From Actinomycetales bacterium (GTDB lineage: Bacteria; Actinomycetota; Actinomycetes; Actinomycetales; Cellulomonadaceae): 64,000 nucleotides of DNA. The notes under the pieces were generated by a model. That model saw nothing but the letters and a program-made list of their open reading frames with translations, searched no databases and was not told where the DNA came from. The DNA lies in contig JAHLLI010000005.1 in the NCBI GenBank assembly GCA_020444245.1, forward strand, positions 186,001 through 250,000, given 5' to 3'. The translations under genes and the position numbers were made by a program. Of this stretch, positions 1 through 64,000 are shown one piece after another (position 1 is the first letter of the stretch; each line of letters starts with the position of its first letter).

Positions 1-7
1 TGTCCTG

Positions 8-2338
8 GTGAAGATCTCCCTGCGCAAGGCCGTCCGTGACCTGGCCCGCCAGCGCACCCAGGTGACGGCCGTGGGCCTGACCGTGCTGCTCGGTGTGCTG
101 ATGTTCGTCGCCGCCGGTGGCGCGTTCCGGAACCTGTCCACCTCCTACGAGGGCACCTATCACCGGCTCGGCTTCGCGGACCTGCTCGCCGTCGGCACCG
201 ACCCCCAGGCGCTCGCGGACGCGGCGACCTCCACCGGTGCCGCCACCACGCGGATCCGCACCCAGGTCGAGCAGCCGATGACGCTGTCCGGCACCCGCCT
301 GCTCGGCCGCCTCATCGGGATGCCGCCCGCCGGTCACCCCGCCGTCGACGACGTCGAGGTGACCGAGGGCCAGTACCTCTCGCCCGACGACCCGGACGGC
401 GTCCTGCTCGAGAAGCATGCCGCCGCGACGTTCGGGCTCGCCCCGGGCGACACCCTCCAGGTCGCGACGGCCGACGGCTGGCACACCGTGACGGTGCGCG
501 GTGTGGTGGTCTCGCCCGAGTACCTGTGGCCGGCGCGCAGCCGCCAGGAGGTGCTCGGCGACCCGCACTCGTTCGCCGTGGTGTTCGCCTCGCAGGACCA
601 GGTCCAGGCGTGGTCCGGCCAGGCGCCCAACCAGGCGCTCGTGCTCCTCGGCGGCGCCTCGCAGGCCGACGTCACCGGCGCCCTGCGTGCCGCCGGCGCG
701 TCGGACGTCCAGACCTGGTCCGACAACCCGTCCGACGCGGCTCTGACGCTCGACCTCAACGGCTTCGACACGATGTCCAAGGCCTTCCCGCTGATGTTCC
801 TGACGGCGGCCGGGGTGGCGGCGTACGTGCTGCTCACCCGGCGGGTGCTGTCCGAACGCCCGACCATCGGGACGTTGATGGCCGCCGGGGCGCGACGCGG
901 CCGCGTGGTCTGGCACTACGTGCTGCAGGGCCTCCTGATCGGCACCACCGCGGCCGTCCTCGGCACGGCGATCGGTGCACCGCTGACCGTGCTGATCACG
1001 CGGGTCTACACGACCGAGCTCGGGATCCCGGACACCGTGGTGACCGCGCACCCCGACCTCACCGTGATCGGCATCGCGCTCGGCGTGCTCGTCGGGGCGC
1101 TGGGGGCCGCGGTCCCGGCCGTGCTCGCCGCCCGCACGGTGCCCGCCGAGGCGATGCGCAACCAGGCGACGCTGCCCGCCCCCGGCCGGTGGAGCGGTGT
1201 GGTCTCGCGGCTGCACCGGCTTCCGGTGACCACCCGGATGGCGCTGCGGGACGTGGTGCGCAACCCGCGCCGCACGTTCGCCACGATGCTCGGCTCCGTG
1301 CTCGGCCTGGTGCTCGTGCTGGCGTCGGTCGGGATGATGACCTCGATGATCGCCGCGCTGGACACCCAGTACGGGACCGTCCAGCGCGAGGACGCCTCGG
1401 TGGTGGTCGAGCCAGGCGCGCAGGACCAGGTGGCCCAGCAGGTCTCGGGCCTCGACGGCGTCGCCACGGTGGAGAGCGCGCTCGCCTCCCAGGTGACGGT
1501 GGGCTTCGACGGCTCGACGTACGCCACCTCGCTCCAGGGGATCTCGCCGGACACCTCGATGCACGGCTTCATCTCCGGGGGGCACACCATCGCCCTGCCG
1601 TCCGACGGTGTGCTGGCCGGGGCGGGTCTGGCGGACCAGCTCGGCGTCGCGGCCGGTGACACCGTCACGGTCACGGACGCCTCCGGGCGCACCACCGACG
1701 TCCGGCTGGCCGGCCTGGTCGACGAGCCGCTCGGCACGCTGCTGTACGGGACTCCGGCCACGGTGCAGACGCTGGTCGCCGACCCGACGCCCGTGCTGCT
1801 GGTCCGGTTCGACAGCGGCCTGACCACCGCCGCGCGGGATGGCCTGCGCGGCGAGGTCACCGGCCTGGACCACGTGCTGGCCTACACCGACACCCGCGCG
1901 CTGCTCACCGTGGTGGACAGCTACCTCGGCCTGTTCTGGGCGTTCTTCGGCGTGATCGTCGCGCTCGGCGGCGTGCTGGCCCTGGCGGTGATCCAGGTGA
2001 CGATGTCGGTCAACCTCGTCGAGCGCACCACGGAGCTGGCAACCCTGCGGGCGGCCGGCGTGACGGTGCGCAAGGCGGCGGGGGTGCTGGCCACGGAGAA
2101 CCTGGTGGCGATCGTGGCCGGCCTGCCGATCGGCCTGGTGGCCGGCGTGCTCGCGGCGCAGGGCACGCTCGGGCTGTTCGGCACGGACATGTTCCACCTC
2201 CGGCTGTCGCTCGGCTGGTGGGTGCTCGCGCTGTCGGCCCTCGGTGTGGTGGTCGCAGCCGGCCTGTCCCAGGTGCCCGCGGCGCGGGCGATCCGCCGCA
2301 TGGATGTGGCCCGCGTGGTGCGCGAACGGGTCACCTGA
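8..2338 (+). CDS. FtsX-family ABC transporter permease
   Basis: The 776-residue protein has an N-terminal membrane segment (about residues 20-40), a large extracytoplasmic region, three membrane segments near 260-375, then a second copy of the same plan with membrane segments near 425-450 and 645-765. This duplicated FtsX/MacB layout is typical of permeases that work with a LolD/MacB-type ATPase on lipids, peptides or drugs at the membrane. The GTG start lies in a GTGA tetramer, so an upstream gene, presumably the ATPase, probably ends there by a 4-bp overlap outside the window. The protein looks complete. The substrate cannot be told from the sequence. Confidence 0.85.
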   Translation: MKISLRKAVRDLARQRTQVTAVGLTVLLGVLMFVAAGGAFRNLSTSYEGTYHRLGFADLLAVGTDPQALADAATSTGAATTRIRTQVEQPMTLSGTRLLGRLIGMPPAGHPAVDDVEVTEGQYLSPDDPDGVLLEKHAAATFGLAPGDTLQVATADGWHTVTVRGVVVSPEYLWPARSRQEVLGDPHSFAVVFASQDQVQAWSGQAPNQALVLLGGASQADVTGALRAAGASDVQTWSDNPSDAALTLDLNGFDTMSKAFPLMFLTAAGVAAYVLLTRRVLSERPTIGTLMAAGARRGRVVWHYVLQGLLIGTTAAVLGTAIGAPLTVLITRVYTTELGIPDTVVTAHPDLTVIGIALGVLVGALGAAVPAVLAARTVPAEAMRNQATLPAPGRWSGVVSRLHRLPVTTRMALRDVVRNPRRTFATMLGSVLGLVLVLASVGMMTSMIAALDTQYGTVQREDASVVVEPGAQDQVAQQVSGLDGVATVESALASQVTVGFDGSTYATSLQGISPDTSMHGFISGGHTIALPSDGVLAGAGLADQLGVAAGDTVTVTDASGRTTDVRLAGLVDEPLGTLLYGTPATVQTLVADPTPVLLVRFDSGLTTAARDGLRGEVTGLDHVLAYTDTRALLTVVDSYLGLFWAFFGVIVALGGVLALAVIQVTMSVNLVERTTELATLRAAGVTVRKAAGVLATENLVAIVAGLPIGLVAGVLAAQGTLGLFGTDMFHLRLSLGWWVLALSALGVVVAAGLSQVPAARAIRRMDVARVVRERVT

Positions 2339-2354
2339 CCCGGGTTCTCGCGAT

Positions 2355-2383
2355 GGGCCCGGTCCCAGGGGGACCTTGGGCCC
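2355..2383 (+). terminator. GC-rich hairpin after the permease gene
   Basis: GGGCCC-GGTCCC (2355-2366) can pair with GGGACC-tt-GGGCCC (2370-2383), giving a 12-bp stem with a 2-nt bulge. It begins 17 bp after the permease stop codon. No T-run follows, so it is a weak intrinsic terminator or a 3' stabilising hairpin. A second 8-bp stem, GCGCCCGC/GCGGGCGC, lies at 2421-2442 just before the next gene. Confidence 0.4.
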
Positions 2384-2461
2384 TCCCGGGCCGGGTCCCC
2401 TGGAAAGGATCGTGGAGGAAGCGCCCGCAGCGTCGCGGGCGCAACCTCGTGGGGAGGGGCC

Positions 2462-2722
2462 ATGGCCTCAGGCGTTGGCAGGTTGAAGACGCTGGTCTGC
2501 GACCAGGTGGTCGATGCCAGGGGGAGGCGACGTCCCGGTCCTGTCCTCGCCGTGAAGCGGTCGATCTCCGGCGCCCCGGTGGGCGCCGTCCTCGAGGTGA
2601 TCGCAACGGATCCGACGACGCTCGCGGAGATCCCGTCGTGGACCGCGAAGGTCGGCCACGAGTACCTCGGATCCTTCGAGGACGAGGGCGATCTGCACCT
2701 GTTCGTGCGACGCCTGACCTGA
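2462..2722 (+). CDS. TusA-like protein lacking the catalytic cysteine
   Basis: This 86-residue protein aligns along its full length, without gaps over most of it, with the TusA encoded at 3033. Shared stretches include VVDARG, the PGP that follows, a VLEV(I/V)ATD-like segment and GHEYLG. TusA carries persulfide on the Cys of its CPxP motif. Here the codon at 2531-2533 is CGT, so residue 24 is Arg and the motif reads RPGP. The only cysteine is C13, in the first strand. The reading frame is intact, with a strong ribosome site (GGGGAGGGG, 2450-2458) before the ATG, so this is a divergent paralogue rather than an obviously broken gene. It lies upstream of the regulatory region of the tusA operon and may be transcribed separately. 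A sulfurtransferase role is unlikely; a structural, regulatory or decoy role is only a guess. Confidence 0.75.
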   Translation: MASGVGRLKTLVCDQVVDARGRRRPGPVLAVKRSISGAPVGAVLEVIATDPTTLAEIPSWTAKVGHEYLGSFEDEGDLHLFVRRLT

Positions 2723-2755
2723 CCCGGCAACCGCCCGCGCGGGGGTTAACCCCGG

Positions 2756-2771
2756 ACACCCCCGCGGGTAT
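2756..2771. promoter_or_regulatory. CsoR/CstR-like operator, copy 1 (imperfect)
   Basis: ACACCCCCGCGGGTAT is a 16-bp imperfect inverted repeat with the same length and G/C-tract layout as the sites at 2811, 11154 and 16222. Its centre is 55 bp from the centre of the second site, about five helical turns. It is the weakest of the four copies. Confidence 0.4.
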
Positions 2772-2791
2772 GCAGAGGTCTGTCGTCCTCT

Positions 2792-2807
2792 TGTGATCTT
2801 TTTCACA
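2792..2807. promoter_or_regulatory. CRP-family binding site
   Basis: TGTGATCTTTTTCACA matches the CRP consensus half-sites exactly (TGTGA-N6-TCACA). GlxR and other actinobacterial CRP homologues bind the same motif. It lies 225 bp upstream of tusA and 3 bp before the operator at 2811, in a T-rich stretch that is unusual for this GC-rich DNA. Whether the site activates or represses cannot be told without a mapped start of transcription. Confidence 0.6.
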
Positions 2808-2810
2808 TGC

Positions 2811-2826
2811 ATACCCCTGGGGGTAG
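2811..2826. promoter_or_regulatory. CsoR/CstR-like operator, copy 2
   Basis: ATACCCCTGGGGGTAG is a near-perfect inverted repeat of ATACC halves separated by a G/C tract, the form bound by CsoR/RcnR/CstR-family repressors. The preceding bases make TGCATACCCC, much like TGCATATACCCC at the hydrogenase promoter, so the operator probably overlaps a -10 region. No CsoR-family gene is present in the window. Confidence 0.6.
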
Positions 2827-2880
2827 GGACGTTCTACCCCTCCGTCTCTCGTCACCCGGCACGACGCTGAGGGAGTGGCG

Positions 2881-3012
2881 ATGATGCTCGGCCCCGTCGA
2901 GGGCCTTCCACCCGGCCGGACACCCCGGTCCCTCCGCCACCTGCCCGCGCGCATCGCGAGCCCCACGAACCCCGCCACCTACGTCGGTGACGGCTGTCCT
3001 GCACCTGCCTGA
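2881..3012 (+). CDS. Possible 43-aa leader ORF before tusA
   Basis: ATGATG at 2881 follows a GAGGGAG ribosome-site-like sequence (2869-2875) and opens a 43-codon frame that stops 20 nt before the tusA ATG. The peptide is Pro/Arg rich, has no recognisable domain, and has a single Cys near its end in GDGCPAPA. Its position between the operators and tusA fits a leader peptide or uORF, and cysteine-attenuation leaders are known in actinobacteria. There is no run of Cys codons here, so a chance frame is equally possible. Confidence 0.3.
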   Translation: MMLGPVEGLPPGRTPRSLRHLPARIASPTNPATYVGDGCPAPA

Positions 3013-3032
3013 CCCGTCAAGAAGGAGACACC

Positions 3033-3290
3033 ATGTCCGTCGCAGTCGAGGAGCTCAAGGCCCTCACCAACACCACGGTCGTGGACGCCCGCGGCACCTC
3101 GTGCCCCGGCCCGATCCTCGCCGCCAAGAAGGCCGTCCGAGGCGTGTCCTCGGGCTCGGTCATGGAGGTCCTGGCCACGGACTCCGGCACCCTCAAGGAC
3201 CTGCCCGCGTGGGCCAAGAAGATGGGCCACGAGTACCTGGGCCACTACGAGGACTCGGGCTACCTGCGCCTCTTCATGAAGATGAAGTGA
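3033..3290 (+). CDS. tusA: TusA-family sulfur carrier protein
   Basis: This 85-residue protein has the TusA/SirA fold signature VVDARGTSCPGP, with the persulfide-carrying Cys at residue 24 in a CPGP motif, and a C-terminal GHEYLGHYED segment. TusA proteins accept sulfane sulfur as a cysteine persulfide and pass it to partner proteins in the cytoplasm. A good ribosome site (AAGGAG) precedes the ATG. It is the first gene of a run with very short gaps (tusA, mvhD-like, dsrE, two hdrA-like genes, small protein, qmoC-like). That setting suggests it feeds sulfur to, or takes it from, the DsrE/Hdr-Qmo proteins rather than serving tRNA thiolation. Two CsoR/CstR-like operators and a CRP box lie upstream. 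Confidence 0.9.
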   Translation: MSVAVEELKALTNTTVVDARGTSCPGPILAAKKAVRGVSSGSVMEVLATDSGTLKDLPAWAKKMGHEYLGHYEDSGYLRLFMKMK

Positions 3291-3297
3291 CCTGCGG

Positions 3298-3729
3298 ATG
3301 AGCGACCACGGCGGCACCGGCGAGCCGATGCCCCGGATCCTGGTGTTCTCGACGAACAACATCTCCGACCCCGGCATCGACCTCGCCGGGAGCCGGCACC
3401 TGCACTATCCGGCCACCGTCTCGGTGCTCGCGGTGCCGTGCTCCAGCGGCATCAAGCCCGCCTGGATCCTGCACGCGCTCGAGACGGGCCAGGACGGCGT
3501 CTTCATCGCCTCGGACGGCGAGGAGTGTGCCTACCTGCCCGACTGCGCCGAGCGCACCGCGAGCATCGTGACGCAGGCACAGGCCCTCATGGCCGAGAAG
3601 GGGCTCGAGCCCCAGCGCCTCAAGATGGCAGCGGTCTGCTCGGTGTGCGCCGAGCCGTTCGCCAACTACATGCGTGAGTTCGCCGCCGCCCTCAACGAGC
3701 TCGGGCCCCGTCCCGTCCCGGTCGGCTGA
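3298..3729 (+). CDS. MvhD/FlpD-family hydrogenase-Hdr iron-sulfur protein
   Basis: This 143-residue protein has the MvhD/FlpD outline: a core starting RILVFSTN, a DLAG...YP segment, then VSVLAVPC, GQDGVFIASDGEEC and LEPQRLKM. MvhD carries a [2Fe-2S] cluster and links hydrogenase or formate dehydrogenase to HdrA in methanogens; in many bacteria the domain is fused to the C-terminus of QmoB/HdrA. Here it is a separate gene 7 bp after tusA, which fits with the HdrA encoded at 7036 ending without this domain. Cysteines are at 48, 77, 83, 114 and 117. The first Cys-rich motif of classical MvhD is replaced by STNNIS, so cluster ligation may differ. The Met at residue 12 is an alternative start. Confidence 0.8.
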   Translation: MSDHGGTGEPMPRILVFSTNNISDPGIDLAGSRHLHYPATVSVLAVPCSSGIKPAWILHALETGQDGVFIASDGEECAYLPDCAERTASIVTQAQALMAEKGLEPQRLKMAAVCSVCAEPFANYMREFAAALNELGPRPVPVG

Positions 3730-3765
3730 CCCGCAACGTTCACTACCGGGAAGGGAACCCAAGAG

Positions 3766-4245
3766 GTGGAGTCGACAAAGAAGACGATCATCCTGTTCAG
3801 CGGTGACTTCGACAAGGTGATGGCCGCGTTCATCATCGCCAACGGCGCAGCCGCCATGGACGACGAGGTCGTCATGTTCTTCACGTTCTGGGGCCTGAAC
3901 GCGATCCGCAAGGAGTCGCCCGTCCAGGCGCCGAACAAGACGTTCGTCCAGAAGATGTTCGGCGCGATGATGCCGCGCGGCCCCAAGAAGCTCGGCATGT
4001 CGAAGATGAACTTCGCCGGCATGGGCCCCAAGCTCATGCAGCGCGAGATGAAGGCGCAGAACGTCATGTCGCTGCCCGAGCTCATCGAGACCGCGCGCGA
4101 GCAGGGCGTGAAGTTCATCGCCTGCACGATGTCCATGGACGTCATGGGCCTGAGCAAGGACGAGCTGCTCGACGACATCGAGTACGCCGGCGTGGCCTCG
4201 TACCTCGGTGAGGCCGACGAGTCGAACGTCAACCTCTTCATCTAG
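3766..4245 (+). CDS. DsrE-family sulfur-relay protein
   Basis: This 159-residue protein starts with the DsrE-like strand KKTIILFSGDFDK, has the MDDEVVMFFTFWGL segment and a single conserved cysteine (C120) in KFIACTMSMDVMG. This is the DsrE2 type (DsrE/DsrF-like), often fused to or encoded beside TusA. Such proteins exchange persulfide sulfur with TusA; DsrE3A and TusA work this way in sulfur oxidisers. A GTG start is used, 9-10 nt after GGGAAGGGA. The many Met and Lys residues at 65-100 are typical of this subfamily. It is third in the operon, just before the Hdr/Qmo-like genes. Confidence 0.85.
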   Translation: MESTKKTIILFSGDFDKVMAAFIIANGAAAMDDEVVMFFTFWGLNAIRKESPVQAPNKTFVQKMFGAMMPRGPKKLGMSKMNFAGMGPKLMQREMKAQNVMSLPELIETAREQGVKFIACTMSMDVMGLSKDELLDDIEYAGVASYLGEADESNVNLFI

Positions 4246-4300
4246 ACGCACGCCATCGGCGCGCCCTGACGGCGTGACGAGACAGGAGCAGGAGCCACTG

Positions 4301-7039
4301 ATGGACTACGACGTCCTGGTGATCGGCAGCGGGATCGGCGGCATGGAGTCGTCGATCAAGCTCGGCGACATGGGTTACAAGGTGCTGCTGGTCGAGAAGG
4401 AGGCCAGCGTCGGCGGACGGATGATCCTGCTGTCCAAGGTCTTCCCGACCCTCGACTGCGCGAGCTGCATCTCCGGCCCGAAGATGTCCTCGACGATCAA
4501 CCACCCGAACATCACCACGAAGACCTACTCCGAGGTGACCGGGATCAAGCGTCGCCCCGACGGTCGCTTCACCGCGACGGTCAAGGAGAAGTCGACGTTC
4601 GTCGACTGGGCGGCCTGCACCGGGTGCAGCGACTGCCAGACGGCGTGCACGGTCGCCGTGCCGGACGAGTTCAACGCCGACCTCGCCGCGCGGCGGGCCG
4701 CGTACATCGCCTTCCCCCAGGCGGTGCCCAAGAAGGCCGTGCTCGACCGCGAGGGCACGTCGCCGTGCATCGGCGCCTGCCCGGCCGGCATCAAGGCGCA
4801 CGGCTACGTCTCGCTGGTGCGGTCCGGCAAGGACGAGGAGGCGTTCCAGCTCGTCCTGGACGCCACGCCGCTGGTCGGCACCCTCGGCCGGGCCTGCTAC
4901 GCGCCGTGCGAGTCCGAGTGCACCCGCACCAAGCTCGAGGGCCCGGTGCCGATCCGGCTGATCAAGCGGTTCGCCGCCGACCAGCACTACGCGGCCAACG
5001 GTGCGACCCCGTCCGGGCCTGCCGTCGAGGTGGCCGAGCCGAACGGGAAGAAGGTCGCCGTCGTCGGCTCCGGCCCGGCCGGCCTGACCGCCGCGTGGCA
5101 GCTCGCGCGACAGGGCTACCAGGTCAAGATCTTCGAGAAGCGCTCGCAGCCGGGCGGGTTCCTGCGCCACGCGATCCCGTCCTACCGCCTGCCGCACGAG
5201 GTGGTGGACGCGGACATCGCGAACCTCACCTCGATCGGCGTCGAGATCGAGTGCGACGCGAAGATCGACGACATCGCCGCGCTCAAGGACTCCGGCTACG
5301 ACGCCGTCGTGGTGGCCACCGGCACGCAGAACGCGACGCCGATGAACGTGCCGAACGAGGACGCCGCAGGGTCGGTCAACGGCCTGGACTTCCTCGCGGA
5401 CGTCGCGAACGACAACGCCCCGGACCTGACCGGCAAGCGCGTCGTCGTGGTGGGCGGCGGCAACGTCGCGATGGACGCCGCGCGCGTCTCGCTGCGCCTC
5501 GGTGCTGCCGACGTCAAGGTCGTCTACCGCCGCACGCGCGCCGAGATGCCGGCGCACCACGTCGAGGCGGACGACGCCGAGGCCGAGGGCGCCCAGTTCG
5601 AGTTCCTGGTCACCCCGCTCGAGGTGCTCGCCACCGACGGGCAGGTCACCGGTGTCCGGCTGCAGAAGATGCAGCTGGGCGCGCCGGACGCCTCCGGGCG
5701 CCGCAGCCCCGAGCCGATCCAGGGCTCGGAGACCTCGGTCGCGTGCGACATGGTCATCTCCACGATCGGCATGAGCCCCGACGCCACGCTGTACGAGAAC
5801 GTCGTGACGGTCGGGCGCGGCAAGCGGATCGCGGTCGACCCCCACACCCTGCAGACCGAGGTGCCGTACCTGTTCGCGGCGGGCGACGTCGCGACCGGCG
5901 CGACGGACATCACGCGGGCGATCGGCGCGGGCCGGCGCGCGGCGCACATGGTCGACCGCTGGGTCAACGACCAGCCGATGACCGGTTTCACCGCGCTGGA
6001 CGACCGGATCGACACGATCGGTCACGACACCGTGCTGTCCCGCCAGACCGCGTTCGGCCACCGCAACCCGATCAAGGGCGCGGTCGACCTGACGCAGCTC
6101 CCGCGGGACTTCCACGAGATCGAGTCGCCGCTGACCGAGGAGCAGGCGCGTGCGGGCGCGGGCAGCTGCCTGGACTGCGGCGTGTGCTCGGAGTGCCAGG
6201 AGTGCGTGCACGCCTGCCCGGCGGACGCGATCCGGATGGACAAGCGCGACGTCGAGAACGACTTCGAGGTCGGTGCCGTCGTGGTCTCCACGGGCTACAA
6301 GCTGTTCGCGGCGGACAACAAGCCCGAGTACGGCTGGGGCAGGTACGCGAACGTCATCACCGGCATGCAGATGGACCGGCTGCTGGCCCCGACCCGGCCG
6401 TTCAACACCGTGCTACGGCCCGGCGACGGCAAGGTGCCCGAGCGGATCGCCTACATCTCCTGCACCGGCTCGCGCGACGCCCAGGTGGGCAACCCGCTGT
6501 GCTCGAAGGTCTGCTGCATGTACTCGATCAAGCAGAACCAGCTGATCATGGGTGCCTTGCCGTTGGCCGACGTGACCATGCACTACATGGACATGCGGGC
6601 CGCCGGGAAGCGCTACGACGAGTTCTACGAGCAGGCCAAGGACATGGGCGCGCAGTACATCCGCGGCCGCGTCTCGAAGGTCACCGAGAAGGAGAACGGC
6701 GACCTGGTCCTGCGGTACGAGGACACCGAGGGCACCGGCGAGATCGTCGAGGCCGAGTACGACCTGGTGGTCCTCGCGGTGGGCATCCAGCCCAACCGCG
6801 ACGTCGAGCGGCTGTTCACCGACGAGGAGCTCGGCCTGGACGAGTACTTCTACGTCGCCGAACCGAGCGAGGACCTCGACCCGGGGGTGACCGACGTGCC
6901 CGGCGTGTTCGTCGCCGGCACCGCGTCCGGCGCGAAGGACATCGTCGACACGATCGTGCACGCCGGAGCCGCCGTCGCCCAGGTCGCGGCGCACCTGGAG
7001 AAGGCCGAGCAGGCCACGAAGGCGGAGGTGCTGGCATGA
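4301..7039 (+). CDS. HdrA/QmoA-like flavoprotein with inserted GltD-type NAD(P)H module
   Basis: The 912-residue protein is a composite. Residues 1-100 hold an HdrA-type FAD fold (VLVIGSGIGGMESS) and a Cys pair in CASCISGPKMSS. C106-C112 is a CTGCSDC ferredoxin-like motif. From C156 (CIGACPAG) to about 590 lies a GltD/NfnB-like module with an Fe-S segment, an FAD site at 250 (KKVAVVGSGPAG) and an NAD(P) site at 379 (KRVVVVGGGNVAMD). A 4Fe-4S motif, CLDCGVCSECQEC, starts at 623, and the C-terminal half of HdrA follows with SCTGSRD and LCSKVCC. HdrA/QmoA proteins are flavin hubs that pass or bifurcate electrons. The insertion suggests direct NAD(P)H exchange, which QmoA of sulfate reducers lacks. 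The ATG at 4301 follows AGGAGCAGGAG. The gene overlaps the next one by 4 bp. Confidence 0.88.
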   Translation: MDYDVLVIGSGIGGMESSIKLGDMGYKVLLVEKEASVGGRMILLSKVFPTLDCASCISGPKMSSTINHPNITTKTYSEVTGIKRRPDGRFTATVKEKSTFVDWAACTGCSDCQTACTVAVPDEFNADLAARRAAYIAFPQAVPKKAVLDREGTSPCIGACPAGIKAHGYVSLVRSGKDEEAFQLVLDATPLVGTLGRACYAPCESECTRTKLEGPVPIRLIKRFAADQHYAANGATPSGPAVEVAEPNGKKVAVVGSGPAGLTAAWQLARQGYQVKIFEKRSQPGGFLRHAIPSYRLPHEVVDADIANLTSIGVEIECDAKIDDIAALKDSGYDAVVVATGTQNATPMNVPNEDAAGSVNGLDFLADVANDNAPDLTGKRVVVVGGGNVAMDAARVSLRLGAADVKVVYRRTRAEMPAHHVEADDAEAEGAQFEFLVTPLEVLATDGQVTGVRLQKMQLGAPDASGRRSPEPIQGSETSVACDMVISTIGMSPDATLYENVVTVGRGKRIAVDPHTLQTEVPYLFAAGDVATGATDITRAIGAGRRAAHMVDRWVNDQPMTGFTALDDRIDTIGHDTVLSRQTAFGHRNPIKGAVDLTQLPRDFHEIESPLTEEQARAGAGSCLDCGVCSECQECVHACPADAIRMDKRDVENDFEVGAVVVSTGYKLFAADNKPEYGWGRYANVITGMQMDRLLAPTRPFNTVLRPGDGKVPERIAYISCTGSRDAQVGNPLCSKVCCMYSIKQNQLIMGALPLADVTMHYMDMRAAGKRYDEFYEQAKDMGAQYIRGRVSKVTEKENGDLVLRYEDTEGTGEIVEAEYDLVVLAVGIQPNRDVERLFTDEELGLDEYFYVAEPSEDLDPGVTDVPGVFVAGTASGAKDIVDTIVHAGAAVAQVAAHLEKAEQATKAEVLA

Positions 7040-8787
7040 GCGAGACCGAGAGCCCCCAGCGCCGGATCGGGGTGTACATCTGCCACTGCGGCGGCAACAT
7101 CTCCGACTACGTCGACGTCGAGAGGGTCCGTGAGGCGATCTCGGCCGACCCGGACGTGGTGGTCGGCAAGACGACGCTGTTCGCGTGTGCCGACGGCACG
7201 CAGCACGAGATGATCGACGACATCCACGCCGAGGGCCTCGACGGCCTGGTCGTCGCGTCCTGCTCGCCCAAGCTGCACACCACCACGTTCCGCGGGGTGT
7301 CCACCCGGGCGGACCTGAACCCGTACGCCTACACCCAGGTGAACATCCGCGAGCAGGACTCGTGGGCGCACACCGACGACCACGAGGGCGCCACCCAGAA
7401 GGCCATCGCGCTCGTCCAGGCGGGCATCGCCAAGACCAGGCTGTCGCTCCCGCTCGAGCCGCTCCGGGTCGAGACCGTCCCGGCGACCATGGTCGTCGGC
7501 GGCGGGATCACCGGTCTGCGCACGGCGATCGGCCTGGCCGACATCGGCATCGCGGTCACCATCGTCGAGCGCGAGGCCGAGGTCGGGGGGTGGGTCGGCC
7601 GGCTCGGGCCGATGTTCCCGCACAACGCCTCCGGTCGCGACCAGATCTCGCAGCTGATGGCCGAGATCGCCAGGCGTCCGACGATCACGGTACTCACCAA
7701 CGCCGAGCTGGTCGGCAAGACCGGGTCGTTCGGCAACTACACCGCGAAGGTGAAGCTGCGCACCGAGACCACCGAGGAGCTGCGCCAGTTCCAGGTTGGC
7801 ACGTTCGTCATCGCCACCGGGGCGGACGTCTACTCCCCGGAGGTCGGCGAGCTCGGCTACGGCATCGACGGTGTGGTGACCATCCACGAGTTCGGCGCGC
7901 TCGTCGACGCCGCGCAGGGCAGCGGATCGCTGACCTGGCAGGGCCGCAAGGTGCGCTCGGTCGCCTACGTGTACTGCGTCGGCAACCGGCAGGTCGGCGG
8001 CAACGAGTACTGCTCGAAGTTCTGCTGCGCGGCCACGGTGCACGCCTCGATCAAGGTCGCCGACCTCGACCCGTCGATCCGTCAGTTCCACCTGCACCGT
8101 GACGTGCGGGCCTACGGCAAGTACGAGCTGATGTACACCGAGTCCCGCGAGCGCGGGTCGGTGTACATGCGCTACCCGGACGACGCCCTGCCCTCGATCG
8201 AGCAGATGCCCGACAAGCGGCTCGCGGTCACGGTCACCGACGCACTGACGTCGCAGGACGAGATCACGCTGCCGGTGGACCTCGTGGTGCTGGTCACCGG
8301 GATGGTCCCGCGGGACAACGACGACCTCACGACGCTGCTCAAGCTGCCCACCGGCGACGACGGGTTCTACAACGAGATCCACCCCAAGCTGCGGCCGGTG
8401 GAGACCGTCGTGGACGGCGTGCTGATCGCCGGCGCGTGCCAGGGCCCCAAGCCCGCCACCGAGGCGGTCAGCGGCGGCCTGGCCGCGGTCACGCAGAGCG
8501 CCGGCATCCTCAAGAAGGGGTTCGCCGAGCTCGACCCGCTCGTCGCCACCGTGACCGAGAGCCTGTGCACCGGCTGCGGCGACTGCCTGACCACCTGTCC
8601 CTACGACGCGATCTCGTCGTACGTGTGCGACGAGGGCCAGAAGGCCTCGATCGCCGCTGCGAGCTGCAAGGGCTGCGGTGGGTGCGTGCCGGTGTGCCCG
8701 GAGGACGCGATCGACCTGCTCGGCTACACCAGCGCCCAGATGATGGCCGCGATCGACGGCCTGTCGGTGAAGGAGCCCGTGGCATGA
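7036..8787 (+). CDS. hdrA: HdrA/QmoB-like flavoprotein with C-terminal ferredoxin domain
   Basis: This 583-residue protein begins with the HdrA N-terminal signature GVYICHCGGNISD, has an FAD-binding VVGGGITGLRTAIGLAD near residue 155, the HdrA Cys segment YCSKFCC near 325, and two 4Fe-4S motifs at the end (CTGCGDCLTTCP and CKGCGGCVPVCP). It matches HdrA/QmoB but lacks the MvhD domain that ends QmoB in sulfate reducers; that domain is encoded separately at 3298. It overlaps the preceding gene by 4 bp (ATGA) and has a GGAGG ribosome site. It probably forms the soluble arm of the complex with the protein at 4301, passing electrons to the membrane subunit at 9043. Confidence 0.88.
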   Translation: MSETESPQRRIGVYICHCGGNISDYVDVERVREAISADPDVVVGKTTLFACADGTQHEMIDDIHAEGLDGLVVASCSPKLHTTTFRGVSTRADLNPYAYTQVNIREQDSWAHTDDHEGATQKAIALVQAGIAKTRLSLPLEPLRVETVPATMVVGGGITGLRTAIGLADIGIAVTIVEREAEVGGWVGRLGPMFPHNASGRDQISQLMAEIARRPTITVLTNAELVGKTGSFGNYTAKVKLRTETTEELRQFQVGTFVIATGADVYSPEVGELGYGIDGVVTIHEFGALVDAAQGSGSLTWQGRKVRSVAYVYCVGNRQVGGNEYCSKFCCAATVHASIKVADLDPSIRQFHLHRDVRAYGKYELMYTESRERGSVYMRYPDDALPSIEQMPDKRLAVTVTDALTSQDEITLPVDLVVLVTGMVPRDNDDLTTLLKLPTGDDGFYNEIHPKLRPVETVVDGVLIAGACQGPKPATEAVSGGLAAVTQSAGILKKGFAELDPLVATVTESLCTGCGDCLTTCPYDAISSYVCDEGQKASIAAASCKGCGGCVPVCPEDAIDLLGYTSAQMMAAIDGLSVKEPVA

Positions 8788-9041
8788 CCACGACGACTCA
8801 GCGGTCCCTGCGGGACCCGCGCGAGGTCATCCGCGAGGAGATGGCCATGCACGCGGTGATCAAGGCCGCGTTGGCAGACGGGCCGCTGACGGTGCCCCAG
8901 CTCGCCGAGGCGATCGGCCACCCGGCCGTGGAGGTCCTCTACTGGGTGATGGGCATGCGGCGGTACGGACACCTGGTCGAGATGCCCGACGAGGACGACG
9001 AGGGCTACTTCCCCTACGCCCTCCCAGGAAAGGGAGCGTGA
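8784..9041 (+). CDS. Small winged-helix-like protein in the Hdr/Qmo operon
   Basis: This 85-residue protein is encoded in a 4-bp overlap with the upstream hdrA (ATGA) and ends one base before the next start, so it is translationally linked to the complex. Residues 34-68 read like a helix-turn-helix or winged helix: GPLTVPQLAEAIGHP, a recognition-helix-like VEVLYWVMGMRRYG, then a wing-like HLVEMPDEDDEGYF. I do not recognise the family with certainty. It could be a small regulator or, given its place between two structural genes, a wHTH-fold subunit or assembly factor. It has no cysteine, so it is unlikely to bind Fe-S clusters. Confidence 0.75.
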   Translation: MTTTTQRSLRDPREVIREEMAMHAVIKAALADGPLTVPQLAEAIGHPAVEVLYWVMGMRRYGHLVEMPDEDDEGYFPYALPGKGA

Positions 9042-9042
9042 G

Positions 9043-10224
9043 ATGGCCACCGTCGTCGACATCGACCTGATGGCGGACGTGCAGAAGTTCGGCGCCGCCG
9101 AGGTCAACGCGTGCTTCAGCTGCGGCAACTGCACGGCGATCTGCCCCCTGTCGGACAACGACGCGACGTTCCCGCGCCGGGTGATCCGCTACGCGCAGGT
9201 CGGCCTCAAGGACGACCTGCTCGGTTCCAAGGAGCTGTGGGCCTGCTACCACTGCGGGCTGTGCTCGGAGTCGTGCCCGACCGAGGCCGACCCCGGCGAG
9301 TTCATGGCCACGGCCCGCCGGTACGCGATCGCGTCCTACGAGCCGACCGGGCTGGCGCGAGTGCTCTACACCAAGCCCGTGATCGGCACCGTGATCGCGG
9401 TGGTCGTCGCGCTGTTCTTCGCCGGGTTCATGATGTCCCAGGCGGAGCTCGGCGGGATCGACGCGCCGCGGCTCGCGCTGTTCGAGTTCATCCCGAACGA
9501 CCTCATCCACTGGATGGGCATCGTGGTGATGGGCCTGATGTTCGTGGCCGGCGCCTGGGGCGTGGTGCGGATGGCGCGGGCGGTCGGCAGGCGTGAGGGT
9601 GTGACGCTCAAGGACACCTTCGGTTCGGGGGCGGCCTGGAAGCGCACGTTCGTGGCGCTGTGGGACTCGATCGGCGTCGAGTCGCTGGGCCAGAAGCGGT
9701 TCCGGGACGACTGCCACGACGACCAGGTGGTCGAGCCGCTGTGGCGGCGTCGCTGGCTGGTGCACGCCCTGACCATCTGGGGGTTCCTCGGGCTGTTCGC
9801 CGCGACCCTGATCGACTACGGGCTCGAGCTGCTCGGGATCAAGGAGACCGGAACGCCGATCCCGATCTGGTACCCGTCGCGCGCGCTCGGCACGGTCGGC
9901 GGTCTGATGCTGATGTACGGCGTGACGGTCTTCATGCTCGGTCGGTGGAAGAAGTGGACCACCGCGCAGGCCGAGTCGAAGGGCTCGGACTGGCTGCTGC
10001 TGACGCTGCTGTGGCTCACCGGGTTCACCGGGTTCGTCATCGAGGTCGCGCTGTACGTCACGACCCCGCCGGTGTGGGGCTACTGGTTCTTCCTGGTGCA
10101 CGTCGCGATCGCGATGGAGCTGCTGCTGATGCTCCCGTTCACCAAGTTCGCCCATGTGATGTACCGGCCGGTCGCGCTGTTCTTCTACGCGCTGGCCAGG
10201 GACAAGAGGGCTGCCGAGGCCTGA
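9043..10224 (+). CDS. QmoC-like HdrC-cytochrome b fusion (quinone-reacting subunit)
   Basis: The 393-residue protein has two HdrC-type 4Fe-4S motifs, CFSCGNCTAICP near 24-35 and CYHCGLCSESCP near 67-78, followed by about six membrane helices between residues 108 and 385. Conserved His residues (LIHWMGI, LVHALTIWG, LVHVAIAME, FAHVMY) are suited to binding haem b, as in NarI/HdrE-type domains. This HdrC-HdrE arrangement defines QmoC, the menaquinone-reacting subunit of the Qmo complex. It is last in the operon, and a terminator hairpin follows. Neither AprAB nor Sat, the usual partners of Qmo in sulfate reduction, is present in this window, so the physiological partner is unknown. Confidence 0.88.
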   Translation: MATVVDIDLMADVQKFGAAEVNACFSCGNCTAICPLSDNDATFPRRVIRYAQVGLKDDLLGSKELWACYHCGLCSESCPTEADPGEFMATARRYAIASYEPTGLARVLYTKPVIGTVIAVVVALFFAGFMMSQAELGGIDAPRLALFEFIPNDLIHWMGIVVMGLMFVAGAWGVVRMARAVGRREGVTLKDTFGSGAAWKRTFVALWDSIGVESLGQKRFRDDCHDDQVVEPLWRRRWLVHALTIWGFLGLFAATLIDYGLELLGIKETGTPIPIWYPSRALGTVGGLMLMYGVTVFMLGRWKKWTTAQAESKGSDWLLLTLLWLTGFTGFVIEVALYVTTPPVWGYWFFLVHVAIAMELLLMLPFTKFAHVMYRPVALFFYALARDKRAAEA

Positions 10225-10251
10225 GCCCCGGCCGTCCGGCCCCCATCGCCC

Positions 10252-10285
10252 GGGCCGCCCCGCTGCGACGACGCCGGGGCGGCCC
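10252..10285. terminator. Terminator hairpin between convergent genes
   Basis: GGGCCGCCCC (10252-10261) and GGGGCGGCCC (10276-10285) form a perfect 10-bp stem with a 14-nt loop. It sits between the stop of the qmoC-like gene and the stop of the convergent hydrolase gene, so it can serve both strands. Confidence 0.7.
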
Positions 10286-10311
10286 GCCGGCATGCCCGCG
10301 GGTCGGACCGT

Positions 10312-11070
10312 TCAGTGCCCGGCGTCGAAGGCGACGACCCGCTCGACGAACCTCTCGGGCGCGGCCAGGTGCGGGTAGTGGCCGGTCGGCGTCCAGGTCT
10401 CGACCACGGCGGACGGGATCACCGAGGTCAGCCAGGCCGCGTAATCCGGGCCGAGGTCGATGCCGTGCAGCGAGAGGTAGGGGGTTCCGGCGGGCAGCGC
10501 GGTGACCTCGGCGACCGTCGCGGCGAGCTCGTCGGGGGACAGGTCCAGCAGCGGTGACCACATGCCCAGCACCACGTCCTGCTCGGGGGAGCGCAGGGCC
10601 TCGAGCCGGGCGACCTCGGCCGGGTCGAGCTCGCCGTACAGCGAGGCGAACATCTGCTGGACGAAGGGCTCGAAGCCGTCGCCGCGCAGCAGCGGCGCGG
10701 CCGGCGCGACCTGGGCCTGCATCGCGCCGAGCGCGAGCGCCTGGTCGACGTTCACCACGCCGCGCACCGGGTGGTCATGGGCGTAGGCGGTCGCGACCAC
10801 GCCGCCCATGGAGTGCCCGACGACCAGCGGGGCCGGGCCGTCGGGATCGACCTCGTCGACCACGGCGCGCACGTCCGCGGCGAGGGTCGCCAGGTCGTAG
10901 GGCGCGGTGCGGGGGGACTCCCCGTGGCCGCGTAGGTCCACCCGGAGCACGGTGTACCGGTCCTCCAGGTGGATCGGGTCCCAGCTGTGCCGGTTCTCGG
11001 TGATGCCGTGCAGCAGCACGACCCGGGGGCCGCTGCCGGCGACGTCGTGGGCGAGGGGGGCTGTGGTCAT
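10312..11070 (-). CDS. Alpha/beta hydrolase
   Basis: This 252-residue protein has an N-terminal LLHGITENRHSW oxyanion segment, the nucleophile elbow GHSMGG near residue 95 and a C-terminal His in TGHYPHLAAPERF, completing a Ser-Asp/Glu-His triad. Such single-domain hydrolases act on esters, lactones or haloalkane-like substrates; the substrate cannot be inferred. The ATG at 11070 is chosen; a GTG two codons upstream (11076) is possible. It is transcribed away from the TDT gene, so the regulatory DNA at 11071-11183 is shared between divergent genes. Confidence 0.8.
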   Translation of the reverse strand: MTTAPLAHDVAGSGPRVVLLHGITENRHSWDPIHLEDRYTVLRVDLRGHGESPRTAPYDLATLAADVRAVVDEVDPDGPAPLVVGHSMGGVVATAYAHDHPVRGVVNVDQALALGAMQAQVAPAAPLLRGDGFEPFVQQMFASLYGELDPAEVARLEALRSPEQDVVLGMWSPLLDLSPDELAATVAEVTALPAGTPYLSLHGIDLGPDYAAWLTSVIPSAVVETWTPTGHYPHLAAPERFVERVVAFDAGH

Positions 11071-11153
11071 GGGCACAGTGTGGCCCGTCCGCCCGCACCG
11101 TGCTGGTGGTCGGCGCCGGCGAGGTCCGGACGCGCCCGGCAGAGCCCTGGAAT

Positions 11154-11169
11154 ATACCTAGGGGGGTAT
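11154..11169. promoter_or_regulatory. CsoR/CstR-like operator before the TDT transporter
   Basis: ATACCTAGGGGGGTAT has perfect ATACC/GGTAT ends around a 6-bp core and is 16 bp long, like the copies at 2811 and 16222. It overlaps a possible -10 box (TATACC, 11153-11158) and ends 14 bp before the ATG, so binding there should block transcription of the transporter. Confidence 0.6.
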
Positions 11170-11183
11170 GTGTTGCCGTCGCC

Positions 11184-12296
11184 ATGGCCGACCCGACGAG
11201 CGCCGCCGTCGGCGCCCCCGCACGCCCTGCCGCTCCTGCCCCTGCACCGGCCCCAGGGCCCGCTGCCGCCGACGTCCCGCCGGCCGAGGCTCCGCCGGAG
11301 GCGATCCCCACCGCCTACGTCGAGCCGGAGCCGGTCGATCGCGCTCCGCGGCTCGCGCACCTGCCGGTGACCTTCTTCGCCGTGGTCATGGGCGTCGCAG
11401 GCATGTCGCTCGCCTGGCTGCGGGCGTCGGCCCTGCTGGGAGCGCCGGTCGCGGTCGGGCACGTGCTCTTCTGGCTCGCGATGGCGCTGTACCTGGTGGT
11501 GCTGGGCGCCTATGCGGCCAAGGCCGTCCGGCACCGCGAGGCGGTGCGCAGCGAGCTCCACCACCCCGTGCGCCTCGCCTTCGTGCCGACCTCGACGATC
11601 GCGCTGCTGCTGCTGGCCACCGCCGGCCAGGAGATCGTGCCCGGCCTGGCGCGGGGGCTGTGGTGGGGCGGCGCCGTCGGGCAGCTGGCCATGACGCTCT
11701 ACGTGGTCAGCGCCTGGATCAGTCGGTCCACGTTCGGGACGCAGCATGTCAACCCGGCCTGGTTCATCCCGGTCGTCGGCCTCATGGTGGTCCCGCTCGC
11801 GGGTGTCCGGTACGGCCCGCTCGACCTGGTCTCGTTCTTCTTCTCGGTCGGGATGCTGTTCTGGCTCGGCATGCTGCCGATGGTCCTCAGCCGGCTGTTC
11901 GTGCACGAGCACCCGATGCCCCACCAGCTGCTGCCCACCCTCGCCGTGCTCATCGCTCCGCCGGCCGTCGGATTCCTCTCGTGGCTCAAGCTGCACGGCG
12001 GCGAGCTCGACATCCCGGCACGGATGCTGTTCGACGTCGCGGTCTTCTTCGCCCTGCTCTTCGTGACTCAGGTCGGGCGGCTGCGGCGGATCCCGTTCTT
12101 CCTGTCCTGGTGGGCCTACTCGTTCCCGCTCGCCGCGCTGAGCGTGGCGACCACCGTGATGGCCGCCGAGGTCGGTGGCGTCGGGCTGGTCGCCGGGGCG
12201 TGGACGTTGCTCGCCGCGGTGAGCGGGCTGGTCGTGATGCTGCTCGCACGGACCTCCGCAGCCGTCGCGCGTGGTCGGATCTGCGTCCCGGAGTAG
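11184..12296 (+). CDS. TDT-family transporter (TehA/SLAC1/Ssu1-like), possible sulfite exporter
   Basis: The 370-residue protein has a short Ala/Pro-rich cytoplasmic start and then ten hydrophobic segments. The first one, HLPVTFFAVVMGVAGMSLAW, carries the conserved TDT/SLAC1 pattern of a Met-Gly turn. Family members include the tellurite-resistance protein TehA, the anion channel SLAC1, C4-dicarboxylate carriers and the fungal sulfite pump Ssu1. The substrate cannot be read from the sequence. However, the gene carries the same CsoR/CstR-like operator as the tusA-Qmo and hydrogenase operons, which makes export of sulfite or a related sulfur anion a reasonable inference. The ATG at 11184 is preferred because the operator and likely promoter lie just upstream of it. 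Confidence 0.8.
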   Translation: MADPTSAAVGAPARPAAPAPAPAPGPAAADVPPAEAPPEAIPTAYVEPEPVDRAPRLAHLPVTFFAVVMGVAGMSLAWLRASALLGAPVAVGHVLFWLAMALYLVVLGAYAAKAVRHREAVRSELHHPVRLAFVPTSTIALLLLATAGQEIVPGLARGLWWGGAVGQLAMTLYVVSAWISRSTFGTQHVNPAWFIPVVGLMVVPLAGVRYGPLDLVSFFFSVGMLFWLGMLPMVLSRLFVHEHPMPHQLLPTLAVLIAPPAVGFLSWLKLHGGELDIPARMLFDVAVFFALLFVTQVGRLRRIPFFLSWWAYSFPLAALSVATTVMAAEVGGVGLVAGAWTLLAAVSGLVVMLLARTSAAVARGRICVPE

Positions 12297-12317
12297 TTCA
12301 CCCAGAGTTCACGGGAT
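12296..12317 (+). promoter_or_regulatory. PHO-box-like direct repeat
   Basis: GTTCACC (12296-12302) and GTTCACG (12307-12313) are spaced exactly 11 nt apart, matching the direct-repeat units to which actinobacterial PhoP binds. The first repeat starts at the last base of the TDT stop codon. The nearest downstream gene is the small ORF at 12381. No phoPR pair is identified here. Confidence 0.5.
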
Positions 12318-12380
12318 CAGGACTGGCGCAATCGCCTGGGACCTAGGACACTAGTCATAGGACGAATCTAGGAGGACTCG

Positions 12381-12473
12381 ATGGCGAACCACCCTACCCA
12401 CGACGTCGACCGCGACAAGGACGCGACCACGCGGGACACCCTGGTGGGCAACCCGAACCGAGTGCGTCTGTGA
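12381..12473 (+). CDS. Small 30-residue protein of unknown function
   Basis: The ATG follows a near-perfect ribosome site (AGGAGGA, 12370-12376) with a 4-nt gap. The frame encodes 30 charged residues, beginning MANHPTHDVDRDKD and ending GNPNRVRL, with no membrane segment and no cysteine. It is followed 14 nt later by a strong intrinsic terminator and preceded by a PHO-box-like repeat, so it looks like a complete, separately transcribed unit. I do not recognise the family. The strong translation signal and terminator argue for a real small protein or a short regulatory RNA with a coding part. Confidence 0.55.
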   Translation: MANHPTHDVDRDKDATTRDTLVGNPNRVRL

Positions 12474-12487
12474 GCTGACTGCGACGA

Positions 12488-12518
12488 GGGCCCGTGCCGG
12501 ACGGTACGGGCCCTTTCT
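12488..12518 (+). terminator. Intrinsic terminator of the small ORF
   Basis: GGGCCCGTGCC (12488-12498) pairs with GGTACGGGCCC (12503-12513), an 11-bp stem with one G-U pair and a 4-nt loop, followed by TTTCT. It is one of the clearest rho-independent terminators in the window. Confidence 0.8.
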
Positions 12519-12664
12519 GCTGCCCCGGACGGGGCGACGCCCGACCTTCAGGGCCCACCGGTCCGGCGCCCGGCGCCGTCGCGAGGGTCAGTGGTCGGTC
12601 GTAGCGTGGCACCAGGCCCGGGCACGGAGCCCGTGGCGGTCCCTGGTGGCCTCGGGAGGGTGCG

Positions 12665-13180
12665 ATGGACGTGTCGGCGGTGCTGGTCGACGGCTACGGC
12701 CGGATCCAGGAGGAGGTGCGACGCGTCCTGCGCGGCCTCGACGACGATCTCCTGTCGGCGGTCCCCGAGCCAGGCTCGAACACGATCGCGTGGCTGGTCT
12801 GGCACCTGACCCGGGTCCAGGACGACCACCTGGCCGACGCGTTCGGCGGAGAGCAGGTCTGGGTGGCCGGCGGCTGGTCGGACCGCTTCGCGCTGCCGCT
12901 GCCGGTCGACGACACCGGCTACGGCCACAGCGCGGCGGAGGTGGCCGCGGTGCGTGCACCGGGCGCGCTGCTGCTCGAGTACCACGAGGCGGTGCACACC
13001 CGGTCGGTCGAGCTGCTGGCCGCGGTGACGCCGGCCGAGCTGGACCGCATCGTCGACACCCGGTGGGACCCGCCGGTCACGCTCGGCGTCCGCCTGGTGA
13101 GCGTGCTCGCCGACGACCTCCAGCACGTCGGCCAGGCCGCCTACCTGCGCGGGCTGCTCGCGCGCCGCGTCTCCGCCTGA
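12665..13180 (+). CDS. DinB/DUF664-family protein (mycothiol-dependent enzyme superfamily)
   Basis: This 171-residue all-helical protein has the metal-site pattern of the DinB superfamily: NTIAWLVWHLTRVQDDH near 40-56, a middle EYHEAVHTR, and a C-terminal LADDLQHVGQAAYLRG. The His residues in these three helices form the divalent-metal site. Actinobacterial members include mycothiol S-transferases and maleylpyruvate isomerase-like proteins. Its substrate is unknown. It is followed 16 bp later by the SDR gene, with which it may be co-transcribed. Confidence 0.75.
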   Translation: MDVSAVLVDGYGRIQEEVRRVLRGLDDDLLSAVPEPGSNTIAWLVWHLTRVQDDHLADAFGGEQVWVAGGWSDRFALPLPVDDTGYGHSAAEVAAVRAPGALLLEYHEAVHTRSVELLAAVTPAELDRIVDTRWDPPVTLGVRLVSVLADDLQHVGQAAYLRGLLARRVSA

Positions 13181-13196
13181 GCCCTAGGGTGAGCGC

Positions 13197-14183
13197 GTGA
13201 CCCTGCGCGTGCTCTTCCTCGGCGGTACCGGTGTGATCAGCTCGGCCAGCTCGGCGCTGGCCGTCGAACGCGGCATCGACCTCACGTTGTTCACCAGGGG
13301 CGGCTCGGGTCGGCCGGTGCCGGACGGCGCCCGCGTCCGGCACGTCGACGTGCGCGACCCGGCCGCGCTGCGCGAGGCGGTGGCCGGCCAGGAGTACGAC
13401 GCCGTCGTCGACTGGCTCGCGTTCACGCCCGACCACGTGCAGGCCGACCTCGAGGTGTTCGAGGGCAGCGTCGGCCAGCTCGTGTTCATCAGCTCGGCCT
13501 CGGCCTACCAGACCCCGCCCGCGCGCCTGCCCGTCACCGAGTCCACCCCGCTGCGCAACCCGTGGTGGCAGTACTCCCGCGACAAGATCGCCTGCGAGGA
13601 CGTGCTCATGGCCGCCTACCGCGACCGGGGCGCGCCGGTGACGATCATCCGTCCGTCGCACACCTACGACCCGTCGCTGATCCCGCTCGAGGGCGGCTGG
13701 ACCGCCGTGGAGCGGATGCGGCAGGGCCGTCCCGTGGTGGTGCACGGCGACGGGACGTCGTTGTGGACGCTCACCCACCACCGCGACTTCGCGCGCGGCC
13801 TGGTGCCGCTGCTCGGCGACCCGCGGGCGGTGGGCGAGGCGTTCGGCATCACCGGCGACGACGTGCTGACCTGGGACCAGATCACCCATGCGCTCGCGGC
13901 GGCCGCCGGCGTCCGGGCCAGGATCGTGCACGTGCCGTCCGATGTCATCAACGCGGAGGACCCGCGCTGGGGGGCCGGGCTGCTCGGCGACAAGGCTCAC
14001 TCGATGGTGTTCGACACCACGAAGCTGCGTCGCGTGGTGCCCGACTTCACCACGACCGTGCGTTTCGAGGCCGGCGCGCGCGAGATCGTCGCGTGGCACG
14101 ACGCCGACCCGGCGCGCAAGCGGGTCGACCCCGAGCTGGACGCTCTGATGGACCGCCTGGTCGCGCGCTTCTCGGTCGACTGA
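13197..14183 (+). CDS. NAD-dependent epimerase/dehydratase family protein (extended SDR)
   Basis: The 328-residue protein starts with a Rossmann nucleotide-binding segment, LRVLFLGGTGVISSASS, has VRDPAALREA at the adenine-side position and FISSASAYQ near residue 103. The classical YxxxK appears as YSRDK near 125. The middle (IIRPSHTYDP) and C-terminal parts resemble NAD-dependent sugar epimerases and isoflavone-reductase-like enzymes. The substrate is not evident. The GTG start is supported by a TAGGGT -10-like box at 13185-13190, six nt upstream, which predicts a leaderless transcript. Confidence 0.8.
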   Translation: MTLRVLFLGGTGVISSASSALAVERGIDLTLFTRGGSGRPVPDGARVRHVDVRDPAALREAVAGQEYDAVVDWLAFTPDHVQADLEVFEGSVGQLVFISSASAYQTPPARLPVTESTPLRNPWWQYSRDKIACEDVLMAAYRDRGAPVTIIRPSHTYDPSLIPLEGGWTAVERMRQGRPVVVHGDGTSLWTLTHHRDFARGLVPLLGDPRAVGEAFGITGDDVLTWDQITHALAAAAGVRARIVHVPSDVINAEDPRWGAGLLGDKAHSMVFDTTKLRRVVPDFTTTVRFEAGAREIVAWHDADPARKRVDPELDALMDRLVARFSVD

Positions 14184-14228
14184 GGGGACCAACGACCCCG
14201 ACCGCTCGCCGGGCTGCTCCGGACAATG

Positions 14229-14262
14229 GCGACGTGTCTCGCAACGGCGCGAGGCACGTCGC
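14229..14262 (+). repeat. Long inverted repeat in the 5' region of the OYE gene
   Basis: GCGACGTGTCTCGC (14229-14242) pairs with GCGAGGCACGTCGC (14249-14262), a 14-bp stem with one T-G wobble and a 6-nt loop. It ends 13 nt before the ATG, directly against the GGGGGAGG ribosome site. It could be an operator or an mRNA hairpin that limits or protects translation of the flavoprotein. Confidence 0.5.
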
Positions 14263-14275
14263 CCCCGGGGGAGGT

Positions 14276-16168
14276 ATGGACCACCTGCTGTCGCCGTATC
14301 GCCTCGGCGGGCTCGAGCTGCGCAACCGCATCGCTTTCCCCCCGATGACGACGCGACTGTCGGGTCCGGACGGGCACGTGGCCGCGCGCGAGATCGCCTT
14401 CCTGACCGCCAGGGCGCGCGGCGGGGCGGGCCTGATCGTCACCGGCCCCTTCCTGGCCGGGACCGCGATCGAGGAGCCGGCCGGGCTGCTGCGGGCCGAC
14501 GACGACGCGTTCGTGCCCGGCATCGCCAGGCTGGTCGACGCGCTTCGGCGCGAGGGCGCTGCGGTGGGGGCCCAGCTGACCCCTGGCCTCGGCAGGCTGG
14601 CCCGGCCCAGCGGCGAGGCCCCTGTGAGCGCCTCGGCGGTCGACACGCCGGACGGGCGGCGCTGCCGGGAGCTGTCCGGCGCCGAGGTGGAGCAGCTCGT
14701 GACGGACGCCGAGCGGGCTGCGGCACGGCTGGCCGAGGCTGGTGTGGACCTGATCGACGTGGACGCGCGGGGCGGGGGCCTGCTCGACCAGTTCCTCAGC
14801 GAGCTCTGGAACCGGCGGGCCGACGCGTGGGGCGGGGACCTGGCAGGGCGCGCCCGGCTGCTCCTGGCGACCGTCGCCGCCGTGCGCCGCGGTGCGCCCG
14901 GCCTGCCGGTGAGCGTCCGGCTGTCCCTGGCCCAGCACCTGCCGGGCGGCCGCGAGCTGGCCGAGTCGGTCCGAGTCGCGGCGATGCTCGCCCGAGCCGG
15001 CGTCGACCTGGTCGCTGCGCAGGAAGGTGCCGCCGAGCTGCCCTACCTCGTCGTCCCGGACCACCACCAGCCGCCCGGCGCGCACCTGGCGGCCGCGGCG
15101 CGGCTGAGGCGCGACGTCGGGGTCCCGGTCCTGGTGACCGGTGCGACCACGCTGGGCCAGGCCGAGACGGCGCTCGCCGCCGGCGACGTGGACCTGGTGG
15201 GGCTGGGACGGGCGCTGGTGGCCGACCCGGACCTACCGCGGCGGCTGGCCGACGGCGGCCGCCGGAGCCGGCCCTGCGTGCGCTCCAACACCTGCCTGGA
15301 CGCGGTGCGGGCGGGCCGCTCGCTGAGCTGCGCGGTCAACCCGATGGCCGGCTTCGAGACGGCCCTCGCCGTGCGGCCCGCACCTCGGGCCCAGCACGTC
15401 GTGGTGGTCGGCGGAGGCCCGGCCGGGCTCGAGGCGGCGCGGGTCGCTGCACGTCGGGGGCACGCGGTCGACTTGTACGAGGCGGGCTCGCAGGTCGGTG
15501 GCGTGCTCGTCCGCGCGGCGCGGCCGGGGTTCAAGAGCGAGCTGCTGGACCTCGTCGCGTGGTACCGCGCCGAGCTGGCCGAGCTCGGGGTCACGGTGCA
15601 CCTGGACCGTCCGGTCCGGATGGGCTCGTCGGTGCTCGCCGAGGCCGGGCTCGTCGTGCTCGCCACGGGTGCCCGGCCGGTGCGGCCCGATATCTCCGGA
15701 CTCGGCCGCAGCGAGGTCGTCGACGTGCTGGACGTGCGTCGGGCCGATCTCGGACGGCGCGTGGTGATGATCGGCGGAGGGACCTCCGGCGCGGACGCCG
15801 CGCTCGACCTGGCCGACCGCGGCCATCGGGTGACCCTCGTCGAGGCCGGTGACGAGATCGCGCCGGGCGGCCCGTCGGTCAGCCGGGCGGCGCTGCTGGC
15901 CGGCCTCGCGGAGCGCGGGGTGCCCGTGCTCACGGGCACCTTGGTGCACAGCATCGACGACGACGGCGTGCACGCGGTCGGGCCGGACGGTCCGGTGCGT
16001 CTGCCGGCCGACAGCGTGGTCCTGGCGGCCGGGGTGCTGCCCAGCCGGGAGCTCGCGGCGGGCGGGGTGCTCGAGGACCCGCGCGTGCACCTGGTGGGCG
16101 ACTGCGCCTCGCCGGGGACCCTCGGCGACGCGATCCACGCGGGCTTCGCGGCGGGTCTCGCGCTCTAG
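14276..16168 (+). CDS. Old-Yellow-Enzyme-type NADH:flavin oxidoreductase (2,4-dienoyl-CoA reductase-like)
   Basis: This 630-residue protein has an FMN-binding TIM barrel (1-320; RNRIAFPPMTT near the start), an iron-sulfur segment at 334-352 and a C-terminal FAD/NAD(P) region with VVVVGGGPAGLEAARVAA near 380 and VVMIGGGTSGADAALDLAD near 495. This layout matches 2,4-dienoyl-CoA reductase and trimethylamine dehydrogenase. The cluster segment reads CVRSNTC...C (C334, S337, C340, C352), so the second of the four expected cysteine ligands is Ser. Codon 15284-15286 is TCC. The cluster may be altered or absent. The start at 14276 follows GGGGGAGG. The substrate is unknown, and no obvious partner gene is nearby. 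Confidence 0.8.
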   Translation: MDHLLSPYRLGGLELRNRIAFPPMTTRLSGPDGHVAAREIAFLTARARGGAGLIVTGPFLAGTAIEEPAGLLRADDDAFVPGIARLVDALRREGAAVGAQLTPGLGRLARPSGEAPVSASAVDTPDGRRCRELSGAEVEQLVTDAERAAARLAEAGVDLIDVDARGGGLLDQFLSELWNRRADAWGGDLAGRARLLLATVAAVRRGAPGLPVSVRLSLAQHLPGGRELAESVRVAAMLARAGVDLVAAQEGAAELPYLVVPDHHQPPGAHLAAAARLRRDVGVPVLVTGATTLGQAETALAAGDVDLVGLGRALVADPDLPRRLADGGRRSRPCVRSNTCLDAVRAGRSLSCAVNPMAGFETALAVRPAPRAQHVVVVGGGPAGLEAARVAARRGHAVDLYEAGSQVGGVLVRAARPGFKSELLDLVAWYRAELAELGVTVHLDRPVRMGSSVLAEAGLVVLATGARPVRPDISGLGRSEVVDVLDVRRADLGRRVVMIGGGTSGADAALDLADRGHRVTLVEAGDEIAPGGPSVSRAALLAGLAERGVPVLTGTLVHSIDDDGVHAVGPDGPVRLPADSVVLAAGVLPSRELAAGGVLEDPRVHLVGDCASPGTLGDAIHAGFAAGLAL

Positions 16169-16197
16169 GGCAACAGCCCCGCGCAATGTCCGGGCCA

Positions 16198-16237
16198 TTG
16201 GTCCCGTGCCGCCTCTTGCATATACCCCGGGGGGTGT
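16198..16237 (+). promoter_or_regulatory. Hydrogenase promoter with CsoR/CstR-like operator
   Basis: ATACCCCGGGGGGTGT (16222-16237) is the fourth copy of the 16-bp operator. A possible -35 (TTGGTC, 16198-16203) lies 17 nt from a possible -10 (TATACC, 16221-16226), so the operator would cover the -10 and start region. The hydB ATG is about 105 nt downstream. Confidence 0.55.
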
Positions 16238-16341
16238 GTTTCCCCAGGTCAGCGGTGGTACAAGTCCAGACCTTCGTCCTCCCCGGGCTAGCCCCCCATG
16301 GCCCACGCTGGGCGTGCACGCCAAGGTCCTAGGGAGGGCAC

Positions 16342-17490
16342 ATGCGGACGATGGGGCTGGCCGGGCTCGACGAGCTCGTCGCGGCGCTGGGCCGGGCCGG
16401 GTACGAGGTCTACGGCCCACGAGCCCGGGACGGCGCGATCGTTCTCGCGCCGATCGCCGGCGTCGCCGACCTGCCGCACGGTGTGGGGGACACCCAGGAT
16501 GCGGCCTTCTACCGGCTGCGGGATCGCGGCGACGCCAAGGTCTTCGGCTACTCCACGGCGGTCCAGGGTCTCAAGCCGGTGCTCTTCCCCGCCCACGAGC
16601 TGCTGTGGAAGGCCCGCAAGACGCCGATCGGCTTCGACGTGGAGGACGCCGACGCCACGCCGCCCAAGCCCCGGGCCTTCCTCGGTGCGCGGGACTGCGA
16701 CCTGCGAGCCCTGGCGGTGCACGACACCGTGCTCGCCTCGCGCGAGTTCGCCGACAAGGCCTACGGCCAGCGTCGCGAGGGCGTCTTCGTGGTCGCGGTG
16801 ACCTGTTCCGATCCCTGCGGCACGTGCTTCTGCGTCTCGCAGGGCGGCAGCCCGAAGCCCCAGGAGGGCTACGACCTCGCGCTGACCGAGCTGCTCGACG
16901 GCGACGGCCACCGGTTCCTCGTCGAGGTCGGTTCGGAGCGCGGCGCCGAGATCCTCGCCGAGGTGACCACGACGGACGCGCCCCCGACGGACACCGCGGC
17001 GGCGGACGCCGTCGTCGCCGAGGCCACCGCCTCGATGGGCCGCACGCTGGACACCAGCGACCTGCACGACGTGATGTACGCCGCGGCCGACTCCCCGCAC
17101 TGGGACGAGGTCGCCGCCCGGTGCCTGGCCTGCACCAACTGCACGCTGGTCTGTCCGACGTGCTTCTGCACGTCGGTCGAGGACACCACCGACCTGACCA
17201 AGTCGATGACCGAGCGGCACCGGGTGTGGGACTCGTGCTTCGGCTCGAGGTTCTCCTACATCCACGGCGGCGTGGTGCGGGAGAGCGGCAAGTCCCGCTA
17301 CCGGCAGTGGATCACCCACAAGCTCGCGGGCTACCAGGACCAGTTCGGTCTGTCCGGTTGCGTCGGCTGCGGCCGGTGCATCACCTGGTGCCCCGCCGCC
17401 ATCGACATCACGGCCGAGGCCGCCGCGCTGCGCGCCGGCCTGACCACCGGCGCCACCGACGCCCTGGAGACCGCGGGAGAGACCCGATGA
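16342..17490 (+). CDS. hydB: [NiFe] hydrogenase group 3b beta subunit (4Fe-4S protein, HydB-like)
   Basis: The 382-residue protein matches the HydB/sulfhydrogenase beta subunit. It has a central Cys motif, CSDPCGTCFCVS near 154, and two ferredoxin motifs: CLACTNCTLVCPTCFC starting at C261 and CVGCGRCITWCP starting at C340. The subunit relays electrons between the hydrogenase small subunit and the NAD(P)-binding HydG subunit in the cytoplasm. The ATG follows AGGGAGGG. It is first in the run hydB-hydG-hydD-hydA-protease, and overlaps hydG by 4 bp. This gene order is characteristic of group 3b enzymes, some of which also reduce sulfur or polysulfide. Confidence 0.88.
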   Translation: MRTMGLAGLDELVAALGRAGYEVYGPRARDGAIVLAPIAGVADLPHGVGDTQDAAFYRLRDRGDAKVFGYSTAVQGLKPVLFPAHELLWKARKTPIGFDVEDADATPPKPRAFLGARDCDLRALAVHDTVLASREFADKAYGQRREGVFVVAVTCSDPCGTCFCVSQGGSPKPQEGYDLALTELLDGDGHRFLVEVGSERGAEILAEVTTTDAPPTDTAAADAVVAEATASMGRTLDTSDLHDVMYAAADSPHWDEVAARCLACTNCTLVCPTCFCTSVEDTTDLTKSMTERHRVWDSCFGSRFSYIHGGVVRESGKSRYRQWITHKLAGYQDQFGLSGCVGCGRCITWCPAAIDITAEAAALRAGLTTGATDALETAGETR

Positions 17491-18314
17491 CCGCCACCGA
17501 CGTCGTCCGCGACGCGACCGCACCGGGCCCCATGGCGCCCCGGCCGTTCCGGGTCGTCGCGCGGCGCCAGGACACGCACGACACCGCGACGCTCGACCTG
17601 ATCCCGCTGTACGGCGAGCAGGCGAAGTGGCGGTCGGGCCAGTTCATGATGCTGTACGCCTTCGGCGTCGGTGAGATCGCCGTCTCGATCTCCGGCGGGG
17701 CCCTGCCGGGCGAGCCGCTGCGGCACACCATCCGCGACGTCGGCGCCGTGAGCCACGCGCTGGTCTCCTCCCAGGTCGGCGACGTGATCGGGGTCCGGGG
17801 TCCGTTCGGCACCTCGTGGGACGCCATGGACGCGGTGGGCGGCGACGTGATGTTCATCGCCGGCGGCATCGGTCTGGCGCCGCTGCGGCCCTCGATCCTC
17901 GAGGCGATGCGCCGGCGCGGCGAGTTCCGGCACGTGATCCTGCTGTACGGCTCCCGCCCCGGTGAGGGCTTCCTGTTCACCGACGAGATCGAGGACTGGG
18001 AGCGCAACCACGGCTTCACGGTCCACCAGGGCGTGCGCGCCGGCCTGGCCGCCGTGACGTCCGCGCCCACGTTCGACCCGGACCACCTGCTGACCCTGGC
18101 GTGCGGCCCGGACATCATGATGGAGGTCGCCGCGAAGACCCTCGTCGGCAAGGGAGTGCCCGCCGACAAGGTGCGTCTGTCCATGGAGCGCTCGATGCAC
18201 TGCGGGATCGGCCTGTGCGGCCACTGCCAGATGCGCGAGGCCTTCCTGTGCGTGGACGGTCCGGTCTTCAACTACGACCAGCTCATCCCCCTGCTCGCCA
18301 CCGAGGAGCTCTGA
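17487..18314 (+). CDS. hydG: [NiFe] hydrogenase gamma subunit, FAD/NAD(P)-binding (HydG-like)
   Basis: This 275-residue ferredoxin-reductase-type protein has an FAD-binding segment ([16 protein letters not shown], about 49-64), an NAD(P)-binding [15 protein letters not shown] near 122, and a C-terminal Cys cluster CGIGLCGHC starting at C239 with a further Cys in FLCVDGP, which binds [2Fe-2S]. It is the site where the hydrogenase exchanges electrons with NAD(P)H; group 3b enzymes usually prefer NADP. The start overlaps hydB by 4 bp. It resembles DHOD electron-transfer subunits, but the neighbours make the hydrogenase role clear. Confidence 0.87.
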
Positions 18315-18315
18315 G

Positions 18316-19131
18316 ATGACGACGACGACCACCACGCCGACCGTTGCGGTGTGGAAGTTCGCCTCCTGCGACGGGTGTCAGCTGAACCTGCTGAACGCCG
18401 AGGACGAGCTGCTCGACGTGGCCGAGGCGGTCACCATCGCGTACTTCCCGGAGGCGACCCGCGCGATGCTCCCCGGGCCCTACGACGTGTCGATCGTCGA
18501 GGGCTCGATCACCACGCCGGAGGAGGTCGAGCGGATCAAGCACGTCCGCGAGATCTCCGGGGCGCTCATCACGATCGGCGCGTGTGCGACGCACGGTGGC
18601 ATCCAGGCGCTGCGCAACTACGCCGACGTCGAGGAGTACACCCGCTACGTCTACGCCCACCCGGAGTACATCGAGACGCTGGAGACGTCCACGCCGATCT
18701 CCGAGCACGTCAAGGTCGACTTCGAGCTGCGCGGCTGCCCGGTGGACAAGTACCAGCTCGTCGAGGTGATCTCGGCCTTCGCCCAGGGGCGCCGGCCGCG
18801 GATCCCCACCTACAGCGTGTGCGTGGAGTGCAAGCGGGCCGGGAACATCTGCGTCCCGGTGGCGCACGGCACCCCGTGCCTCGGCCCGGTGACCCAGGCC
18901 GGGTGCGGCGCCATCTGCCCGTCCTTCAACCGTGGGTGCTACGCGTGCTTCGGCCCGCAGGACTCCCAGAACTGCCACGGCATGGCCGACCGGCTCGCCG
19001 CGCTGGGCATGACCAGCGAGGAGATGATCCGGGCCTACCGGACGTTCAACGCGACGTGTGAGCCGTTCCAGGCCGAGAGCCTGCGGCACGAGCGCGCCCG
19101 GAAGGCCGGCGCGGAGGAGGTCGAGGCATGA
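18316..19131 (+). CDS. hydD: [NiFe] hydrogenase small (delta) subunit
   Basis: The 271-residue protein starts with the small-subunit motif [12 protein letters not shown] (C18, C21), followed by IGACATHGG near 95 and [11 protein letters not shown] near 138, the ligands of the proximal [4Fe-4S] cluster. The C-terminal third ([33 protein letters not shown]) carries cysteines for two more clusters. No Tat signal is present, as expected for a cytoplasmic group 3 enzyme. It starts one base after the hydG stop and overlaps hydA by 4 bp. It transfers electrons from the NiFe site in HydA to HydB/HydG. Confidence 0.9.
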
Positions 19132-20429
19132 GCATGCAGCCCACGAGCGAGCGCACGCTCTCGGTCGAGGTCCTGGCCCGGGTCGAGGGCGAGGGCGGCC
19201 TGCACCTGTCGATGCGCAACGGCAAGGTCGCAGAGGCGAAGCTCAACATCTTCGAGCCGCCGCGCTTCTACGAGGCGTTCCTGCGGGGCCGGTCGATGAT
19301 GGAGCTGCCGGACCTCACCGCGCGGATCTGCGGGATCTGCCCGGTGGCGTACCAGTTCAGCGCCTGCATGGCGATCGAGGACGCGTGCGGGGTCACCGTG
19401 CCGGACTCGGTGCACGCGCTGCGCCGCCTGCTGTACTGCGGGGAGTGGATCGAGTCCCAGACGCTGCACGTCTACATGCTGCACGCGCCCGACTTCATGG
19501 GGTACGCCGGCGCCATCGAGATGGCCAAGGACTACCCGACCGAGGTCGCACGCGGGCTGAGCATGAAGAAGGCCGGCAACGAGCTCATGACCCTGGTGGG
19601 CGGGCGCTCGGTGCACCCGGTGAACACCAAGATCGGCGGCTTCTACAAGATGCCGTCGGTGGCGGACATGATGGCGCTGCGCCCGGCCCTGGCCCAGGGC
19701 CTGGAGGACGCGCTCGAGACGGTGCGGTTCTGCGCCGGCCTGGAGTTCCCGGAGTTCGAGCGGCCGTACCTGTTCGTCTCGCTCCGCCCGGAGACCGGCT
19801 ACCCGATCGACTCCGGCCGGATCGTGACCAGCCGGGGCGAGGACCTGAGCGTCCGCGAGTTCGTCGAGCGCGTCGAGGAGGTGCACGTCGAGCACTCCAA
19901 CGCGCTGCACGGCGTGCTCGACGGTGAGCCGTACGTGGTCGGTCCGCTGGCCCGCTACTCGCTGAACTTCGACCGGCTGTCGCCGCTGGCCCAGCAGGCC
20001 GCGCGGGACGCCGGGCTCGGGGAGACCTGCTACAACCCGTTCAAGTCGATCATCGTGCGTGCGGTGGAGACCGTCGAGGCCTTCCACGAGGCACTGCGGA
20101 TCATCGACTCGTGGGTCGACGGGCTGCCGGCCTCGGTGCCGGTGCCGCCGCGTGAGGCCGAGGGCTGGGGCGCGACCGAGGCGCCTCGCGGCCTGTGCTT
20201 CCACCGGTACAAGATCGACGACGACGGCCTGGTCACCGACGCTCAGATCGCGCCGCCGACCTCGCAGAACCAGCCGAGCATGGAGGCGGACCTGCGTGAG
20301 CTCGCGCAGGAGTGGATGTGGATGTCGGACGAGGACCTGACGCTGCGCGCCGAGGTCGCGATCCGCAACTACGACCCGTGCATCTCCTGCTCGGTGCACT
20401 TCCTCGACCTGACGGTGGACCGGGGGTGA
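19128..20429 (+). CDS. hydA: [NiFe] hydrogenase large (alpha) subunit
   Basis: The 433-residue protein has both NiFe ligand motifs: [12 protein letters not shown] (C68, C71) and the C-terminal DPCISCSVH (C418, C421, H424). The residues after H424 (FLDLTVDRG) form the extension removed by the maturation endopeptidase encoded next. The length and the lack of a signal sequence fit cytoplasmic group 3b enzymes, which reversibly couple H2 and NADP(H). A GGAGGAGG ribosome site precedes the ATG; a second ATG two codons later is possible. It is encoded in the hydBGDA run behind a CsoR/CstR-like operator. Confidence 0.92.
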
Positions 20430-20908
20430 CCCACCCGCCGGCTCGGCGCGTCGTCGTCGGCCTCGGTGCCCCCGACCGGGGCGATGACGCGGTGGGCCCG
20501 ACCGTCGCACGCGAGGTCGCGGCGGTCCTGGCCCAGCGGCCGGTCCCGGGCGTCGAGGTCCTCGAGCGCGAGGACCCGACGGCGCTGCTCGACGTCTGGG
20601 CGGGCGCCGAGCTCACGGTGGTGTGCGACGCCGTGCGCTCCGGCTCACCGCCAGGGACGCTGCACGTCGTGCGCACCGGCAAGGACCTGCCGCCGCTGAC
20701 CGAGGGCCACGTCCAGGAGGCCGGGTCCCACGACTTCGGCCTGGCGTCGGCGATCGAGCTGGCGCGAGCGCTGGGGCGACTGCCGGAGCACGTCGTGGTG
20801 GTGGGCGTCGAGGCCCGCTCGTTCGAGTGGGGCGAGCCGCTGACGCGCCAGGTGGCGGGCGCGGTGCCCTCCGCCGTCGCCGAGGTCATGGCCCTGCTGC
20901 GCTCCTGA
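20426..20908 (+). CDS. hycI: Hydrogenase maturation protease
   Basis: This 160-residue protein opens with VVVGLGAPDRGDDAVGP, the nickel-sensing motif of HybD/HycI/HoxW endopeptidases, and has a second acidic site near 70 (VVCDAV) and a His in EAGSHDFGLASA. It removes the C-terminal peptide of the large subunit after Ni insertion. The GTG start is in a 4-bp overlap with the hydA stop. The symbol hycI is used only as a family name; the target is almost certainly the adjacent HydA. Confidence 0.85.
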   Translation: MTHPPARRVVVGLGAPDRGDDAVGPTVAREVAAVLAQRPVPGVEVLEREDPTALLDVWAGAELTVVCDAVRSGSPPGTLHVVRTGKDLPPLTEGHVQEAGSHDFGLASAIELARALGRLPEHVVVVGVEARSFEWGEPLTRQVAGAVPSAVAEVMALLRS

Positions 20909-21061
20909 CCGACCCCGCGCCCGGCGCCGGGCTCACGACGCCGCGGTGGCCGAGTACGACCAGGGGTGGACGTCGGCGCCCCGCGCCCGGTACCCGGGGC
21001 GGGGCGGTGGTCCGCCCGTGCGGCGATGTGCCAGGCCGGCCGCGCCGGGAGGCTCGTCTCC

Positions 21062-21478
21062 ATGAGCGCCCCGGGCCGCCATGCGCCGAACCTCACCGCA
21101 CGCCACGGGGCGGGCGTCGGGACGCGGCGTCGTCCCGCGGCGCACGACGCCCCGAGGCGCGTCCGGGCAGGCGTGGTCGTCGCGCTCCTCAGCCTCGTCG
21201 CCGCCGTGGCGTGGGCGCTTGCCGGGCTGCCCGAGGCCCGTGCCGCGGTGCAGGGCTGGGTGGGCGGTCCGGACGGTGGCTCCGCGCCCGTCGCGGCACC
21301 GCCGCACGCGCCCGCCTCGCCCGCCCCCGGCACCGACGGCCTCGTGCCGGAGCTGGCCGCGCGGTTCACGTCGGCGCGGGCGAGCGCCGGACAACGAGCC
21401 TGGCACTTCGAGGTGCTCGTCGCTCCCGGTGGGACGTGCCCGGCGACGAGCCCCGACGCGGCCGCGCTGTGGCGGTGA
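21062..21478 (+). pseudogene. Internally deleted M15 (VanY-type) carboxypeptidase remnant
   Basis: The open frame encodes about 138 residues: an Arg-rich start, one membrane anchor (VRAGVVVALLSLVAAVAWALA), a Pro/Ala linker, then GLVPELAARFTSARASAG joined directly to QRAWHFEVLVAPGGTCP. In M15 D-Ala-D-Ala carboxypeptidases the first of these opens the catalytic domain and the second closes it, with W-H-F-E holding the last zinc ligand. Some 90 residues that should lie between them, including the first His and the Asp ligand, are missing. The intact M15 protein at 45877 ends in the same WHFE form. An in-frame internal deletion is the simplest reading. A small unrelated membrane protein cannot be excluded. 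Confidence 0.5.
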
Positions 21479-21512
21479 CGTCCGTGGCGCGCCCGGGTCG
21501 CCGCGGGCGGGG

Positions 21513-22571
21513 TCAGCAGATCCGGGGGAGCTGCTCGCCCACCAGCATGTCGACGATCCGCTCCGAGCCCACCAGCGTGCGGGCGGTGACCATCCCCGGG
21601 TGCTCGGCGACCACGGTGCCGATCCGGGTCGCGCCCTCGCCCTCGGGCAGCGCGCGCATCGCCTCGAGGACGGCGTCGGCCGTCTCGGCGGGCACCACGG
21701 CGACGAGCTTGCCCTCGTTGGCCACGTGGTACGGGTCGAGGCCGAGCATCTCGCACGCACCGCGCACCGGGTCGGGGATCGGCACCGCCGAGTCGTCGAT
21801 CACCATGCCGACGCCAGAGGCCTCGGCGATCTCGTTGACGGCCGACGCGAGGCCGCCGCGGGTCGGGTCGCGCAGCACCTTGATGCCGGGCTCGACCGCG
21901 AGCATCGCCGCGACGAGGCCGTTGAGGGCCTGGGTGTCCGAGGCGATCTCTGCCTCGAACTCGAGCCCCTCGCGCACGCTCATGATCGCCACGCCGTGCA
22001 GGCCGATCGGGCCGGAGAGCAGCAGCACGTCACCGGGCCGGGCGCGGTCCGCGCCGAGCTGCACGCCGGCGGGCACGACGCCGATCCCTGCGGTGTTGAT
22101 GAAGATCTGGTCCGCCGCGCCGCGGCCGACCACCTTGGTGTCACCCGTGACGATCCGGGTCCCGGCCTTCGCGGCCGCGCGGGCCGCCGAGGCGGTGAGC
22201 GCGCCGAGGTCCTCCAGCAGCAGGCCCTCCTCGATGACGTAGGCGAGCGACAGCCCCGCCGGCTGGGCGCCCATCATCGCCAGGTCGTTGACCGTGCCGT
22301 TGACCGCGAGCTCGGCGATGTCGCCGCCGGGGAACACCAGCGGCGAGACCACGAACGAGTCCGTGGTGAACGCCACCCGCGTGCCGCCGACGTCCAGCAC
22401 TGCCGCGTCGTTGAGCGGACCGCCGGGGGACGCGTCGGCCAGGCACGGAGCGAGCACGTCGCGCATCAGGGCGCCGGACAGCTGCCCGCCGGAGCCGTGC
22501 CCGAGGATCACCCGCGAGCCCTCCGGGATCGGGACCGGGCAGGTCAGGGCCAGGGGGTCGATGGTCGTCAT
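21513..22571 (-). CDS. hypE: Hydrogenase maturation protein HypE
   Basis: This 352-residue protein has the PurM/ThiL-like ATPase fold (ILGHGSGGQLSGALM at the start, LNDAAVLDVGG, FTTDSFVVSP, GDTKVVGRG) and ends in PRIC. The C-terminal cysteine receives the carbamoyl group from HypF and is dehydrated to thiocyanate to supply the CN ligands of the NiFe site. The ATG at 22571 shares a base with the hypD stop (TGATG), so the two are coupled. It is last in the hypFCDE run on the minus strand, convergent with hydBGDA. Confidence 0.93.
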   Translation of the reverse strand: MTTIDPLALTCPVPIPEGSRVILGHGSGGQLSGALMRDVLAPCLADASPGGPLNDAAVLDVGGTRVAFTTDSFVVSPLVFPGGDIAELAVNGTVNDLAMMGAQPAGLSLAYVIEEGLLLEDLGALTASAARAAAKAGTRIVTGDTKVVGRGAADQIFINTAGIGVVPAGVQLGADRARPGDVLLLSGPIGLHGVAIMSVREGLEFEAEIASDTQALNGLVAAMLAVEPGIKVLRDPTRGGLASAVNEIAEASGVGMVIDDSAVPIPDPVRGACEMLGLDPYHVANEGKLVAVVPAETADAVLEAMRALPEGEGATRIGTVVAEHPGMVTARTLVGSERIVDMLVGEQLPRIC

Positions 22572-23680
22572 CAGACGGTCACTCTCCGTGCGTCCAGGCC
22601 GCGGTTGGCCGAGTGGAAGGCCGCGCAGGTGCCCTCCGCGCTGACCATCGGGGCGCCGAGGGGGTGCTGCGGGGAGCACAGCGTGCCGTAGGCGGTGCAG
22701 TCGAGCGGCAGCTTCTCGCCGGTGAGGATCTGGCCCGCGATGCAGGCCGGGTGCTCGAGGGTGTGGATGTCGCCGACCTCGAACTTGGTCTCCGCGTCGT
22801 AGGCCGCGTACTCCGGCCGCAGGTGGTACCCGGACTGCGGGATCTCGCCGACGCCGCGCCAGGTGCGGTCGCCGATCTCGAAGACGTCGAAGATCTGCTT
22901 CTGGGCCAGCGGCACGCCCTCGCGCTTCACGGCGCGCGCGTACTGGTTCTCGACCTCGTGCCGGCCCTCCTCGAGCTGGCGGATCGCCATGAGCATGCCC
23001 TCGAGCAGGTCGAGCGGCTCGAACCCGGTGACCACGATCGGCACCCGGTACTTCTCGGCGATCGGCTCGTACTCGGTCCAGCCCATCACCGCGCAGACGT
23101 GCCCGGCGGCCAGGAACGACTGCACCTGGTTGGTGGGGGAGTCCAGCAGCGACGTCATCGCCGGGGGTACGAGCACGTGGCTGACCACCACGGAGTAGTT
23201 GTCGATGCCCTGCGCCTTGGCCTGGGCGATGGCCATCGCGTTGGCCGGGGCCGTGGTCTCGAAGCCCACGGCGAAGAACACGACCTCCTTGTCGGGGTTG
23301 TCCTTGGCGATCTTCAGCGCGTCCAGCGGGTTGTAGACGATGCGCACGTCGGCGCCGCGCGCCTTGAGCGCGAGCAGGTCGGTGTCCGTGCCGGGGACCC
23401 GCAGCATGTCGCCGTAGCTGGTGAAGATCACGTTCGGCCGGGCGGCGATCGCCAGCGCCTTGTCGATCTGCTCGAGCGGCGTCACACAGACCGGGCAGCC
23501 CGGGCCGTGGATCATCCGCACGCCCTCGGGCAGCGCCTCGTCCAGACCCTGCTTGACGATGGTGTGGGTCTGCCCGCCACAGACCTCCATGAGGGTCCAC
23601 GGGCGGGTCGTGATGCGGTGGATCTCCGCGAGCAGGGACTTGGCGAGCTCGGGGTCTCGGTACTCGTCGAGGTACTTCAC
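22571..23680 (-). CDS. hypD: Hydrogenase maturation protein HypD
   Basis: The 369-residue protein has all the HypD signatures: [11 protein letters not shown] near 32, [12 protein letters not shown] near 60, [10 protein letters not shown] near 140 and a C-terminal Cys set ([24 protein letters not shown]) that includes the [4Fe-4S] ligands. Together with HypC it is the scaffold where Fe(CN)2CO is assembled. It overlaps hypC by 4 bp. A normal length and no missing motif point to a functional gene. Confidence 0.94.
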
Positions 23681-24015
23681 GCGCCCGCCTCCGCACCGCC
23701 GGTCAGCGCGCCGCTCGCCGGTGTCCCGTCGTCGTTGAGCACCGCCGGCTCGGCCATGCCAGGGCCCATGGTCTCCAGCTCCTGGGACACCACGTCACCC
23801 ATCTGGGCGAGCACGTCGAGGGTCTTGAGCGCCTCCTCCTCGTCCACCTTGGAGATCGCGAAGCCCACGTGCACGATCACGTAGTCGCCGAGCTGCACCT
23901 CGGGGGTGTAGGCCAGGCAGGCCTCCTTGCGGATCCCGCCGAAGTCGACCTTGCCCATCAGCACGGCACCGTCGTCACGCAGCTCGATCACCTTGCCGGG
24001 GATGCCCAGGCACAT
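23677..24015 (-). CDS. hypC: Hydrogenase maturation chaperone HypC/HybG
   Basis: The protein starts [11 protein letters not shown]; Cys2 is the residue that binds the iron centre and the hydrogenase large subunit. The first 80 residues are the usual OB-like HypC fold ([27 protein letters not shown]). The total of 112 residues includes a C-terminal tail of about 30 ([17 protein letters not shown]) not usually seen in HypC. It starts one base after the hypF stop region and overlaps hypD by 4 bp. Confidence 0.92.
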
Positions 24016-24016
24016 G

Positions 24017-26437
24017 TCAGACCTCCTCAGAAGTGGCCGGTCGGTGGGTGCGGTCGGTGGAACCCGCCGCGATCGCGGCGGCGACCGCCGCCTGGCCGTA
24101 GCTGATACCGCCGTCGTTGCACGGCACCTGCTCGTTGACGTGGACCACGAAGCCGTCCCCGGTGAGCCGGTCGAGCAGGGTGGTGGACAGGCGACGGTTC
24201 TGCATCACTCCGCCGGACAGGCACACGACGTCGACGCCGGTGGCCGCTCGTGCCTCGTCCAGCATCTCACGGGTGACCTCGGCGACGGTCTCGTGCAGGC
24301 CGGCCGCGAGGGCGCTCACGGACCCGCCCGACGCGCGCCCGTCCAGCAGCGCCGTGAGGGTGGGGCGCGGGTCGTAGACCAGCAGGTCGTCGGTCCGCTC
24401 CAGGCGGTAGGGCAGCGGTCCGGCAGGCAGGTCCGCGGCCATCCGCTCCAGGTCGATCGCGGCCTGCGCCTCGAACTCGGCGACGTCGCGAAGGCCCAGC
24501 AGCGCGGCCGCCGCGTCGAACAGCCGGCCCGCGGAGGAGGCCTGAGGCGCGTTGAGCCCGCGGCGCACCTGGGTGGTCACGGTGGCGACCTCGCGGGGGT
24601 CCAGCTCGGCGGCGTACGCCGCGGCCAGCCCTGGGTCGATCGCCGGCCCGCCCGGCAGGTCCTCGGCGCCCAGCAGGTAGCCCAGAGCCATCCGGTAGGG
24701 CCGCTGCACCGCCAGCGCGCCGCCGGGCAGGGGCGCCCGGCCGAAGCGGGCCAGCCGCCGGTAGCCGTGCAGGTCGGCCAGCAGCAGCTCACCGCCCCAC
24801 AGCGTCCCGTCGTCGCCCATCCCGAGCCCGTCGTAGGCGACCCCCAGGAACTGCCCGGACACGCCGTGCTCGGCGGCGCAGGACGCGACGTGGGCGTGGT
24901 GGTGCTGCACGCCGATCCGCCGCCCGGCCGGGGTGTGGGCCACGGCGTACTTGGTCGACAGGTACTCCGGGTGCAGGTCGTGCGCGACGATCTCGGGCTC
25001 GAGCGCGAGCAGCCGGGTCAGGTGGGCCAGGCCGTCGGTGAAGGCGGTGTGGGTCCGCAGGTCCTCCAGGTCGCCGTTGTGCGGCGCGACGTGCGCCACG
25101 CCGCCGCGGGCCAGGGTGAAGGTGTGCTTGAGCTCGGCTCCCACCGCGAGCAGCGGCCGAGGGGTGGCGATCGGCAGCGGCAGCGACTCGGGGGCGTAGC
25201 CGCGGCCGCGGCGCAGCATCCGCTCACGCCCGGCGTCGACCCTGGTCACCGAGTCGTCGTAGCGTGCGCGGATCTGCCGGTCGTGGACCAGGAAGGTGTC
25301 GGCGATCGGGGCGAGGCGCTGTGCGGCATCGGCGTCGTCGGTGGCCAGCGGCTCGTCGGCGACGTTGCCGGAGGTGAGCACGATGGGCCGGCCCACCGCG
25401 GCCGTCAGCAGGTGGTGCAGGGGCGTGTAGGGGAGCATCACGCCGAGGTCGGTCGCGCCGGCGGTGACCGACGGGGCGAGGGCGCCGGCGGCCCCGGGGT
25501 GCGGGCGGAGCAGCACGATCGGCGCGCGAGGGCCGGTCAGCAGCGCCTCCTCGGTCTCGTCGACCGCGGCGAGCGCACGCGCCGCGGCAAGGTCGGCGAC
25601 CATGATCGCGAACGGCTTGGCCCACCGCCGCTTGCGCTCACGGAGCACGCCGACCGCTGCCTCGTCGGTCGCGTCGCAGGCCAGGTGGTACCCGCCCAGA
25701 CCCTTGACCGCGACGATCCGCCCGGCCAGCAGGTCGGCGGCCGCGGCGCCGATCGGGTCGCCCGCGTCCGCGCCACCCGACGCGTCGCGGTAGGTCACCT
25801 GCGGCCCGCACGCCGGGCAGGCGACGGGCTCGGCGTGGAACCGGCGGTCGGCGGGGTCGGTGTACTCGGCGGCGCACGCGTCGCACATCGCGAACTCGAC
25901 CATCGTGGTCGCGGCGCGGTCGTAGGGCAGGTCGTCGATGATCGTCGCTCGCGGGCCACAGTCGGTGCAGTTGGTGAACGGGTACGCGTGACGGCGGTCG
26001 GCAGGGTCGGTCAGGTCCGCCAGGCAGGCGGGGCAGGTGGCAAGGTCCGGCGGGAAGTGCCGCTCGACGGCGCCCGGCGCGGTGGTCGGGTCGCTCTCCT
26101 CGATCCGGAACGGCCGGGGCAGGTCGTCGGCCCACCGGGTGTCGGTGACCGGCGTGGCGGTCACCGCGTCGACGCGCGAGCGAGGCGGGGCGTCGGTGGC
26201 CAGGCGACGGGTCAAGGAGTCCAGCGCCGCCGCCGGGCCGGCCGCCTCCAGCTCGACGCGTCCGGCCACGTTGCGCACCCGACCGGCCAGGCCCAGCTCG
26301 GTGGCCAGTCGCCAGACGAACGGCCGGAACCCGACGCCCTGGACCACGCCCGTGACCAGGACCGTCGCGCCACGCATCCCCACGGCGGCATCGGGCGCGG
26401 GACCCGAGGCAGAGGTGGCGCGCGAGGGGTTCGGCAT
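24017..26437 (-). CDS. hypF: Carbamoyltransferase HypF
   Basis: The 806-residue protein has an acylphosphatase-like domain (VTGVVQGVGFRPFVWRL, about 30-45), two zinc-finger pairs (CPACLADL...CTDCGP and CDACAAEY...CPACGP, about 135-220), a YrdC-like domain (about 230-400) and a Kae1-like carbamoyltransferase domain (HHAHVASC near 510, CLSGGVMQNRRL near 740). It makes the carbamoyl-HypE used for the CN ligands. The ATG at 26437 is preferred; the frame stays open upstream, and an internal ATG at MRGATVL is also possible. It is first in hypFCDE. hypA and hypB, for nickel insertion, are not in the window. Confidence 0.92.
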   Translation of the reverse strand: MPNPSRATSASGPAPDAAVGMRGATVLVTGVVQGVGFRPFVWRLATELGLAGRVRNVAGRVELEAAGPAAALDSLTRRLATDAPPRSRVDAVTATPVTDTRWADDLPRPFRIEESDPTTAPGAVERHFPPDLATCPACLADLTDPADRRHAYPFTNCTDCGPRATIIDDLPYDRAATTMVEFAMCDACAAEYTDPADRRFHAEPVACPACGPQVTYRDASGGADAGDPIGAAAADLLAGRIVAVKGLGGYHLACDATDEAAVGVLRERKRRWAKPFAIMVADLAAARALAAVDETEEALLTGPRAPIVLLRPHPGAAGALAPSVTAGATDLGVMLPYTPLHHLLTAAVGRPIVLTSGNVADEPLATDDADAAQRLAPIADTFLVHDRQIRARYDDSVTRVDAGRERMLRRGRGYAPESLPLPIATPRPLLAVGAELKHTFTLARGGVAHVAPHNGDLEDLRTHTAFTDGLAHLTRLLALEPEIVAHDLHPEYLSTKYAVAHTPAGRRIGVQHHHAHVASCAAEHGVSGQFLGVAYDGLGMGDDGTLWGGELLLADLHGYRRLARFGRAPLPGGALAVQRPYRMALGYLLGAEDLPGGPAIDPGLAAAYAAELDPREVATVTTQVRRGLNAPQASSAGRLFDAAAALLGLRDVAEFEAQAAIDLERMAADLPAGPLPYRLERTDDLLVYDPRPTLTALLDGRASGGSVSALAAGLHETVAEVTREMLDEARAATGVDVVCLSGGVMQNRRLSTTLLDRLTGDGFVVHVNEQVPCNDGGISYGQAAVAAAIAAGSTDRTHRPATSEEV

Positions 26438-26556
26438 GGGTTCGATGCTGCCACCCGGAGCCCGGTTGCCCGCGGGCCGTTGGACCCCCGGCGACCGGGC
26501 AAAATCGCGACTGGGCGACGGCCCCCTCGCGGACCGCCGCACGATGGTCGAGTCCC

Positions 26557-26583
26557 TCAGTTCTGCCCCGGGACGCCCGATAG
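26557..26583 (+). promoter_or_regulatory. Sigma-28 (FliA/WhiG/SigD)-like promoter
   Basis: TCAG (26557-26560), N15, CCCGATAG (26576-26583) resembles the sigma-28 consensus TAAA-N15-GCCGATAA. It lies 22 bp upstream of the GGDEF gene start at 26606, leaving a short 5' UTR with a GGGAGG ribosome site. A better copy precedes the second c-di-GMP gene. Confidence 0.4.
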
Positions 26584-26605
26584 AAGAGGTGGTGATGGGA
26601 GGCTC

Positions 26606-28156
26606 GTGACCTTCGCCCTGGCGGTCCTGGCACTCGCGGTCGCGGTGGGTACCGCGACCGGCGTTCGCCTTGCCATGCGCGTGCACGACCTGCGACCGGT
26701 CCGGGCGGTCCTGGCGGCGTGCCTCTCGATGACCGCATGGGCGGTGAGCGGGCTAGTCATGGCCTTGACATCGGACGTCCAGGTGGAGCGACTGGCGTTC
26801 ATCGCGAGCTTCCCGGCGTCCGGTGCCGCGGCTGCGGCGGTGCTCTGGTACGGGCTTGCGGTCTCTCGACGCCGCGCGCTCCGGAGCCGGTGGGTGTGGG
26901 CGCTGATCGCTGCAGAACCCGTCCTCGCAGCCGCCTGCCTCGCCGTACCGGCGTGCCGTGATGCGATGGCGACGGTGGTGGAGGGCCCGGCGGGGCCCTA
27001 CGTCGTCGGGGGCGCGATCCTGAATGTCCACGCGGCCCTCGCCGGGAGCATGACGGTGCTCGGCACCCTGCTGCTGATCGGGAGCCGGGAGAGAGCGGCG
27101 ACCGGGTTCCGTGGACGGCTCGCGTTCGCGGCCGTGATCGTGGGCCTGCCCTCGGTGGTGAACGTGGCGATGGTGGTGACTCGAGCCGCTCCCCTCACCA
27201 TCCAGGTGGTGGCCGCGGCGATGTTCACCCTGGTGGCGCTCGTCTCGGCGACGCGGCCGCTGGAGGCCATGGAGCTCGGCGCGCCGATCGGGCCGGACGA
27301 CGTGCTCAGCGTCATGGAGGACGCGGTGCTCGTGGTCGACGTCCGGGGTGTCCTGGTCCAGGCGAACACCGCGGCGCGAGAGCTGCTGGACTCCTGGGGC
27401 GTCGCTGCGCCCCTGCGCGGTTCGGCGGAGCTACCGGCGTCCGCTCTCCCGGAGCCCTTGCGTTCCCGGGGCATCGTTCGCACCCCCGACGGTCGCCTTC
27501 TCGACGTCCGGATCAGGGAGGTGGGTCTGTCCGACGGTCAGGTGGTGCATGTCACGACGGCGCGCGACGTCACCGAGGTGGAGGAGCTGCGCGCCCGGCT
27601 CGCCGACCAGGCCGAGAAGGACGGGTTGACCGGTGTGCACAACAGGCACCACCTGGAGCTCGTGCTGGGCGGCCTGGTCGCCCGGGCGGCGGCGGGGCTC
27701 GTGCCGCTCACGGCCGCGATGATCGATGTCGATCACTTCAAGCAGGTGAACGACACGTTCGGCCACGCCGTCGGTGACCAGGTGCTGGTCGCGGTGGCCC
27801 AGACGCTGAGCGAGGGCGTGCGGGCCGGCGACGTCCTTGTGCGTTTCGGCGGGGAGGAGTTCCTCGCGCTGCTCCCCGGCGCGCGCGCGGCGGACGTGGC
27901 CAGGCGCGCCGAGCGCTGGCGCACCTCGCTCGCCGAGCTCCGGGTGGCCGGCGAGCACGACCCGGTCCGGGTCACCGTGAGCATCGGCGTGGCCGAGGTG
28001 GGTCCCGGCGACGACGCTGACGACCTGCTGCGCCGCGCCGACGCTGCCATGTACAAGGCCAAGGTCGGCGGTCGCGACCGGGTCGTGGTCGCCGGCGTGA
28101 TGCCCGCGGCGCTACCTCCGACCGGGGTGCTGCCCGACGCCGAGAGCGTGCGGTAG
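26606..28156 (+). CDS. Membrane-bound diguanylate cyclase (7TM-PAS-GGDEF)
   Basis: The 516-residue protein has about seven membrane helices in residues 1-225, a PAS-like sensor domain (about 230-330; VMEDAVLVVDVRGVLVQAN) and a GGDEF domain that starts near 340 (DGLTGVHNRHHLELV) with an intact active site RFGGEEFLALLP near 414. It should make c-di-GMP from two GTP. The 7TM region resembles the HisKA_7TM sensor type; its ligand is unknown. The GTG at 26606 is chosen because of the GATGGGAGG ribosome site. It is transcribed divergently from hypF, with 168 bp between them. Confidence 0.87.
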   Translation: MTFALAVLALAVAVGTATGVRLAMRVHDLRPVRAVLAACLSMTAWAVSGLVMALTSDVQVERLAFIASFPASGAAAAAVLWYGLAVSRRRALRSRWVWALIAAEPVLAAACLAVPACRDAMATVVEGPAGPYVVGGAILNVHAALAGSMTVLGTLLLIGSRERAATGFRGRLAFAAVIVGLPSVVNVAMVVTRAAPLTIQVVAAAMFTLVALVSATRPLEAMELGAPIGPDDVLSVMEDAVLVVDVRGVLVQANTAARELLDSWGVAAPLRGSAELPASALPEPLRSRGIVRTPDGRLLDVRIREVGLSDGQVVHVTTARDVTEVEELRARLADQAEKDGLTGVHNRHHLELVLGGLVARAAAGLVPLTAAMIDVDHFKQVNDTFGHAVGDQVLVAVAQTLSEGVRAGDVLVRFGGEEFLALLPGARAADVARRAERWRTSLAELRVAGEHDPVRVTVSIGVAEVGPGDDADDLLRRADAAMYKAKVGGRDRVVVAGVMPAALPPTGVLPDAESVR

Positions 28157-28229
28157 CACCGGATCGCGCGCCAACGCCACCTGGGGGCCGGACGGCGGCA
28201 CACCGCGGGACCCGGGCCGCCGGGGTCGT

Positions 28230-28928
28230 TCACGGTTCGCGTGGCGGTCGGTGGCGTCGCACCCGCCGCGTGGCCATGCCGGTCAGCCGCCCCGCGGGTC
28301 CCGGGCGGCCGGCGCCGAGCCGGGTCGTCTCACCCCGCCGCGGGCCGCTGGGCACGTCGCGCGGCAGCGAGCTCGACGCCACCAGCCAGGTGGGCATGCC
28401 GAGCAGCCGGAGCGCGGCGCGCAGCCGCTCGGACTCGAAGGTGCTGTCCCGGTCGATCTCGTCGCCGAGCAGCTCGGTGAGGTCGTCCGCGGCGCCGGGC
28501 CGTCCGGCGGCCGCGGCGAGGTCGCCCAGCAGGTCCACGCCGACCGGGTCGGGCAGCAGGTCGTCGTCGTCCTCGTGGCCGACGGTCGGGTCGGAGTCGT
28601 AGGCGCCTTCCCCGTCCGGCGAGGCCCAGGTCAGGCGCAGCACCCGCGCGTCGTCGACCTCGACGCCCAGCACGAGGGTCTGCAGGCCGGTCGCGAGCCG
28701 CCGCGTCAGGTCCGCGACCCCGGTGCGCGAGCCGGCGACCGACCCGCCGGGGCTGTCGGCGACCGCCACGACCCAGCGCCCGTCGCCCGGCCCGACCCAG
28801 CCGCTGAACCGAGCCCGGCCCAGCGCAGCCAGCAGGGCGTCGCGCCCCGGGGCGGCGGCGTCGACGACGAGGCCCGCGTACCGGTGTCCCTCCGGGATCG
28901 GGTCCCCGGGGCGCTCGTACTCGCTCAC
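28230..28928 (-). CDS. Conserved hypothetical protein
   Basis: This 232-residue soluble, acidic protein has no motif that I recognise. It has an N-terminal GHRYAGLVVDAAAPGRDALL segment, a strand-rich middle part (RWVVAVADSP, QTLVLGVEVDDARVLRLTW), an acidic stretch (GHEDDDDLLPDPVGVDLLGDL) and a C-terminal helix ending in Arg-rich sequence. The GTG at 28928 is preferred over the longer frame because the upstream residues look non-coding. It is convergent with the GGDEF gene and divergent from the monooxygenase gene. Confidence 0.6.
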   Translation of the reverse strand: MSEYERPGDPIPEGHRYAGLVVDAAAPGRDALLAALGRARFSGWVGPGDGRWVVAVADSPGGSVAGSRTGVADLTRRLATGLQTLVLGVEVDDARVLRLTWASPDGEGAYDSDPTVGHEDDDDLLPDPVGVDLLGDLAAAAGRPGAADDLTELLGDEIDRDSTFESERLRAALRLLGMPTWLVASSSLPRDVPSGPRRGETTRLGAGRPGPAGRLTGMATRRVRRHRPPREP

Positions 28929-29050
28929 CGTCCCATCATCTCTCGGGGCGTCCGCGGCCGACAGGTACCGCCTGGGACAGGTGCGGGAATGCCTCGCGGC
29001 GTGGGAGAGTTGGGCAGGTAGTTGAACGTTGGACAAAAGAGGAGCGGGCC

Positions 29051-30199
29051 ATGATGCAGTTCGGGGTCTTCACCGTCGGGGACGTGACGCCGGACCCGAC
29101 CACGGGGCGCACGCCCACCGAGGGCGAGCGGATCGCCTCGATGGTCGCGATCGCCAAGGCCGCCGAGGACGCCGGGCTGGACGTGTTCGCCACCGGCGAG
29201 CACCACAACCCGCCGTTCGTACCGTCCTCACCCACCACGCTCCTGGGCTACGTCGCCGCACGGACCGAGCGGATCGTGCTGTCCACCGCGACCACGCTCA
29301 TCACGACGAACGACCCGGTGAAGATCGCCGAGGACTACGCCATGCTCCAGCACCTGGCGGGTGGCCGGGTCGACCTCATGCTCGGCCGCGGGAACACCGG
29401 CCCCGTGTACCCCTGGTTCGGCAAGGACATCCGCGACGGCCTCGAGCTCGCGGTGGAGAACTACGCCCTGCTGCGCCGCCTGTGGCGCGAGGACGTGGTC
29501 GACTGGTCCGGCAAGCACCGCACGCCGCTGCAGTCGTTCACCTCGACCCCGCGTCCGCTGGACGGCGTGCCGCCGTTCGTCTGGCACGGTTCCATCCGTA
29601 CGCCGCAGATCGCCGAGCAGGCCGCCTACTACGGCGACGGGTTCTTCCACAACAACATCTTCTGGCCCACCGAGCACACCGCCGCGATGGTCGACCTGTA
29701 CCGGCGGCGCTGGGAGCACCACGGCCACGGCCCGGCCGAGACCGCCATCGTGGGCCTGGGCGGCCAGGTGTTCGTCAGGCCGCGCTCGCAGGACGCGATC
29801 GCCGAGTTCCGCCCCTACTTCGACGTCGCACCCGTGTACGGTCACGGGCCGTCGCTCGAGGAGTTCATGGCGACCACCCCCCTGACGGTCGGCAGCCCTC
29901 AGCAGGTGATCGACCGGTACGCCGCCATGCGCGACCACGTCGGCGACTACCAGCGCCAGCTGTTCCTCGTGGACCACGCCGGGCTGCCGCTGGAGGTCGT
30001 GCTCGAGCAGATCGCGATCCTGGGTGAGGAGATCGTCCCCGCGCTGCGCCGCGAGCTGGCCGCCGGGCGCCCCGCCCACGTGCCCGACGCCCCGACGCAC
30101 GCCACGCTCGTCGCGGCGGCGGGTGGGGGCCGCGACGCGACGGTCCACGCACCGGCCGACGCGGTCACCGGCGCGAGCCCCGAGCCGGTGGCCAGGTGA
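29051..30199 (+). CDS. Luciferase-like FMN-dependent monooxygenase, CE1758 type
   Basis: The 382-residue protein has the bacterial-luciferase TIM-barrel features: FGVFTVGDVTPDP at the start, DVFATGEHH near 56, RIVLSTATTLITTNDPVKIAEDYAML compressed around 80-105, and DLMLGRGNTGPVYPWFG near 110-125. It is of the type that occurs with a dedicated FMN reductase (the CE1758/CE1759 pair in corynebacteria). That gene follows with a 4-bp overlap. Together they would reduce FMN and use O2 to oxidise an unknown substrate. The ATG follows AGAGGAG in an A-rich leader. Confidence 0.88.
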   Translation: MMQFGVFTVGDVTPDPTTGRTPTEGERIASMVAIAKAAEDAGLDVFATGEHHNPPFVPSSPTTLLGYVAARTERIVLSTATTLITTNDPVKIAEDYAMLQHLAGGRVDLMLGRGNTGPVYPWFGKDIRDGLELAVENYALLRRLWREDVVDWSGKHRTPLQSFTSTPRPLDGVPPFVWHGSIRTPQIAEQAAYYGDGFFHNNIFWPTEHTAAMVDLYRRRWEHHGHGPAETAIVGLGGQVFVRPRSQDAIAEFRPYFDVAPVYGHGPSLEEFMATTPLTVGSPQQVIDRYAAMRDHVGDYQRQLFLVDHAGLPLEVVLEQIAILGEEIVPALRRELAAGRPAHVPDAPTHATLVAAAGGGRDATVHAPADAVTGASPEPVAR

Positions 30200-30825
30200 G
30201 CGCCGCCACGCCTGAGATCCGCAGGCTCCTGGTCGTCTCGGCCGGCCTGCGGCAGCCTTCCTCGACCCGGCTGCTCGCCGACCGGCTCCGGCAGGCCGTG
30301 CTGGCCGCGGCGGCGGCGCGGGGGCTGGCGCTCGAGGCACGCACCGTCGAGCTGCGCGAGCACGCGCGCGACCTCACCTCGATGCTGCTGACCGGGACGC
30401 CCACGCCCGCCGTGGACCAGCTGCTGGGCGAGGTCGCCGCGACGGACGCGGTGGTCCTGGTGACGCCGATCTACTCAGGCGCGTACACCGGGATGGTCAA
30501 GGACCTCGTCGACCTGCTGCCCGACGGCGCCCTCGACGGGGTGCCGGTCCTCATCGGCGGCACCGGCGGCACGGTGCGGCATGCGCTGGCCCTGGACCAC
30601 ACCCTGCGGCCGCTGCTCGGCCACGTGCACGCCGTGGTGGCCCCGAGCGCGGTGTTCGCCGCGACGGAGGACTTCGGTGGGACCGGCGAAGGCGCGGCGT
30701 CGTTGGCGCGCCGGATCGACAGGGCGGCGAGCGAGCTGGCCGCCCTGATGGTCGGACGGCCCGCTCGCCGGGCGCGTGACCCCTGGGGCGTCACGGATCT
30801 GGCCGACCTCCTCGGTGACGGTTGA
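30196..30825 (+). CDS. NAD(P)H-dependent FMN reductase, CE1759 type
   Basis: The 209-residue flavodoxin-fold protein has a phosphate-binding SAGLRQPSSTRLLADRL near the N-terminus, VLVTPIYSGAYTGMVKDLVD near 88 and a GTGGTVRHALALDHTLRPLL segment near 120. These are marks of the NADPH-dependent FMN reductases partnered with luciferase-like monooxygenases. It uses a GTG start overlapping the monooxygenase stop by 4 bp, so the pair is translationally coupled. It should supply FMNH2 to the upstream enzyme. Confidence 0.87.
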   Translation: MSAATPEIRRLLVVSAGLRQPSSTRLLADRLRQAVLAAAAARGLALEARTVELREHARDLTSMLLTGTPTPAVDQLLGEVAATDAVVLVTPIYSGAYTGMVKDLVDLLPDGALDGVPVLIGGTGGTVRHALALDHTLRPLLGHVHAVVAPSAVFAATEDFGGTGEGAASLARRIDRAASELAALMVGRPARRARDPWGVTDLADLLGDG

Positions 30826-30836
30826 TCGGGCGTACC

Positions 30837-30863
30837 TCAAGACGGCCGCGCTCGGGCCGATAG
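30837..30863 (+). promoter_or_regulatory. Sigma-28-like promoter P1 of the EAL gene
   Basis: TCAA (30837-30840), N15, GCCGATAG (30856-30863) matches TAAA-N15-GCCGATAA at 10 of 12 positions. It would give a leader of about 200 nt before the ATG at 31075. A second, weaker candidate, TCAA (31023-31026), N16, TCCGATGT (31043-31050), would give a short leader. Nothing else was recognised in 30826-31074. Confidence 0.45.
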
Positions 30864-31074
30864 GGGGTTGACCCCGATCAGGTGTCTCGACCCTGCCGCC
30901 GGCCGCGCACGTGCTCGCGTCTGCGGTGGGCGCGCTGAGCCACGGGACGGGGCCGAACCGTGAGCCCGACGTCGGGGTGGGCAGCGGGCGGGTGAGATCG
31001 GCAGCTCGGGCCTCCGGAACGCTCAAGCGGGCTCGGCGCTCGTCCGATGTCGAGCACGGAGACGGAGGTGGGGC

Positions 31075-33438
31075 ATGGGAGCACGCGGCGGGACCGCTGA
31101 CGCTCCCGCACCCCGCGTCCGCGCGCTCGCCTCGAAGCACCTGTGGAAGGCGCACCTGGCCGTCGGGGCCGCGGCGGTCGTCGCGATCATGAGCATGCCC
31201 GACGCGCTCCCGCGCGACCTGGTCTACGAGGCCCTCCCGCTGAGCGTGCCGGTCGCGGTGGTGGTCGGTCTCGGTCTGCACCGCCCGCGGCGGCGGGCGG
31301 CGTGGGTGCTCCTGGCCGTCGCCGGGGCGCTCTGGGCCCTGGGCGACGCGGTGTGGGCCTGGGCCGAGCACATCATCGGGGCCGACCCGACGGCGTCCTT
31401 GGCCAACGCGCTCTACCTCGCCGCGTACCCGATGCTCGCGGTGGCACTCGCCCTCGTCGGGAGGCACCGCCGGCCTCGCCGGGACCTGCCCTCGATCCTC
31501 GACTCCCTGGTCGTGACGGCAGTGGCGGCCCTGGTCGTGTGGGTGCTGATCCTCGAGCCCGTCTGGTCGACGTCGGGTGGCGTCACCGTCGACCGGGTCA
31601 TCGGCGCCGCGTACCCGATCTTCGACCTGATCGTGGTCCTCCAGCTGACCTTCGTGTGGGTCAGCGGGACCCGGCGACCTGCGGCGCTCACGCTGCTGCT
31701 CGCCGCGGTCTCGGTGGTGCTGGTGAGCGACCTCGTCTACAACGTGGGCCCCTACGTCCCGGCGCTGGCCGTCGTCCTGCCTTGGCTGGACGCCGGCTGG
31801 CTGACCGGCTACCTGCTGTGGGGGGCGGCTGCTCTGCATCCGTCGATGGCGGTGATCGACCAGGTGGCCGGTCGGCCCGCTGCCGGCCTGACCGTCGGTC
31901 GGGTGCTCGGTCTCGGTCTGGCGTTCGCGATGCTGCCGATCCTGCGGCTCGTCTCGTGGTTCTCCGGCCGGCCCGCGTCACTGGTGGTCGTCGGGTCGAT
32001 CAACCTGCTGATCGTGGTCCTGCTGGTGGTCCGCCTGATCGACGTCATGACCACGGTCCGCGCGCAGTCGGCACGCCTCGCGCACCTGGCCAACACGGAC
32101 TTCGTCACGGATCTCGACAACGGCCGGCGTTTCGCCGAGAGGCTCGAGGAGGGGTCGTGCGGGCAGATCGCGGCGTCGAAGGGGCGACGTGCGGCCGTCC
32201 TGATGGTGGGTGTCGAGCGCTTCGCCGAGCTGAACGCGATGCTCGGGCACGCCGTCGGCGACGAGATCCTGCGTACCGTCGGCGCGGCCCTGCGCGCGGT
32301 GGCCGGCCCGGACGCGGCCCTGGCCAGGCTCGGCAGTGACGTCTTCGGCATCGCGGCAGAGCTCCGCGACGCCGATGACGCGTTCGACCTCGCCACGAGG
32401 GTCCGCGACCTGCTCGGCCGACCCCTGGACGTGGCGGGCCTCGGCCTGGTCGTCGAGGGCGCCGTCGGCCTGGTCCTGCTCCCGGACGACGCCACCGAGG
32501 TCGACCTGGCCCTCGAGCGCGCGGACGCCGCCCTCACCGCCGCATGGCTCACGAGTGGGCGGATGGCGCGGTTCGGGCCCGGCTTCGACGGGCACCGGGC
32601 GTCGCCGCGGCTGGTCGCCGAGCTGCGCGACGCGATCGAGGACGGCGAGATCGAGGTGTACCTCCAGCCCCAGGTGAACGTCGCCACCGGACGGGTCACC
32701 GGTGCCGAGGCCCTCGCGCGGTGGCGCCATCCCGAGCGAGGCATCGTGCTACCCGGGTCGTTCATCCCGGTGGCCGAGCGCTCCGGGCTGATCCGCCCGC
32801 TGACGCTCCGCGTGCTCGAGCAGTCGCTGGCGCAGTGTGCGGCGTGGCGCGCGCAGGGGCTCGACCTCTCCGTCGCGGTGAACCTGTCGGTGCGCAACCT
32901 GCTCGACCCGAACCTCGTGGGCGACGTCCGGCAGATGCTCGCGCTGCACGGGCTGCACCCGTCGCGTCTCGAGCTGGAGATCACCGAGACGATGGCGATG
33001 GTCGACCCGGCCCGCACCCTGCAGGTCCTCGGCGAGCTCGCGAGGCTCGAGGTGAGGCTCGCGGTCGACGACTACGGCACCGGGTACAGCTCGCTCGCCT
33101 ACCTGCAGACCTTGCCGGTGTCGCGTCTGAAGATCGACCGGACGTTCGTCGCGGACCTGTCCCGGGACCAGGCGAGCCGGGCGATCGTGGCCTCGACCAT
33201 CGACCTGGCTCGGCGGCTCGGACTCGGTGTCGTCGCCGAGGGCGTCGAGGAGGCGGCGAGCCTGGCGGTGCTCGCGGACCTCGGCTGCGACGAGGCGCAG
33301 GGCTTCGGGCTCGGTCGCCCGGTCGAGGCCGGCGCTTTCGTGGCGGAGGTCGGCAGGATCGAGGGCCGGTTGGCCCGGCCGGGCGGCTGGGGAGTCGTGC
33401 ACCAGGGTCCGAGGGTCGTGCGCGAGGTCACGGGGTGA
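31075..33438 (+). CDS. Membrane protein with degenerate GGDEF and intact EAL domain
   Basis: The 787-residue protein has eight to ten membrane helices in 1-330, a GGDEF-like domain (about 335-490) and an EAL domain (about 515-765). The cyclase signature reads RLGSDVFGI, so the GGDEF active site is lost. The EAL domain keeps GAEALARW near 543, NLSVRNLL, EITETMAM, VDDYGTGYSSL and KIDRTFV, expected for c-di-GMP hydrolysis. The likely activity is a c-di-GMP phosphodiesterase, possibly regulated through the degenerate GGDEF domain. A GGAGG ribosome site precedes the ATG. Two sigma-28-like promoters lie upstream. Confidence 0.86.
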   Translation: MGARGGTADAPAPRVRALASKHLWKAHLAVGAAAVVAIMSMPDALPRDLVYEALPLSVPVAVVVGLGLHRPRRRAAWVLLAVAGALWALGDAVWAWAEHIIGADPTASLANALYLAAYPMLAVALALVGRHRRPRRDLPSILDSLVVTAVAALVVWVLILEPVWSTSGGVTVDRVIGAAYPIFDLIVVLQLTFVWVSGTRRPAALTLLLAAVSVVLVSDLVYNVGPYVPALAVVLPWLDAGWLTGYLLWGAAALHPSMAVIDQVAGRPAAGLTVGRVLGLGLAFAMLPILRLVSWFSGRPASLVVVGSINLLIVVLLVVRLIDVMTTVRAQSARLAHLANTDFVTDLDNGRRFAERLEEGSCGQIAASKGRRAAVLMVGVERFAELNAMLGHAVGDEILRTVGAALRAVAGPDAALARLGSDVFGIAAELRDADDAFDLATRVRDLLGRPLDVAGLGLVVEGAVGLVLLPDDATEVDLALERADAALTAAWLTSGRMARFGPGFDGHRASPRLVAELRDAIEDGEIEVYLQPQVNVATGRVTGAEALARWRHPERGIVLPGSFIPVAERSGLIRPLTLRVLEQSLAQCAAWRAQGLDLSVAVNLSVRNLLDPNLVGDVRQMLALHGLHPSRLELEITETMAMVDPARTLQVLGELARLEVRLAVDDYGTGYSSLAYLQTLPVSRLKIDRTFVADLSRDQASRAIVASTIDLARRLGLGVVAEGVEEAASLAVLADLGCDEAQGFGLGRPVEAGAFVAEVGRIEGRLARPGGWGVVHQGPRVVREVTG

Positions 33439-33470
33439 CCTGGGCCTGAGCCCTCCGCGGGCCGGAGTGG

Positions 33471-33484
33471 CAAGGCTTGCCTTG
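33471..33484. promoter_or_regulatory. Inverted repeat upstream of the VIT-family gene
   Basis: CAAGGCTTGCCTTG is a perfect 6-bp inverted repeat with a TT centre. It is at -50 to -37 relative to the leaderless start predicted at 33521, the usual place for an operator. It resembles the core of metal-regulator (DtxR-family) sites, but the assignment is tentative. Confidence 0.4.
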
Positions 33485-33520
33485 CTGGACCGCGCCCGGC
33501 CGGGTGCCTACCGTCGTCCC

Positions 33521-34267
33521 ATGAGCCAGGCCGAGCCGACGGGTGTGACCCGCGAGGAACCCCACAACGGCGGCAACGGCCTCAAGTCACGGCTGAACTG
33601 GCTCCGTGCCGGTGTGCTCGGCGCGAACGACGGCATCATCTCGACGGCCGGTCTGGTGATCGGTGTCGTGGCCGCGACGCCGAGCCGTGGTGCCATCATC
33701 ACCGCCGGCGTGGCCGGGCTCGTCGCCGGCGCGGTCAGCATGGCGTTGGGGGAGTACGTCTCGGTGAGCAGCGCGCGGGACACCGAGGTCGCACTCATCG
33801 AGCAGGAGCGCGCCGAGCTGGAGGCGGATCCAGAGGGCGAGCTCCAGGAGCTGACCGACGCCTACCGCGCCAAGGGCCTCAGCGACGAGACGGCGCGGGC
33901 CGTGGCCGAGGAGCTGACCGCCAAGGACGCCATCCGCGCCCACCTGGAGACCGAGTTCGGCCTCGACGAGAACGACCTCACCAACCCGTGGCACGCCGCC
34001 ATCGCATCGGCCGTGGCGTTCACGGTCGGGGCTCTCCTGCCGCTGCTCGCCGTGGTGCTCGCGCCGACGTCGGCGTCGCAGACCGCACGCATCGTGGTGA
34101 CGGGTGTCGCCGTCCTGGTGGCCCTGGTCGTCACCGGCTCGGTCTCGGCCCAGTTCGGCGGCGCGAACCGGGTCCGTGCCGTGCTGCGCCTCGTGGTCGG
34201 CGGTGCGCTCGCGATGGGCGTGACGTGGGCCATCGGTTCGGTGCTCGGCACCCACGTGGGCGGCTGA
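33521..34267 (+). CDS. VIT1/CCC1-family (vacuolar iron transporter-like) membrane protein
   Basis: The 248-residue protein has the VIT signature LRAGVLGANDGIISTAGLV near 30, a second helix GAVSMALGEYVSVSSARD near 80, a charged cytoplasmic segment (about 95-160, with acidic residues suited to metal binding) and three C-terminal helices. Family members move Fe2+ or Mn2+ out of the cytoplasm or into a store. A TACCGT -10-like box at 33509-33514, six nt before the ATG, predicts a leaderless mRNA. A terminator hairpin begins 3 bp after the stop. Confidence 0.85.
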   Translation: MSQAEPTGVTREEPHNGGNGLKSRLNWLRAGVLGANDGIISTAGLVIGVVAATPSRGAIITAGVAGLVAGAVSMALGEYVSVSSARDTEVALIEQERAELEADPEGELQELTDAYRAKGLSDETARAVAEELTAKDAIRAHLETEFGLDENDLTNPWHAAIASAVAFTVGALLPLLAVVLAPTSASQTARIVVTGVAVLVALVVTGSVSAQFGGANRVRAVLRLVVGGALAMGVTWAIGSVLGTHVGG

Positions 34268-34269
34268 CC

Positions 34270-34287
34270 GCCCGACGAACGTCGGGC
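34270..34287. terminator. Terminator hairpin between convergent genes
   Basis: GCCCGACGAACGTCGGGC can fold into an 8-bp perfect stem (or 7 bp with a 4-nt loop). It sits in the 37-bp gap between the VIT-family gene and the convergent LacI gene and can act in both directions. Confidence 0.6.
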
Positions 34288-34304
34288 CGGGTGGGGCCTC
34301 CGCC

Positions 34305-35330
34305 TCAGGCGGACTCCCGCAGCACCACCCTCGCGCTGAGCATCACCGGCTCGGGGTCCTTCTCCGGGTGCGCCAGCAGGTCGAGGAGCATGCGCCCGGC
34401 ACGGATGGCCATCTCCCGCACGGGTTGGGAGACCGTGCTCAGCGGCGGTCGTGTGCTCTCGGCCACCTCGAGGTCGTCGAACCCCATCACAGCCACGTCC
34501 TGGGGCACCCGACGCCCATGCGTGCGGAGCACCGCGAGCGCGCTCGCCGCCATGACGTCCGAGGCGCAGAAGATCGCGTCGACGTCCGGGTGCTCGGCGA
34601 GCAGCCGCTCGGTGGCGTCCGCGCCGCCGAGCGTGGTGAAGTCGCCACGTACCACCGCGTCGGTGGGCAGCCCGGCCGACTCCAGTGCCTGGCGCCAGCC
34701 CAGCAGACGGTCGATGCCGGCGGTCATGTCCGCCGGGCCGGCGATCGTCGCGACCCGCGTGCGGCCCAGGCCCAGCAGGTGCTCGGTCGCGAGCCTCGCC
34801 CCCAGCGTGTTGTCGATGTCCACGTAGTGCGCGTGGTCGACGTCCAGCGGCCTGCCGATGAACACCGACGGCAAGCCGGAGGCCACCAGCTCGCCGTTCA
34901 GTGCGTCGTCGCGGTGGTGGGAGGCGACCACGGCGCCGTCCACGTGGCCGGTGGTGAGGTAGCGCGAGGCACGTCGGGTGCCCGTGCCGTCCCTGGCGAT
35001 CAGCAGCACCATCTGGAGGTCGCCCTCCTCGAGAGCGAGCGACAGGCCGTTGATGATGTTGCCGAAGAACGGGTCGGTGAGCAGCCTGGTGTTCGGCTCG
35101 GGCACCACGAGCGCGACCGAGCCGGTGCGGCGGGTGGCGAGCGAGCGGGCGACCGGGTTCGGGGTGAACCCGAGCTGGGTGATCGCTGCCTCGACCGCTG
35201 CCTTGGTCTGGGGGCTGACCAGGTGTCCGCCGTTGATCACGCGGGAGGCCGTGGCCCGGGACACCCCGGCGGCGGCTGCCACCTGGCGGATGGTCGGGGC
35301 CGACGTGCGCACTCGTCGGTTGTCACTCAC
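34305..35330 (-). CDS. LacI-family transcriptional regulator (CebR-like)
   Basis: The 341-residue protein has the LacI helix-turn-helix (TIRQVAAAAGVSRATASRV, about 13-31), the hinge segment GFTPNPVARSLATRRTG and a periplasmic-binding-protein-type sugar domain ending with SARVVLRESA. It is the last gene of the sugar ABC/GH1 operon; its GTG start overlaps the GH1 stop. CebR-like proteins release their operators when cellobiose or similar sugars bind. The two operators at 40233 and 40266 are its likely targets, giving autoregulation of the whole operon. Confidence 0.88.
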   Translation of the reverse strand: MSDNRRVRTSAPTIRQVAAAAGVSRATASRVINGGHLVSPQTKAAVEAAITQLGFTPNPVARSLATRRTGSVALVVPEPNTRLLTDPFFGNIINGLSLALEEGDLQMVLLIARDGTGTRRASRYLTTGHVDGAVVASHHRDDALNGELVASGLPSVFIGRPLDVDHAHYVDIDNTLGARLATEHLLGLGRTRVATIAGPADMTAGIDRLLGWRQALESAGLPTDAVVRGDFTTLGGADATERLLAEHPDVDAIFCASDVMAASALAVLRTHGRRVPQDVAVMGFDDLEVAESTRPPLSTVSQPVREMAIRAGRMLLDLLAHPEKDPEPVMLSARVVLRESA

Positions 35331-36790
35331 GTCAGCACGCTACCGGCTCCGGAGAGGCGGCCGGACCGCGCGACCCGGGACAGCGCCCGCGCTGACGACT
35401 TCGGGGTGCGTGCGCCGGAGTCGTAGTCGACCCGCACGATGCCGAACCGCTGGGAGTATCCGTAGGCCCACTCGAAGTTGTCCAGCAGCGACCACGCGAA
35501 GTAGCCGCGCACGTCCGCGCCCTGCGCACGGGCCTGCTCGACCGCCCGGAGGTGGTCGAGGAGGTACGCGGTGCGCTCGGGGTCGTGCACCGATCCGTCC
35601 GGGCCGACGACGTCCGGGTAGGCGGCGCCGTTCTCGGTGATGACGAGCGGGATGCCCGCCGGCCCCGTGTGGTCGGTGTGGATCTGCACGAGGACCCGGC
35701 GCAACCCGTCGGGCTGCACCTCCCACTCCATGCCGGTGCGCGGCAGCCCGCGGCTGACCTGGTACGCCGGCGCGCCCACCACGGGGCTGCTCAAGGGGCG
35801 GGGCGTGGTCGGGGCCGTCGGCGGCGTGCGGTCCGACGGCGGGGGCGTCGCACTGATGAGATCGCCGTGGTAGTAGTTCAGCCCCAGCACGTCGATGGGC
35901 GCCGACACGGTCTCGAGGTCGCCCGGCCGGATCGGCACGTCCAGCCCGGACGCCGCCCAGACGTCCAGCGCCTCGGACGGGTAGCGGCCGTGCAGCACCG
36001 GCTCGAGGAAGACGTCGTTGAGCATCACCTGCGCGAGCCCGGCAGCGGCGACGTCGGCCGGGTCGTCGGGGTCGGCAGGGTCGGTCACGGTGACGTTGAG
36101 GGTGATCCCGATCGTCGCCGCCGGGTCGGCGGCCCGGAGCGCGCGGGTCGCCGACCCGTGCGCGACCAGCAGGTGGTGCGCGGCATCGACTGCCGCCTGG
36201 GGATCCTGGCGCCCGGGTGCGTGCTGGCCGCTGCCGTACCCGAGGAAGGCCGAGCACCACGGCTCGTTCAGCGTGAGCCAGTGCCGAACGCGGTCACCGA
36301 GAGCGCCGTGGACGGCCAGGGCGTAGCCGACGAACTCCTCGACCACGCCGCGGTCGGCCCATCCACCGCGGTCCTCGAGCCACTGCGGCAGGTCCCAGTG
36401 GTACAGGGTGATCCACGGCGTGATGCCGCGTTCCAGCAGGCCGTCCACCAGACGCGAGTAGAACGCCAGTCCCTCGGCGTTGATCACGCCGGGGGCGGGC
36501 ACGACCCGGGCCCAGGACACCGAGAACCGGTAGGCGTTCAGCCCCAGGTCGGCCATCAGCGCGACGTCCTGCGGCCAGCGGTGGTAGTGGTCGCAGGCCA
36601 CGTCGCCGGTGTCGCCGTTGAGCACGGCGCCGGGGATCCGGCAGAAGGTGTCCCAGATCGAGTCGGTGCGGCCACCCTCGTGCGCGGCACCCTCGATCTG
36701 GAACGCGGCCGTCGCCGCTCCCCAGACGAAGTCCGTGGGGAACCCGGCGCTCGCGGCCTGCTGCCCGAGCGCGCGCGTGGAGGTGCTCAT
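35327..36790 (-). CDS. GH1 beta-glucosidase
   Basis: The 487-residue protein is a full-length family 1 glycoside hydrolase. It begins FPTDFVWGAATAAFQIEG, has the acid/base Glu176 in LTLNEPW, the nucleophile Glu386 in VITENGA, and the sugar-binding FAWSLLDNFEWAYGY near the end. No signal peptide is present, so it hydrolyses imported beta-glucosides such as cellobiose in the cytoplasm. A Pro/Thr-rich insert at about 315-335 is longer than usual. It overlaps the upstream permease gene by 4 bp. Confidence 0.92.
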   Translation of the reverse strand: MSTSTRALGQQAASAGFPTDFVWGAATAAFQIEGAAHEGGRTDSIWDTFCRIPGAVLNGDTGDVACDHYHRWPQDVALMADLGLNAYRFSVSWARVVPAPGVINAEGLAFYSRLVDGLLERGITPWITLYHWDLPQWLEDRGGWADRGVVEEFVGYALAVHGALGDRVRHWLTLNEPWCSAFLGYGSGQHAPGRQDPQAAVDAAHHLLVAHGSATRALRAADPAATIGITLNVTVTDPADPDDPADVAAAGLAQVMLNDVFLEPVLHGRYPSEALDVWAASGLDVPIRPGDLETVSAPIDVLGLNYYHGDLISATPPPSDRTPPTAPTTPRPLSSPVVGAPAYQVSRGLPRTGMEWEVQPDGLRRVLVQIHTDHTGPAGIPLVITENGAAYPDVVGPDGSVHDPERTAYLLDHLRAVEQARAQGADVRGYFAWSLLDNFEWAYGYSQRFGIVRVDYDSGARTPKSSARALSRVARSGRLSGAGSVLT

Positions 36791-37692
36791 CCCTTGACGG
36801 CTCCCTGCATGATCCCGGAGACCAGCTGCTTGCCGGCGACCACGAAGAGCACCACCAGCGGGATGGTCGCCGCGACGACGCCGGCCATGATGAGCGCGTA
36901 GTCCTTGAAGTACGACGCCTGGAGCAGCTGGAGGGCGACCGGCAGGGTCGGGTTGGAGGATCCGAGCACCACGAACGGCCAGAAGAAGTTCGTCCAGGAG
37001 GCCACGAAGGTGAACAGCGTGAGCATCGCCGCGGCCGGCCGCGCCGCGGGCAGCGCGACGTGCCAGAAGGTGCGGAACATCGAGCAACCGTCGACCCGGG
37101 CGGCCTCGATCAGCTCGTAGGGCAGCGCGGCCTCGAGGTACTGGGTCATCCAGAACACGCCGAACGCGGTCACCATGCCGGGCACGATGACGGCGGTCAG
37201 CGTCCCGGTCCAGCCCAGCTTGGCCATCACGATGAACAGCGGGACGACCCCGAGCTGGGTGGGCACCGCCATCGTCGCGATGATGAACACCAGCAGCGCA
37301 CGCCGCCCGCGGAACCGCAGCTTGGCGAAGGCGTAGCCGGCCAGCGTGGCGAAGAACACCACGGAGACCGACGTGATCACGGCCACGATCAGGCTGTTGA
37401 GCACGGCGTGCCAGAACCCGATGTCGGAGCCCAGCACGCGCTGGAGGTTGTCGATCAGGTTGGGCCCGGGGATCAGCGACGGCACCGGGTTCTGGGCGAT
37501 GGTGGCCGAGTCGGAGGACGCGAGCAGCAGCGAGTAGTACAGCGGGTACGCCGAGGCGATGAGGAACACGACCAGCAGCGCGTAGGTGACCCAGCCGGGC
37601 CGGCGCGAAGGGCCGAGCCCGCGCTTGTGTGCTGCGGCCCGGGCCGCACCGCGGCCGGCGGTCTGTCGGATCGAGGCGACCGAGGAGCTCAT
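36787..37692 (-). CDS. Carbohydrate ABC transporter permease (MalG/CebG type)
   Basis: The 301-residue protein has an Arg-rich cytoplasmic start, six membrane helices and the EAA loop EAARVDGCSMFRTFWHVALP near 190-210, which docks to the shared ATPase (MsiK in actinobacteria). It is the second permease of a cellobiose-type importer. It overlaps both neighbours by 4 bp. No ATPase gene is in the operon, as is usual for such systems in this phylum. Confidence 0.9.
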   Translation of the reverse strand: MSSSVASIRQTAGRGAARAAAHKRGLGPSRRPGWVTYALLVVFLIASAYPLYYSLLLASSDSATIAQNPVPSLIPGPNLIDNLQRVLGSDIGFWHAVLNSLIVAVITSVSVVFFATLAGYAFAKLRFRGRRALLVFIIATMAVPTQLGVVPLFIVMAKLGWTGTLTAVIVPGMVTAFGVFWMTQYLEAALPYELIEAARVDGCSMFRTFWHVALPAARPAAAMLTLFTFVASWTNFFWPFVVLGSSNPTLPVALQLLQASYFKDYALIMAGVVAATIPLVVLFVVAGKQLVSGIMQGAVKG

Positions 37693-38687
37693 CGGGCACC
37701 GCCCTTCGGGTGAGCCGCGCCGGACGAGGCGATGCGACGGGTGATGGTGAAGTTGATGAGGCCGACGGCCACGATGATGAGGAACAGGAGCCACGCCACG
37801 GCCGCAGCCCTGCCGAAGCTCTTCTGCGCACCCCAGCCCAGCTCGTACAGGAACATCGTCACGGTCATCCACTGTCGGTCCGCGCCGCCGAGGCCGTACT
37901 GGTCGTACATCCGTGGCTCGTCGAAGATCTGCAGGCCGCCGATGGTCGAGGTGATGACGATGAAGATGATCGTCGGCCGCAGCAGGGGCACGGTGACCGA
38001 GAAGAACTGCCGGACCCGGCTGGCCCCGTCGATGACGGCCGCCTCGTACAGGTCGCGGGGGATGGCCTGCATCGCGGCGAGGAAGATCAGCGCGTTGTAG
38101 CCGGTCCATCGGAAGTTGACCATCGAGGCGATGGCGATGTGGCTCGCGAACGCGTCGGAGTGCCACCGGATCGGGTCGATGCCGATGTAGCCGAGCAGGG
38201 CGTTGATCATGCCGGACTGGTCGGCGAACAGCCGGGAGAAGATCAGGGCCGCGGCCACCGGGGCCACGACGTAGGGGAGCAGCACACCCATCCGCCAGAA
38301 GGTCTTGGCGCGCAGGTTCGCGTCGAGCACCGCGGCGATCACGATCGCGGTGATGACCTGGGGGATCGAGGAGAGCAGGAAGATGCTGAACGTGTTGCGC
38401 AGTGCGGTCGCGAACCGGGGCTGCTGGACGACGTCGACGTAGTTGGCCAGCCCGACGAAGTCCCCCTGCCCGCCGATCAGGTGCCAGTCGTGCATGGACA
38501 CGTAGGCCGTGTACACGAGCGGGAACAGGCCGATGATCGCGAAGAGGATGAAGAACGGCGAGATGTACAGGTACGGCGAGAGCTTGACGTCGATCTTCCC
38601 GCGCAGGTTGCGCAGTCGGGTGCGGCGGGAGTCCGGGGGCGGTGGTCCCGCCGTCGAGGTCGTCGGGGTCGCAGCGGTGGTCGCCAT
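37689..38687 (-). CDS. Carbohydrate ABC transporter permease (MalF/CebF type)
   Basis: The 332-residue protein has six membrane helices starting with LSPYLYISPFFILFAIIGLF near 40 and the EAA loop YEAAVIDGASRVRQFFSVT near 220. The start is taken at the ATG followed by Ala/Thr-rich sequence (MATTAATPTT); residues upstream in frame look non-coding. It overlaps the MalG-type gene by 4 bp and is separated from the binding-protein gene by 135 bp that carry two strong hairpins. Confidence 0.9.
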   Translation of the reverse strand: MATTAATPTTSTAGPPPPDSRRTRLRNLRGKIDVKLSPYLYISPFFILFAIIGLFPLVYTAYVSMHDWHLIGGQGDFVGLANYVDVVQQPRFATALRNTFSIFLLSSIPQVITAIVIAAVLDANLRAKTFWRMGVLLPYVVAPVAAALIFSRLFADQSGMINALLGYIGIDPIRWHSDAFASHIAIASMVNFRWTGYNALIFLAAMQAIPRDLYEAAVIDGASRVRQFFSVTVPLLRPTIIFIVITSTIGGLQIFDEPRMYDQYGLGGADRQWMTVTMFLYELGWGAQKSFGRAAAVAWLLFLIIVAVGLINFTITRRIASSGAAHPKGGAR

Positions 38688-38736
38688 GCGTGCTCCAGGT
38701 GCGCGAGGTCGGTCGGCCGGGGGTGGACGCGGCCAC

Positions 38737-38775
38737 CGCCCACCGCCGCGATACCGGATCCCGCGGCGGTGGGCG
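38737..38775. repeat. Hairpin 1 between binding-protein and permease genes
   Basis: CGCCCACCGCCGCG (38737-38750) and CGCGGCGGTGGGCG (38762-38775) form a perfect 14-bp stem with an 11-nt loop. Together with the hairpin at 38783 it fills the intergenic region. Such elements often stabilise the binding-protein mRNA and lower expression of the permeases. Confidence 0.6.
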
Positions 38776-38782
38776 TGGCGGC

Positions 38783-38813
38783 GGGGTGGGCCACCGTTGA
38801 GATGGCCCACCCC
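38783..38813 (-). terminator. Hairpin 2 after the binding-protein gene (attenuator-like)
   Basis: GGGGTGGGCCA and TGGCCCACCCC form a perfect 11-bp stem with a 9-nt loop, starting 9 nt after the stop codon on the minus strand. It has no T-run, so partial termination or 3'-end protection is more likely than full termination. Confidence 0.55.
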
Positions 38814-38822
38814 CTTACCGGG

Positions 38823-40145
38823 TCAGCTCAGGCCGAGCTCGGTGAACGCGGTGACGGCCTTGTCCCAGGAGGACGCGGCGTCGTCGGTCTTGTCGACCTC
38901 GACGCGGGTGATGGCGTCGACGACGGTCTGGTGGATGGCGAAGTAGTTCGCACCCTTGAACGGCGCGACGGTGACCGCGGCGGCGCGGTCGGCCAGGATC
39001 TGGCCGGTCGGGGCGTCGTTGAAGAAGGCGTTGGTCTGGCCGAGCAGCTCTTCGCTGGACAGCGCGTCGACCTGGCTCGGGAACGTGCCCTTGGAGATGA
39101 ACGCCTTGATCTGCTGCTCCGGCGCGGTCAGCCAGGCGGCGAGCGCCTTGGCCTCGTCGGGGTGCGCGGACTGGGTCGGGACGGTCAGGAAGGAGCCGCC
39201 CCAGTTGCCGCCGCCGCCGGGGAAGACGTCAGCGATGTCCCAGCCGGTGACGCCGGCGGCGTTGCCCTCGATGACACCGAGCATCCAGCCCGGGCAGAGC
39301 ATCGTCGCGAAGCCGTTGTTCTGGAACGCGGCGGTCCAGTCGTCGGACCACTGCGACAGGCCGGCCGACAGGCCGTCGTCGACCGAGGCCTTGAGGACCA
39401 TCTCGTAGGCGTCCTTGATCTGGGTGTTCGTGGCCAGGTCCTTGGCGCTGCCGTCGCTCGGGTTCTCGTAGGCGGCGTCCATCTGGTTCACGACGCCCTG
39501 GAAGATCGCGTTGCCGGAGTCGAACCACGCGGAGTCGGACTTGGCGACGAAGTCCTTGCCCACGTTGAAGTAGTTCTGCCAGTCGCCCTCGAGGAGCTTG
39601 GCCACCTCGGCGCGGTCCGTCGGCAGGCCCGCGGCGCCGAACAGGTCGCTGCGGTAGCACACGCCCTCGGGGCCGATGTCGGTGCCGTAGCCGATGAGCT
39701 TGCCGTCCGGCGTGGTGGCCTGGGCGGCCTTCCAGTCGAGCCAGCGGCCCTTGACCTCGTCCGAGTTCAGGTCCACGAACTTGTCCGGGTACTGCATGAG
39801 CTCGGCGAGCCAGTCGACCTCGATCGCCTCGATGTCGGTCAGGCCCGAGCCGGCGGCCAGGCCGGTGAGCATCTTGTCGCGTGCCTCGTTGGAGGTCGCG
39901 GCCTTGGTGTGCTCGATCGTGATGTTCGGGTGGTCGGCCTCGTACTCCTTGATGAGGTCCTCGTAGCCGAACTCGTTGAACGTCGTGATCGTCAGGGTGA
40001 TCTTCTCGTCCGAGGCGGAGCTGGACCCGCCGTCGCTGCTACCGCTGGCCGCGGGGTCGCTGCTGGTACCGCAGCCACTGACGACCAGCGCCATCCCGGC
40101 CAGACCCGCTGTGAGGGTCAACCAGGGCTTGATGCTCGTGCGCAC
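38823..40145 (-). CDS. Carbohydrate ABC transporter substrate-binding lipoprotein (CebE type)
   Basis: The 440-residue protein has a lipoprotein signal peptide with lipobox VVSGC (lipidated Cys near 25), a Ser/Gly-rich linker, and an extracellular solute-binding fold (LTITTFNEFGYEDLIKEYE, then GTDIGPEGVCYRSDLF and the W-rich sugar site near 260-300). It is first in the operon binding protein, two permeases, GH1 and LacI, which points to cellobiose or other beta-glucosides as the ligand. Two LacI-type operators lie 88-134 bp upstream of the start. Confidence 0.9.
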   Translation of the reverse strand: MRTSIKPWLTLTAGLAGMALVVSGCGTSSDPAASGSSDGGSSSASDEKITLTITTFNEFGYEDLIKEYEADHPNITIEHTKAATSNEARDKMLTGLAAGSGLTDIEAIEVDWLAELMQYPDKFVDLNSDEVKGRWLDWKAAQATTPDGKLIGYGTDIGPEGVCYRSDLFGAAGLPTDRAEVAKLLEGDWQNYFNVGKDFVAKSDSAWFDSGNAIFQGVVNQMDAAYENPSDGSAKDLATNTQIKDAYEMVLKASVDDGLSAGLSQWSDDWTAAFQNNGFATMLCPGWMLGVIEGNAAGVTGWDIADVFPGGGGNWGGSFLTVPTQSAHPDEAKALAAWLTAPEQQIKAFISKGTFPSQVDALSSEELLGQTNAFFNDAPTGQILADRAAAVTVAPFKGANYFAIHQTVVDAITRVEVDKTDDAASSWDKAVTAFTELGLS

Positions 40146-40232
40146 GTGAGACTCCTTCGTCGTCGCAGGCGGCGTCGGTGCCGCCTCGGTGAGCCCGCCG
40201 CCGGGGCCGGCGGTGGGTTCGGGGCGCCGCCG

Positions 40233-40246
40233 TGAAACCGGTCCCA
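40233..40246. promoter_or_regulatory. LacI-family operator O1
   Basis: TGAAACCGGTCCCA is a 14-bp inverted repeat with the central CG of LacI-type operators. Its centre is 33 bp from that of the second copy, about three helical turns, so one regulator could bind both on the same DNA face. Confidence 0.65.
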
Positions 40247-40265
40247 GTGACGGACAGGCACTGGA

Positions 40266-40279
40266 TGGGACCGGTCTCA
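40266..40279. promoter_or_regulatory. LacI-family operator O2
   Basis: TGGGACCGGTCTCA is the inverse-oriented second copy of the motif at 40233, with 12 of 14 bases palindromic. It is the better conserved of the two. The TGGGA/TCCCA ends match the style of CebR sites, though the centre differs from the classical form. Confidence 0.65.
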
Positions 40280-40407
40280 GGCGATAGGCCCACGGTGCCC
40301 GCCCGCCCTGGTCGGTGTCAATTCCCGTGATCGGACTGTGACAACCGGTCTTCGCCGTGGAATGTGCCCCGAAGTCCTAGATCACGCCGCGGGGTGCCCC
40401 CCAGACT

Positions 40408-40421
40408 TGGTGCATGCACCA
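40408..40421. promoter_or_regulatory. Palindrome across the regulator start codon
   Basis: TGGTGCATGCACCA is a perfect 14-bp palindrome whose centre is the ATG of the SufR-like regulator gene at 40414. A site at this position would let the regulator block its own transcription. It may also be chance, since the sequence is partly coding (Met-His-Gln). Confidence 0.4.
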
Positions 40422-41058
40422 GGGTTGGGACGAGCACCAGGCGCTCGCGTCGCGCAGTCGCGCCGCGCTCCTCGAGGTGCTGCGGGACGACGGCGGTGCG
40501 CTGGGTGTCGAGGAGCTGGCCGACGCGGTGGGGCTCCACGTCAACACGACGCGCGAGCACCTGGACCGGCTGGTCGGGGCGGGACTGGTCGCGCGTGCTC
40601 CGGAGCACCGGACCACCCGAGGCCGTCCTCGGATCCTGTACCGCCGCCGCGAGCCGGTGGGCGCGCGGGTGCGCGCGGTGATGGACGAGGTGCTCCTGGC
40701 CGGCTACGGCGAGGCGATGGACTCCCCGGAGGAGGCCGCGAACCGCGCCGGGCGCGAGGCCGCGGACCGGTTGACCCGCGAGCAGCCGCCGGAGCGCGCG
40801 CAGAGCCCCGCCGAGGCGCGTCGGATCTTCAAGGCCGAGCTGGACCGGCTCGGCTTCGCGCCCAAGGACGAGGGCGACGACCTGCGGCTGTGCCACTGCC
40901 CGGTCGAGTCGCTGGCCAGGGCGCGTTCGGAGGTCGTCTGCGCGGCGCACCGCGGCATGATGGCCGGCCTCCTCGACCGGATCGGGGAGCTCGAGCTCGC
41001 CGAGACGACGCCGCTGCAGGACGGCGAGACCTGCGTCCTGCGCCTCGTCACGCCCTGA
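40414..41058 (+). CDS. SufR-like iron-sulfur HTH regulator
   Basis: The 214-residue protein has an N-terminal winged helix (LLEVLRDDGGALGVEELAD, HVNTTREHLDRL) and a C-terminal Cys-containing domain with LCHCPVESLARARSEVVC (C160, C162, C176) and a later C207. This HCP...VC pattern is that of SufR-type regulators, which bind an Fe-S cluster and control iron-sulfur assembly or stress genes. No suf genes lie in the window. A palindrome overlaps the start codon. An alternative reading is a general ArsR/DeoR-like regulator with a metal site. Confidence 0.75.
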   Translation: MHQGWDEHQALASRSRAALLEVLRDDGGALGVEELADAVGLHVNTTREHLDRLVGAGLVARAPEHRTTRGRPRILYRRREPVGARVRAVMDEVLLAGYGEAMDSPEEAANRAGREAADRLTREQPPERAQSPAEARRIFKAELDRLGFAPKDEGDDLRLCHCPVESLARARSEVVCAAHRGMMAGLLDRIGELELAETTPLQDGETCVLRLVTP

Positions 41059-41092
41059 GCCCGGGGCGGCGGCGCGAACGCCGAGCGCCCGC

Positions 41093-41668
41093 TCAGAGGT
41101 AGGCGGCCGGGTCGAACTCCTCCAGCGGGATGATCCGCACGCGCGGCAGGCGGACGGTGAACGCGTGTACGTCGTGCTCCAGGTCGAACACCTCGAGCCC
41201 GCGGTCGGTCAGCGCCCGCAACGCCGAGGAGATGAGCTCGGTGAAGGCCAGCAGACCGACCCGCCGGGTGCCCACCAGCGCGCCGAGGTGCGGGGCGAAG
41301 TCGCCGTCATGGCTGGCCAGCAGCACGTCGCCGGGCCGGTCGGCGAGCGCCTCGAGAGTGCGCTGGATGCCGACGTCGACCACCTTGACGTCCGCGTCCG
41401 CCGACGACAGCGGCACGGGCTGGAACCCGATCGCGAGCAGGGCCTGGACGAACGGCATCGGCAGCGTGCCGTTCGAGGCGTTGAGGAAGAACAGCCCGCG
41501 CACGTCGTCGGCGCCCCACGCGGCGCGCGCGTGGTCGAGCACCCGCTCCCAGCGAGGCCGCTGCTCGGGCGCCGGTCGCGCACCCAGGATCGAGCCGCCG
41601 AGCGTCGCGTCGATGTTCTCGCCGTCGACGAGCAGGTAGGTGGGGCGCGGGGCGGCGTCGGTGCTCAC
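41093..41668 (-). CDS. NYN-domain (PIN-like) protein
   Basis: The 191-residue protein has the NYN-type acidic site: YLLVDGENIDATL near 15, SADADVKVVDVGI near 95, and LLASHDGDFAPHLGAL near 118-133. The four conserved Asp residues are those that bind metal in PIN/NYN ribonucleases. A role in RNA cleavage is predicted by family only. The GTG start at 41668 is preceded by a TACGCT box (41681-41676 on the minus strand) at 7 nt, which predicts a leaderless mRNA. Confidence 0.82.
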   Translation of the reverse strand: MSTDAAPRPTYLLVDGENIDATLGGSILGARPAPEQRPRWERVLDHARAAWGADDVRGLFFLNASNGTLPMPFVQALLAIGFQPVPLSSADADVKVVDVGIQRTLEALADRPGDVLLASHDGDFAPHLGALVGTRRVGLLAFTELISSALRALTDRGLEVFDLEHDVHAFTVRLPRVRIIPLEEFDPAAYL

Positions 41669-41729
41669 GCTCGTGAGCGTACGCGGCGGGCCGGCTCGCG
41701 GGGGCCCGCCCGCCGCCTGCCGGCCTCGT

Positions 41730-43037
41730 CTAGGGGTACAGCCCTCGGATCCGGTGCGCGTCGGCCACCCGTCGGACGCTGAGCAGCAGGGCGCCATCGC
41801 GCAGCGACACGTGCTCGCGCCGCGCCATCTCGGACACCTCCGCGTAGGCGTGCGCCATCCGTTCGGCGAGCTTCTGCTCGATCTCCGCCTCGGTCCACCA
41901 GTAGGCCTGCTGGGCCTGGACCCACTCGAAGTAGGACACCACCACGCCGCCGGCGTTGGCGAGGATGTCGGGCACCACGGTCACGCCACGCTCGGTGAGC
42001 AGCGCATCGGCCTCGCCCGTGGTCGGGCCGTTCGCGCCCTCGACCACCCAGCGCGCCTTGACGTCCGCGGCGTTGTCGGCGGTGAGCACGTGCTCCACCG
42101 CGGCCGGCACCAGCACGTCGACGTCCAGGGTCAGCAGCTCGTCGTTGGTGATCGGGTCCCCGCCGTCGAAGCCCACCACGGTGCCGCTGGCCGCCACGTA
42201 CTCGCGCAGCCGTGGCATGTCCAGGCCGCCGGGGCGGTAGATCGCGCCGTTCTCGTCGCTGACCGCCTCGACGCGGGCGCCGGCGTCGGCGTACATCGTC
42301 GCTGCGGGGCCACCGACCTTGCCGAAGCCCTGGACCGCGACGCGCACGTCGTGCAGCTCGTGCCCGGCCTCGTGCAGCGCCGCCCGGGTCGCGTGCACGA
42401 CACCGCGGGACGTCGCGGTCGCGCGGCCGAGCGAGCCGCCGACCTCCAGGGGCTTGCCGGTGACCACCGCCGGGATGGTGTGGCCGCGGTTGACCGAGTA
42501 GGTGTCCATCACCCAGGCCATCGTGCGCTCGTCGGTGCCGATGTCGGGCGCCATGATGTCGTGCTCCGGGCCGATCATCGGCATGATCTCGCTGGTGTAG
42601 CGCCGGGTGACGCGCTCGAGCTCGGACGAGGTGTAGCCGCGCGGGTCGATGGCGACGCCGCCCTTCGCCCCGCCGTAGGGGAGCTCGACCACGGCGCACT
42701 TCCAGGTCATCCACATCGCCAGGGCCCGGACCTCGTCGATGTCGACCGCCGGGTGGTACCGCAGGCCTCCCTTGCCCGGACCGCGCGAGATGTTGTGCTG
42801 CACGCGGTACCCGTGGAAGAGCTCGGTGGTGCCGTCGTCGCGCCGCAGCGGGATCGCGACGTGGATCTCACGGCGCGGCGCGGCCAGCATCGCGTGCATC
42901 CCCGGGTCGTACCCGAGCCGGCGGATCGCTCCGTCGAGCTGGCCGAGCGCGGTGCCCAGCGGGCCGTCGGACGGGGTGGTGTCGGCGGGCACCGGCGGGG
43001 TCGTGATGGTGGGGTCGGGGACGGTCGGGTCGGACAT
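41730..43037 (-). CDS. gdhA: Glutamate dehydrogenase
   Basis: The 435-residue protein matches hexameric Glu/Leu/Phe/Val dehydrogenases. It has the substrate-site GPGKGGLRYHP near 90, the catalytic Lys in PYGGAKGGV near 128, and the dinucleotide-binding VAVQGFGKVGGPAA near 230. It interconverts glutamate with 2-oxoglutarate and ammonia. Residues 1-30 are a Pro/Thr-rich extension not typical of the family. Coenzyme preference (NAD or NADP) cannot be fixed by eye. Confidence 0.9.
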   Translation of the reverse strand: MSDPTVPDPTITTPPVPADTTPSDGPLGTALGQLDGAIRRLGYDPGMHAMLAAPRREIHVAIPLRRDDGTTELFHGYRVQHNISRGPGKGGLRYHPAVDIDEVRALAMWMTWKCAVVELPYGGAKGGVAIDPRGYTSSELERVTRRYTSEIMPMIGPEHDIMAPDIGTDERTMAWVMDTYSVNRGHTIPAVVTGKPLEVGGSLGRATATSRGVVHATRAALHEAGHELHDVRVAVQGFGKVGGPAATMYADAGARVEAVSDENGAIYRPGGLDMPRLREYVAASGTVVGFDGGDPITNDELLTLDVDVLVPAAVEHVLTADNAADVKARWVVEGANGPTTGEADALLTERGVTVVPDILANAGGVVVSYFEWVQAQQAYWWTEAEIEQKLAERMAHAYAEVSEMARREHVSLRDGALLLSVRRVADAHRIRGLYP

Positions 43038-43433
43038 CGTGCTCCCAGGTTTCGGGCGTCGTCGGCCGGAGGTGGTCGTGCCGAGGTCGTCGGCTGAGCC
43101 CACTGTGGCACCACGCTGCGCGTCGTGCAGGTCCGGCGCACCGCGCGCCGTCGGCGGACCGCCGAACCGCGCCCGCCGGGACCGTCGCGGTGGGAGACTG
43201 GAACGTCCCACGTGCGAGGTGTCGACCATGGGGGAGCAGGGGAAGCGAACTCGACACCCGCCCCGAGCCGTTGCCGGGCGAGTGCCCTGGGCGACCGACG
43301 CCCCCTGCCTCCGTGAGCCACGTGGTCCCTGACCCAGGTCGTCCGGCCGCCGACGGCTGCCGGCCGTCGCCGGCCGCGGCGCGCGTCCCTCGGTCCGTAG
43401 GGGCGCGGGGCTCAACCGGAAGGATGGCAAGCG
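43038..43433. other. 396-bp divergent intergenic region
   Basis: This stretch separates gdhA (minus) from the secreted-protein gene (plus). It contains an inverted pair GTGGGA (43190-43195)/TCCCAC (43206-43211) and several short GC-rich palindromes, but no convincing gene, RNA or clear promoter beyond a possible TAGGGG box (43398-43403) before the secreted-protein gene. Confidence 0.5.
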
Positions 43434-43958
43434 ATGAGACGCACGTTCGCGCTGCTCCTCGCCCTGGCACTGCTCGGTTCGGTCGCGCCGGCCGCGTCGG
43501 CGGCGCCCCACCACGTCACGGGTGCGATGGAGCTCCAGTTCAACCTGTGCTGGCCCGGACCTCAGGAGGAGGTCGCCGACTGGGTCGGCACGATCACGAT
43601 CGACGAGACCGAGTACGGCATGGCGTTCTTCAACATCGGGACCGGCAGGCCGCACGACACGGTGCACGGCAACGTCACGCCGTACGAGGAGATCTGGGTG
43701 ATCTACGAGTCGCTCGACGCCACGTTCGACGACGCCGGGTGCCTGGCCGAGTTCACCCCGGGCCCGGTCCTGCTCAGCGGTGACGACCGGGGCGTCGCCA
43801 CCCTGGTCAACGGCAAGTACCGGATGAACGGGACCGTCGAGGTCGCCGCGGGGGACTTCGCGTTCCTGCTCGGTCGCCCCGTGCACATGAGCGGCACGAT
43901 CGTGCTGACCGACACAGGCGCCCCGCTGTACGCGCCGGGGACCTGGCGCACGTCCTGA
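43434..43958 (+). CDS. Secreted protein of unknown function
   Basis: The 174-residue protein has a clear Sec signal peptide (RRTFALLLALALLGSVAP, cleavage likely after ASA) followed by a beta-rich domain of about 145 residues with two cysteines (in NLCWPG and AGCLAEF) that could form a disulfide bridge. I recognise no family. The mature part has alternating strands such as WVGTITIDETEYGMAFF and GTIVLTDTGAPLY, suggesting a small beta-barrel or lipocalin-like fold. GGAAGGA precedes the ATG. Confidence 0.75.
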   Translation: MRRTFALLLALALLGSVAPAASAAPHHVTGAMELQFNLCWPGPQEEVADWVGTITIDETEYGMAFFNIGTGRPHDTVHGNVTPYEEIWVIYESLDATFDDAGCLAEFTPGPVLLSGDDRGVATLVNGKYRMNGTVEVAAGDFAFLLGRPVHMSGTIVLTDTGAPLYAPGTWRTS

Positions 43959-44064
43959 CCGTCGCGCGGCGGGTGCGGGCGCGTGACCCTGCGCCCGCCG
44001 CAGCTGCGACCGAGCACTGGGACGCCGGTGTTCGCGTGTCGGAGCCGCGGCCTAGCCTCGCGCC

Positions 44065-45030
44065 ATGACGGATGCCATCACCGCCTCCGGGCTGGTCAAG
44101 CGATACGGCGACGTGGTCGCCCTGGCGGGCGTCGACCTGTCGGTCCCCTCGGGGACGGTGCTGGGGCTGCTCGGGCCCAACGGCGCAGGCAAGACCACCG
44201 TGGTGCGGATCCTGTCCACCCTGCTGCGCCCGGACCGCGGGAGCGCGACCGTCGCGGGGGTGGACGTGCTCGCCGACCCGCGCGAGGTGCGGCGCCGGAT
44301 CGGCCTGTCCGGCCAGTACGCCGCGGTGGACGAGTACCTGACGGGGTTCGAGAACCTCCAGATGATCGGGCGGCTGTACCACCTGGGTCGGCCCAGAGCG
44401 CGCGAGCGGGCTCGTGAGCTGCTGGCCGCGTTCCGCCTCGAGGACGCGGCGGACCGCCCGGCCAGGACGTACTCCGGCGGCATGCGTCGGCGCCTGGACC
44501 TGGCCGGAGCGCTGGTCGCCAACCCGCCGGTGCTGTTCCTCGACGAGCCGACCACCGGGCTGGACCCGCGCTCGCGGATCGAGATGTGGGAGGTGATCCA
44601 GAACCTGGTGAAGGCGGGGACGACGCTGCTGCTCACCACGCAGTACCTCGAGGAGGCCGACGTGCTCGCGGACACCATCGTGGTGATCGACCACGGCCGG
44701 GTGATCGCCCGCGGCACCGCGGACGAGCTCAAGGCCCAGGTGGGCGGGGAGCGGCTCGAGGTGACCGTGAGCGACGGCGACCGACTGGCCGACGCGGTGG
44801 ACGTGCTGGCGCCGGTCGCCGCGGGGGAGGCGTCCACGGAGCCGCACCGCAGGGCCATGACCCTGCCCGTGGTCGGGGGCGCGTCGGCGCTGGTCGACGC
44901 GCTGCGCAGGCTGGACGCCGCGGGCATCGAGGTCGATGACGTGGGGCTGCGTCGCCCCACCCTGGACGACGTGTTCCTCACCCTCACCGGCCGCCCGGCG
45001 GAGGACGCCGACGACCAGGAGGTGGCGTGA
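44065..45030 (+). CDS. ABC transporter ATP-binding protein (DrrA type)
   Basis: The 321-residue protein has Walker A LLGPNGAGKTTVVRIL near 36, the ABC signature YSGGMRRRLDLAGAL near 137, Walker B VLFLDEPTTGLDPRSR near 155, and the C-terminal domain of daunorubicin-resistance-type ATPases. It pairs with the permease encoded next to export an antibiotic or lipid; the substrate is unknown. TAGCCT at 44053-44058, six nt before the ATG, predicts a leaderless mRNA. Confidence 0.9.
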   Translation: MTDAITASGLVKRYGDVVALAGVDLSVPSGTVLGLLGPNGAGKTTVVRILSTLLRPDRGSATVAGVDVLADPREVRRRIGLSGQYAAVDEYLTGFENLQMIGRLYHLGRPRARERARELLAAFRLEDAADRPARTYSGGMRRRLDLAGALVANPPVLFLDEPTTGLDPRSRIEMWEVIQNLVKAGTTLLLTTQYLEEADVLADTIVVIDHGRVIARGTADELKAQVGGERLEVTVSDGDRLADAVDVLAPVAAGEASTEPHRRAMTLPVVGGASALVDALRRLDAAGIEVDDVGLRRPTLDDVFLTLTGRPAEDADDQEVA

Positions 45031-45851
45031 TGCGTGTGCCCAGCGTGCTCGCCGACGCCGACGTGGTGGCGCGGCGCAACATCACCAAGATCAAGCGGGT
45101 CCCGGACCTGCTGGTCTTCACGACGCTGCAGCCGATCATGTTCGTGCTGCTGTTCTCGTACGTGTTCGGCGGCGCGATCGGATCGGCGCTCGGCAGCGGG
45201 TCGGGGGCAGGCGAGGCCTACCGCGAGTTCCTCATGGCGGGGATCTTCGCCCAGACCGTGATCTTCGGTGCCACGATCACCGGGTCGGCCCTGGCCGAGG
45301 ACGTCAAGAAGGGGATCATCGACCGGTTCCGATCCCTGCCGATGGCGCCCTCGGCGGTGCTCGCGGGGCGGACGCTGTCCGACGTGGTCAACAACGTGAT
45401 CGTGCTGGTCGTGATGTCGCTCACCGGGCTGGCGGTCGGGTGGCGCATCCGGTCCGGCTTCGTCGACGCGGTGATCGGCTATGTGGTGCTCCTGGCGTTC
45501 GCGTACGCGGTGTCCTGGATCATGGCCTGGGTCGGGATGCTGGTGCGCAGCCCGGAGGTGTTCAACAACGCCTCGTTCATCGTGATCTTCCCGTTGACGT
45601 TCATCGCGATCACGTTCGTGCCGCTGGACACCCTGCCTGCGCCGCTGCAGCGCTTCGCCGAGTGGAACCCGGTCTCGTCGGTGACGCAGGCCGCGCGCGA
45701 GCAGTTCGGGAACGTGATCCCCGGCACGCCGGAGCCGGCCGCCTGGCCGCTGCAGAACCCCGTGCTCTACACCCTGCTGTGGGCCGTGGTGATCCTGGCG
45801 GTGTTCATCCCGCTGGCCAACCTGCAGTACCGGCGGTCGACCAGCCGGTGA
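45030..45851 (+). CDS. ABC transporter permease (DrrB/ABC-2 type)
   Basis: The 273-residue protein has six membrane helices of the ABC-2 type with RNITKIKRVPDLLVFTTLQP at the start, FGGAIGSAL in the first loop and FRSLPMAPSAVLAGRTLSD in the conserved middle loop. It is the membrane part of the DrrAB-like exporter. ATG 45030 is chosen because AGGAGG (45017-45022) is 7 nt away and it forms TGATG with the ATPase stop; GTG 45027 is an alternative. Confidence 0.88.
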   Translation: MRVPSVLADADVVARRNITKIKRVPDLLVFTTLQPIMFVLLFSYVFGGAIGSALGSGSGAGEAYREFLMAGIFAQTVIFGATITGSALAEDVKKGIIDRFRSLPMAPSAVLAGRTLSDVVNNVIVLVVMSLTGLAVGWRIRSGFVDAVIGYVVLLAFAYAVSWIMAWVGMLVRSPEVFNNASFIVIFPLTFIAITFVPLDTLPAPLQRFAEWNPVSSVTQAAREQFGNVIPGTPEPAAWPLQNPVLYTLLWAVVILAVFIPLANLQYRRSTSR

Positions 45852-45876
45852 GCGCCGTGGGGTGCCACGTGGTCGG

Positions 45877-46968
45877 TCAACCGGTGTACTCGAAGTGCCA
45901 GTACTCCGGGTTGCCCTTCTCCGTCGCCGCAGGGCACACCCAGCCGTAGTCGGGACCGTGCGCGACGAGCCACTCGTAGCGGGCGCTGCCGAAGTCGTAG
46001 GCCTTCCACTCGTAGGTGTCGATCGCCAGGCCGAGCCCGTGGTTGGAGGTGCCCGGCGTCGCCGCGAGGCCGCCGAACAGCTGCTTGGCGCGGACCTGGT
46101 CGTCGTAGGAGCGGTAGGACAGGTCGATCGCGATGTTCTCGCCGAACTCGGCCCGGAACGCGTCGTTGAGCCGGACCATCGCGGCTGCGGCGTCCGTGCG
46201 GAGCCACTGCTGGTAGCCCAGGGAGTTGGCGCACCACGACAGCGGGGTCATCGCCGACCGCGGCATGTGGCCGTTCGAGCCGTCGCCGTCCTCGGTGGGC
46301 ACCGACGTGTAGAGCGCCTTCGCGGGATCGCCGGTCGGAGCCTCGTACGAGGCCTTCCCGCCGCAGTCCGCGCCGGCACCGATGGTCCAGGTGCCGCTGG
46401 GCCTGCTCGCCTTGCGCTCCGCGGCGGCCTTGGCCTGCGCCGCCTGCCACGAGGCGTGCGCCGCCTCGACCGCGTCCGCCGCCGTGCCCAACGCTGCGTA
46501 CGAGGCGCTCAGAGCGCTCACCTGCTGGGCCTGCGGAGCTTCGGTCCCGGCGTCCAGGGCGCCCTGGGTGTCGGCCATCGCCGCTGCCAGGGCATCGCGC
46601 ACGCCGTTGTCGGCAACCTCGCCGTCGGTGTCGGCGAGCAGGGTCGTCGCGGCGTCGAGGCGGTCGGTGGCCAGGCGGGACGCGGTGCTCCACGCCAGGG
46701 CGAGGACGCCGGCCTCGGTGGCGGCGCGCTCCTGGGCCGCGGCCTCCTGCGCTGCGGCCGCTTGCGCCGCGGCCTCGGCGGCGGCGCGCTCCGCCTGCTG
46801 TGCCGAGGCTTCCTCGGCGGCGGCCTGCTCGGCCGCGTGGGCCCGGCCCGCCTCGGCGGCGCTCGCCCGGAGCTGGACGCCCACCAGGACGGTCACGAGG
46901 ACCGTGGCGAGCGCGGCGACGGCCATCGGCAGCCATCGTCTCTCGGCCCGGTGGGCGTGCTTGCTCAC
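45877..46968 (-). CDS. M15-family D-Ala-D-Ala carboxypeptidase, membrane anchored
   Basis: The 363-residue protein has one N-terminal membrane segment (about 12-32), a long Ala/Glu-rich coiled-coil region (about 38-185) and a C-terminal M15 peptidase domain with zinc ligands H310 and D317 (SNHGLGLAID) and H358 (YWHFEY). It should trim cell-wall peptides outside the membrane. The coiled coil probably sets the distance from the membrane or a partner. GTG 46968 is chosen as the start just before the basic residues and the anchor. Confidence 0.87.
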   Translation of the reverse strand: MSKHAHRAERRWLPMAVAALATVLVTVLVGVQLRASAAEAGRAHAAEQAAAEEASAQQAERAAAEAAAQAAAAQEAAAQERAATEAGVLALAWSTASRLATDRLDAATTLLADTDGEVADNGVRDALAAAMADTQGALDAGTEAPQAQQVSALSASYAALGTAADAVEAAHASWQAAQAKAAAERKASRPSGTWTIGAGADCGGKASYEAPTGDPAKALYTSVPTEDGDGSNGHMPRSAMTPLSWCANSLGYQQWLRTDAAAAMVRLNDAFRAEFGENIAIDLSYRSYDDQVRAKQLFGGLAATPGTSNHGLGLAIDTYEWKAYDFGSARYEWLVAHGPDYGWVCPAATEKGNPEYWHFEYTG

Positions 46969-47214
46969 CGATGGAGTGTCACAAGGGGAGGGCCCGGTTG
47001 TCGACCCGCCTGCGTCGTCCCGGCGACCCGGGACGGCGACGCGGCGGCCCGCGACGCCGCCCTCGGGCCTCTGGTCCCGGTCGAGCGTGCGCCGCGCCAC
47101 GCGCGCGGCACACGTGGGGTGCCGTCCGCGTGGCGCGGCGGGACCTGCGGCCCAAGACGTGGCCCGGACCGCGGGTGAGGCTGTAGGGGAGTCCGGAGCG
47201 AGGAGGTGTGTCGG

Positions 47215-47733
47215 GTGCGGGTCTTGGTGGCTGTCGCGTCTCGACACGGTGCCACGCGCGAGATCGGTGATGCCATCGCCGAGGTGCTCCAGGGCGACGG
47301 GTTCGACGTCGAGGTCGCGGATCCCGACGACGTCGACGACGTCGAGCCCTACGGCGCGGTCGTCCTCGGCTCCTCGGTGTACGTCGGCAGATGGGCCGCG
47401 GCTGCGCGCGCCTTCGTCGACCGGTTCGCCGGGCGGCTCGCGGACCGCCCGGTCTGGTTGTTCTCCTCCGGCCCGGTCGGTGACCCCCCGGCGCCGATGG
47501 GTGAACCCGAGGAGATCGCCTCGATCATCCGTCGGATGGGTGCCCGCGGGCACAAGACCTTCGCCGGCCGGCTCGACCGGTCCGGCCTGGCGCTGGCCGA
47601 GCGGGCCGTGGTCGCGCTGGTCCAGGCCGAGCAGGGTGACTTCCGTGCCTGGTCGGACGTCCAGGACTGGGCGGCGCGGATCGCGGAGGACCTGCACGCC
47701 GAGGAGATCCGCAAGCTCGGCTTCGTGACCTGA
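47215..47733 (+). CDS. Flavodoxin-domain protein (HemG-like)
   Basis: The 172-residue protein has the flavodoxin FMN site VAVASRHGATREIGDAIAEVL near the start, LGSSVYVGRW near 55 and FSSGPVGD near 80. Members include protoporphyrinogen oxidase HemG and other FMN electron carriers; no specific role is shown. The GTG at 47215 is chosen because a perfect AGGAGG (47201-47206) lies 8 nt upstream; the GTG at 47206 overlaps the ribosome site itself. Confidence 0.83.
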   Translation: MRVLVAVASRHGATREIGDAIAEVLQGDGFDVEVADPDDVDDVEPYGAVVLGSSVYVGRWAAAARAFVDRFAGRLADRPVWLFSSGPVGDPPAPMGEPEEIASIIRRMGARGHKTFAGRLDRSGLALAERAVVALVQAEQGDFRAWSDVQDWAARIAEDLHAEEIRKLGFVT

Positions 47734-47766
47734 TCGCGGCCGGGCGCGCTGCCGCGCCGGACGGTG

Positions 47767-48261
47767 TCAGTCGCGCGCGAGCCACTCGTGGGCTGCGCGT
47801 TCCTCGGCCGCCAGCGCCGCGAGCACCGCGTCCCGCATGGCTGTCTCGATCGCGGCCGCGAACAGCGGGATGGAGGCCTTGAGCTGGCCGTCGACGGCCA
47901 AGGTCGAGCTCGACGCGTCGCCGGTCAGGTGCAGGGTCCCGGTGAGCCGAGCCGGCACCCCGGTGACCTCGACCACGACGGTCCCGTGGCGACCGTCGGG
48001 CCCATCGGCCTCCCAGGCCTCGATCTGGCGCACCTCGAGGCTCGCGCCCACGAACGAGCGGAACTGGGCGGGGATCGATTCGGTCGGCATCTGGCGCCTG
48101 GTGGTCACCGTGAAGCCCTTGCCCGCGTCGCCGACGACGCCGGCGGTGTGTGACGCGGCGCCGGACGCGGCCACCTTCGTCCGGACGAACTCCTCGTCGG
48201 CCATCATCGCGGCAACGGTCGCCGGGTCGGCTGGGAACCTGGCCTCGGCCGTCACGTGCAC
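47767..48261 (-). CDS. DUF2505 family protein
   Basis: The 164-residue protein matches DUF2505 (SRPBCC/START-like fold): EARFPADPATVAAMMADEEFV at the start, FTVTTRRQMPTE and VVEVTGVPARLTGTL in the middle, and a C-terminal helix KASIPLFAAAIETAMRD. Family members bind hydrophobic ligands, but no function is established. The GTG start is assigned from the domain boundary. It is divergent from the PdtaS gene. Confidence 0.8.
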   Translation of the reverse strand: MHVTAEARFPADPATVAAMMADEEFVRTKVAASGAASHTAGVVGDAGKGFTVTTRRQMPTESIPAQFRSFVGASLEVRQIEAWEADGPDGRHGTVVVEVTGVPARLTGTLHLTGDASSSTLAVDGQLKASIPLFAAAIETAMRDAVLAALAAEERAAHEWLARD

Positions 48262-48376
48262 CGTGGACTCCTCGCTCGATCGGTGCTGAGAGGCTAACAG
48301 CAGTGCCGCGGGTTCCCGGGCGGGTAGCCCTCGCGCACGCGGCGACCCGGTGCGCGGACGCCCTAGGCTCCTTGGC

Positions 48377-49849
48377 GTGTCGACCATGAGCAACCTCGTC
48401 GCGCGCTACTCCGACCTCGGCCCCGGCGAGGCCGAGTGGCTGCACCTGCTGGTCGGCGACTGGCAGCTGATCTCCGACCTGGCCTTCGCCGACCTCGTCC
48501 TGTGGCTCCGGGAGCGCGACGGCGGCTTCGTCGCCGTGTCGCAGGCCAGGCCGTCGACCGGCGCGACGGTGCACTACGACGACATCGTCGGGACCCGGGC
48601 GCCCGACGGTCAGCGGCCGCAGCTCGAGCGGGCGCTGACCGAGGTGACGATCCAGCGCTCGCGCGAGCCGCGCTGGTTCGGCACCTACGCGGTCCGCGAG
48701 GAGGCCGTGCCGGTGGTCCGCGAGGGCCGGGCGATCGCGGTCATCGCGCGGCAGACCAACCTCGGCGGGGCACGTACCCCCAGCCGCCTCGAGCTGAACT
48801 ACGTCGAGGCCGCCGACGACCTGCTCGGGATGATCGCGCGGGGTGAGTTCCCGGCCCCCAACGCACCCACCGGCCCGCGCCGCGGCGCGCCGCGCGTCGG
48901 TGACGGCCTGATCCGGCTCAACTCCGAGGGCGAGGTGCTCTACGCCAGCCCCAACGCGCTGAGCTGCTTCCACCGGCTGGGGGTGCTCGGGTCGCTCGTG
49001 GGCCGGTCGCTGGCCGAGGTCACCACCGAGCTGCTCGAGGAGCACTCGCCCACCGACGAGTCCCTGCCGCTGGTGGTCACCGGGCGCGCCCCGTGGCGCA
49101 CCGACCTCGAGTCGCGGGGGGTGTGCCTGTCGCTGCGTGCCGTGCCGCTGACCGAAGGGAACCAGCGGGTCGGGGCGGTCCTGCTGTGCCGCGACGTGTC
49201 AGAGCTCCGGCGCCGGGAGCGCGAGCTGCTGACCAAGGACGCCACGATCCGCGAGATCCACCACCGGGTGAAGAACAACCTGCAGACGGTGGCCGCGCTG
49301 CTCCGCCTGCAAGCGAGGCGGATGACCTCGACCGAGGCCCGCGAGGCGCTGGGCGAGGCGATCCGCCGGGTCACCACGATCGCCCAGGTGCACGAGACGT
49401 TGTCGCAGACCCTGGACGAGACCGTCGACTTCGACGCGCTGGTCGACCGGAGCCTGCGCCTGGCGGCCGACGTCGCGTCGGCCGGGGGGTCGGTGCGCAC
49501 CGAGCGGGTCGGGTCGTTCGGGATGGTGCCGGCGGAGGCCGCGACCGCGCTCGCGCTCGTGCTCACCGAGCTGGTGACGAACGCGGTCGAGCACGGCTTC
49601 GCCGACGGCCGGCCCGGCACCGTCGAGATCACCGCCGAGCGCTCGGGCGGCCACCTGCGCGCGGTGGTCGCCGATGACGGTCGGGGGCTGCCCGATGCGC
49701 ACGCGCCGCGTGGCGGCCTCGGCACCCAGATCGTCTCGACCCTGGTGCGCTACGAGCTGCACGGGACGATCGAGTGGGGGCCGCGGGAGTCGGGCGGGAC
49801 GGAGGTCGTGCTCGACCTCGACCTGCGGGAGCCCAAGCCGGTGTCGTGA
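48377..49849 (+). CDS. pdtaS: PdtaS-like sensor histidine kinase
   Basis: The 490-residue protein has a GAF-type domain (about 10-150; WLHLLVGDWQLISDLAFADL), a PAS-like domain (about 175-285) and a HisKA_2/HWE-type kinase with the phospho-acceptor His in EIHHRVKNNLQTVAALLRLQ near 300 and ATP-binding ELVTNAVEHGF and DDGRGLP. It is the soluble kinase that, in mycobacteria, phosphorylates the RNA-binding antiterminator PdtaR. No PdtaR gene is adjacent. TAGGCT (48364-48369) seven nt before GTG 48377 supports a leaderless start there; ATG 48386 is an alternative. Confidence 0.88.
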   Translation: MSTMSNLVARYSDLGPGEAEWLHLLVGDWQLISDLAFADLVLWLRERDGGFVAVSQARPSTGATVHYDDIVGTRAPDGQRPQLERALTEVTIQRSREPRWFGTYAVREEAVPVVREGRAIAVIARQTNLGGARTPSRLELNYVEAADDLLGMIARGEFPAPNAPTGPRRGAPRVGDGLIRLNSEGEVLYASPNALSCFHRLGVLGSLVGRSLAEVTTELLEEHSPTDESLPLVVTGRAPWRTDLESRGVCLSLRAVPLTEGNQRVGAVLLCRDVSELRRRERELLTKDATIREIHHRVKNNLQTVAALLRLQARRMTSTEAREALGEAIRRVTTIAQVHETLSQTLDETVDFDALVDRSLRLAADVASAGGSVRTERVGSFGMVPAEAATALALVLTELVTNAVEHGFADGRPGTVEITAERSGGHLRAVVADDGRGLPDAHAPRGGLGTQIVSTLVRYELHGTIEWGPRESGGTEVVLDLDLREPKPVS

Positions 49850-49858
49850 CCGGACATG

Positions 49859-49895
49859 CGTCGACCCCGCGACCGGTGAGGTCGCGGGGTCGACG
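49859..49895. terminator. Bidirectional terminator hairpin
   Basis: CGTCGACCCCGCGACC (49859-49874) and GGTCGCGGGGTCGACG (49880-49895) form a perfect 16-bp stem with a 5-nt loop, the longest perfect hairpin seen in the window. It lies between the convergent pdtaS-like and whiB genes and can act on both. Confidence 0.8.
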
Positions 49896-49913
49896 TGAAG
49901 CGGTCGGGAGCGG

Positions 49914-50165
49914 TCAGCTCGCGGCGCGGCGGGCCCGGGCGGTGCGGCGCTTGAGAGCGCGGCGCTCGTCCTCGGACAGCCCGCCCCAGACGCCGGCGTC
50001 CTGGCCGGACTCCAGCGCCCACTTCAGGCAGGTCTCGGTGACCGGGCAACGACGGCACACGGCCTTCGCGTCCTCGATCTGCTGCAGAGCCGGGCCGGTG
50101 TTCCCGATCGGGAAGAACAGCTCCGGGTCCTCGTCCAGGCAGGCAGCGCGGTGGCGCCAGTCCAT
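49914..50165 (-). CDS. whiB1: WhiB-family Fe-S transcriptional regulator (WhiB1-like)
   Basis: The 83-residue protein has the four WhiB cysteines, C9, C37, C40 and C46 (CRRCPVTETC), which bind an O2/NO-sensitive [4Fe-4S] cluster, the GVWGGLSEDER turn and a basic C-terminal DNA-binding tail. The short length and the sequence fit WhiB1 (WblE), an essential regulator that binds sigma-A. A strong GAGGAGAG ribosome site precedes the ATG. The long upstream region (50166-50453) is shared with a divergent membrane-protein gene. Confidence 0.9.
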   Translation of the reverse strand: MDWRHRAACLDEDPELFFPIGNTGPALQQIEDAKAVCRRCPVTETCLKWALESGQDAGVWGGLSEDERRALKRRTARARRAAS

Positions 50166-50453
50166 ACTTGTCTCTCCTCGGAACACACGGGGGCGCACCC
50201 TCGGACGAGGGGAACCTCACGGGGGGTTGCGCAGAACGTCCTACGACTTCTCCAAGGGTCACATCTGAAGCGCCGATGCACAAGGGGTAACGACACTGTT
50301 TCGCCCAGGTCACGAATGAGGCGTTCCTCACATCGGGTGACGGCGTCGGCACGCGAGGTCCGCGCCGGGAGAGGGACGTGACCTTGGTCCCGAACCCGGT
50401 GGGACGGCGCGGACGCACGCCACAGGCGGCGCGGCGGACGTAGGGTCGGGGCC

Positions 50454-50882
50454 GTGACCTCGCGCCCCCTCGCCGCGGCCGTGCTCGTCGCCGTCGGCCT
50501 CGAGTCCGCGACGCTGCTGGCCGCCGCAGCCTGGATGGTCGTCCAGATCGTCTCGGGGGACTCGGAGGCGATCGGCACCGCGATCGGGCTCGTGGTCTTC
50601 GCGGTCGCGCTCGCCGCTGTGCTGGTGGCCGTCGCGCTGCGCCTGGTGCGGGCCGGCTCCGGTCCGGCGCGAGCGACCATCGTGACCTGGCAGCTGGTGC
50701 AGGCCGGCAGCGCGGGGATGATCATCGGTGCGGCCGAGGCGTCTCCCGCGGCCCTCGTGGGCGCGTGGCTCGCCGCGGCCCTGGCCGTCGTCGTCGTGGT
50801 CCTCGTCGTCCTGGACGCCTGGCGGGCGTTCCGCGACGGCGAGGGGGTCGCGACCGGCCGGCAGGCGATGCGGCAGCGCTAG
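50454..50882 (+). CDS. Small membrane protein of unknown function
   Basis: The 142-residue protein has four hydrophobic helices (about 5-33, 40-65, 72-100 and 105-130) and a short basic tail. No family is recognised. A TAGGGT box (50441-50446) seven nt before the GTG predicts a leaderless mRNA. Its TAG stop and the TAG stop of the convergent FtsK-like gene share the same CTAG (50879-50882). Confidence 0.72.
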   Translation: MTSRPLAAAVLVAVGLESATLLAAAAWMVVQIVSGDSEAIGTAIGLVVFAVALAAVLVAVALRLVRAGSGPARATIVTWQLVQAGSAGMIIGAAEASPAALVGAWLAAALAVVVVVLVVLDAWRAFRDGEGVATGRQAMRQR

Positions 50883-53800
50883 CCGGGGTCCGCATCCCGG
50901 GCGCACGGGCCGGCGAGCTGGACCGGGGTCGGACGACCGGACACGAGCAGCACCGCACGGCCCGGCACCCGGCGTGGGTCCACCGCGCGGGACAGGTCGG
51001 TCCCGGCGGCGTCGCCGGAGCCCGTGGCCAGGGGATCCAGCACGAGGATCGGCGCCGCGCCGCGCAGCGTCGCGACCACGCCGCGGAACGTGGCAGCCAC
51101 CCGGTCCGTGCGCGCCGTCGCCGCGACCCTGGGCGCCGTCGGGTCACCCTGCTCGGCGGCGAGGACCCACTCGGCCAGCCGCTCGTCCAGGTCGGGGCGA
51201 CCGCGCAGGGCCAGGTCGGCGTCGTCGAGCAGCACGAGGCGGCGAGAGCCGGAGCCGGCCTGCCACGCGGCGACCAGGTCGGGCAGGTCGCGGGCCGACG
51301 GTCGGGCGAGCTCGACGCCCTGCGGCGCGTGGCGGTCGATCCGGTCCAGGACGGTGGACCGACCGGACCCGGCGGGGCCAACCACCAGCAGGCCGCGCGA
51401 GAGGTCGGCGACCACCTGCGCGGCCTGGTCGCCACCTCGCCCGAGCGGAGCGGTCCACGGTGCGGTGCCGGGACCGACATCGACGACTCCCACGGGCAGC
51501 GGCGCCAGGCGAAGAGCGGTGGGCGTGGCCGGGACGACGCGGCGGGTCGCTCGGCGGTCCTCGGACGGCACCGCGACGTGGCACTCCGCGCCGTCGGCGT
51601 CCCGCACGCCCCGCCCCGGTGGCCAGGCTCGGGCGCTCGGCCGGGCGGCGTCCTCGTCCGGCCCGAGCCGCACGCGGGTCCCGGCCAGCGAACGTAGGTC
51701 GCGGGCGCCGCCGGCACAGGCGAACGGCACGCCGGCGGCGCGGAGCGTGTCGAGCACCCCCTCGCCCACCCCGCGCGGCATCGTGGCCAGCGCGCGCAGC
51801 ACCCGTGCGACGTCGTCGACGAGCAGGATCGCGCGACCCGAGCGCCCCTCGGGCTCGGTGAGGCGCTCGACCAGCCGCAGCGCCAGGCGCGGGTCGTCGG
51901 TCCCGACCACCGTCCCGCGCCCGGGTGACGGCGCCTCGGGCCAGGTCCAGCCGGAACCGTGCAGCACGTGCACGTGCCGGCCGGCGCGCAGGGCTGCTTG
52001 CGCCACGGTGCGCAAGGCCGTCGACCTGCCCGCACCGGCCGGGCCGGTGAGCAGCAGCGGGCCCTGCGACGGCAGCCAGGTCAGCGCGGCGGTGCGCTGC
52101 TCGCCGGGCAGGTCGACCAGGCCGAGCACGAGCGCGTCGGTCGGGGTAGCGGTCCGCGCGCCGGGTTCGTGCTTCCGGTCCGCGCCGGGGAGCAGATCGG
52201 TGCCCGGCCCTCCTACCAGGCCGGCGACCTCGTCGAGGGTGCACCGCTCGGGCAGCCCCGGGCGCCACAGGGGCGTCGGGCGCGGCCGGCCCGCCCAGGT
52301 GCGCGCGATCGACGCCGCCAGCGTCGCGACGTGGTCGGCGGCGCGCTCCCCGGCGTGGGGCGGGGGCCACGGCTCGGCCCAGGCCGGCCCGTCGGCGCTC
52401 GGTGGCAGGGCCGCCCATGCGGTCTGCACGGCCTCGACGGGCAGGTCGGCTCGCCGCAGCACGGCCCGGCCGGGCAGGTCCGGCGCGATGGCCGCCGCGT
52501 CGTCGGTCCCGATCACGTCCCTCGAGTCGCTCGGGTCGGTGACCCGCAGGCACAGCCGCAGCGGCACGTTCGCGCGGACCTGGGCGTCCAGTGCGCCGGC
52601 CGGCCGTTGGGTGGCCAGCACGAGGTGGATGCCGAGCGACCGCCCCTGGGAAGCGAGTCGGATCAGCGCCGGGAGCACGTCCGGCAGGTCCTCGCGCAGC
52701 GCGAGCAGCTCGTCGACGACCACGACGAGCCGTGGCGGCGCCTGTCCGAGTGTGCGCAACGCCTCGAGGTCCCCGACCCCGGCGTCGGCGAGGAGCCGCT
52801 CGCGGCGCGCGAGCTCGGCGCGGACGCCGGTGAGCGCGCGCTCGGCGGCCCTCGGGTCGAGATCGGTGACCTCGCCGACCACGTGCGGCAGGCCGTGGCA
52901 CGCGCCCAGCCCCGCGCCGCCCTTGAAGTCGACGAGCATCACGGCCAGGCGGTCGGGCCCGTACCGGGCGGCGAGCCCGAGCACCAGGGTCTGCAGCAGC
53001 TCGGACTTGCCCGCTCCGGTGGTGCCCGCCACGAGCAGGTGCGGCCCGTCCGCGAGGAGGTCCACGGCGACCGGCCCGCCGGCGCCCATCCCGATCGGCG
53101 CGCTCAGCCCTGCCGGGCCCGGGCCGGTGCGCTCCAGCAGATCTGCCAGGCTCACGACCTGCGGCAGGCCGGCGGCGGGGCCGGTTCCCGCGGCCAGCGC
53201 CCTCGCCTGGGCGTCCGCCCACGCCGCCGACGCGCGAGGCAGACATCGCTCGGACTCGACGTCGACCACTCGGCGGCACCACGCGGGGACCTGGTCGCGT
53301 CGCTCGGCCAGCAGCAGGGTCCCGGCCCCGCCGCGCGCCGACCACCACCGGTGCAGCGCGGCGTCGGGCTCGGTGTCCACCACCACCAGGCGGCGGCCCG
53401 CGACCGCGCCGGGTGGCCCCGGGGCGCCGCCGTCGGCAGGTGGCCCGACCACGACCCGAGGCCACCATCGGCACCAGTCCCACTGCTCGGGGTGCCCGGT
53501 GACGAGCCGCACGCGGAGCGCGGGATCCGCCAGGCTCGCGCCGAGGAGCGCCCGGGCCGCCGCGAGCGTCTGCTCGCGCGGACCCACCAGGGCGAGCCCG
53601 TCCAGCGCCTTCGGCCACCAGACGGGCGCGGTGGACCCGGCGCCCGGATCACCGTCGGCCGCCCCGCGGGCGCGGGCGCCCAGCACGGTCGCCTCCGCGG
53701 GCGTCGGCCCCCAGGGTCGGGCCGGCCTGGGCCGCGGCAGGCGGGCCAGCAGGGGAGCGAGGGTGGCCAGGGCGAGCAGCGCGAGCACCGGGGTGCGCAG

Positions 53801-54394
53801 CACCAACGCCATCGCGAGCGTGCCGCCGGCAGGTGCGAGCCAGGCCCAGACCGGACCCGGCGGGGGTGCCGCGCGCTCGGCAGGCAGGCGGACGGGGACC
53901 AGCACGTCCCCACCGGCGCGCACGCCCCGGCGGCGTCCCGCGGGCCGGGGCACGGGCACGCCGCTGCGGGCCAGCCACCACCAGGTGCCCAGCACCCGGA
54001 GCACGGTGCCGTGTCGCTCGACCACCGCCGGGTCGCTCAGCGGCAGGTCGGGCCCACCGGCGCCACGGCCCACCGTGAGGCGTCCCCACCGACCGCGCCC
54101 GGCGTCCGCCCACGCGCCCGCGTCCGGCCCGTCGACCACCACCACCTGCCAGCGCGCGTCGCCGGTCGCCTGCCTGACAAGGGCGCCCTCGTCCCCGACG
54201 GCGACCCGGCAGCCCTCGACCCATGGCTCGACCCCGGCGACCTGGTCCTCCGCCAGTCGCCGACCCCGCACGGACAGCGGCGCGCAGGCCAGCGCGGTGC
54301 TCCCGACGAGCTCGACCAGGCCCGGGCGGCAGGCGCTGAGCTCGATGCCGTCGGGCACCTCGACGTCTCCGGCGGGGCCGAGCGTGAAGCGCAT
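50879..54394 (-). CDS. FtsK/SpoIIIE (EccC-like) ATPase with FHA-like domain
   Basis: The 1171-residue protein has an FHA-like segment (about 106-140; VGRGAGGPDLPLSDP...ERHG), two membrane helices (about 183-218) and three FtsK/SpoIIIE-type ATPase modules with Walker A motifs GTTGAGKS near 458, GPAGAGRS near 785 and GPAGSGRS near 1005. The first module also has Walker B VVVVDELLALRE. This is the plan of EccC motors of type VII secretion. In the FHA segment the usual Ser-Arg pair is Val-Glu, so phospho-Thr binding is doubtful. No WXG100, EccB, EccD or mycosin gene is nearby, so it is an orphan here. ATG 54394 is chosen from the domain start. Confidence 0.82.
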   Translation of the reverse strand: MRFTLGPAGDVEVPDGIELSACRPGLVELVGSTALACAPLSVRGRRLAEDQVAGVEPWVEGCRVAVGDEGALVRQATGDARWQVVVVDGPDAGAWADAGRGRWGRLTVGRGAGGPDLPLSDPAVVERHGTVLRVLGTWWWLARSGVPVPRPAGRRRGVRAGGDVLVPVRLPAERAAPPPGPVWAWLAPAGGTLAMALVLRTPVLALLALATLAPLLARLPRPRPARPWGPTPAEATVLGARARGAADGDPGAGSTAPVWWPKALDGLALVGPREQTLAAARALLGASLADPALRVRLVTGHPEQWDWCRWWPRVVVGPPADGGAPGPPGAVAGRRLVVVDTEPDAALHRWWSARGGAGTLLLAERRDQVPAWCRRVVDVESERCLPRASAAWADAQARALAAGTGPAAGLPQVVSLADLLERTGPGPAGLSAPIGMGAGGPVAVDLLADGPHLLVAGTTGAGKSELLQTLVLGLAARYGPDRLAVMLVDFKGGAGLGACHGLPHVVGEVTDLDPRAAERALTGVRAELARRERLLADAGVGDLEALRTLGQAPPRLVVVVDELLALREDLPDVLPALIRLASQGRSLGIHLVLATQRPAGALDAQVRANVPLRLCLRVTDPSDSRDVIGTDDAAAIAPDLPGRAVLRRADLPVEAVQTAWAALPPSADGPAWAEPWPPPHAGERAADHVATLAASIARTWAGRPRPTPLWRPGLPERCTLDEVAGLVGGPGTDLLPGADRKHEPGARTATPTDALVLGLVDLPGEQRTAALTWLPSQGPLLLTGPAGAGRSTALRTVAQAALRAGRHVHVLHGSGWTWPEAPSPGRGTVVGTDDPRLALRLVERLTEPEGRSGRAILLVDDVARVLRALATMPRGVGEGVLDTLRAAGVPFACAGGARDLRSLAGTRVRLGPDEDAARPSARAWPPGRGVRDADGAECHVAVPSEDRRATRRVVPATPTALRLAPLPVGVVDVGPGTAPWTAPLGRGGDQAAQVVADLSRGLLVVGPAGSGRSTVLDRIDRHAPQGVELARPSARDLPDLVAAWQAGSGSRRLVLLDDADLALRGRPDLDERLAEWVLAAEQGDPTAPRVAATARTDRVAATFRGVVATLRGAAPILVLDPLATGSGDAAGTDLSRAVDPRRVPGRAVLLVSGRPTPVQLAGPCARDADPG

Positions 54395-54567
54395 GACCGC
54401 AGGGTGCGCGAGCCGGGCGGGTTGCCCGCAGCCGGGCCGGACGACCTGTGGACGGTCGGGCGGCGCGGCGGCCGTGGACCGGGCCGCCGGGGTGGGTCCG
54501 CGCCCTCCTCGCACGGACCCACCCCGGCACCCCGTCCCGGGCACGCCCTGCCCGCACCCAGGGCGAC

Positions 54568-57105
54568 TCACTCCGTGGCGAGGGCCTCCACGGGCGGGGT
54601 GCGCACGGCGGCCCGCGCGGGGAGCACCGACGCGAGCAGCCCGGCGCCCAGCGCGACCACGAGCACCAGACCCAGGTCACCCCACGGCACGACGAGGGTC
54701 GCGCCGGACAGCTCGCTGAGCAGGGTCTGCGCGCCGGCCCAGCCGTACGCCACGCCGAGCACCGCACCGACCACCGTGCCGACGCCGGCCACCAGCAGGC
54801 CTTCGACCGCGAGCGTCGCACGCAGCTGGCCGCGGGTCAGGCCGATCGCCCGCAAGGTGGCCGACTCCCGGCGACGCTCGATCACCGACAGGGACAGGGT
54901 GTTGGTCACCCCGACCATCGCGATCACCACGGCCACGCCCAGCAGCCCCACGACGATCGCCAGCAGCGTGTCGATCACCCGCTGGAAGAAGGCGCGCTGC
55001 ACGGCGGCGCCCGTGACCTCGATGGCCTGGTCGGTCTTGTCGGTGAGGTCCTGGACGTCGGCGACCGCCGTGGTCGCCGCGTCCAGGCCGGTGAGCCTGA
55101 CGAACAGGTCGGCCTGCGGGGCGGCCGGGTCGAGCCGGCTCATGGTCGCCTGGGTCACGACCATCATCGGCAGGTCGGCGATCGTGACCGTGAGGTCGGC
55201 CGTGCCCCCCGGCCCGGTCACGCTGACCGTCTGGTTCTCGGCGAGGCCGTTCGAGACCGCCACACCTCGGCTCATCACGATGGTCGAGTCGTCGAGACGC
55301 GCGACCATGTCCGCCTTGAGCAGGGCGGCGCGCAGCTCGGCGGGATCGGCTCCGAGGACCTCGGTGGTGGTGGTGCCGGAGGGCTGTGCGAGGTCGAGGC
55401 TGCTCGCGGTCAGCACGGCGACGTCGGCGACGTCGGCCACGCCGCGCACCTGGTCGGCGAGCCCGGTCGGCAGGCTGCGCGCAGCGTCCGAACCGCTGGT
55501 CGCGGAGACCACCACGTCGACCGGCATCTGCTCCGCGAGGCCGTCGGTGAACGCCTTGGTCGCGCTGGACGCGCCCGTGGCCATCATCGCCACGAGGGTG
55601 ACGCCGATGAACAGCGCGCCGCTGGTGGTGGCGACGCGGCGCGGGTTGCGCACCGCGTTGGCGGCGGCCAGCCGCGCGGCCGGGGTCCTGCCCAGGAGTG
55701 GCCCGAGGCGTCCCAGGAGCGCGGGCACCCAGTACACCGACCCGAGCAGCACGCCGATGAAGGAGACCGCTCCGCCGAGGATCCCGATCGCCAGGCCCAT
55801 GGGCATGCTCGACCGCGACGACACGTAGAGCCCGAGCCCGAGGGCTCCGGCCCCGCCCGCGACCATCAGCACGGAGAAGACCGCGCGGACGCGGCCCGAG
55901 CGCTCGTGCACCGACGTCGTGACCGGGGCGAGCGCAGCGAGCGGCGCGACCCGCGTGGCGGCCCGGGCCGGCGCGAGCGAGGCGAGCAGCGTGACACCGG
56001 TGCCCACCAGCAGCGGGAGTACGACGGACGCGACGGAGACGTCGACGGTCGACGGGAGGGGAACGTCCGTCGTCCGGCCCAGCACCGTCAATGCGAGCTG
56101 GACCAGGCCGATGCCCAGCGCCGCGCCCGTGGCCGAGGCCGCCAGGCCCAGGACGAGCGCCTCGACCAGCACCCCCCGGCGCAGCTGGCCGCGGTCCGCG
56201 CCGACGCAGCGCAGCAGCGCGAGCATCCGGGTGCGCTGGGCGACGAGCACCTGGAACGTGTTGGCGATCACCAGCGCTGCCACCAGGAGTGCGACGGCGG
56301 CGAACCCGAGCACCACGCCGGTGAGCACGGACGTGGACCCGGTCAGCTGGGCGGCCTTCTGCGCGGCCCGCTCGTCGACGGTGAGCGGCGGGCCGATCCG
56401 GCCGCCCAGGGCGCCTATCGCGTCGGCGACCTGCGTCCGGTCCGCGCCCGCGCCGAGGACGACGGTCGCCTCCTCGTACGTGGGGGTGCCGCCCTGCTGG
56501 TCGGCCAACCACTGGTGGGCCACGGTCGGGTCGAGCACGGCGGGCCCGCCGGTGTCCAGGAACGCCGACGGCGGGTCGAGGAGGCCGCTGACCGTCAGGG
56601 CGTCGCTGACCTCGGTGCCGGTGCCGTCGGTGGCGGAGACGACGGTGCGCTTCGTGTGCACCTCGTCGCCCACGCCCACGTCCAGCCGGTGGGCGAGGTC
56701 GGCGGGCAGCGCGATCTGGTTCGGTCCGGTCGGCAGGCCGCCCTCGACGAGCGAGGCGGGCTCGAGACGTGCGTCGGACGCGCGCGGGGTGAACTGGTTC
56801 CACGCGGTGCCGCCGGGCCCGGTCAGCTGGGCCCACAGGGCGCCCGAGCCCTGGACCGCATCGACGCCCGGGACCGCGCCGATGGCGGCCAGGTCGGCGT
56901 CGGTCAGCTGCTCGTACCCGGACGGCCCGACGACGAGGTCCGCGCGGGCGTACTCGGAGGACACCGCGTCGTACGTGGTGCGGGTGATCGCGTTGCCGGC
57001 CAGCAGGGTGGCCGTGACGAACGCGGAGGCGATGACGATCGCGATGCCCGCGGCGGCGAGCCGCCCGGCGCTGCGACGCATCTGGGCGAGGGTGACCTGG
57101 AGCAT
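54568..57105 (-). CDS. FtsX-family ABC transporter permease (two FtsX domains)
   Basis: The 845-residue protein has an N-terminal helix (ASAFVTATLLAGNAI region), a large outside domain, three or four helices near 245-390, a second anchor near 420-490, another outside domain, and final helices near 710-830 (VVIAMVGVTNTLSLSV, IGLTRGQLRATL). This is the duplicated MacB/FtsX arrangement. It overlaps the ATPase gene upstream by one base (TGATG style), forming a complete transporter of unknown substrate. Confidence 0.88.
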   Translation of the reverse strand: MLQVTLAQMRRSAGRLAAAGIAIVIASAFVTATLLAGNAITRTTYDAVSSEYARADLVVGPSGYEQLTDADLAAIGAVPGVDAVQGSGALWAQLTGPGGTAWNQFTPRASDARLEPASLVEGGLPTGPNQIALPADLAHRLDVGVGDEVHTKRTVVSATDGTGTEVSDALTVSGLLDPPSAFLDTGGPAVLDPTVAHQWLADQQGGTPTYEEATVVLGAGADRTQVADAIGALGGRIGPPLTVDERAAQKAAQLTGSTSVLTGVVLGFAAVALLVAALVIANTFQVLVAQRTRMLALLRCVGADRGQLRRGVLVEALVLGLAASATGAALGIGLVQLALTVLGRTTDVPLPSTVDVSVASVVLPLLVGTGVTLLASLAPARAATRVAPLAALAPVTTSVHERSGRVRAVFSVLMVAGGAGALGLGLYVSSRSSMPMGLAIGILGGAVSFIGVLLGSVYWVPALLGRLGPLLGRTPAARLAAANAVRNPRRVATTSGALFIGVTLVAMMATGASSATKAFTDGLAEQMPVDVVVSATSGSDAARSLPTGLADQVRGVADVADVAVLTASSLDLAQPSGTTTTEVLGADPAELRAALLKADMVARLDDSTIVMSRGVAVSNGLAENQTVSVTGPGGTADLTVTIADLPMMVVTQATMSRLDPAAPQADLFVRLTGLDAATTAVADVQDLTDKTDQAIEVTGAAVQRAFFQRVIDTLLAIVVGLLGVAVVIAMVGVTNTLSLSVIERRRESATLRAIGLTRGQLRATLAVEGLLVAGVGTVVGAVLGVAYGWAGAQTLLSELSGATLVVPWGDLGLVLVVALGAGLLASVLPARAAVRTPPVEALATE

Positions 57106-57878
57106 CAGTGCACCTCGTCCAGCGACCGCAGGGCGTCCAGACCGGTGAGCACGGACTCCGGCGTCGGGTCGGCGATGTCTCCGGCGATCCGCCCGTCGGC
57201 GATGAGCAGGACGCGGTCGGCGTACGCGGCGGCCGAGGGGTCGTGGGTGACCATCACCACGGTGCGGCCGAGCTCGCGCACCGACGTGCGCAGGAAGCTG
57301 AGCACCTGGGCGCCGGCGCGCGAGTCGAGGTTGCCGGTGGGCTCGTCGGCGAACACCACGGCGGGTCGGGTGACCAGGGCGCGCGCGATGGCCACCCGCT
57401 GCTGCTGCCCGCCGGAGAGCTCGCCGGGCCGGTGGTCGAGCCGGTCGGCAAGGCCGAGGGTTGCCACCAGGGTCTCGAACCAGGCGCGGTCGACCGGGGT
57501 GCCGGCGATCTGCAGCGGCAGGGTGATGTTCTGCTCGGCCGTGAACATGGGCAGCAGGTTGAACGCCTGGAAGACGAAGCCGACGCGGTCGCGGCGCAGC
57601 CGGGTCAGGGCGGTGTCGCCGAGCGCGGTGAGCTCGGTCCCGTCCAGCCAGACCTGGCCGGAGGTGGCCTGGTCGAGGCCGGCGAGCAGGTGCAGCAGGG
57701 TGGACTTGCCCGAGCCGGACGGTCCCATGATCGCGGTGAAGGCACCTGCCGTGATCTCGACGTCGACGCCCCGAAGGGCGTGCACGGCGGCCTCACCGGA
57801 GCCGTAGACCTTGGTCAGGTCACGAGCGGTGACGGCGGGGGTGGCGGGTTCGAGGCCGATCGGCGCAGCTGAGGTCAT
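57105..57878 (-). CDS. ABC transporter ATP-binding protein (LolD/MacB type)
   Basis: The 257-residue protein has Walker A IMGPSGSGKSTLLHLLAGLD near 50, the signature LSGGQQQRVAIARALV near 155 and Walker B VVFADEPTGNLDSR near 175. It drives the FtsX-type permease encoded next. A TAGCGT box (57891-57886 on the minus strand), seven nt before the ATG, predicts a leaderless mRNA. The two-component genes that follow on the same strand upstream (57997-59894) may control it. Confidence 0.92.
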   Translation of the reverse strand: MTSAAPIGLEPATPAVTARDLTKVYGSGEAAVHALRGVDVEITAGAFTAIMGPSGSGKSTLLHLLAGLDQATSGQVWLDGTELTALGDTALTRLRRDRVGFVFQAFNLLPMFTAEQNITLPLQIAGTPVDRAWFETLVATLGLADRLDHRPGELSGGQQQRVAIARALVTRPAVVFADEPTGNLDSRAGAQVLSFLRTSVRELGRTVVMVTHDPSAAAYADRVLLIADGRIAGDIADPTPESVLTGLDALRSLDEVH

Positions 57879-57996
57879 GGTGGCGACGCTATGGCGCGGC
57901 CCGGGCCTGGAGGATCGGGCTCCGGTCGGGTCCTGTCGCCGCGGCGATCATCCCCAGGTAGGACGTCGGCCGCCGCCGGGTCCCCCCGGGCGCCCG

Positions 57997-58668
57997 TCAC
58001 GCGTTGGGGCGGACCAGACCCGTCTCGTAGGCGGTGACGACGGCCTGGACCCGGTCGCGGGCGCCGAGCTTGGCCAGGACGCGGCCGACGTGGGTCTTGA
58101 CCGTCGCCTCAGCGACCACCAGGTCCGCGGCGATCTCCGTGTTGGACCGGCCGCGGGCCATCAGCACGAGCACCTCGCGCTCGCGGTCGGTCAGGTCGTC
58201 GAGGCCGGGGTGGTGGCGCGCCTCGGGCAGGGCCGTGACCAGGTGCTCGAGCAGGCGGCGGGTGCTGGACGGGGCGATGACCGCGTCGCCGCTGTGCACC
58301 GTGCGGATCGCCGCCAGGAGGTCCTCGGGCGGGGCGTCCTTGAGCAGGAACCCGCTGGCGCCCGCCCGGATCGCCCGCAGCACGTACTCGTCCAGGTCGA
58401 AGGTGGTCAGCACCACCACGCGGGGCGCTGGGGCCCCGCCGGGACCCGGGCTCTGCGTCAGGCGTGCGGTCGCCTCCAGGCCGTCCATCAGGGGCATGCG
58501 CACGTCCATGAGCACGACGTCGGCGGCCACCACGGCCAGCCGCCGCACCGCCTCCTCGCCGTCGCCGGCCTCGAGCACGACCTCCAGGTCCGGCTGGGAG
58601 TCGATGACCATGCGGAACCCGGCCCGGACGAGCTGCTGGTCGTCGACCAGGGCGACACGGACGGTCAT
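57997..58668 (-). CDS. NarL/LuxR-family response regulator
   Basis: The 223-residue protein has a receiver domain (VALVDDQQLVRAGFRMVID, phospho-Asp in VVLMDVRMPLMDG, Lys in FLLKDAPP) and a C-terminal LuxR helix-turn-helix (LTDREREVLVLMARGRSNTE, ATVKTHVGRVLAKLG). It overlaps the kinase gene by 4 bp and is its cognate regulator. The closeness to the ABC transporter genes on the same strand suggests that these are a target. Confidence 0.92.
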   Translation of the reverse strand: MTVRVALVDDQQLVRAGFRMVIDSQPDLEVVLEAGDGEEAVRRLAVVAADVVLMDVRMPLMDGLEATARLTQSPGPGGAPAPRVVVLTTFDLDEYVLRAIRAGASGFLLKDAPPEDLLAAIRTVHSGDAVIAPSSTRRLLEHLVTALPEARHHPGLDDLTDREREVLVLMARGRSNTEIAADLVVAEATVKTHVGRVLAKLGARDRVQAVVTAYETGLVRPNA

Positions 58669-59894
58669 CGGTCCTCCTGCGGTGCGGGCGGGATGGGGAT
58701 CTCGGCGCGGACCCGGAAGCCCCCGCCGGGCCGGGGCCCGAGGGTCAGCGTGCCACCGAGCATGGTCGCGCGTTCGCGCATGCCGATGCTGCCCTGACCC
58801 GCACCGTCGTCGGCGGCGGCCGCCCCGCGCCCGTCGTCGCTGACCTCCAGCACCAGGGACGTGGCGCCCCACTGGAGCAGGACGGTGGCGCGGGCCTGCG
58901 GGCCGGCGTGCTTGAGGACGTTGGTCAGCGACTCCTGGCAGATCCGGTACACCGCCAGGCCGGTGCCCGGGGGCAGGGTCCGCGGGGTGCCCATCCGCAC
59001 GAGCGAGACCTCCAGCCCGGAGTCGCGGACCTGCTCGACCAGCTCGGCGATCTGGTCGGCGGCGGGCTGGGGCCGCAGCGGGGTGTCCGGTCCGTCGCGG
59101 TGTCCGGGCGGGTCGGCGTCGGTGCGCAGTACGCCGAGCAACCGGCGCATGTCGGTCAGTGCCGCGCGGCCGGTCTCCGCGATGGTGCCCAGCGAGCGCA
59201 CCGCGGCCTCCGGGTCGGTCGCTCCCGCATACCTGCCGCCGTCGGCCTGGGCGATCACCACCGACAGGGAGTGCGCCACGATGTCGTGCATCTCGCGGGC
59301 GATCCGGGCACGCTCGGCCGCTGCGGCAGCCGCGGTCTGCTGGTCGCGCTCGGCCTCCAGGCGCCGGGCACGCTCGTGGAGCGCGTCGACCTGCTCGCGG
59401 CGCGACCGGCGCACCAGGCCGAAGGCGAACGCCGTCATCGCCGACAGGCCGACCACGGCCGTGGCGATCAGGCCGGCTCGGAGGTCGTCCGTGGTGGCGG
59501 TCACGGACGCGCCCAGCACCGCGGCCCCGACCAGGCTCCCGACGGCGGCGGTGCGGTAGGCCCACCGCGGTCCGAACATCGTGACGGAGTACATGCTGAC
59601 CAGCACCATCGCGTGCCCGAGGTTCGGGACGGCTCCGGCGCCGGTGTTGAGCTCGAGGACCCAGAAGACGAGCTGGACCAGCCCGACGGTGAACACGGTG
59701 ACCGCCGAGGCGACCGGCCACAGCCGGCGGACGGCCAGCGGCGTGGTGAACGCCACGGCCCACCACAGCCCCGAGGGGTTGTACGTGGTCGCGCCGAGCA
59801 CGACCGTGACGAGCAGCGTCGCCAGCACCATCGCCGCGTCGGCCGCGACCGGGTGCGCGCGATCCCACGCGGTCAGCCGGTCCCACCATCGCAT
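58665..59894 (-). CDS. NarL-type sensor histidine kinase
   Basis: The 409-residue protein has about five N-terminal membrane helices (15-165), a coiled segment, a HisKA_3 dimerisation helix with the phospho-acceptor in ARIAREMHDIVAHSLSVVI near 215, and an ATPase domain (VSDDGRG, GSIGMRERA). It phosphorylates the adjacent NarL-type regulator. TAGCCT (59906-59901 on the minus strand), six nt before the ATG, predicts a leaderless mRNA. Confidence 0.9.
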   Translation of the reverse strand: MRWWDRLTAWDRAHPVAADAAMVLATLLVTVVLGATTYNPSGLWWAVAFTTPLAVRRLWPVASAVTVFTVGLVQLVFWVLELNTGAGAVPNLGHAMVLVSMYSVTMFGPRWAYRTAAVGSLVGAAVLGASVTATTDDLRAGLIATAVVGLSAMTAFAFGLVRRSRREQVDALHERARRLEAERDQQTAAAAAAERARIAREMHDIVAHSLSVVIAQADGGRYAGATDPEAAVRSLGTIAETGRAALTDMRRLLGVLRTDADPPGHRDGPDTPLRPQPAADQIAELVEQVRDSGLEVSLVRMGTPRTLPPGTGLAVYRICQESLTNVLKHAGPQARATVLLQWGATSLVLEVSDDGRGAAAADDGAGQGSIGMRERATMLGGTLTLGPRPGGGFRVRAEIPIPPAPQEDR

Positions 59895-60041
59895 CGGCCC
59901 AGGCTAGGGCCGCGGGGCGGTCGCGACGTCGTACCCGGGTCGCACGCGGACGCCGCCCGCCTGCGACACGGGTCGTACCTTCGCCGGCCGACACGGACGC
60001 CGAGCAGCGGCGGGGCCGGTCGGCTGTGGCAGCATGGCCCT

Positions 60042-60725
<684 letters not shown>

Positions 60726-60736
60726 GGTAGGGCAGG

Positions 60737-62068
60737 GTGCGCCGTCGCGTCCTGCAGGCGACGATCGCGGCGGTCACCGTCGCGGTGGTGCTGCTGGGCA
60801 TCCCCCTCGCCTTCTACGGTGCACGCCTGGTGCGCGACACCGAGCTGCGCAACCGCGACGACCGGGCGGCCGCGCTCGCCCGCCAGGTCGACGTCCGGAT
60901 CGCCAACGGCCGCCCCATCACCGAGGACCTCCTGGAGGCCTACGTCGGCGGCGACGACGGCAGCCTGCCCGCCTCGGTGACGGTGCTCACCAAGGACGGG
61001 ACCCGGGTGCGGGCCGGCGAGCCGATCGGCGGCCGGGCGTATCCGACGGTGGTCCGGGCCCCCGAGTCCGACGCGGTGATCATCTTCACGCTCTCCTGGT
61101 GGGACGTGTTCTGGCGCTCGGCGCGGGCGGTCGCGCTGGTGATCGCCGCCTCGTTGGTGGCGTTCGGCGCCGGGATCGCCGTGGCGCTGTGGTCGGCCAG
61201 GCGGCTGTCCGCACCGCTGATCTACCTCGCGGCGAGCGCCGAGCAGCTGGGCAGCGGCCAGGTGCGCCCGCACCTGGAGGCCTCGGGCGTCGAGGAGATC
61301 GACCTCGTCGCCGCCGAGCTGGGCCGCAGCGCCGACCGGTTGGCGGGGCGGCTGGCCATCGAGCGCCAGTTCGCGGCCGACGCCTCGCACCAGCTCCGCA
61401 CGCCGCTGACGGCGCTGAGCATGCGGCTGGAGGAGATCTCCCTGGCCTCGGACTCCGACGAGGTGCGTGAGGAGGCCCGGATCGCCATGGAGCAGGTCGA
61501 GCGCCTGGTCGCGGTGGTCGACGACCTGCTGCACCGCTCGCGCAGCGCGGCCGGCGGCACGACGGAGGCCGTGCACCTGCTGGAGATCGTGCACCAGCAG
61601 CGCGAGGAGTGGGGCCCGGCGTTCGAGCGGGCCGGCCGCGCGCTGGTGGTCGAGGTGGCGTCCGATGTCGCGGTGCTGGCCACGCCGGGGGCGCTCGCCC
61701 AGGTGCTGGCGACGCTGATCGAGAACTCGCTCAAGCACGGCGACGGGACCACGACGGTCCGGGCCCGGACCTCCGGCTCCAGCGGCGCGATCGCGGTGGA
61801 CGTCACCGACGAGGGCCCCGGCGTGCCCGACGAGCTCGCCCCGCGGATCTTCGAGCGGGAGGTCACCTCGGGCAGCGGGACGGGGCTGGGGCTGGCGCTG
61901 GCCAGGGACCTGGTCGCGGCCGACGGCGGCCGGCTCGAGCTCGCCCAGCGGCGACCGCCGATCTTCACGATCTTCCTGGCCGGCGTGCCGCGCCTGTTCG
62001 ACCCCTCGGTGGTGCTGCCGCGTGGTGCGGCCGTGTCACCCGGCCGTGGCCGTCGCGGTCGCCGGTGA
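60737..62068 (+). CDS. Sensor histidine kinase (HAMP-HisKA-HATPase)
   Basis: The 443-residue protein has two membrane helices (about 8-28 and 128-152) around a small outside sensor domain, a HAMP domain (RRLSAPLIYLAASAEQLG), a HisKA helix with FAADASHQLRTPLTALSMRL near 220 and an ATPase domain (NSLKHGDG, DEGPGVP, GTGLGLALARD). It is the partner of the regulator at 60042. The end of the gene overlaps the convergent gtrA-like gene by 33 bp. Confidence 0.91.
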   Translation: MRRRVLQATIAAVTVAVVLLGIPLAFYGARLVRDTELRNRDDRAAALARQVDVRIANGRPITEDLLEAYVGGDDGSLPASVTVLTKDGTRVRAGEPIGGRAYPTVVRAPESDAVIIFTLSWWDVFWRSARAVALVIAASLVAFGAGIAVALWSARRLSAPLIYLAASAEQLGSGQVRPHLEASGVEEIDLVAAELGRSADRLAGRLAIERQFAADASHQLRTPLTALSMRLEEISLASDSDEVREEARIAMEQVERLVAVVDDLLHRSRSAAGGTTEAVHLLEIVHQQREEWGPAFERAGRALVVEVASDVAVLATPGALAQVLATLIENSLKHGDGTTTVRARTSGSSGAIAVDVTDEGPGVPDELAPRIFEREVTSGSGTGLGLALARDLVAADGGRLELAQRRPPIFTIFLAGVPRLFDPSVVLPRGAAVSPGRGRRGRR

Positions 62069-62494
62069 GGGTTCGGGCGCCGGCGCGGTGAAGACCAGGC
62101 GCCGGTAGGCGACGTACCGGAAGAGCGTGCCCAGTGCCAGTCCCACGACGTTCGCCGAGATGTTGTCCGCCAGCGGTGAGGTCAGCCCGAGCAGGTAGTG
62201 GGAGAAGGCCAGGCAGCCCACCGCGATGGCCATCCCGACGACGTTGATGGCGGCGAAGACCGCCAGCTCGCGACCCCGCGAGGCGGTGCGCCGGTCGGCG
62301 AACGTCCAGTAGCGGTTGCCCACCCATGCGACCACGGTCGCGACGGCGACCGAGACGACCTTCGCGGTCAGCGGCTTGTGCTCGAGCAGGGGCAGCGGTC
62401 CGAAGCGCAGCAGGTTGAACAGCCCGGCGTCGACCACGTACGCGAGCGCGCCGACGAACCCGAAGCGGATCAGCTCGATCAGTCGTGCTCGCAC
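62036..62494 (-). CDS. GtrA-family membrane protein
   Basis: The 152-residue protein has four membrane helices with the GtrA signature LIRFGFVGALAYVVDAGLFN at the start, VGNRYWTF near 60 and FRYVAYRRLVF near 125. GtrA proteins are thought to flip or place polyprenyl-linked sugars for cell-envelope glycosylation. The GTG start is preceded by TACCCT (62506-62501 on the minus strand) at six nt, and the divergent purK promoter box (TACGCT, 62519-62524) is next to it, so the two share 38 bp. Confidence 0.86.
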   Translation of the reverse strand: MRARLIELIRFGFVGALAYVVDAGLFNLLRFGPLPLLEHKPLTAKVVSVAVATVVAWVGNRYWTFADRRTASRGRELAVFAAINVVGMAIAVGCLAFSHYLLGLTSPLADNISANVVGLALGTLFRYVAYRRLVFTAPAPEPSPATATATAG

Positions 62495-62532
62495 CGAGCC
62501 AGGGTAACCCGACGCCGGTACGCTCGGCGCCC

Positions 62533-63738
62533 GTGACGGTGGTGGCTGTGGTCGGCGGTGGACAGCTCGCGCGGATGATGACTCCTGCGGCGACGGCCCT
62601 GGGCGTGCGCCTCCGGGTCCTGGTGGAGGGACCGACGGTCGCGGCCGCCCAGGTGGTGGTCGACGCGCCGGTGGGCGCGCCACGGCAGGCCGAGGACGTG
62701 CTCGACCTGGTGCGCGGCGGGGACGACGGTCCGATGGCCGACGTGCTGACCTTCGAGCACGAGCACATCGGCGCCGACGTGCTCGAGCGGGTGCGTGAGC
62801 TCGGCGTCCCGGTGCGTCCCTCGGCCGAGGCGCTGCGGTACGCCCAGGACAAGCTGGCGATGCGCGAGCGGCTGACCGAGCTCGGGGTGCCGTGCCCCAG
62901 GTGGGCGCCGGTGCCCGACGCGGCCGCGCTGGCCGCGTTCCTGGACCAGGTGGGCGGCCGCGCGGTGGTCAAGACCTCCCGCGGGGGCTACGACGGCAAG
63001 GGCGTGCGCGTGGTCGACGCGCCCGACCAGGTCGACGACTGGTTCGAGGCGGCCGCGCAGGGCGGACCGGCGCTGCTCGCGGAGGAGGCCGTGGGCTTCG
63101 CCCGCGAGCTCGCGGTGCTGCTCGCGCGCCGGCCGTCGGGGGAGCTGCGCGCGTGGCCGGTGGTCGAGACGGTGCAGCGCGGCGGGGTGTGCTCGGAGGT
63201 GATCGCGCCGGCGCCGGGCCTGGACCCGGCGCTGGAGCGGGCGGCGCTGGACGCGGCGACCCGGGTCGCCGAGGGGCTGGACGTCACGGGCGTGCTGGCC
63301 GTGGAGATGTTCGAGGTCCTGGGCGTGGGCGGCGAGCCGGACCGCGTGCTGGTCAACGAGCTGGCGATGCGCCCGCACAACTCGGGCCACTGGACCATCG
63401 ACGGTGCGGTGACCAGCCAGTTCGAGCAGCACCTGCGTGCCGTGCTCGACCTGCCGCTCGGCGACCCGAGCCCGCGGGCGCCGTGGTCGGTGATGGCCAA
63501 CGTGCTCGGCAGCACGCGCGAGAAGCTCACCGACGCGCTGCCCTACGTGCTGGTCGACCCGCACCTGCGGGTGCACCTGTACGGCAAGGACGTGCGACCG
63601 GGGCGCAAGCTCGGGCACGTCACCGCGGTCGGCCACGAGCTGGCGGACCTGCGGGCCCGTGCCAGGGCCGGGGCGGACCTGCTCCAGGGTTTCGCGGAGG
63701 GCGCAGCGCCCGACGGCCGCCGTGGCGGGTCGGTCTGA
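62533..63738 (+). CDS. purK: N5-carboxyaminoimidazole ribonucleotide synthase PurK
   Basis: The 401-residue ATP-grasp enzyme starts [18 protein letters not shown] and has [12 protein letters not shown] near 75, [18 protein letters not shown] near 110, [13 protein letters not shown] near 150 and [12 protein letters not shown] near 280. It makes N5-CAIR from AIR, ATP and bicarbonate in purine synthesis. The GTG start is 8 nt after a TACGCT box. purE follows 28 bp later. Confidence 0.95.
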
Positions 63739-63766
63739 CAGGCTGGGCGACGGCGAAGGAGGACGC

Positions 63767-64000
63767 GTGGGCGAGCAGCCGCTGGTGGGCGTGGTGATGG
63801 GCTCGGACTCGGACTGGCCGGTGATGCAGGCCGCCGCCGAGGTGCTCGACGACTTCGGCGTGCCGTACGAGGCGGACGTGGTCTCCGCGCACCGGATGCC
63901 GCAGGACATGGTCGACTACGGCCGCTCGGCGGCCGAGCGCGGACTGCGGGTGATCGTCGCGGGCGCCGGAGGGGCGGCCCACCTGCCCGGCATGCTGGCC
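63767..64000 (+). CDS. purE: N5-carboxyaminoimidazole ribonucleotide mutase PurE (cut by window end)
   Basis: The first 78 codons encode the PurE start: [19 protein letters not shown], then [15 protein letters not shown] and [17 protein letters not shown], which hold the phosphate- and substrate-binding residues. It converts N5-CAIR to CAIR, the step after PurK. The GTG follows AAGGAGG. The rest of the gene lies beyond position 64000. Confidence 0.93.

Follow-up and report, generated by a model that had tools for sequence, protein, structure and literature searches.

The window analysed here, a 64,000-nt stretch of DNA, carries a tusA-Hdr/Qmo operon, a gene for a SLAC1/TDT family anion channel and a hydBGDA operon. 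An earlier note had placed four 16-bp sites ahead of these three targets. All four are present exactly as written there, each target has one or more of them upstream, and the reading given to them in that note is largely supported. The features are as follows.

2756..2771, no strand, CstR-type 16-bp site 1 of the tusA-Hdr/Qmo promoter, ACACCCCCGCGGGTAT, a weaker copy
2811..2826, no strand, CstR-type 16-bp site 2 of the tusA-Hdr/Qmo promoter, ATACCCCTGGGGGTAG
3033..3290, + strand, TusA-family sulfur carrier with a CPGP motif (Pfam TusA, 4.5e-21)
3298..3729, + strand, FlpD/MvhD-like electron-transfer protein (Pfam FlpD, 2.1e-29)
3766..4245, + strand, DsrE2-like sulfurtransferase (Pfam DrsE_2, 4.7e-64)
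4301..7039, + strand, HdrA-like flavoprotein with a glutamate-synthase-small-subunit-like part (NCBIfam HdrA2, 7.6e-137, and PRK12771, 4.8e-147, both below curated cut-offs)
7036..8787, + strand, second HdrA/Qmo-like flavoprotein (NCBIfam HdrA2, 2.6e-138, below cut-off)
8784..9041, + strand, 85-aa operon protein (no NCBIfam or Pfam match)
9043..10224, + strand, QmoC-like membrane subunit (NCBIfam qmoC, 1.7e-59, below cut-off)
11154..11169, no strand, CstR-type 16-bp site of the SLAC1/TDT transporter gene, ATACCTAGGGGGGTAT
11184..12296, + strand, SLAC1/TDT family anion channel (Pfam SLAC1, 1.1e-49)
16222..16237, no strand, CstR-type 16-bp site of the hydBGDA promoter, ATACCCCGGGGGGTGT, 104 bp before hydB
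16342..17490, + strand, HydB, iron-sulfur subunit (NCBIfam sulfhyd_HydB, 3.7e-39, below cut-off)
17487..18314, + strand, HydG, NAD(P)/FAD diaphorase subunit (NCBIfam cytochrome-c3 hydrogenase subunit gamma, 1.1e-43, and sulfhyd_HydG, 8.9e-31, below cut-offs)
18316..19131, + strand, HydD, small subunit (NCBIfam ShyD, 1.6e-51, below cut-off; Pfam Oxidored_q6, 1.8e-24)
19128..20429, + strand, HydA, [NiFe] large subunit (NCBIfam ShyA, 3.2e-80, below cut-off; Pfam NiFeSe_Hases, 2.7e-28; RICGIC and DPCISCSVH metal-ligand motifs)
20426..20908, + strand, HycI-type maturation protease (Pfam HycI, 2.3e-10)

The palindrome has the form ATACCCC-NN-GGGGTAT, i.e., TAC-N8-GTA. Sites 1 and 2 lie 261 and 206 bp from the tusA start (3033). 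The TDT site lies 14 bp upstream of an in-frame ATG at 11184, which is on the frame of the Pfam match and was preferred to the later start (11367) picked by the script. The channel is a candidate sulfite exporter. Within the called tusA-Hdr/Qmo operon, where one member of 85 aa has no family, no gene was recognised for LbpA, the lipoate-binding protein that marks the sHdr sulfur-oxidation system. A second hydBGDA occurs elsewhere in the genome, also with a 16-bp site in front. HydBGDA is a full four-subunit set (FeS, diaphorase, small and large subunits) whose best NCBIfam matches are sulfhydrogenases or related hydrogenases, all below equivalog cut-offs, and both HydA copies have nickel-binding CxxC motifs near both ends (RICGIC and DPCISC). 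Both enzymes thus appear to be group-3b-like [NiFe]-hydrogenases, judged from sequence. According to the HydDB table, enzymes of group 3b evolve H2 at the expense of NADPH, and the group “may have sulfhydrogenase activity” (PMC5037454).

At two or fewer mismatches, ATACCCNNNGGGGTAT has no further match in the whole window beyond the four sites, which give eight strand-matches (mean 0.21 and largest 2 in 100 dinucleotide shuffles). Genome-wide at the same threshold there were 32 forward and 28 reverse matches; the reversed pattern, used as a control, gave 0 and 4. The matches fall at 34 places, of which 12 are exact, 10 have one mismatch and 12 have two (better strand). Placement at random had been set beforehand as a refuting test. 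All 22 places with at most one mismatch are intergenic by the genes called by script in this analysis, in DNA that is ~90% coding, and most of them lie ahead of genes for sulfur handling or thiol redox; six of the 12 two-mismatch places are inside genes. Exact palindromes were found in 17 of 19 genomes of the genus, with none for the control in any of the 19. Random occurrence was therefore rejected, as the matches exceed the controls in the genome scan and across the genus, and the shuffles in the window.

Genes behind the best sites include rhodaneses, thioredoxins, SQR-like enzymes, TusA/DsrE/DsrC genes and the second hydBGDA; by Pfam class, the targets are mostly sulfurtransferases and thiol-redox proteins. 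Eight of the genome's 12 rhodanese-domain proteins are behind a site. Three of the 22 sites precede genes with no obvious link to sulfur, two for short-chain dehydrogenases and one for a CMD-family protein.

The earlier note stated that the regulator gene is not in the window, which is correct: it is on contig C32 (9911-10174). Exactly one of the four CsoR-family genes of the genome is of the CstR type. Its product, of 87 aa, matches the CsoR/RcnR profile PF02583 above cut-off (6.8e-20), and no NCBIfam model exceeded its cut-off. Cys35 and Cys64 align with the cysteines of 7mq1 and are kept in all 14 genus orthologues (of 17) whose full sequence was compared. At what we take to be the copper-ligand His position, four residues before the second Cys, this protein has Gly60, while the three other CsoR proteins of the genome and CsoR 2hh7 have His; the Cys-His-Cys ligand set of copper CsoR is thus incomplete. 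The best PDB match is 7mq1-3, and 7MQ2 is named CstR (PMC9774590). The gene forms a rhodanese-cstR operon (rhodanese by Pfam) with an exact 16-bp site 9 bp before the rhodanese, and 15 of the 17 genus orthologues have 16-bp sites in the flanks (≤1.5 kb) of cstR. Against this, G139, a genome without a CstR match, has one exact palindrome. On balance, the C32 protein is supported as a CsoR-family protein of the CstR type and as the putative owner of the 16-bp sites. From the protein type, we infer that it would respond to persulfide.

A copper-sensing CsoR might own the sites instead, in which case hydrogenase and sulfur genes would be expressed in answer to copper. The genome does encode three copper-type CsoR paralogues, and operators of copper CsoR have similar half-sites (PMC3902906). 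The spacing published for Streptomyces CsoR is, however, TAC-N9-GTA (17 bp), one base longer than in the window sites. Six of the eight 17-bp places in this genome (≤1 mismatch) are on C24 and C40, the contigs with copper-type csoR genes, three of these six within ~3.5 kb of such a gene, whereas neither contig has any 16-bp place at two or fewer mismatches. Because the copper-type csoR genes pair with 17-bp sites, we rejected copper CsoR as the owner and regard a copper response as very improbable. The motif, assigned from its form to the CsoR/RcnR/CstR operators, probably belongs to CstR, whose own operon bears the site. CstR-type (TAC-N8-GTA) and copper CsoR (TAC-N9-GTA) operators of one genome differ in spacing by a single base, which offers a practical rule for assigning genes to either regulon.

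Two species of the same genus, G066 and G107, keep most of the regulon, including the tusA-Hdr/Qmo and hydB sites; the TDT site was recovered in neither, so the proposed conservation holds for two of the three targets. In the tusA promoter, site 2 is conserved in both species, and the aligned copies of site 1 are ATACCGGCGGGGGTAT in G107 and GTACGGCCGGGGGTAT, a degenerate form, in G066. All sites at one or fewer mismatches in G066 (16) and G107 (20) are intergenic. For 15 of the 16 and 17 of the 20, respectively, an orthologue of an own-genome target lies behind the site or the site region is the same; this leaves one and three before genes not known as own-genome targets. The site 151 bp upstream of cydA has no counterpart at three or fewer mismatches in the upstream stretches retrieved from either species, and cydA is unsupported as a conserved target.

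The site before hydB is present in all three hyd1 operons at 102-104 bp, with the centre changed and the arms kept, and in two of the three hyd2 operons. The hyd1 promoters also keep GGGYCATTGGTCCCG, which we presume to be DosR-box-like. Among 17 hydB loci of the family, five have the site, from three species, and none of 80 named hydB loci does; these two sets gave no hydB-CstR association outside the three-species clade. In five further species of this genus, CstR and hydB are both present and hydB lacks the site. Inclusion of a [NiFe] hydrogenase in the regulon, as suggested earlier, is supported for two operons, with the hydrogenase control apparently limited to this clade. The finding of the hydB site in only three close species could mean that the hydB and tusA sites are unused, chance carry-overs from recent common descent. 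We consider this unlikely, as both operator arms are preserved while the centre and much of the flanking DNA of the hydB promoters diverged, and as G107, in which tusA and hydB are on different contigs, retains two sites at tusA. Moreover, two separate hydrogenase lineages bear the site, and well-supported branches force at least two changes of site label.

Based on the observed sites, regulator gene, targets and conservation, we propose that the 16-bp palindrome is the operator of the CstR encoded on C32. At low reactive sulfur, a CstR tetramer would bind these promoters and repress them. When persulfide or polysulfide rises, modification of Cys35 and Cys64 would release CstR from the DNA and turn on some 20 transcription units. 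The induced products would comprise rhodaneses, TusA/DsrE/DsrC carriers, SQR-like and CoA-disulfide-reductase-like enzymes, thioredoxins, the Hdr/Qmo-like membrane complex, the SLAC1/TDT exporter and the two group-3b-like [NiFe]-hydrogenases. The latter may reduce sulfane sulfur with NAD(P)H (or H2), or shed electrons as H2. The operator before the hydrogenases suggests that hydrogen metabolism is switched on when reactive sulfur accumulates. We assign this explanation as a whole, i.e., a CstR operator with derepression of ~20 units including two hydrogenases by reactive sulfur, a probability of about 0.8.

Under the same regulation, the hydrogenase could be an electron valve and not a sulfur reductase: sulfide would block heme-copper oxidases, and electrons would pass to H2 and cytochrome bd. 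This is compatible with the regulatory part of the explanation above. It would fit the site before cydA and the DosR-box-like sequence of the hyd1 promoters. The M. smegmatis hydrogenase Hyh belongs to the dos regulon, and cytochrome bd is described as important for H2S resistance (PMC8125079). Against it, the cydA site is without counterpart in both relatives, and HydDB leaves room for sulfhydrogenase activity in group 3b (PMC5037454). We consider the valve a real possibility, a little short of an even chance. Returning to derepression by CstR, its broadest form would be that a bacterial persulfide sensor directly induces [NiFe]-hydrogenases, with a sign opposite to that of archaeal SurR, that an H2/NADPH-linked sulfhydrogenase participates in reactive-sulfur defence, and that two lineages were recruited in one small clade. 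This we put forward tentatively, and with some doubt. All this bears on what group 3b hydrogenases do in vivo. As a conserved, putative reactive-sulfur operator precedes two hydrogenase lineages, a role in sulfur metabolism is directly testable in an actinobacterium.

The combination had been thought undescribed. This claim has to be narrowed, because S. coelicolor is already known to have a CsoR-like repressor that senses sulfane sulfur and has a 16-bp operator, ATACCn6GGTAT (PMC7533328). The novelty seems to lie in the size of the regulon and its two [NiFe]-hydrogenases. In the papers on CstR and persulfide that were examined, hydrogenase comes up in reference titles or in connection with CO. 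Like the putative C32 repressor, ScCsoR belongs to the CsoR family and has two Cys and this operator form. Its regulon consists of four genes, i.e., itself, a rhodanese, a persulfide dioxygenase and a sulfite transporter (PMC7533328), whereas that described here has ~20 candidate units, among them operons for Hdr/Qmo-like and SQR-like proteins, thioredoxin and two [NiFe]-hydrogenases, and a sensing function predicted from sequence. CstR of S. aureus shares the Cys pair, and the cst detoxification genes respond to persulfide (PMC5480029, PMC9774590), but it probably controls one operon directly (PMC5480029), whereas the sites here are spread over the genome. Other CstR-like regulators, YrkD of B. 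licheniformis (PMC9918477) and TTHA1953 of T. thermophilus (PMC10318464), govern a DsrE/TusA/SQR/PDO gene cluster or a scattered sulfur-oxidation (Sox) regulon. The word “hydrogenase” is absent from the main texts of both reports, and the TTHA1953 operator, TACNNTACNNNNGTANNGTA, differs from the 16-bp sites (PMC10318464).

Thiol-based, sulfur-responsive control of hydrogenase genes, including those of cytosolic SHI and SHII, is known from SurR of Thermococcales (PMC12162507). SurR is, however, archaeal and has an ArsR-like wHTH fold, and sulfur turns its hydrogenase genes off, whereas derepression by sulfur is expected here. With its presumed DosR-like box, the hydB promoter resembles the case of M. 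smegmatis Hyh, an actinobacterial hydrogenase tied to hypoxia and redox balance; the available part of that report mentions no sulfur switch (PMC8125079), whereas here a CstR-type site is added.

All four 16-bp inverted motifs (TAC-N8-GTA form) named in the earlier note are present in the window as written. They are also the only window places that match ATACCCNNNGGGGTAT at ≤2 mismatches, giving 8 strand-matches against a shuffle expectation of 0.21 (maximum 2 in 100 shuffles). A scan of the assembly (4.41 Mb, 44 contigs) at ≤2 mismatches revealed 34 places, comprising 12 exact matches, 10 with one mismatch and 12 with two, and the reversed control pattern gave 0 forward and 4 reverse matches. 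Gene calls came from our own codon-usage script and not from published gene-finding software. Every one of the 22 places with ≤1 mismatch is intergenic, and about 90% of the fetched DNA, from regions that had been chosen around sites, is coding. Random placement, which would have counted against a shared operator, is thus not what the genome scan found. Six of the 12 two-mismatch places lie inside genes, and therefore many of this class are probably noise. Of the remaining six, one is also represented in G107, a relative of the same genus; it is located 71 bp upstream of an Nfn/Sud-like pair.

The 22 best places fall in 21 promoter regions (the tusA promoter holds two), 9–261 bp upstream of the assigned starts. 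As the earlier note held, these regions include the promoters of tusA-Hdr/Qmo, the TDT transporter and hydBGDA.

Predicted target genes behind the sites (families assigned by Pfam)
Three thioredoxins
A rhodanese, then a metallo-beta-lactamase-rhodanese protein (putatively persulfide-dioxygenase-like)
A rhodanese lipoprotein
A single-domain rhodanese
The rhodanese-cstR pair
A CoA-disulfide-reductase-like protein with a rhodanese domain
L033 2945-5416 (contig C10), an 823-aa fusion of CoA-disulfide-reductase-like, rhodanese, TusA and DsrE2 parts, 108 bp after the site
Two SQR-like flavoproteins (Pfam Pyr_redox_2 only; SQR is our own reading), one of them followed by DsrC and DsrE2
A DsbD-type membrane protein with a thioredoxin-fold/rhodanese partner
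A YgaP-type membrane domain
Window 3033-10224, the tusA-FlpD-DsrE2-HdrA-HdrA-85aa-QmoC operon, behind two sites
A SLAC1/TDT protein
Two hydBGDA operons, each behind a site
cydA
A CMD-family protein, with no evident sulfur role
Two short-chain dehydrogenases, with no evident sulfur role

For some sites, which separate divergently oriented genes, the target could instead be the second gene. Of the 14 rhodanese matches in the genome, two pairs each fall in a single open frame, which leaves 12 proteins; 8 of the 12 are in first or second position behind a site. In the tusA operon of this actinobacterium, sulfur carriers are encoded together with a Qmo-like membrane complex. Upstream of its operators, a further TusA-family ORF (window 2462-2722) has RPGP in place of the CPGP of the TusA at 3033, and so appears to be without the catalytic Cys; the change also occurs in G066, the second same-genus relative.

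Four CsoR-family genes were identified in the source genome, and three of the proteins have the Cys-His-Cys set. In the fourth (C32:9911-10174, 87 aa), C35 and C64 are present and Gly replaces His, which makes it the one CstR-type protein. It is encoded on C32, whereas the window is C11:186001-250000, in agreement with the claim that the regulator gene is not in the window. Among solved structures it is closest to 7mq1-3 (9e-12), whose depositions carry a CsoR name, although 7MQ2 is named CstR in the figure legend of a review (PMC9774590). The minus-strand order at this locus is rhodanese, cstR, a methyltransferase-like gene and a CoA-disulfide-reductase-like gene, with exact 16-bp sites 9 bp before the rhodanese and 122 bp before the CoA-disulfide-reductase-like gene. 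CstR and ScCsoR, the S. coelicolor sulfane-sulfur sensor, are established repressors whose action ends when their cysteines are modified by sulfane sulfur (PMC9774590, PMC7533328). By analogy with these relatives, repression by the C32 protein would be relieved in the same way.

Across the genus, a CstR orthologue (E ≤1e-10) was detected in 17 of 19 genomes, leaving out an eighteenth, weak match (L086) of the Cys-His-Cys type. A site with ≤1 mismatch lies near cstR at 15 of the 17 loci (fetched flanks ≤1.5 kb). Exact palindromes (ATACCCCNNGGGGTAT) also occur in 17 of the 19 genomes, and control matches were zero in all 19. G050 has CstR without an exact palindrome, and a one-base-off palindrome is near its cstR. 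G130 has neither an exact palindrome nor a CstR match, and G139 has no CstR match, yet contains one exact palindrome.

A 17-bp variant with one extra central base was found at 12 places in the genome, against 3 forward and 2 reverse matches of the control pattern; 8 of the 12 have ≤1 mismatch. Six of these 8 are on C24 and C40 (L048, L049, L050), the contigs with all three copper-type csoR genes; three lie within ~3.5 kb of such a gene and the other three are elsewhere on C24. The genome scan at ≤2 mismatches placed no 16-bp site on either contig. The 17-bp set has the spacing of Streptomyces copper CsoR operators, for which a common TAC-X9-GTA is given (PMC3902906), whereas the window sites have that of the 16-bp S. 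coelicolor sulfane-sulfur sensor operator, ATACCn6GGTAT (PMC7533328).

At ≤1 mismatch, G066 has 16 places and G107 has 20, all intergenic, with 0 control matches. In G066, 15 of 16 precede orthologues of source-genome targets or lie in the same site region, the exception being a gene that by appearance is thioredoxin-reductase-like. The same is true of 17 of 20 in G107, where the exceptions are a gene of glutaredoxin-like appearance, a divergent pair for which the fetched source-genome genes gave no match, and a gene pair whose source-genome copies sit in the window without a site. The second tusA-Hdr site and the hydB site are kept in both relatives; in G107, which retains both tusA sites, tusA and hydB are on different contigs. 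Neither the TDT site nor the cydA site was found in G066 or G107.

The hydB site is at 102–104 bp in all three hyd1 operons, i.e., the window hydBGDA and its counterparts (ATACCCCGGGGGGTGT, ATACCCCCTGGGGTGT, ATACCCCCATGGGTAT), with constant arms and a varying centre. A second complete hydBGDA operon, hyd2 (L023 1351-5475, on C6; HydB 57% identical), has a 16-bp site 89 bp upstream. This site is present in the source genome and G066, and G107 has only a 17-bp, 3-mismatch resemblance. RICGIC and DPCISC are retained in both HydA copies, and a HycI protease gene comes next in the window operon. The hypE-, hypD-, hypC- and hypF-like genes (by sequence appearance; window 21513-26377, minus strand) adjoin hydBGDA, and no 16-bp site was found at them. 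A third PF00374 match (C10:64501) covers only profile positions 1-68, and a site may therefore not accompany all [NiFe]-type proteins of the genome.

Fourteen of 150 family genomes have hydB, and 12 of their 17 loci are without the site. One match (L065) begins at residue 69, and the surrounding 13 kb has no site at ≤2 mismatches. Five site-less species belong to the genus and possess CstR. Among 80 named hydB loci, drawn from many phyla, no 16- or 17-bp site was detected (≤350 bp, ≤2 mismatches); these are the best 80 of 584, among which records closest to the source genome may be missing, with ≥200 bp of upstream DNA for 77, and three (L096, L098, L099) apparently represent family genomes that the count above includes. 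The two hydrogenase lineages of this clade are separate in a tree of 39 HydB rows, where site-label changes number at least two as forced by starred branches and three at the best tree. Given the limited spread of the site and the separate lineages, recruitment of hydrogenases to it appears to be recent and local, with two operons apparently involved.

The window hydB operator is directly 3′ of TTGCAT, and in G066 it overlaps TTGACA, hexamers that resemble the −35 consensus. This placement is compatible with promoter occlusion. At tusA, TGTGATCTTTTTCACA (window 2792-2807) ends three bases before the second site, and the form TGTGA-N6-TCACA, which we take to be a CRP/FNR-like palindrome, occurs at this promoter in all three species. 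The hydB promoter contains GGGYCATTGGTCCCG plus GACCTTCGTCC; GGGCCATTGGTCCC (window 16192-16205) and GACCTTCGTCC (16269-16279) are conserved in the three hyd1 promoters, and GGTCCCTGG occupies a comparable position in several other hydB promoters. These motifs suggest layered control at both promoters. The conserved hydB boxes resemble the DosR box, and hydrogenase control may therefore combine low oxygen and sulfur. The hydrogenase could serve sulfane-sulfur reduction or act as an electron outlet when sulfide blocks respiration, and the data are about equally compatible with both roles.

The novelty is narrower than the earlier note proposed. The regulator-operator pair is already known in kind. 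No report in which a sulfur sensor of the CsoR family controls a hydrogenase was found in the open-access literature, mostly titles and the starts of abstracts. The nearest sulfur-hydrogenase regulator found there is SurR, which acts in the opposite sense (PMC12162507).
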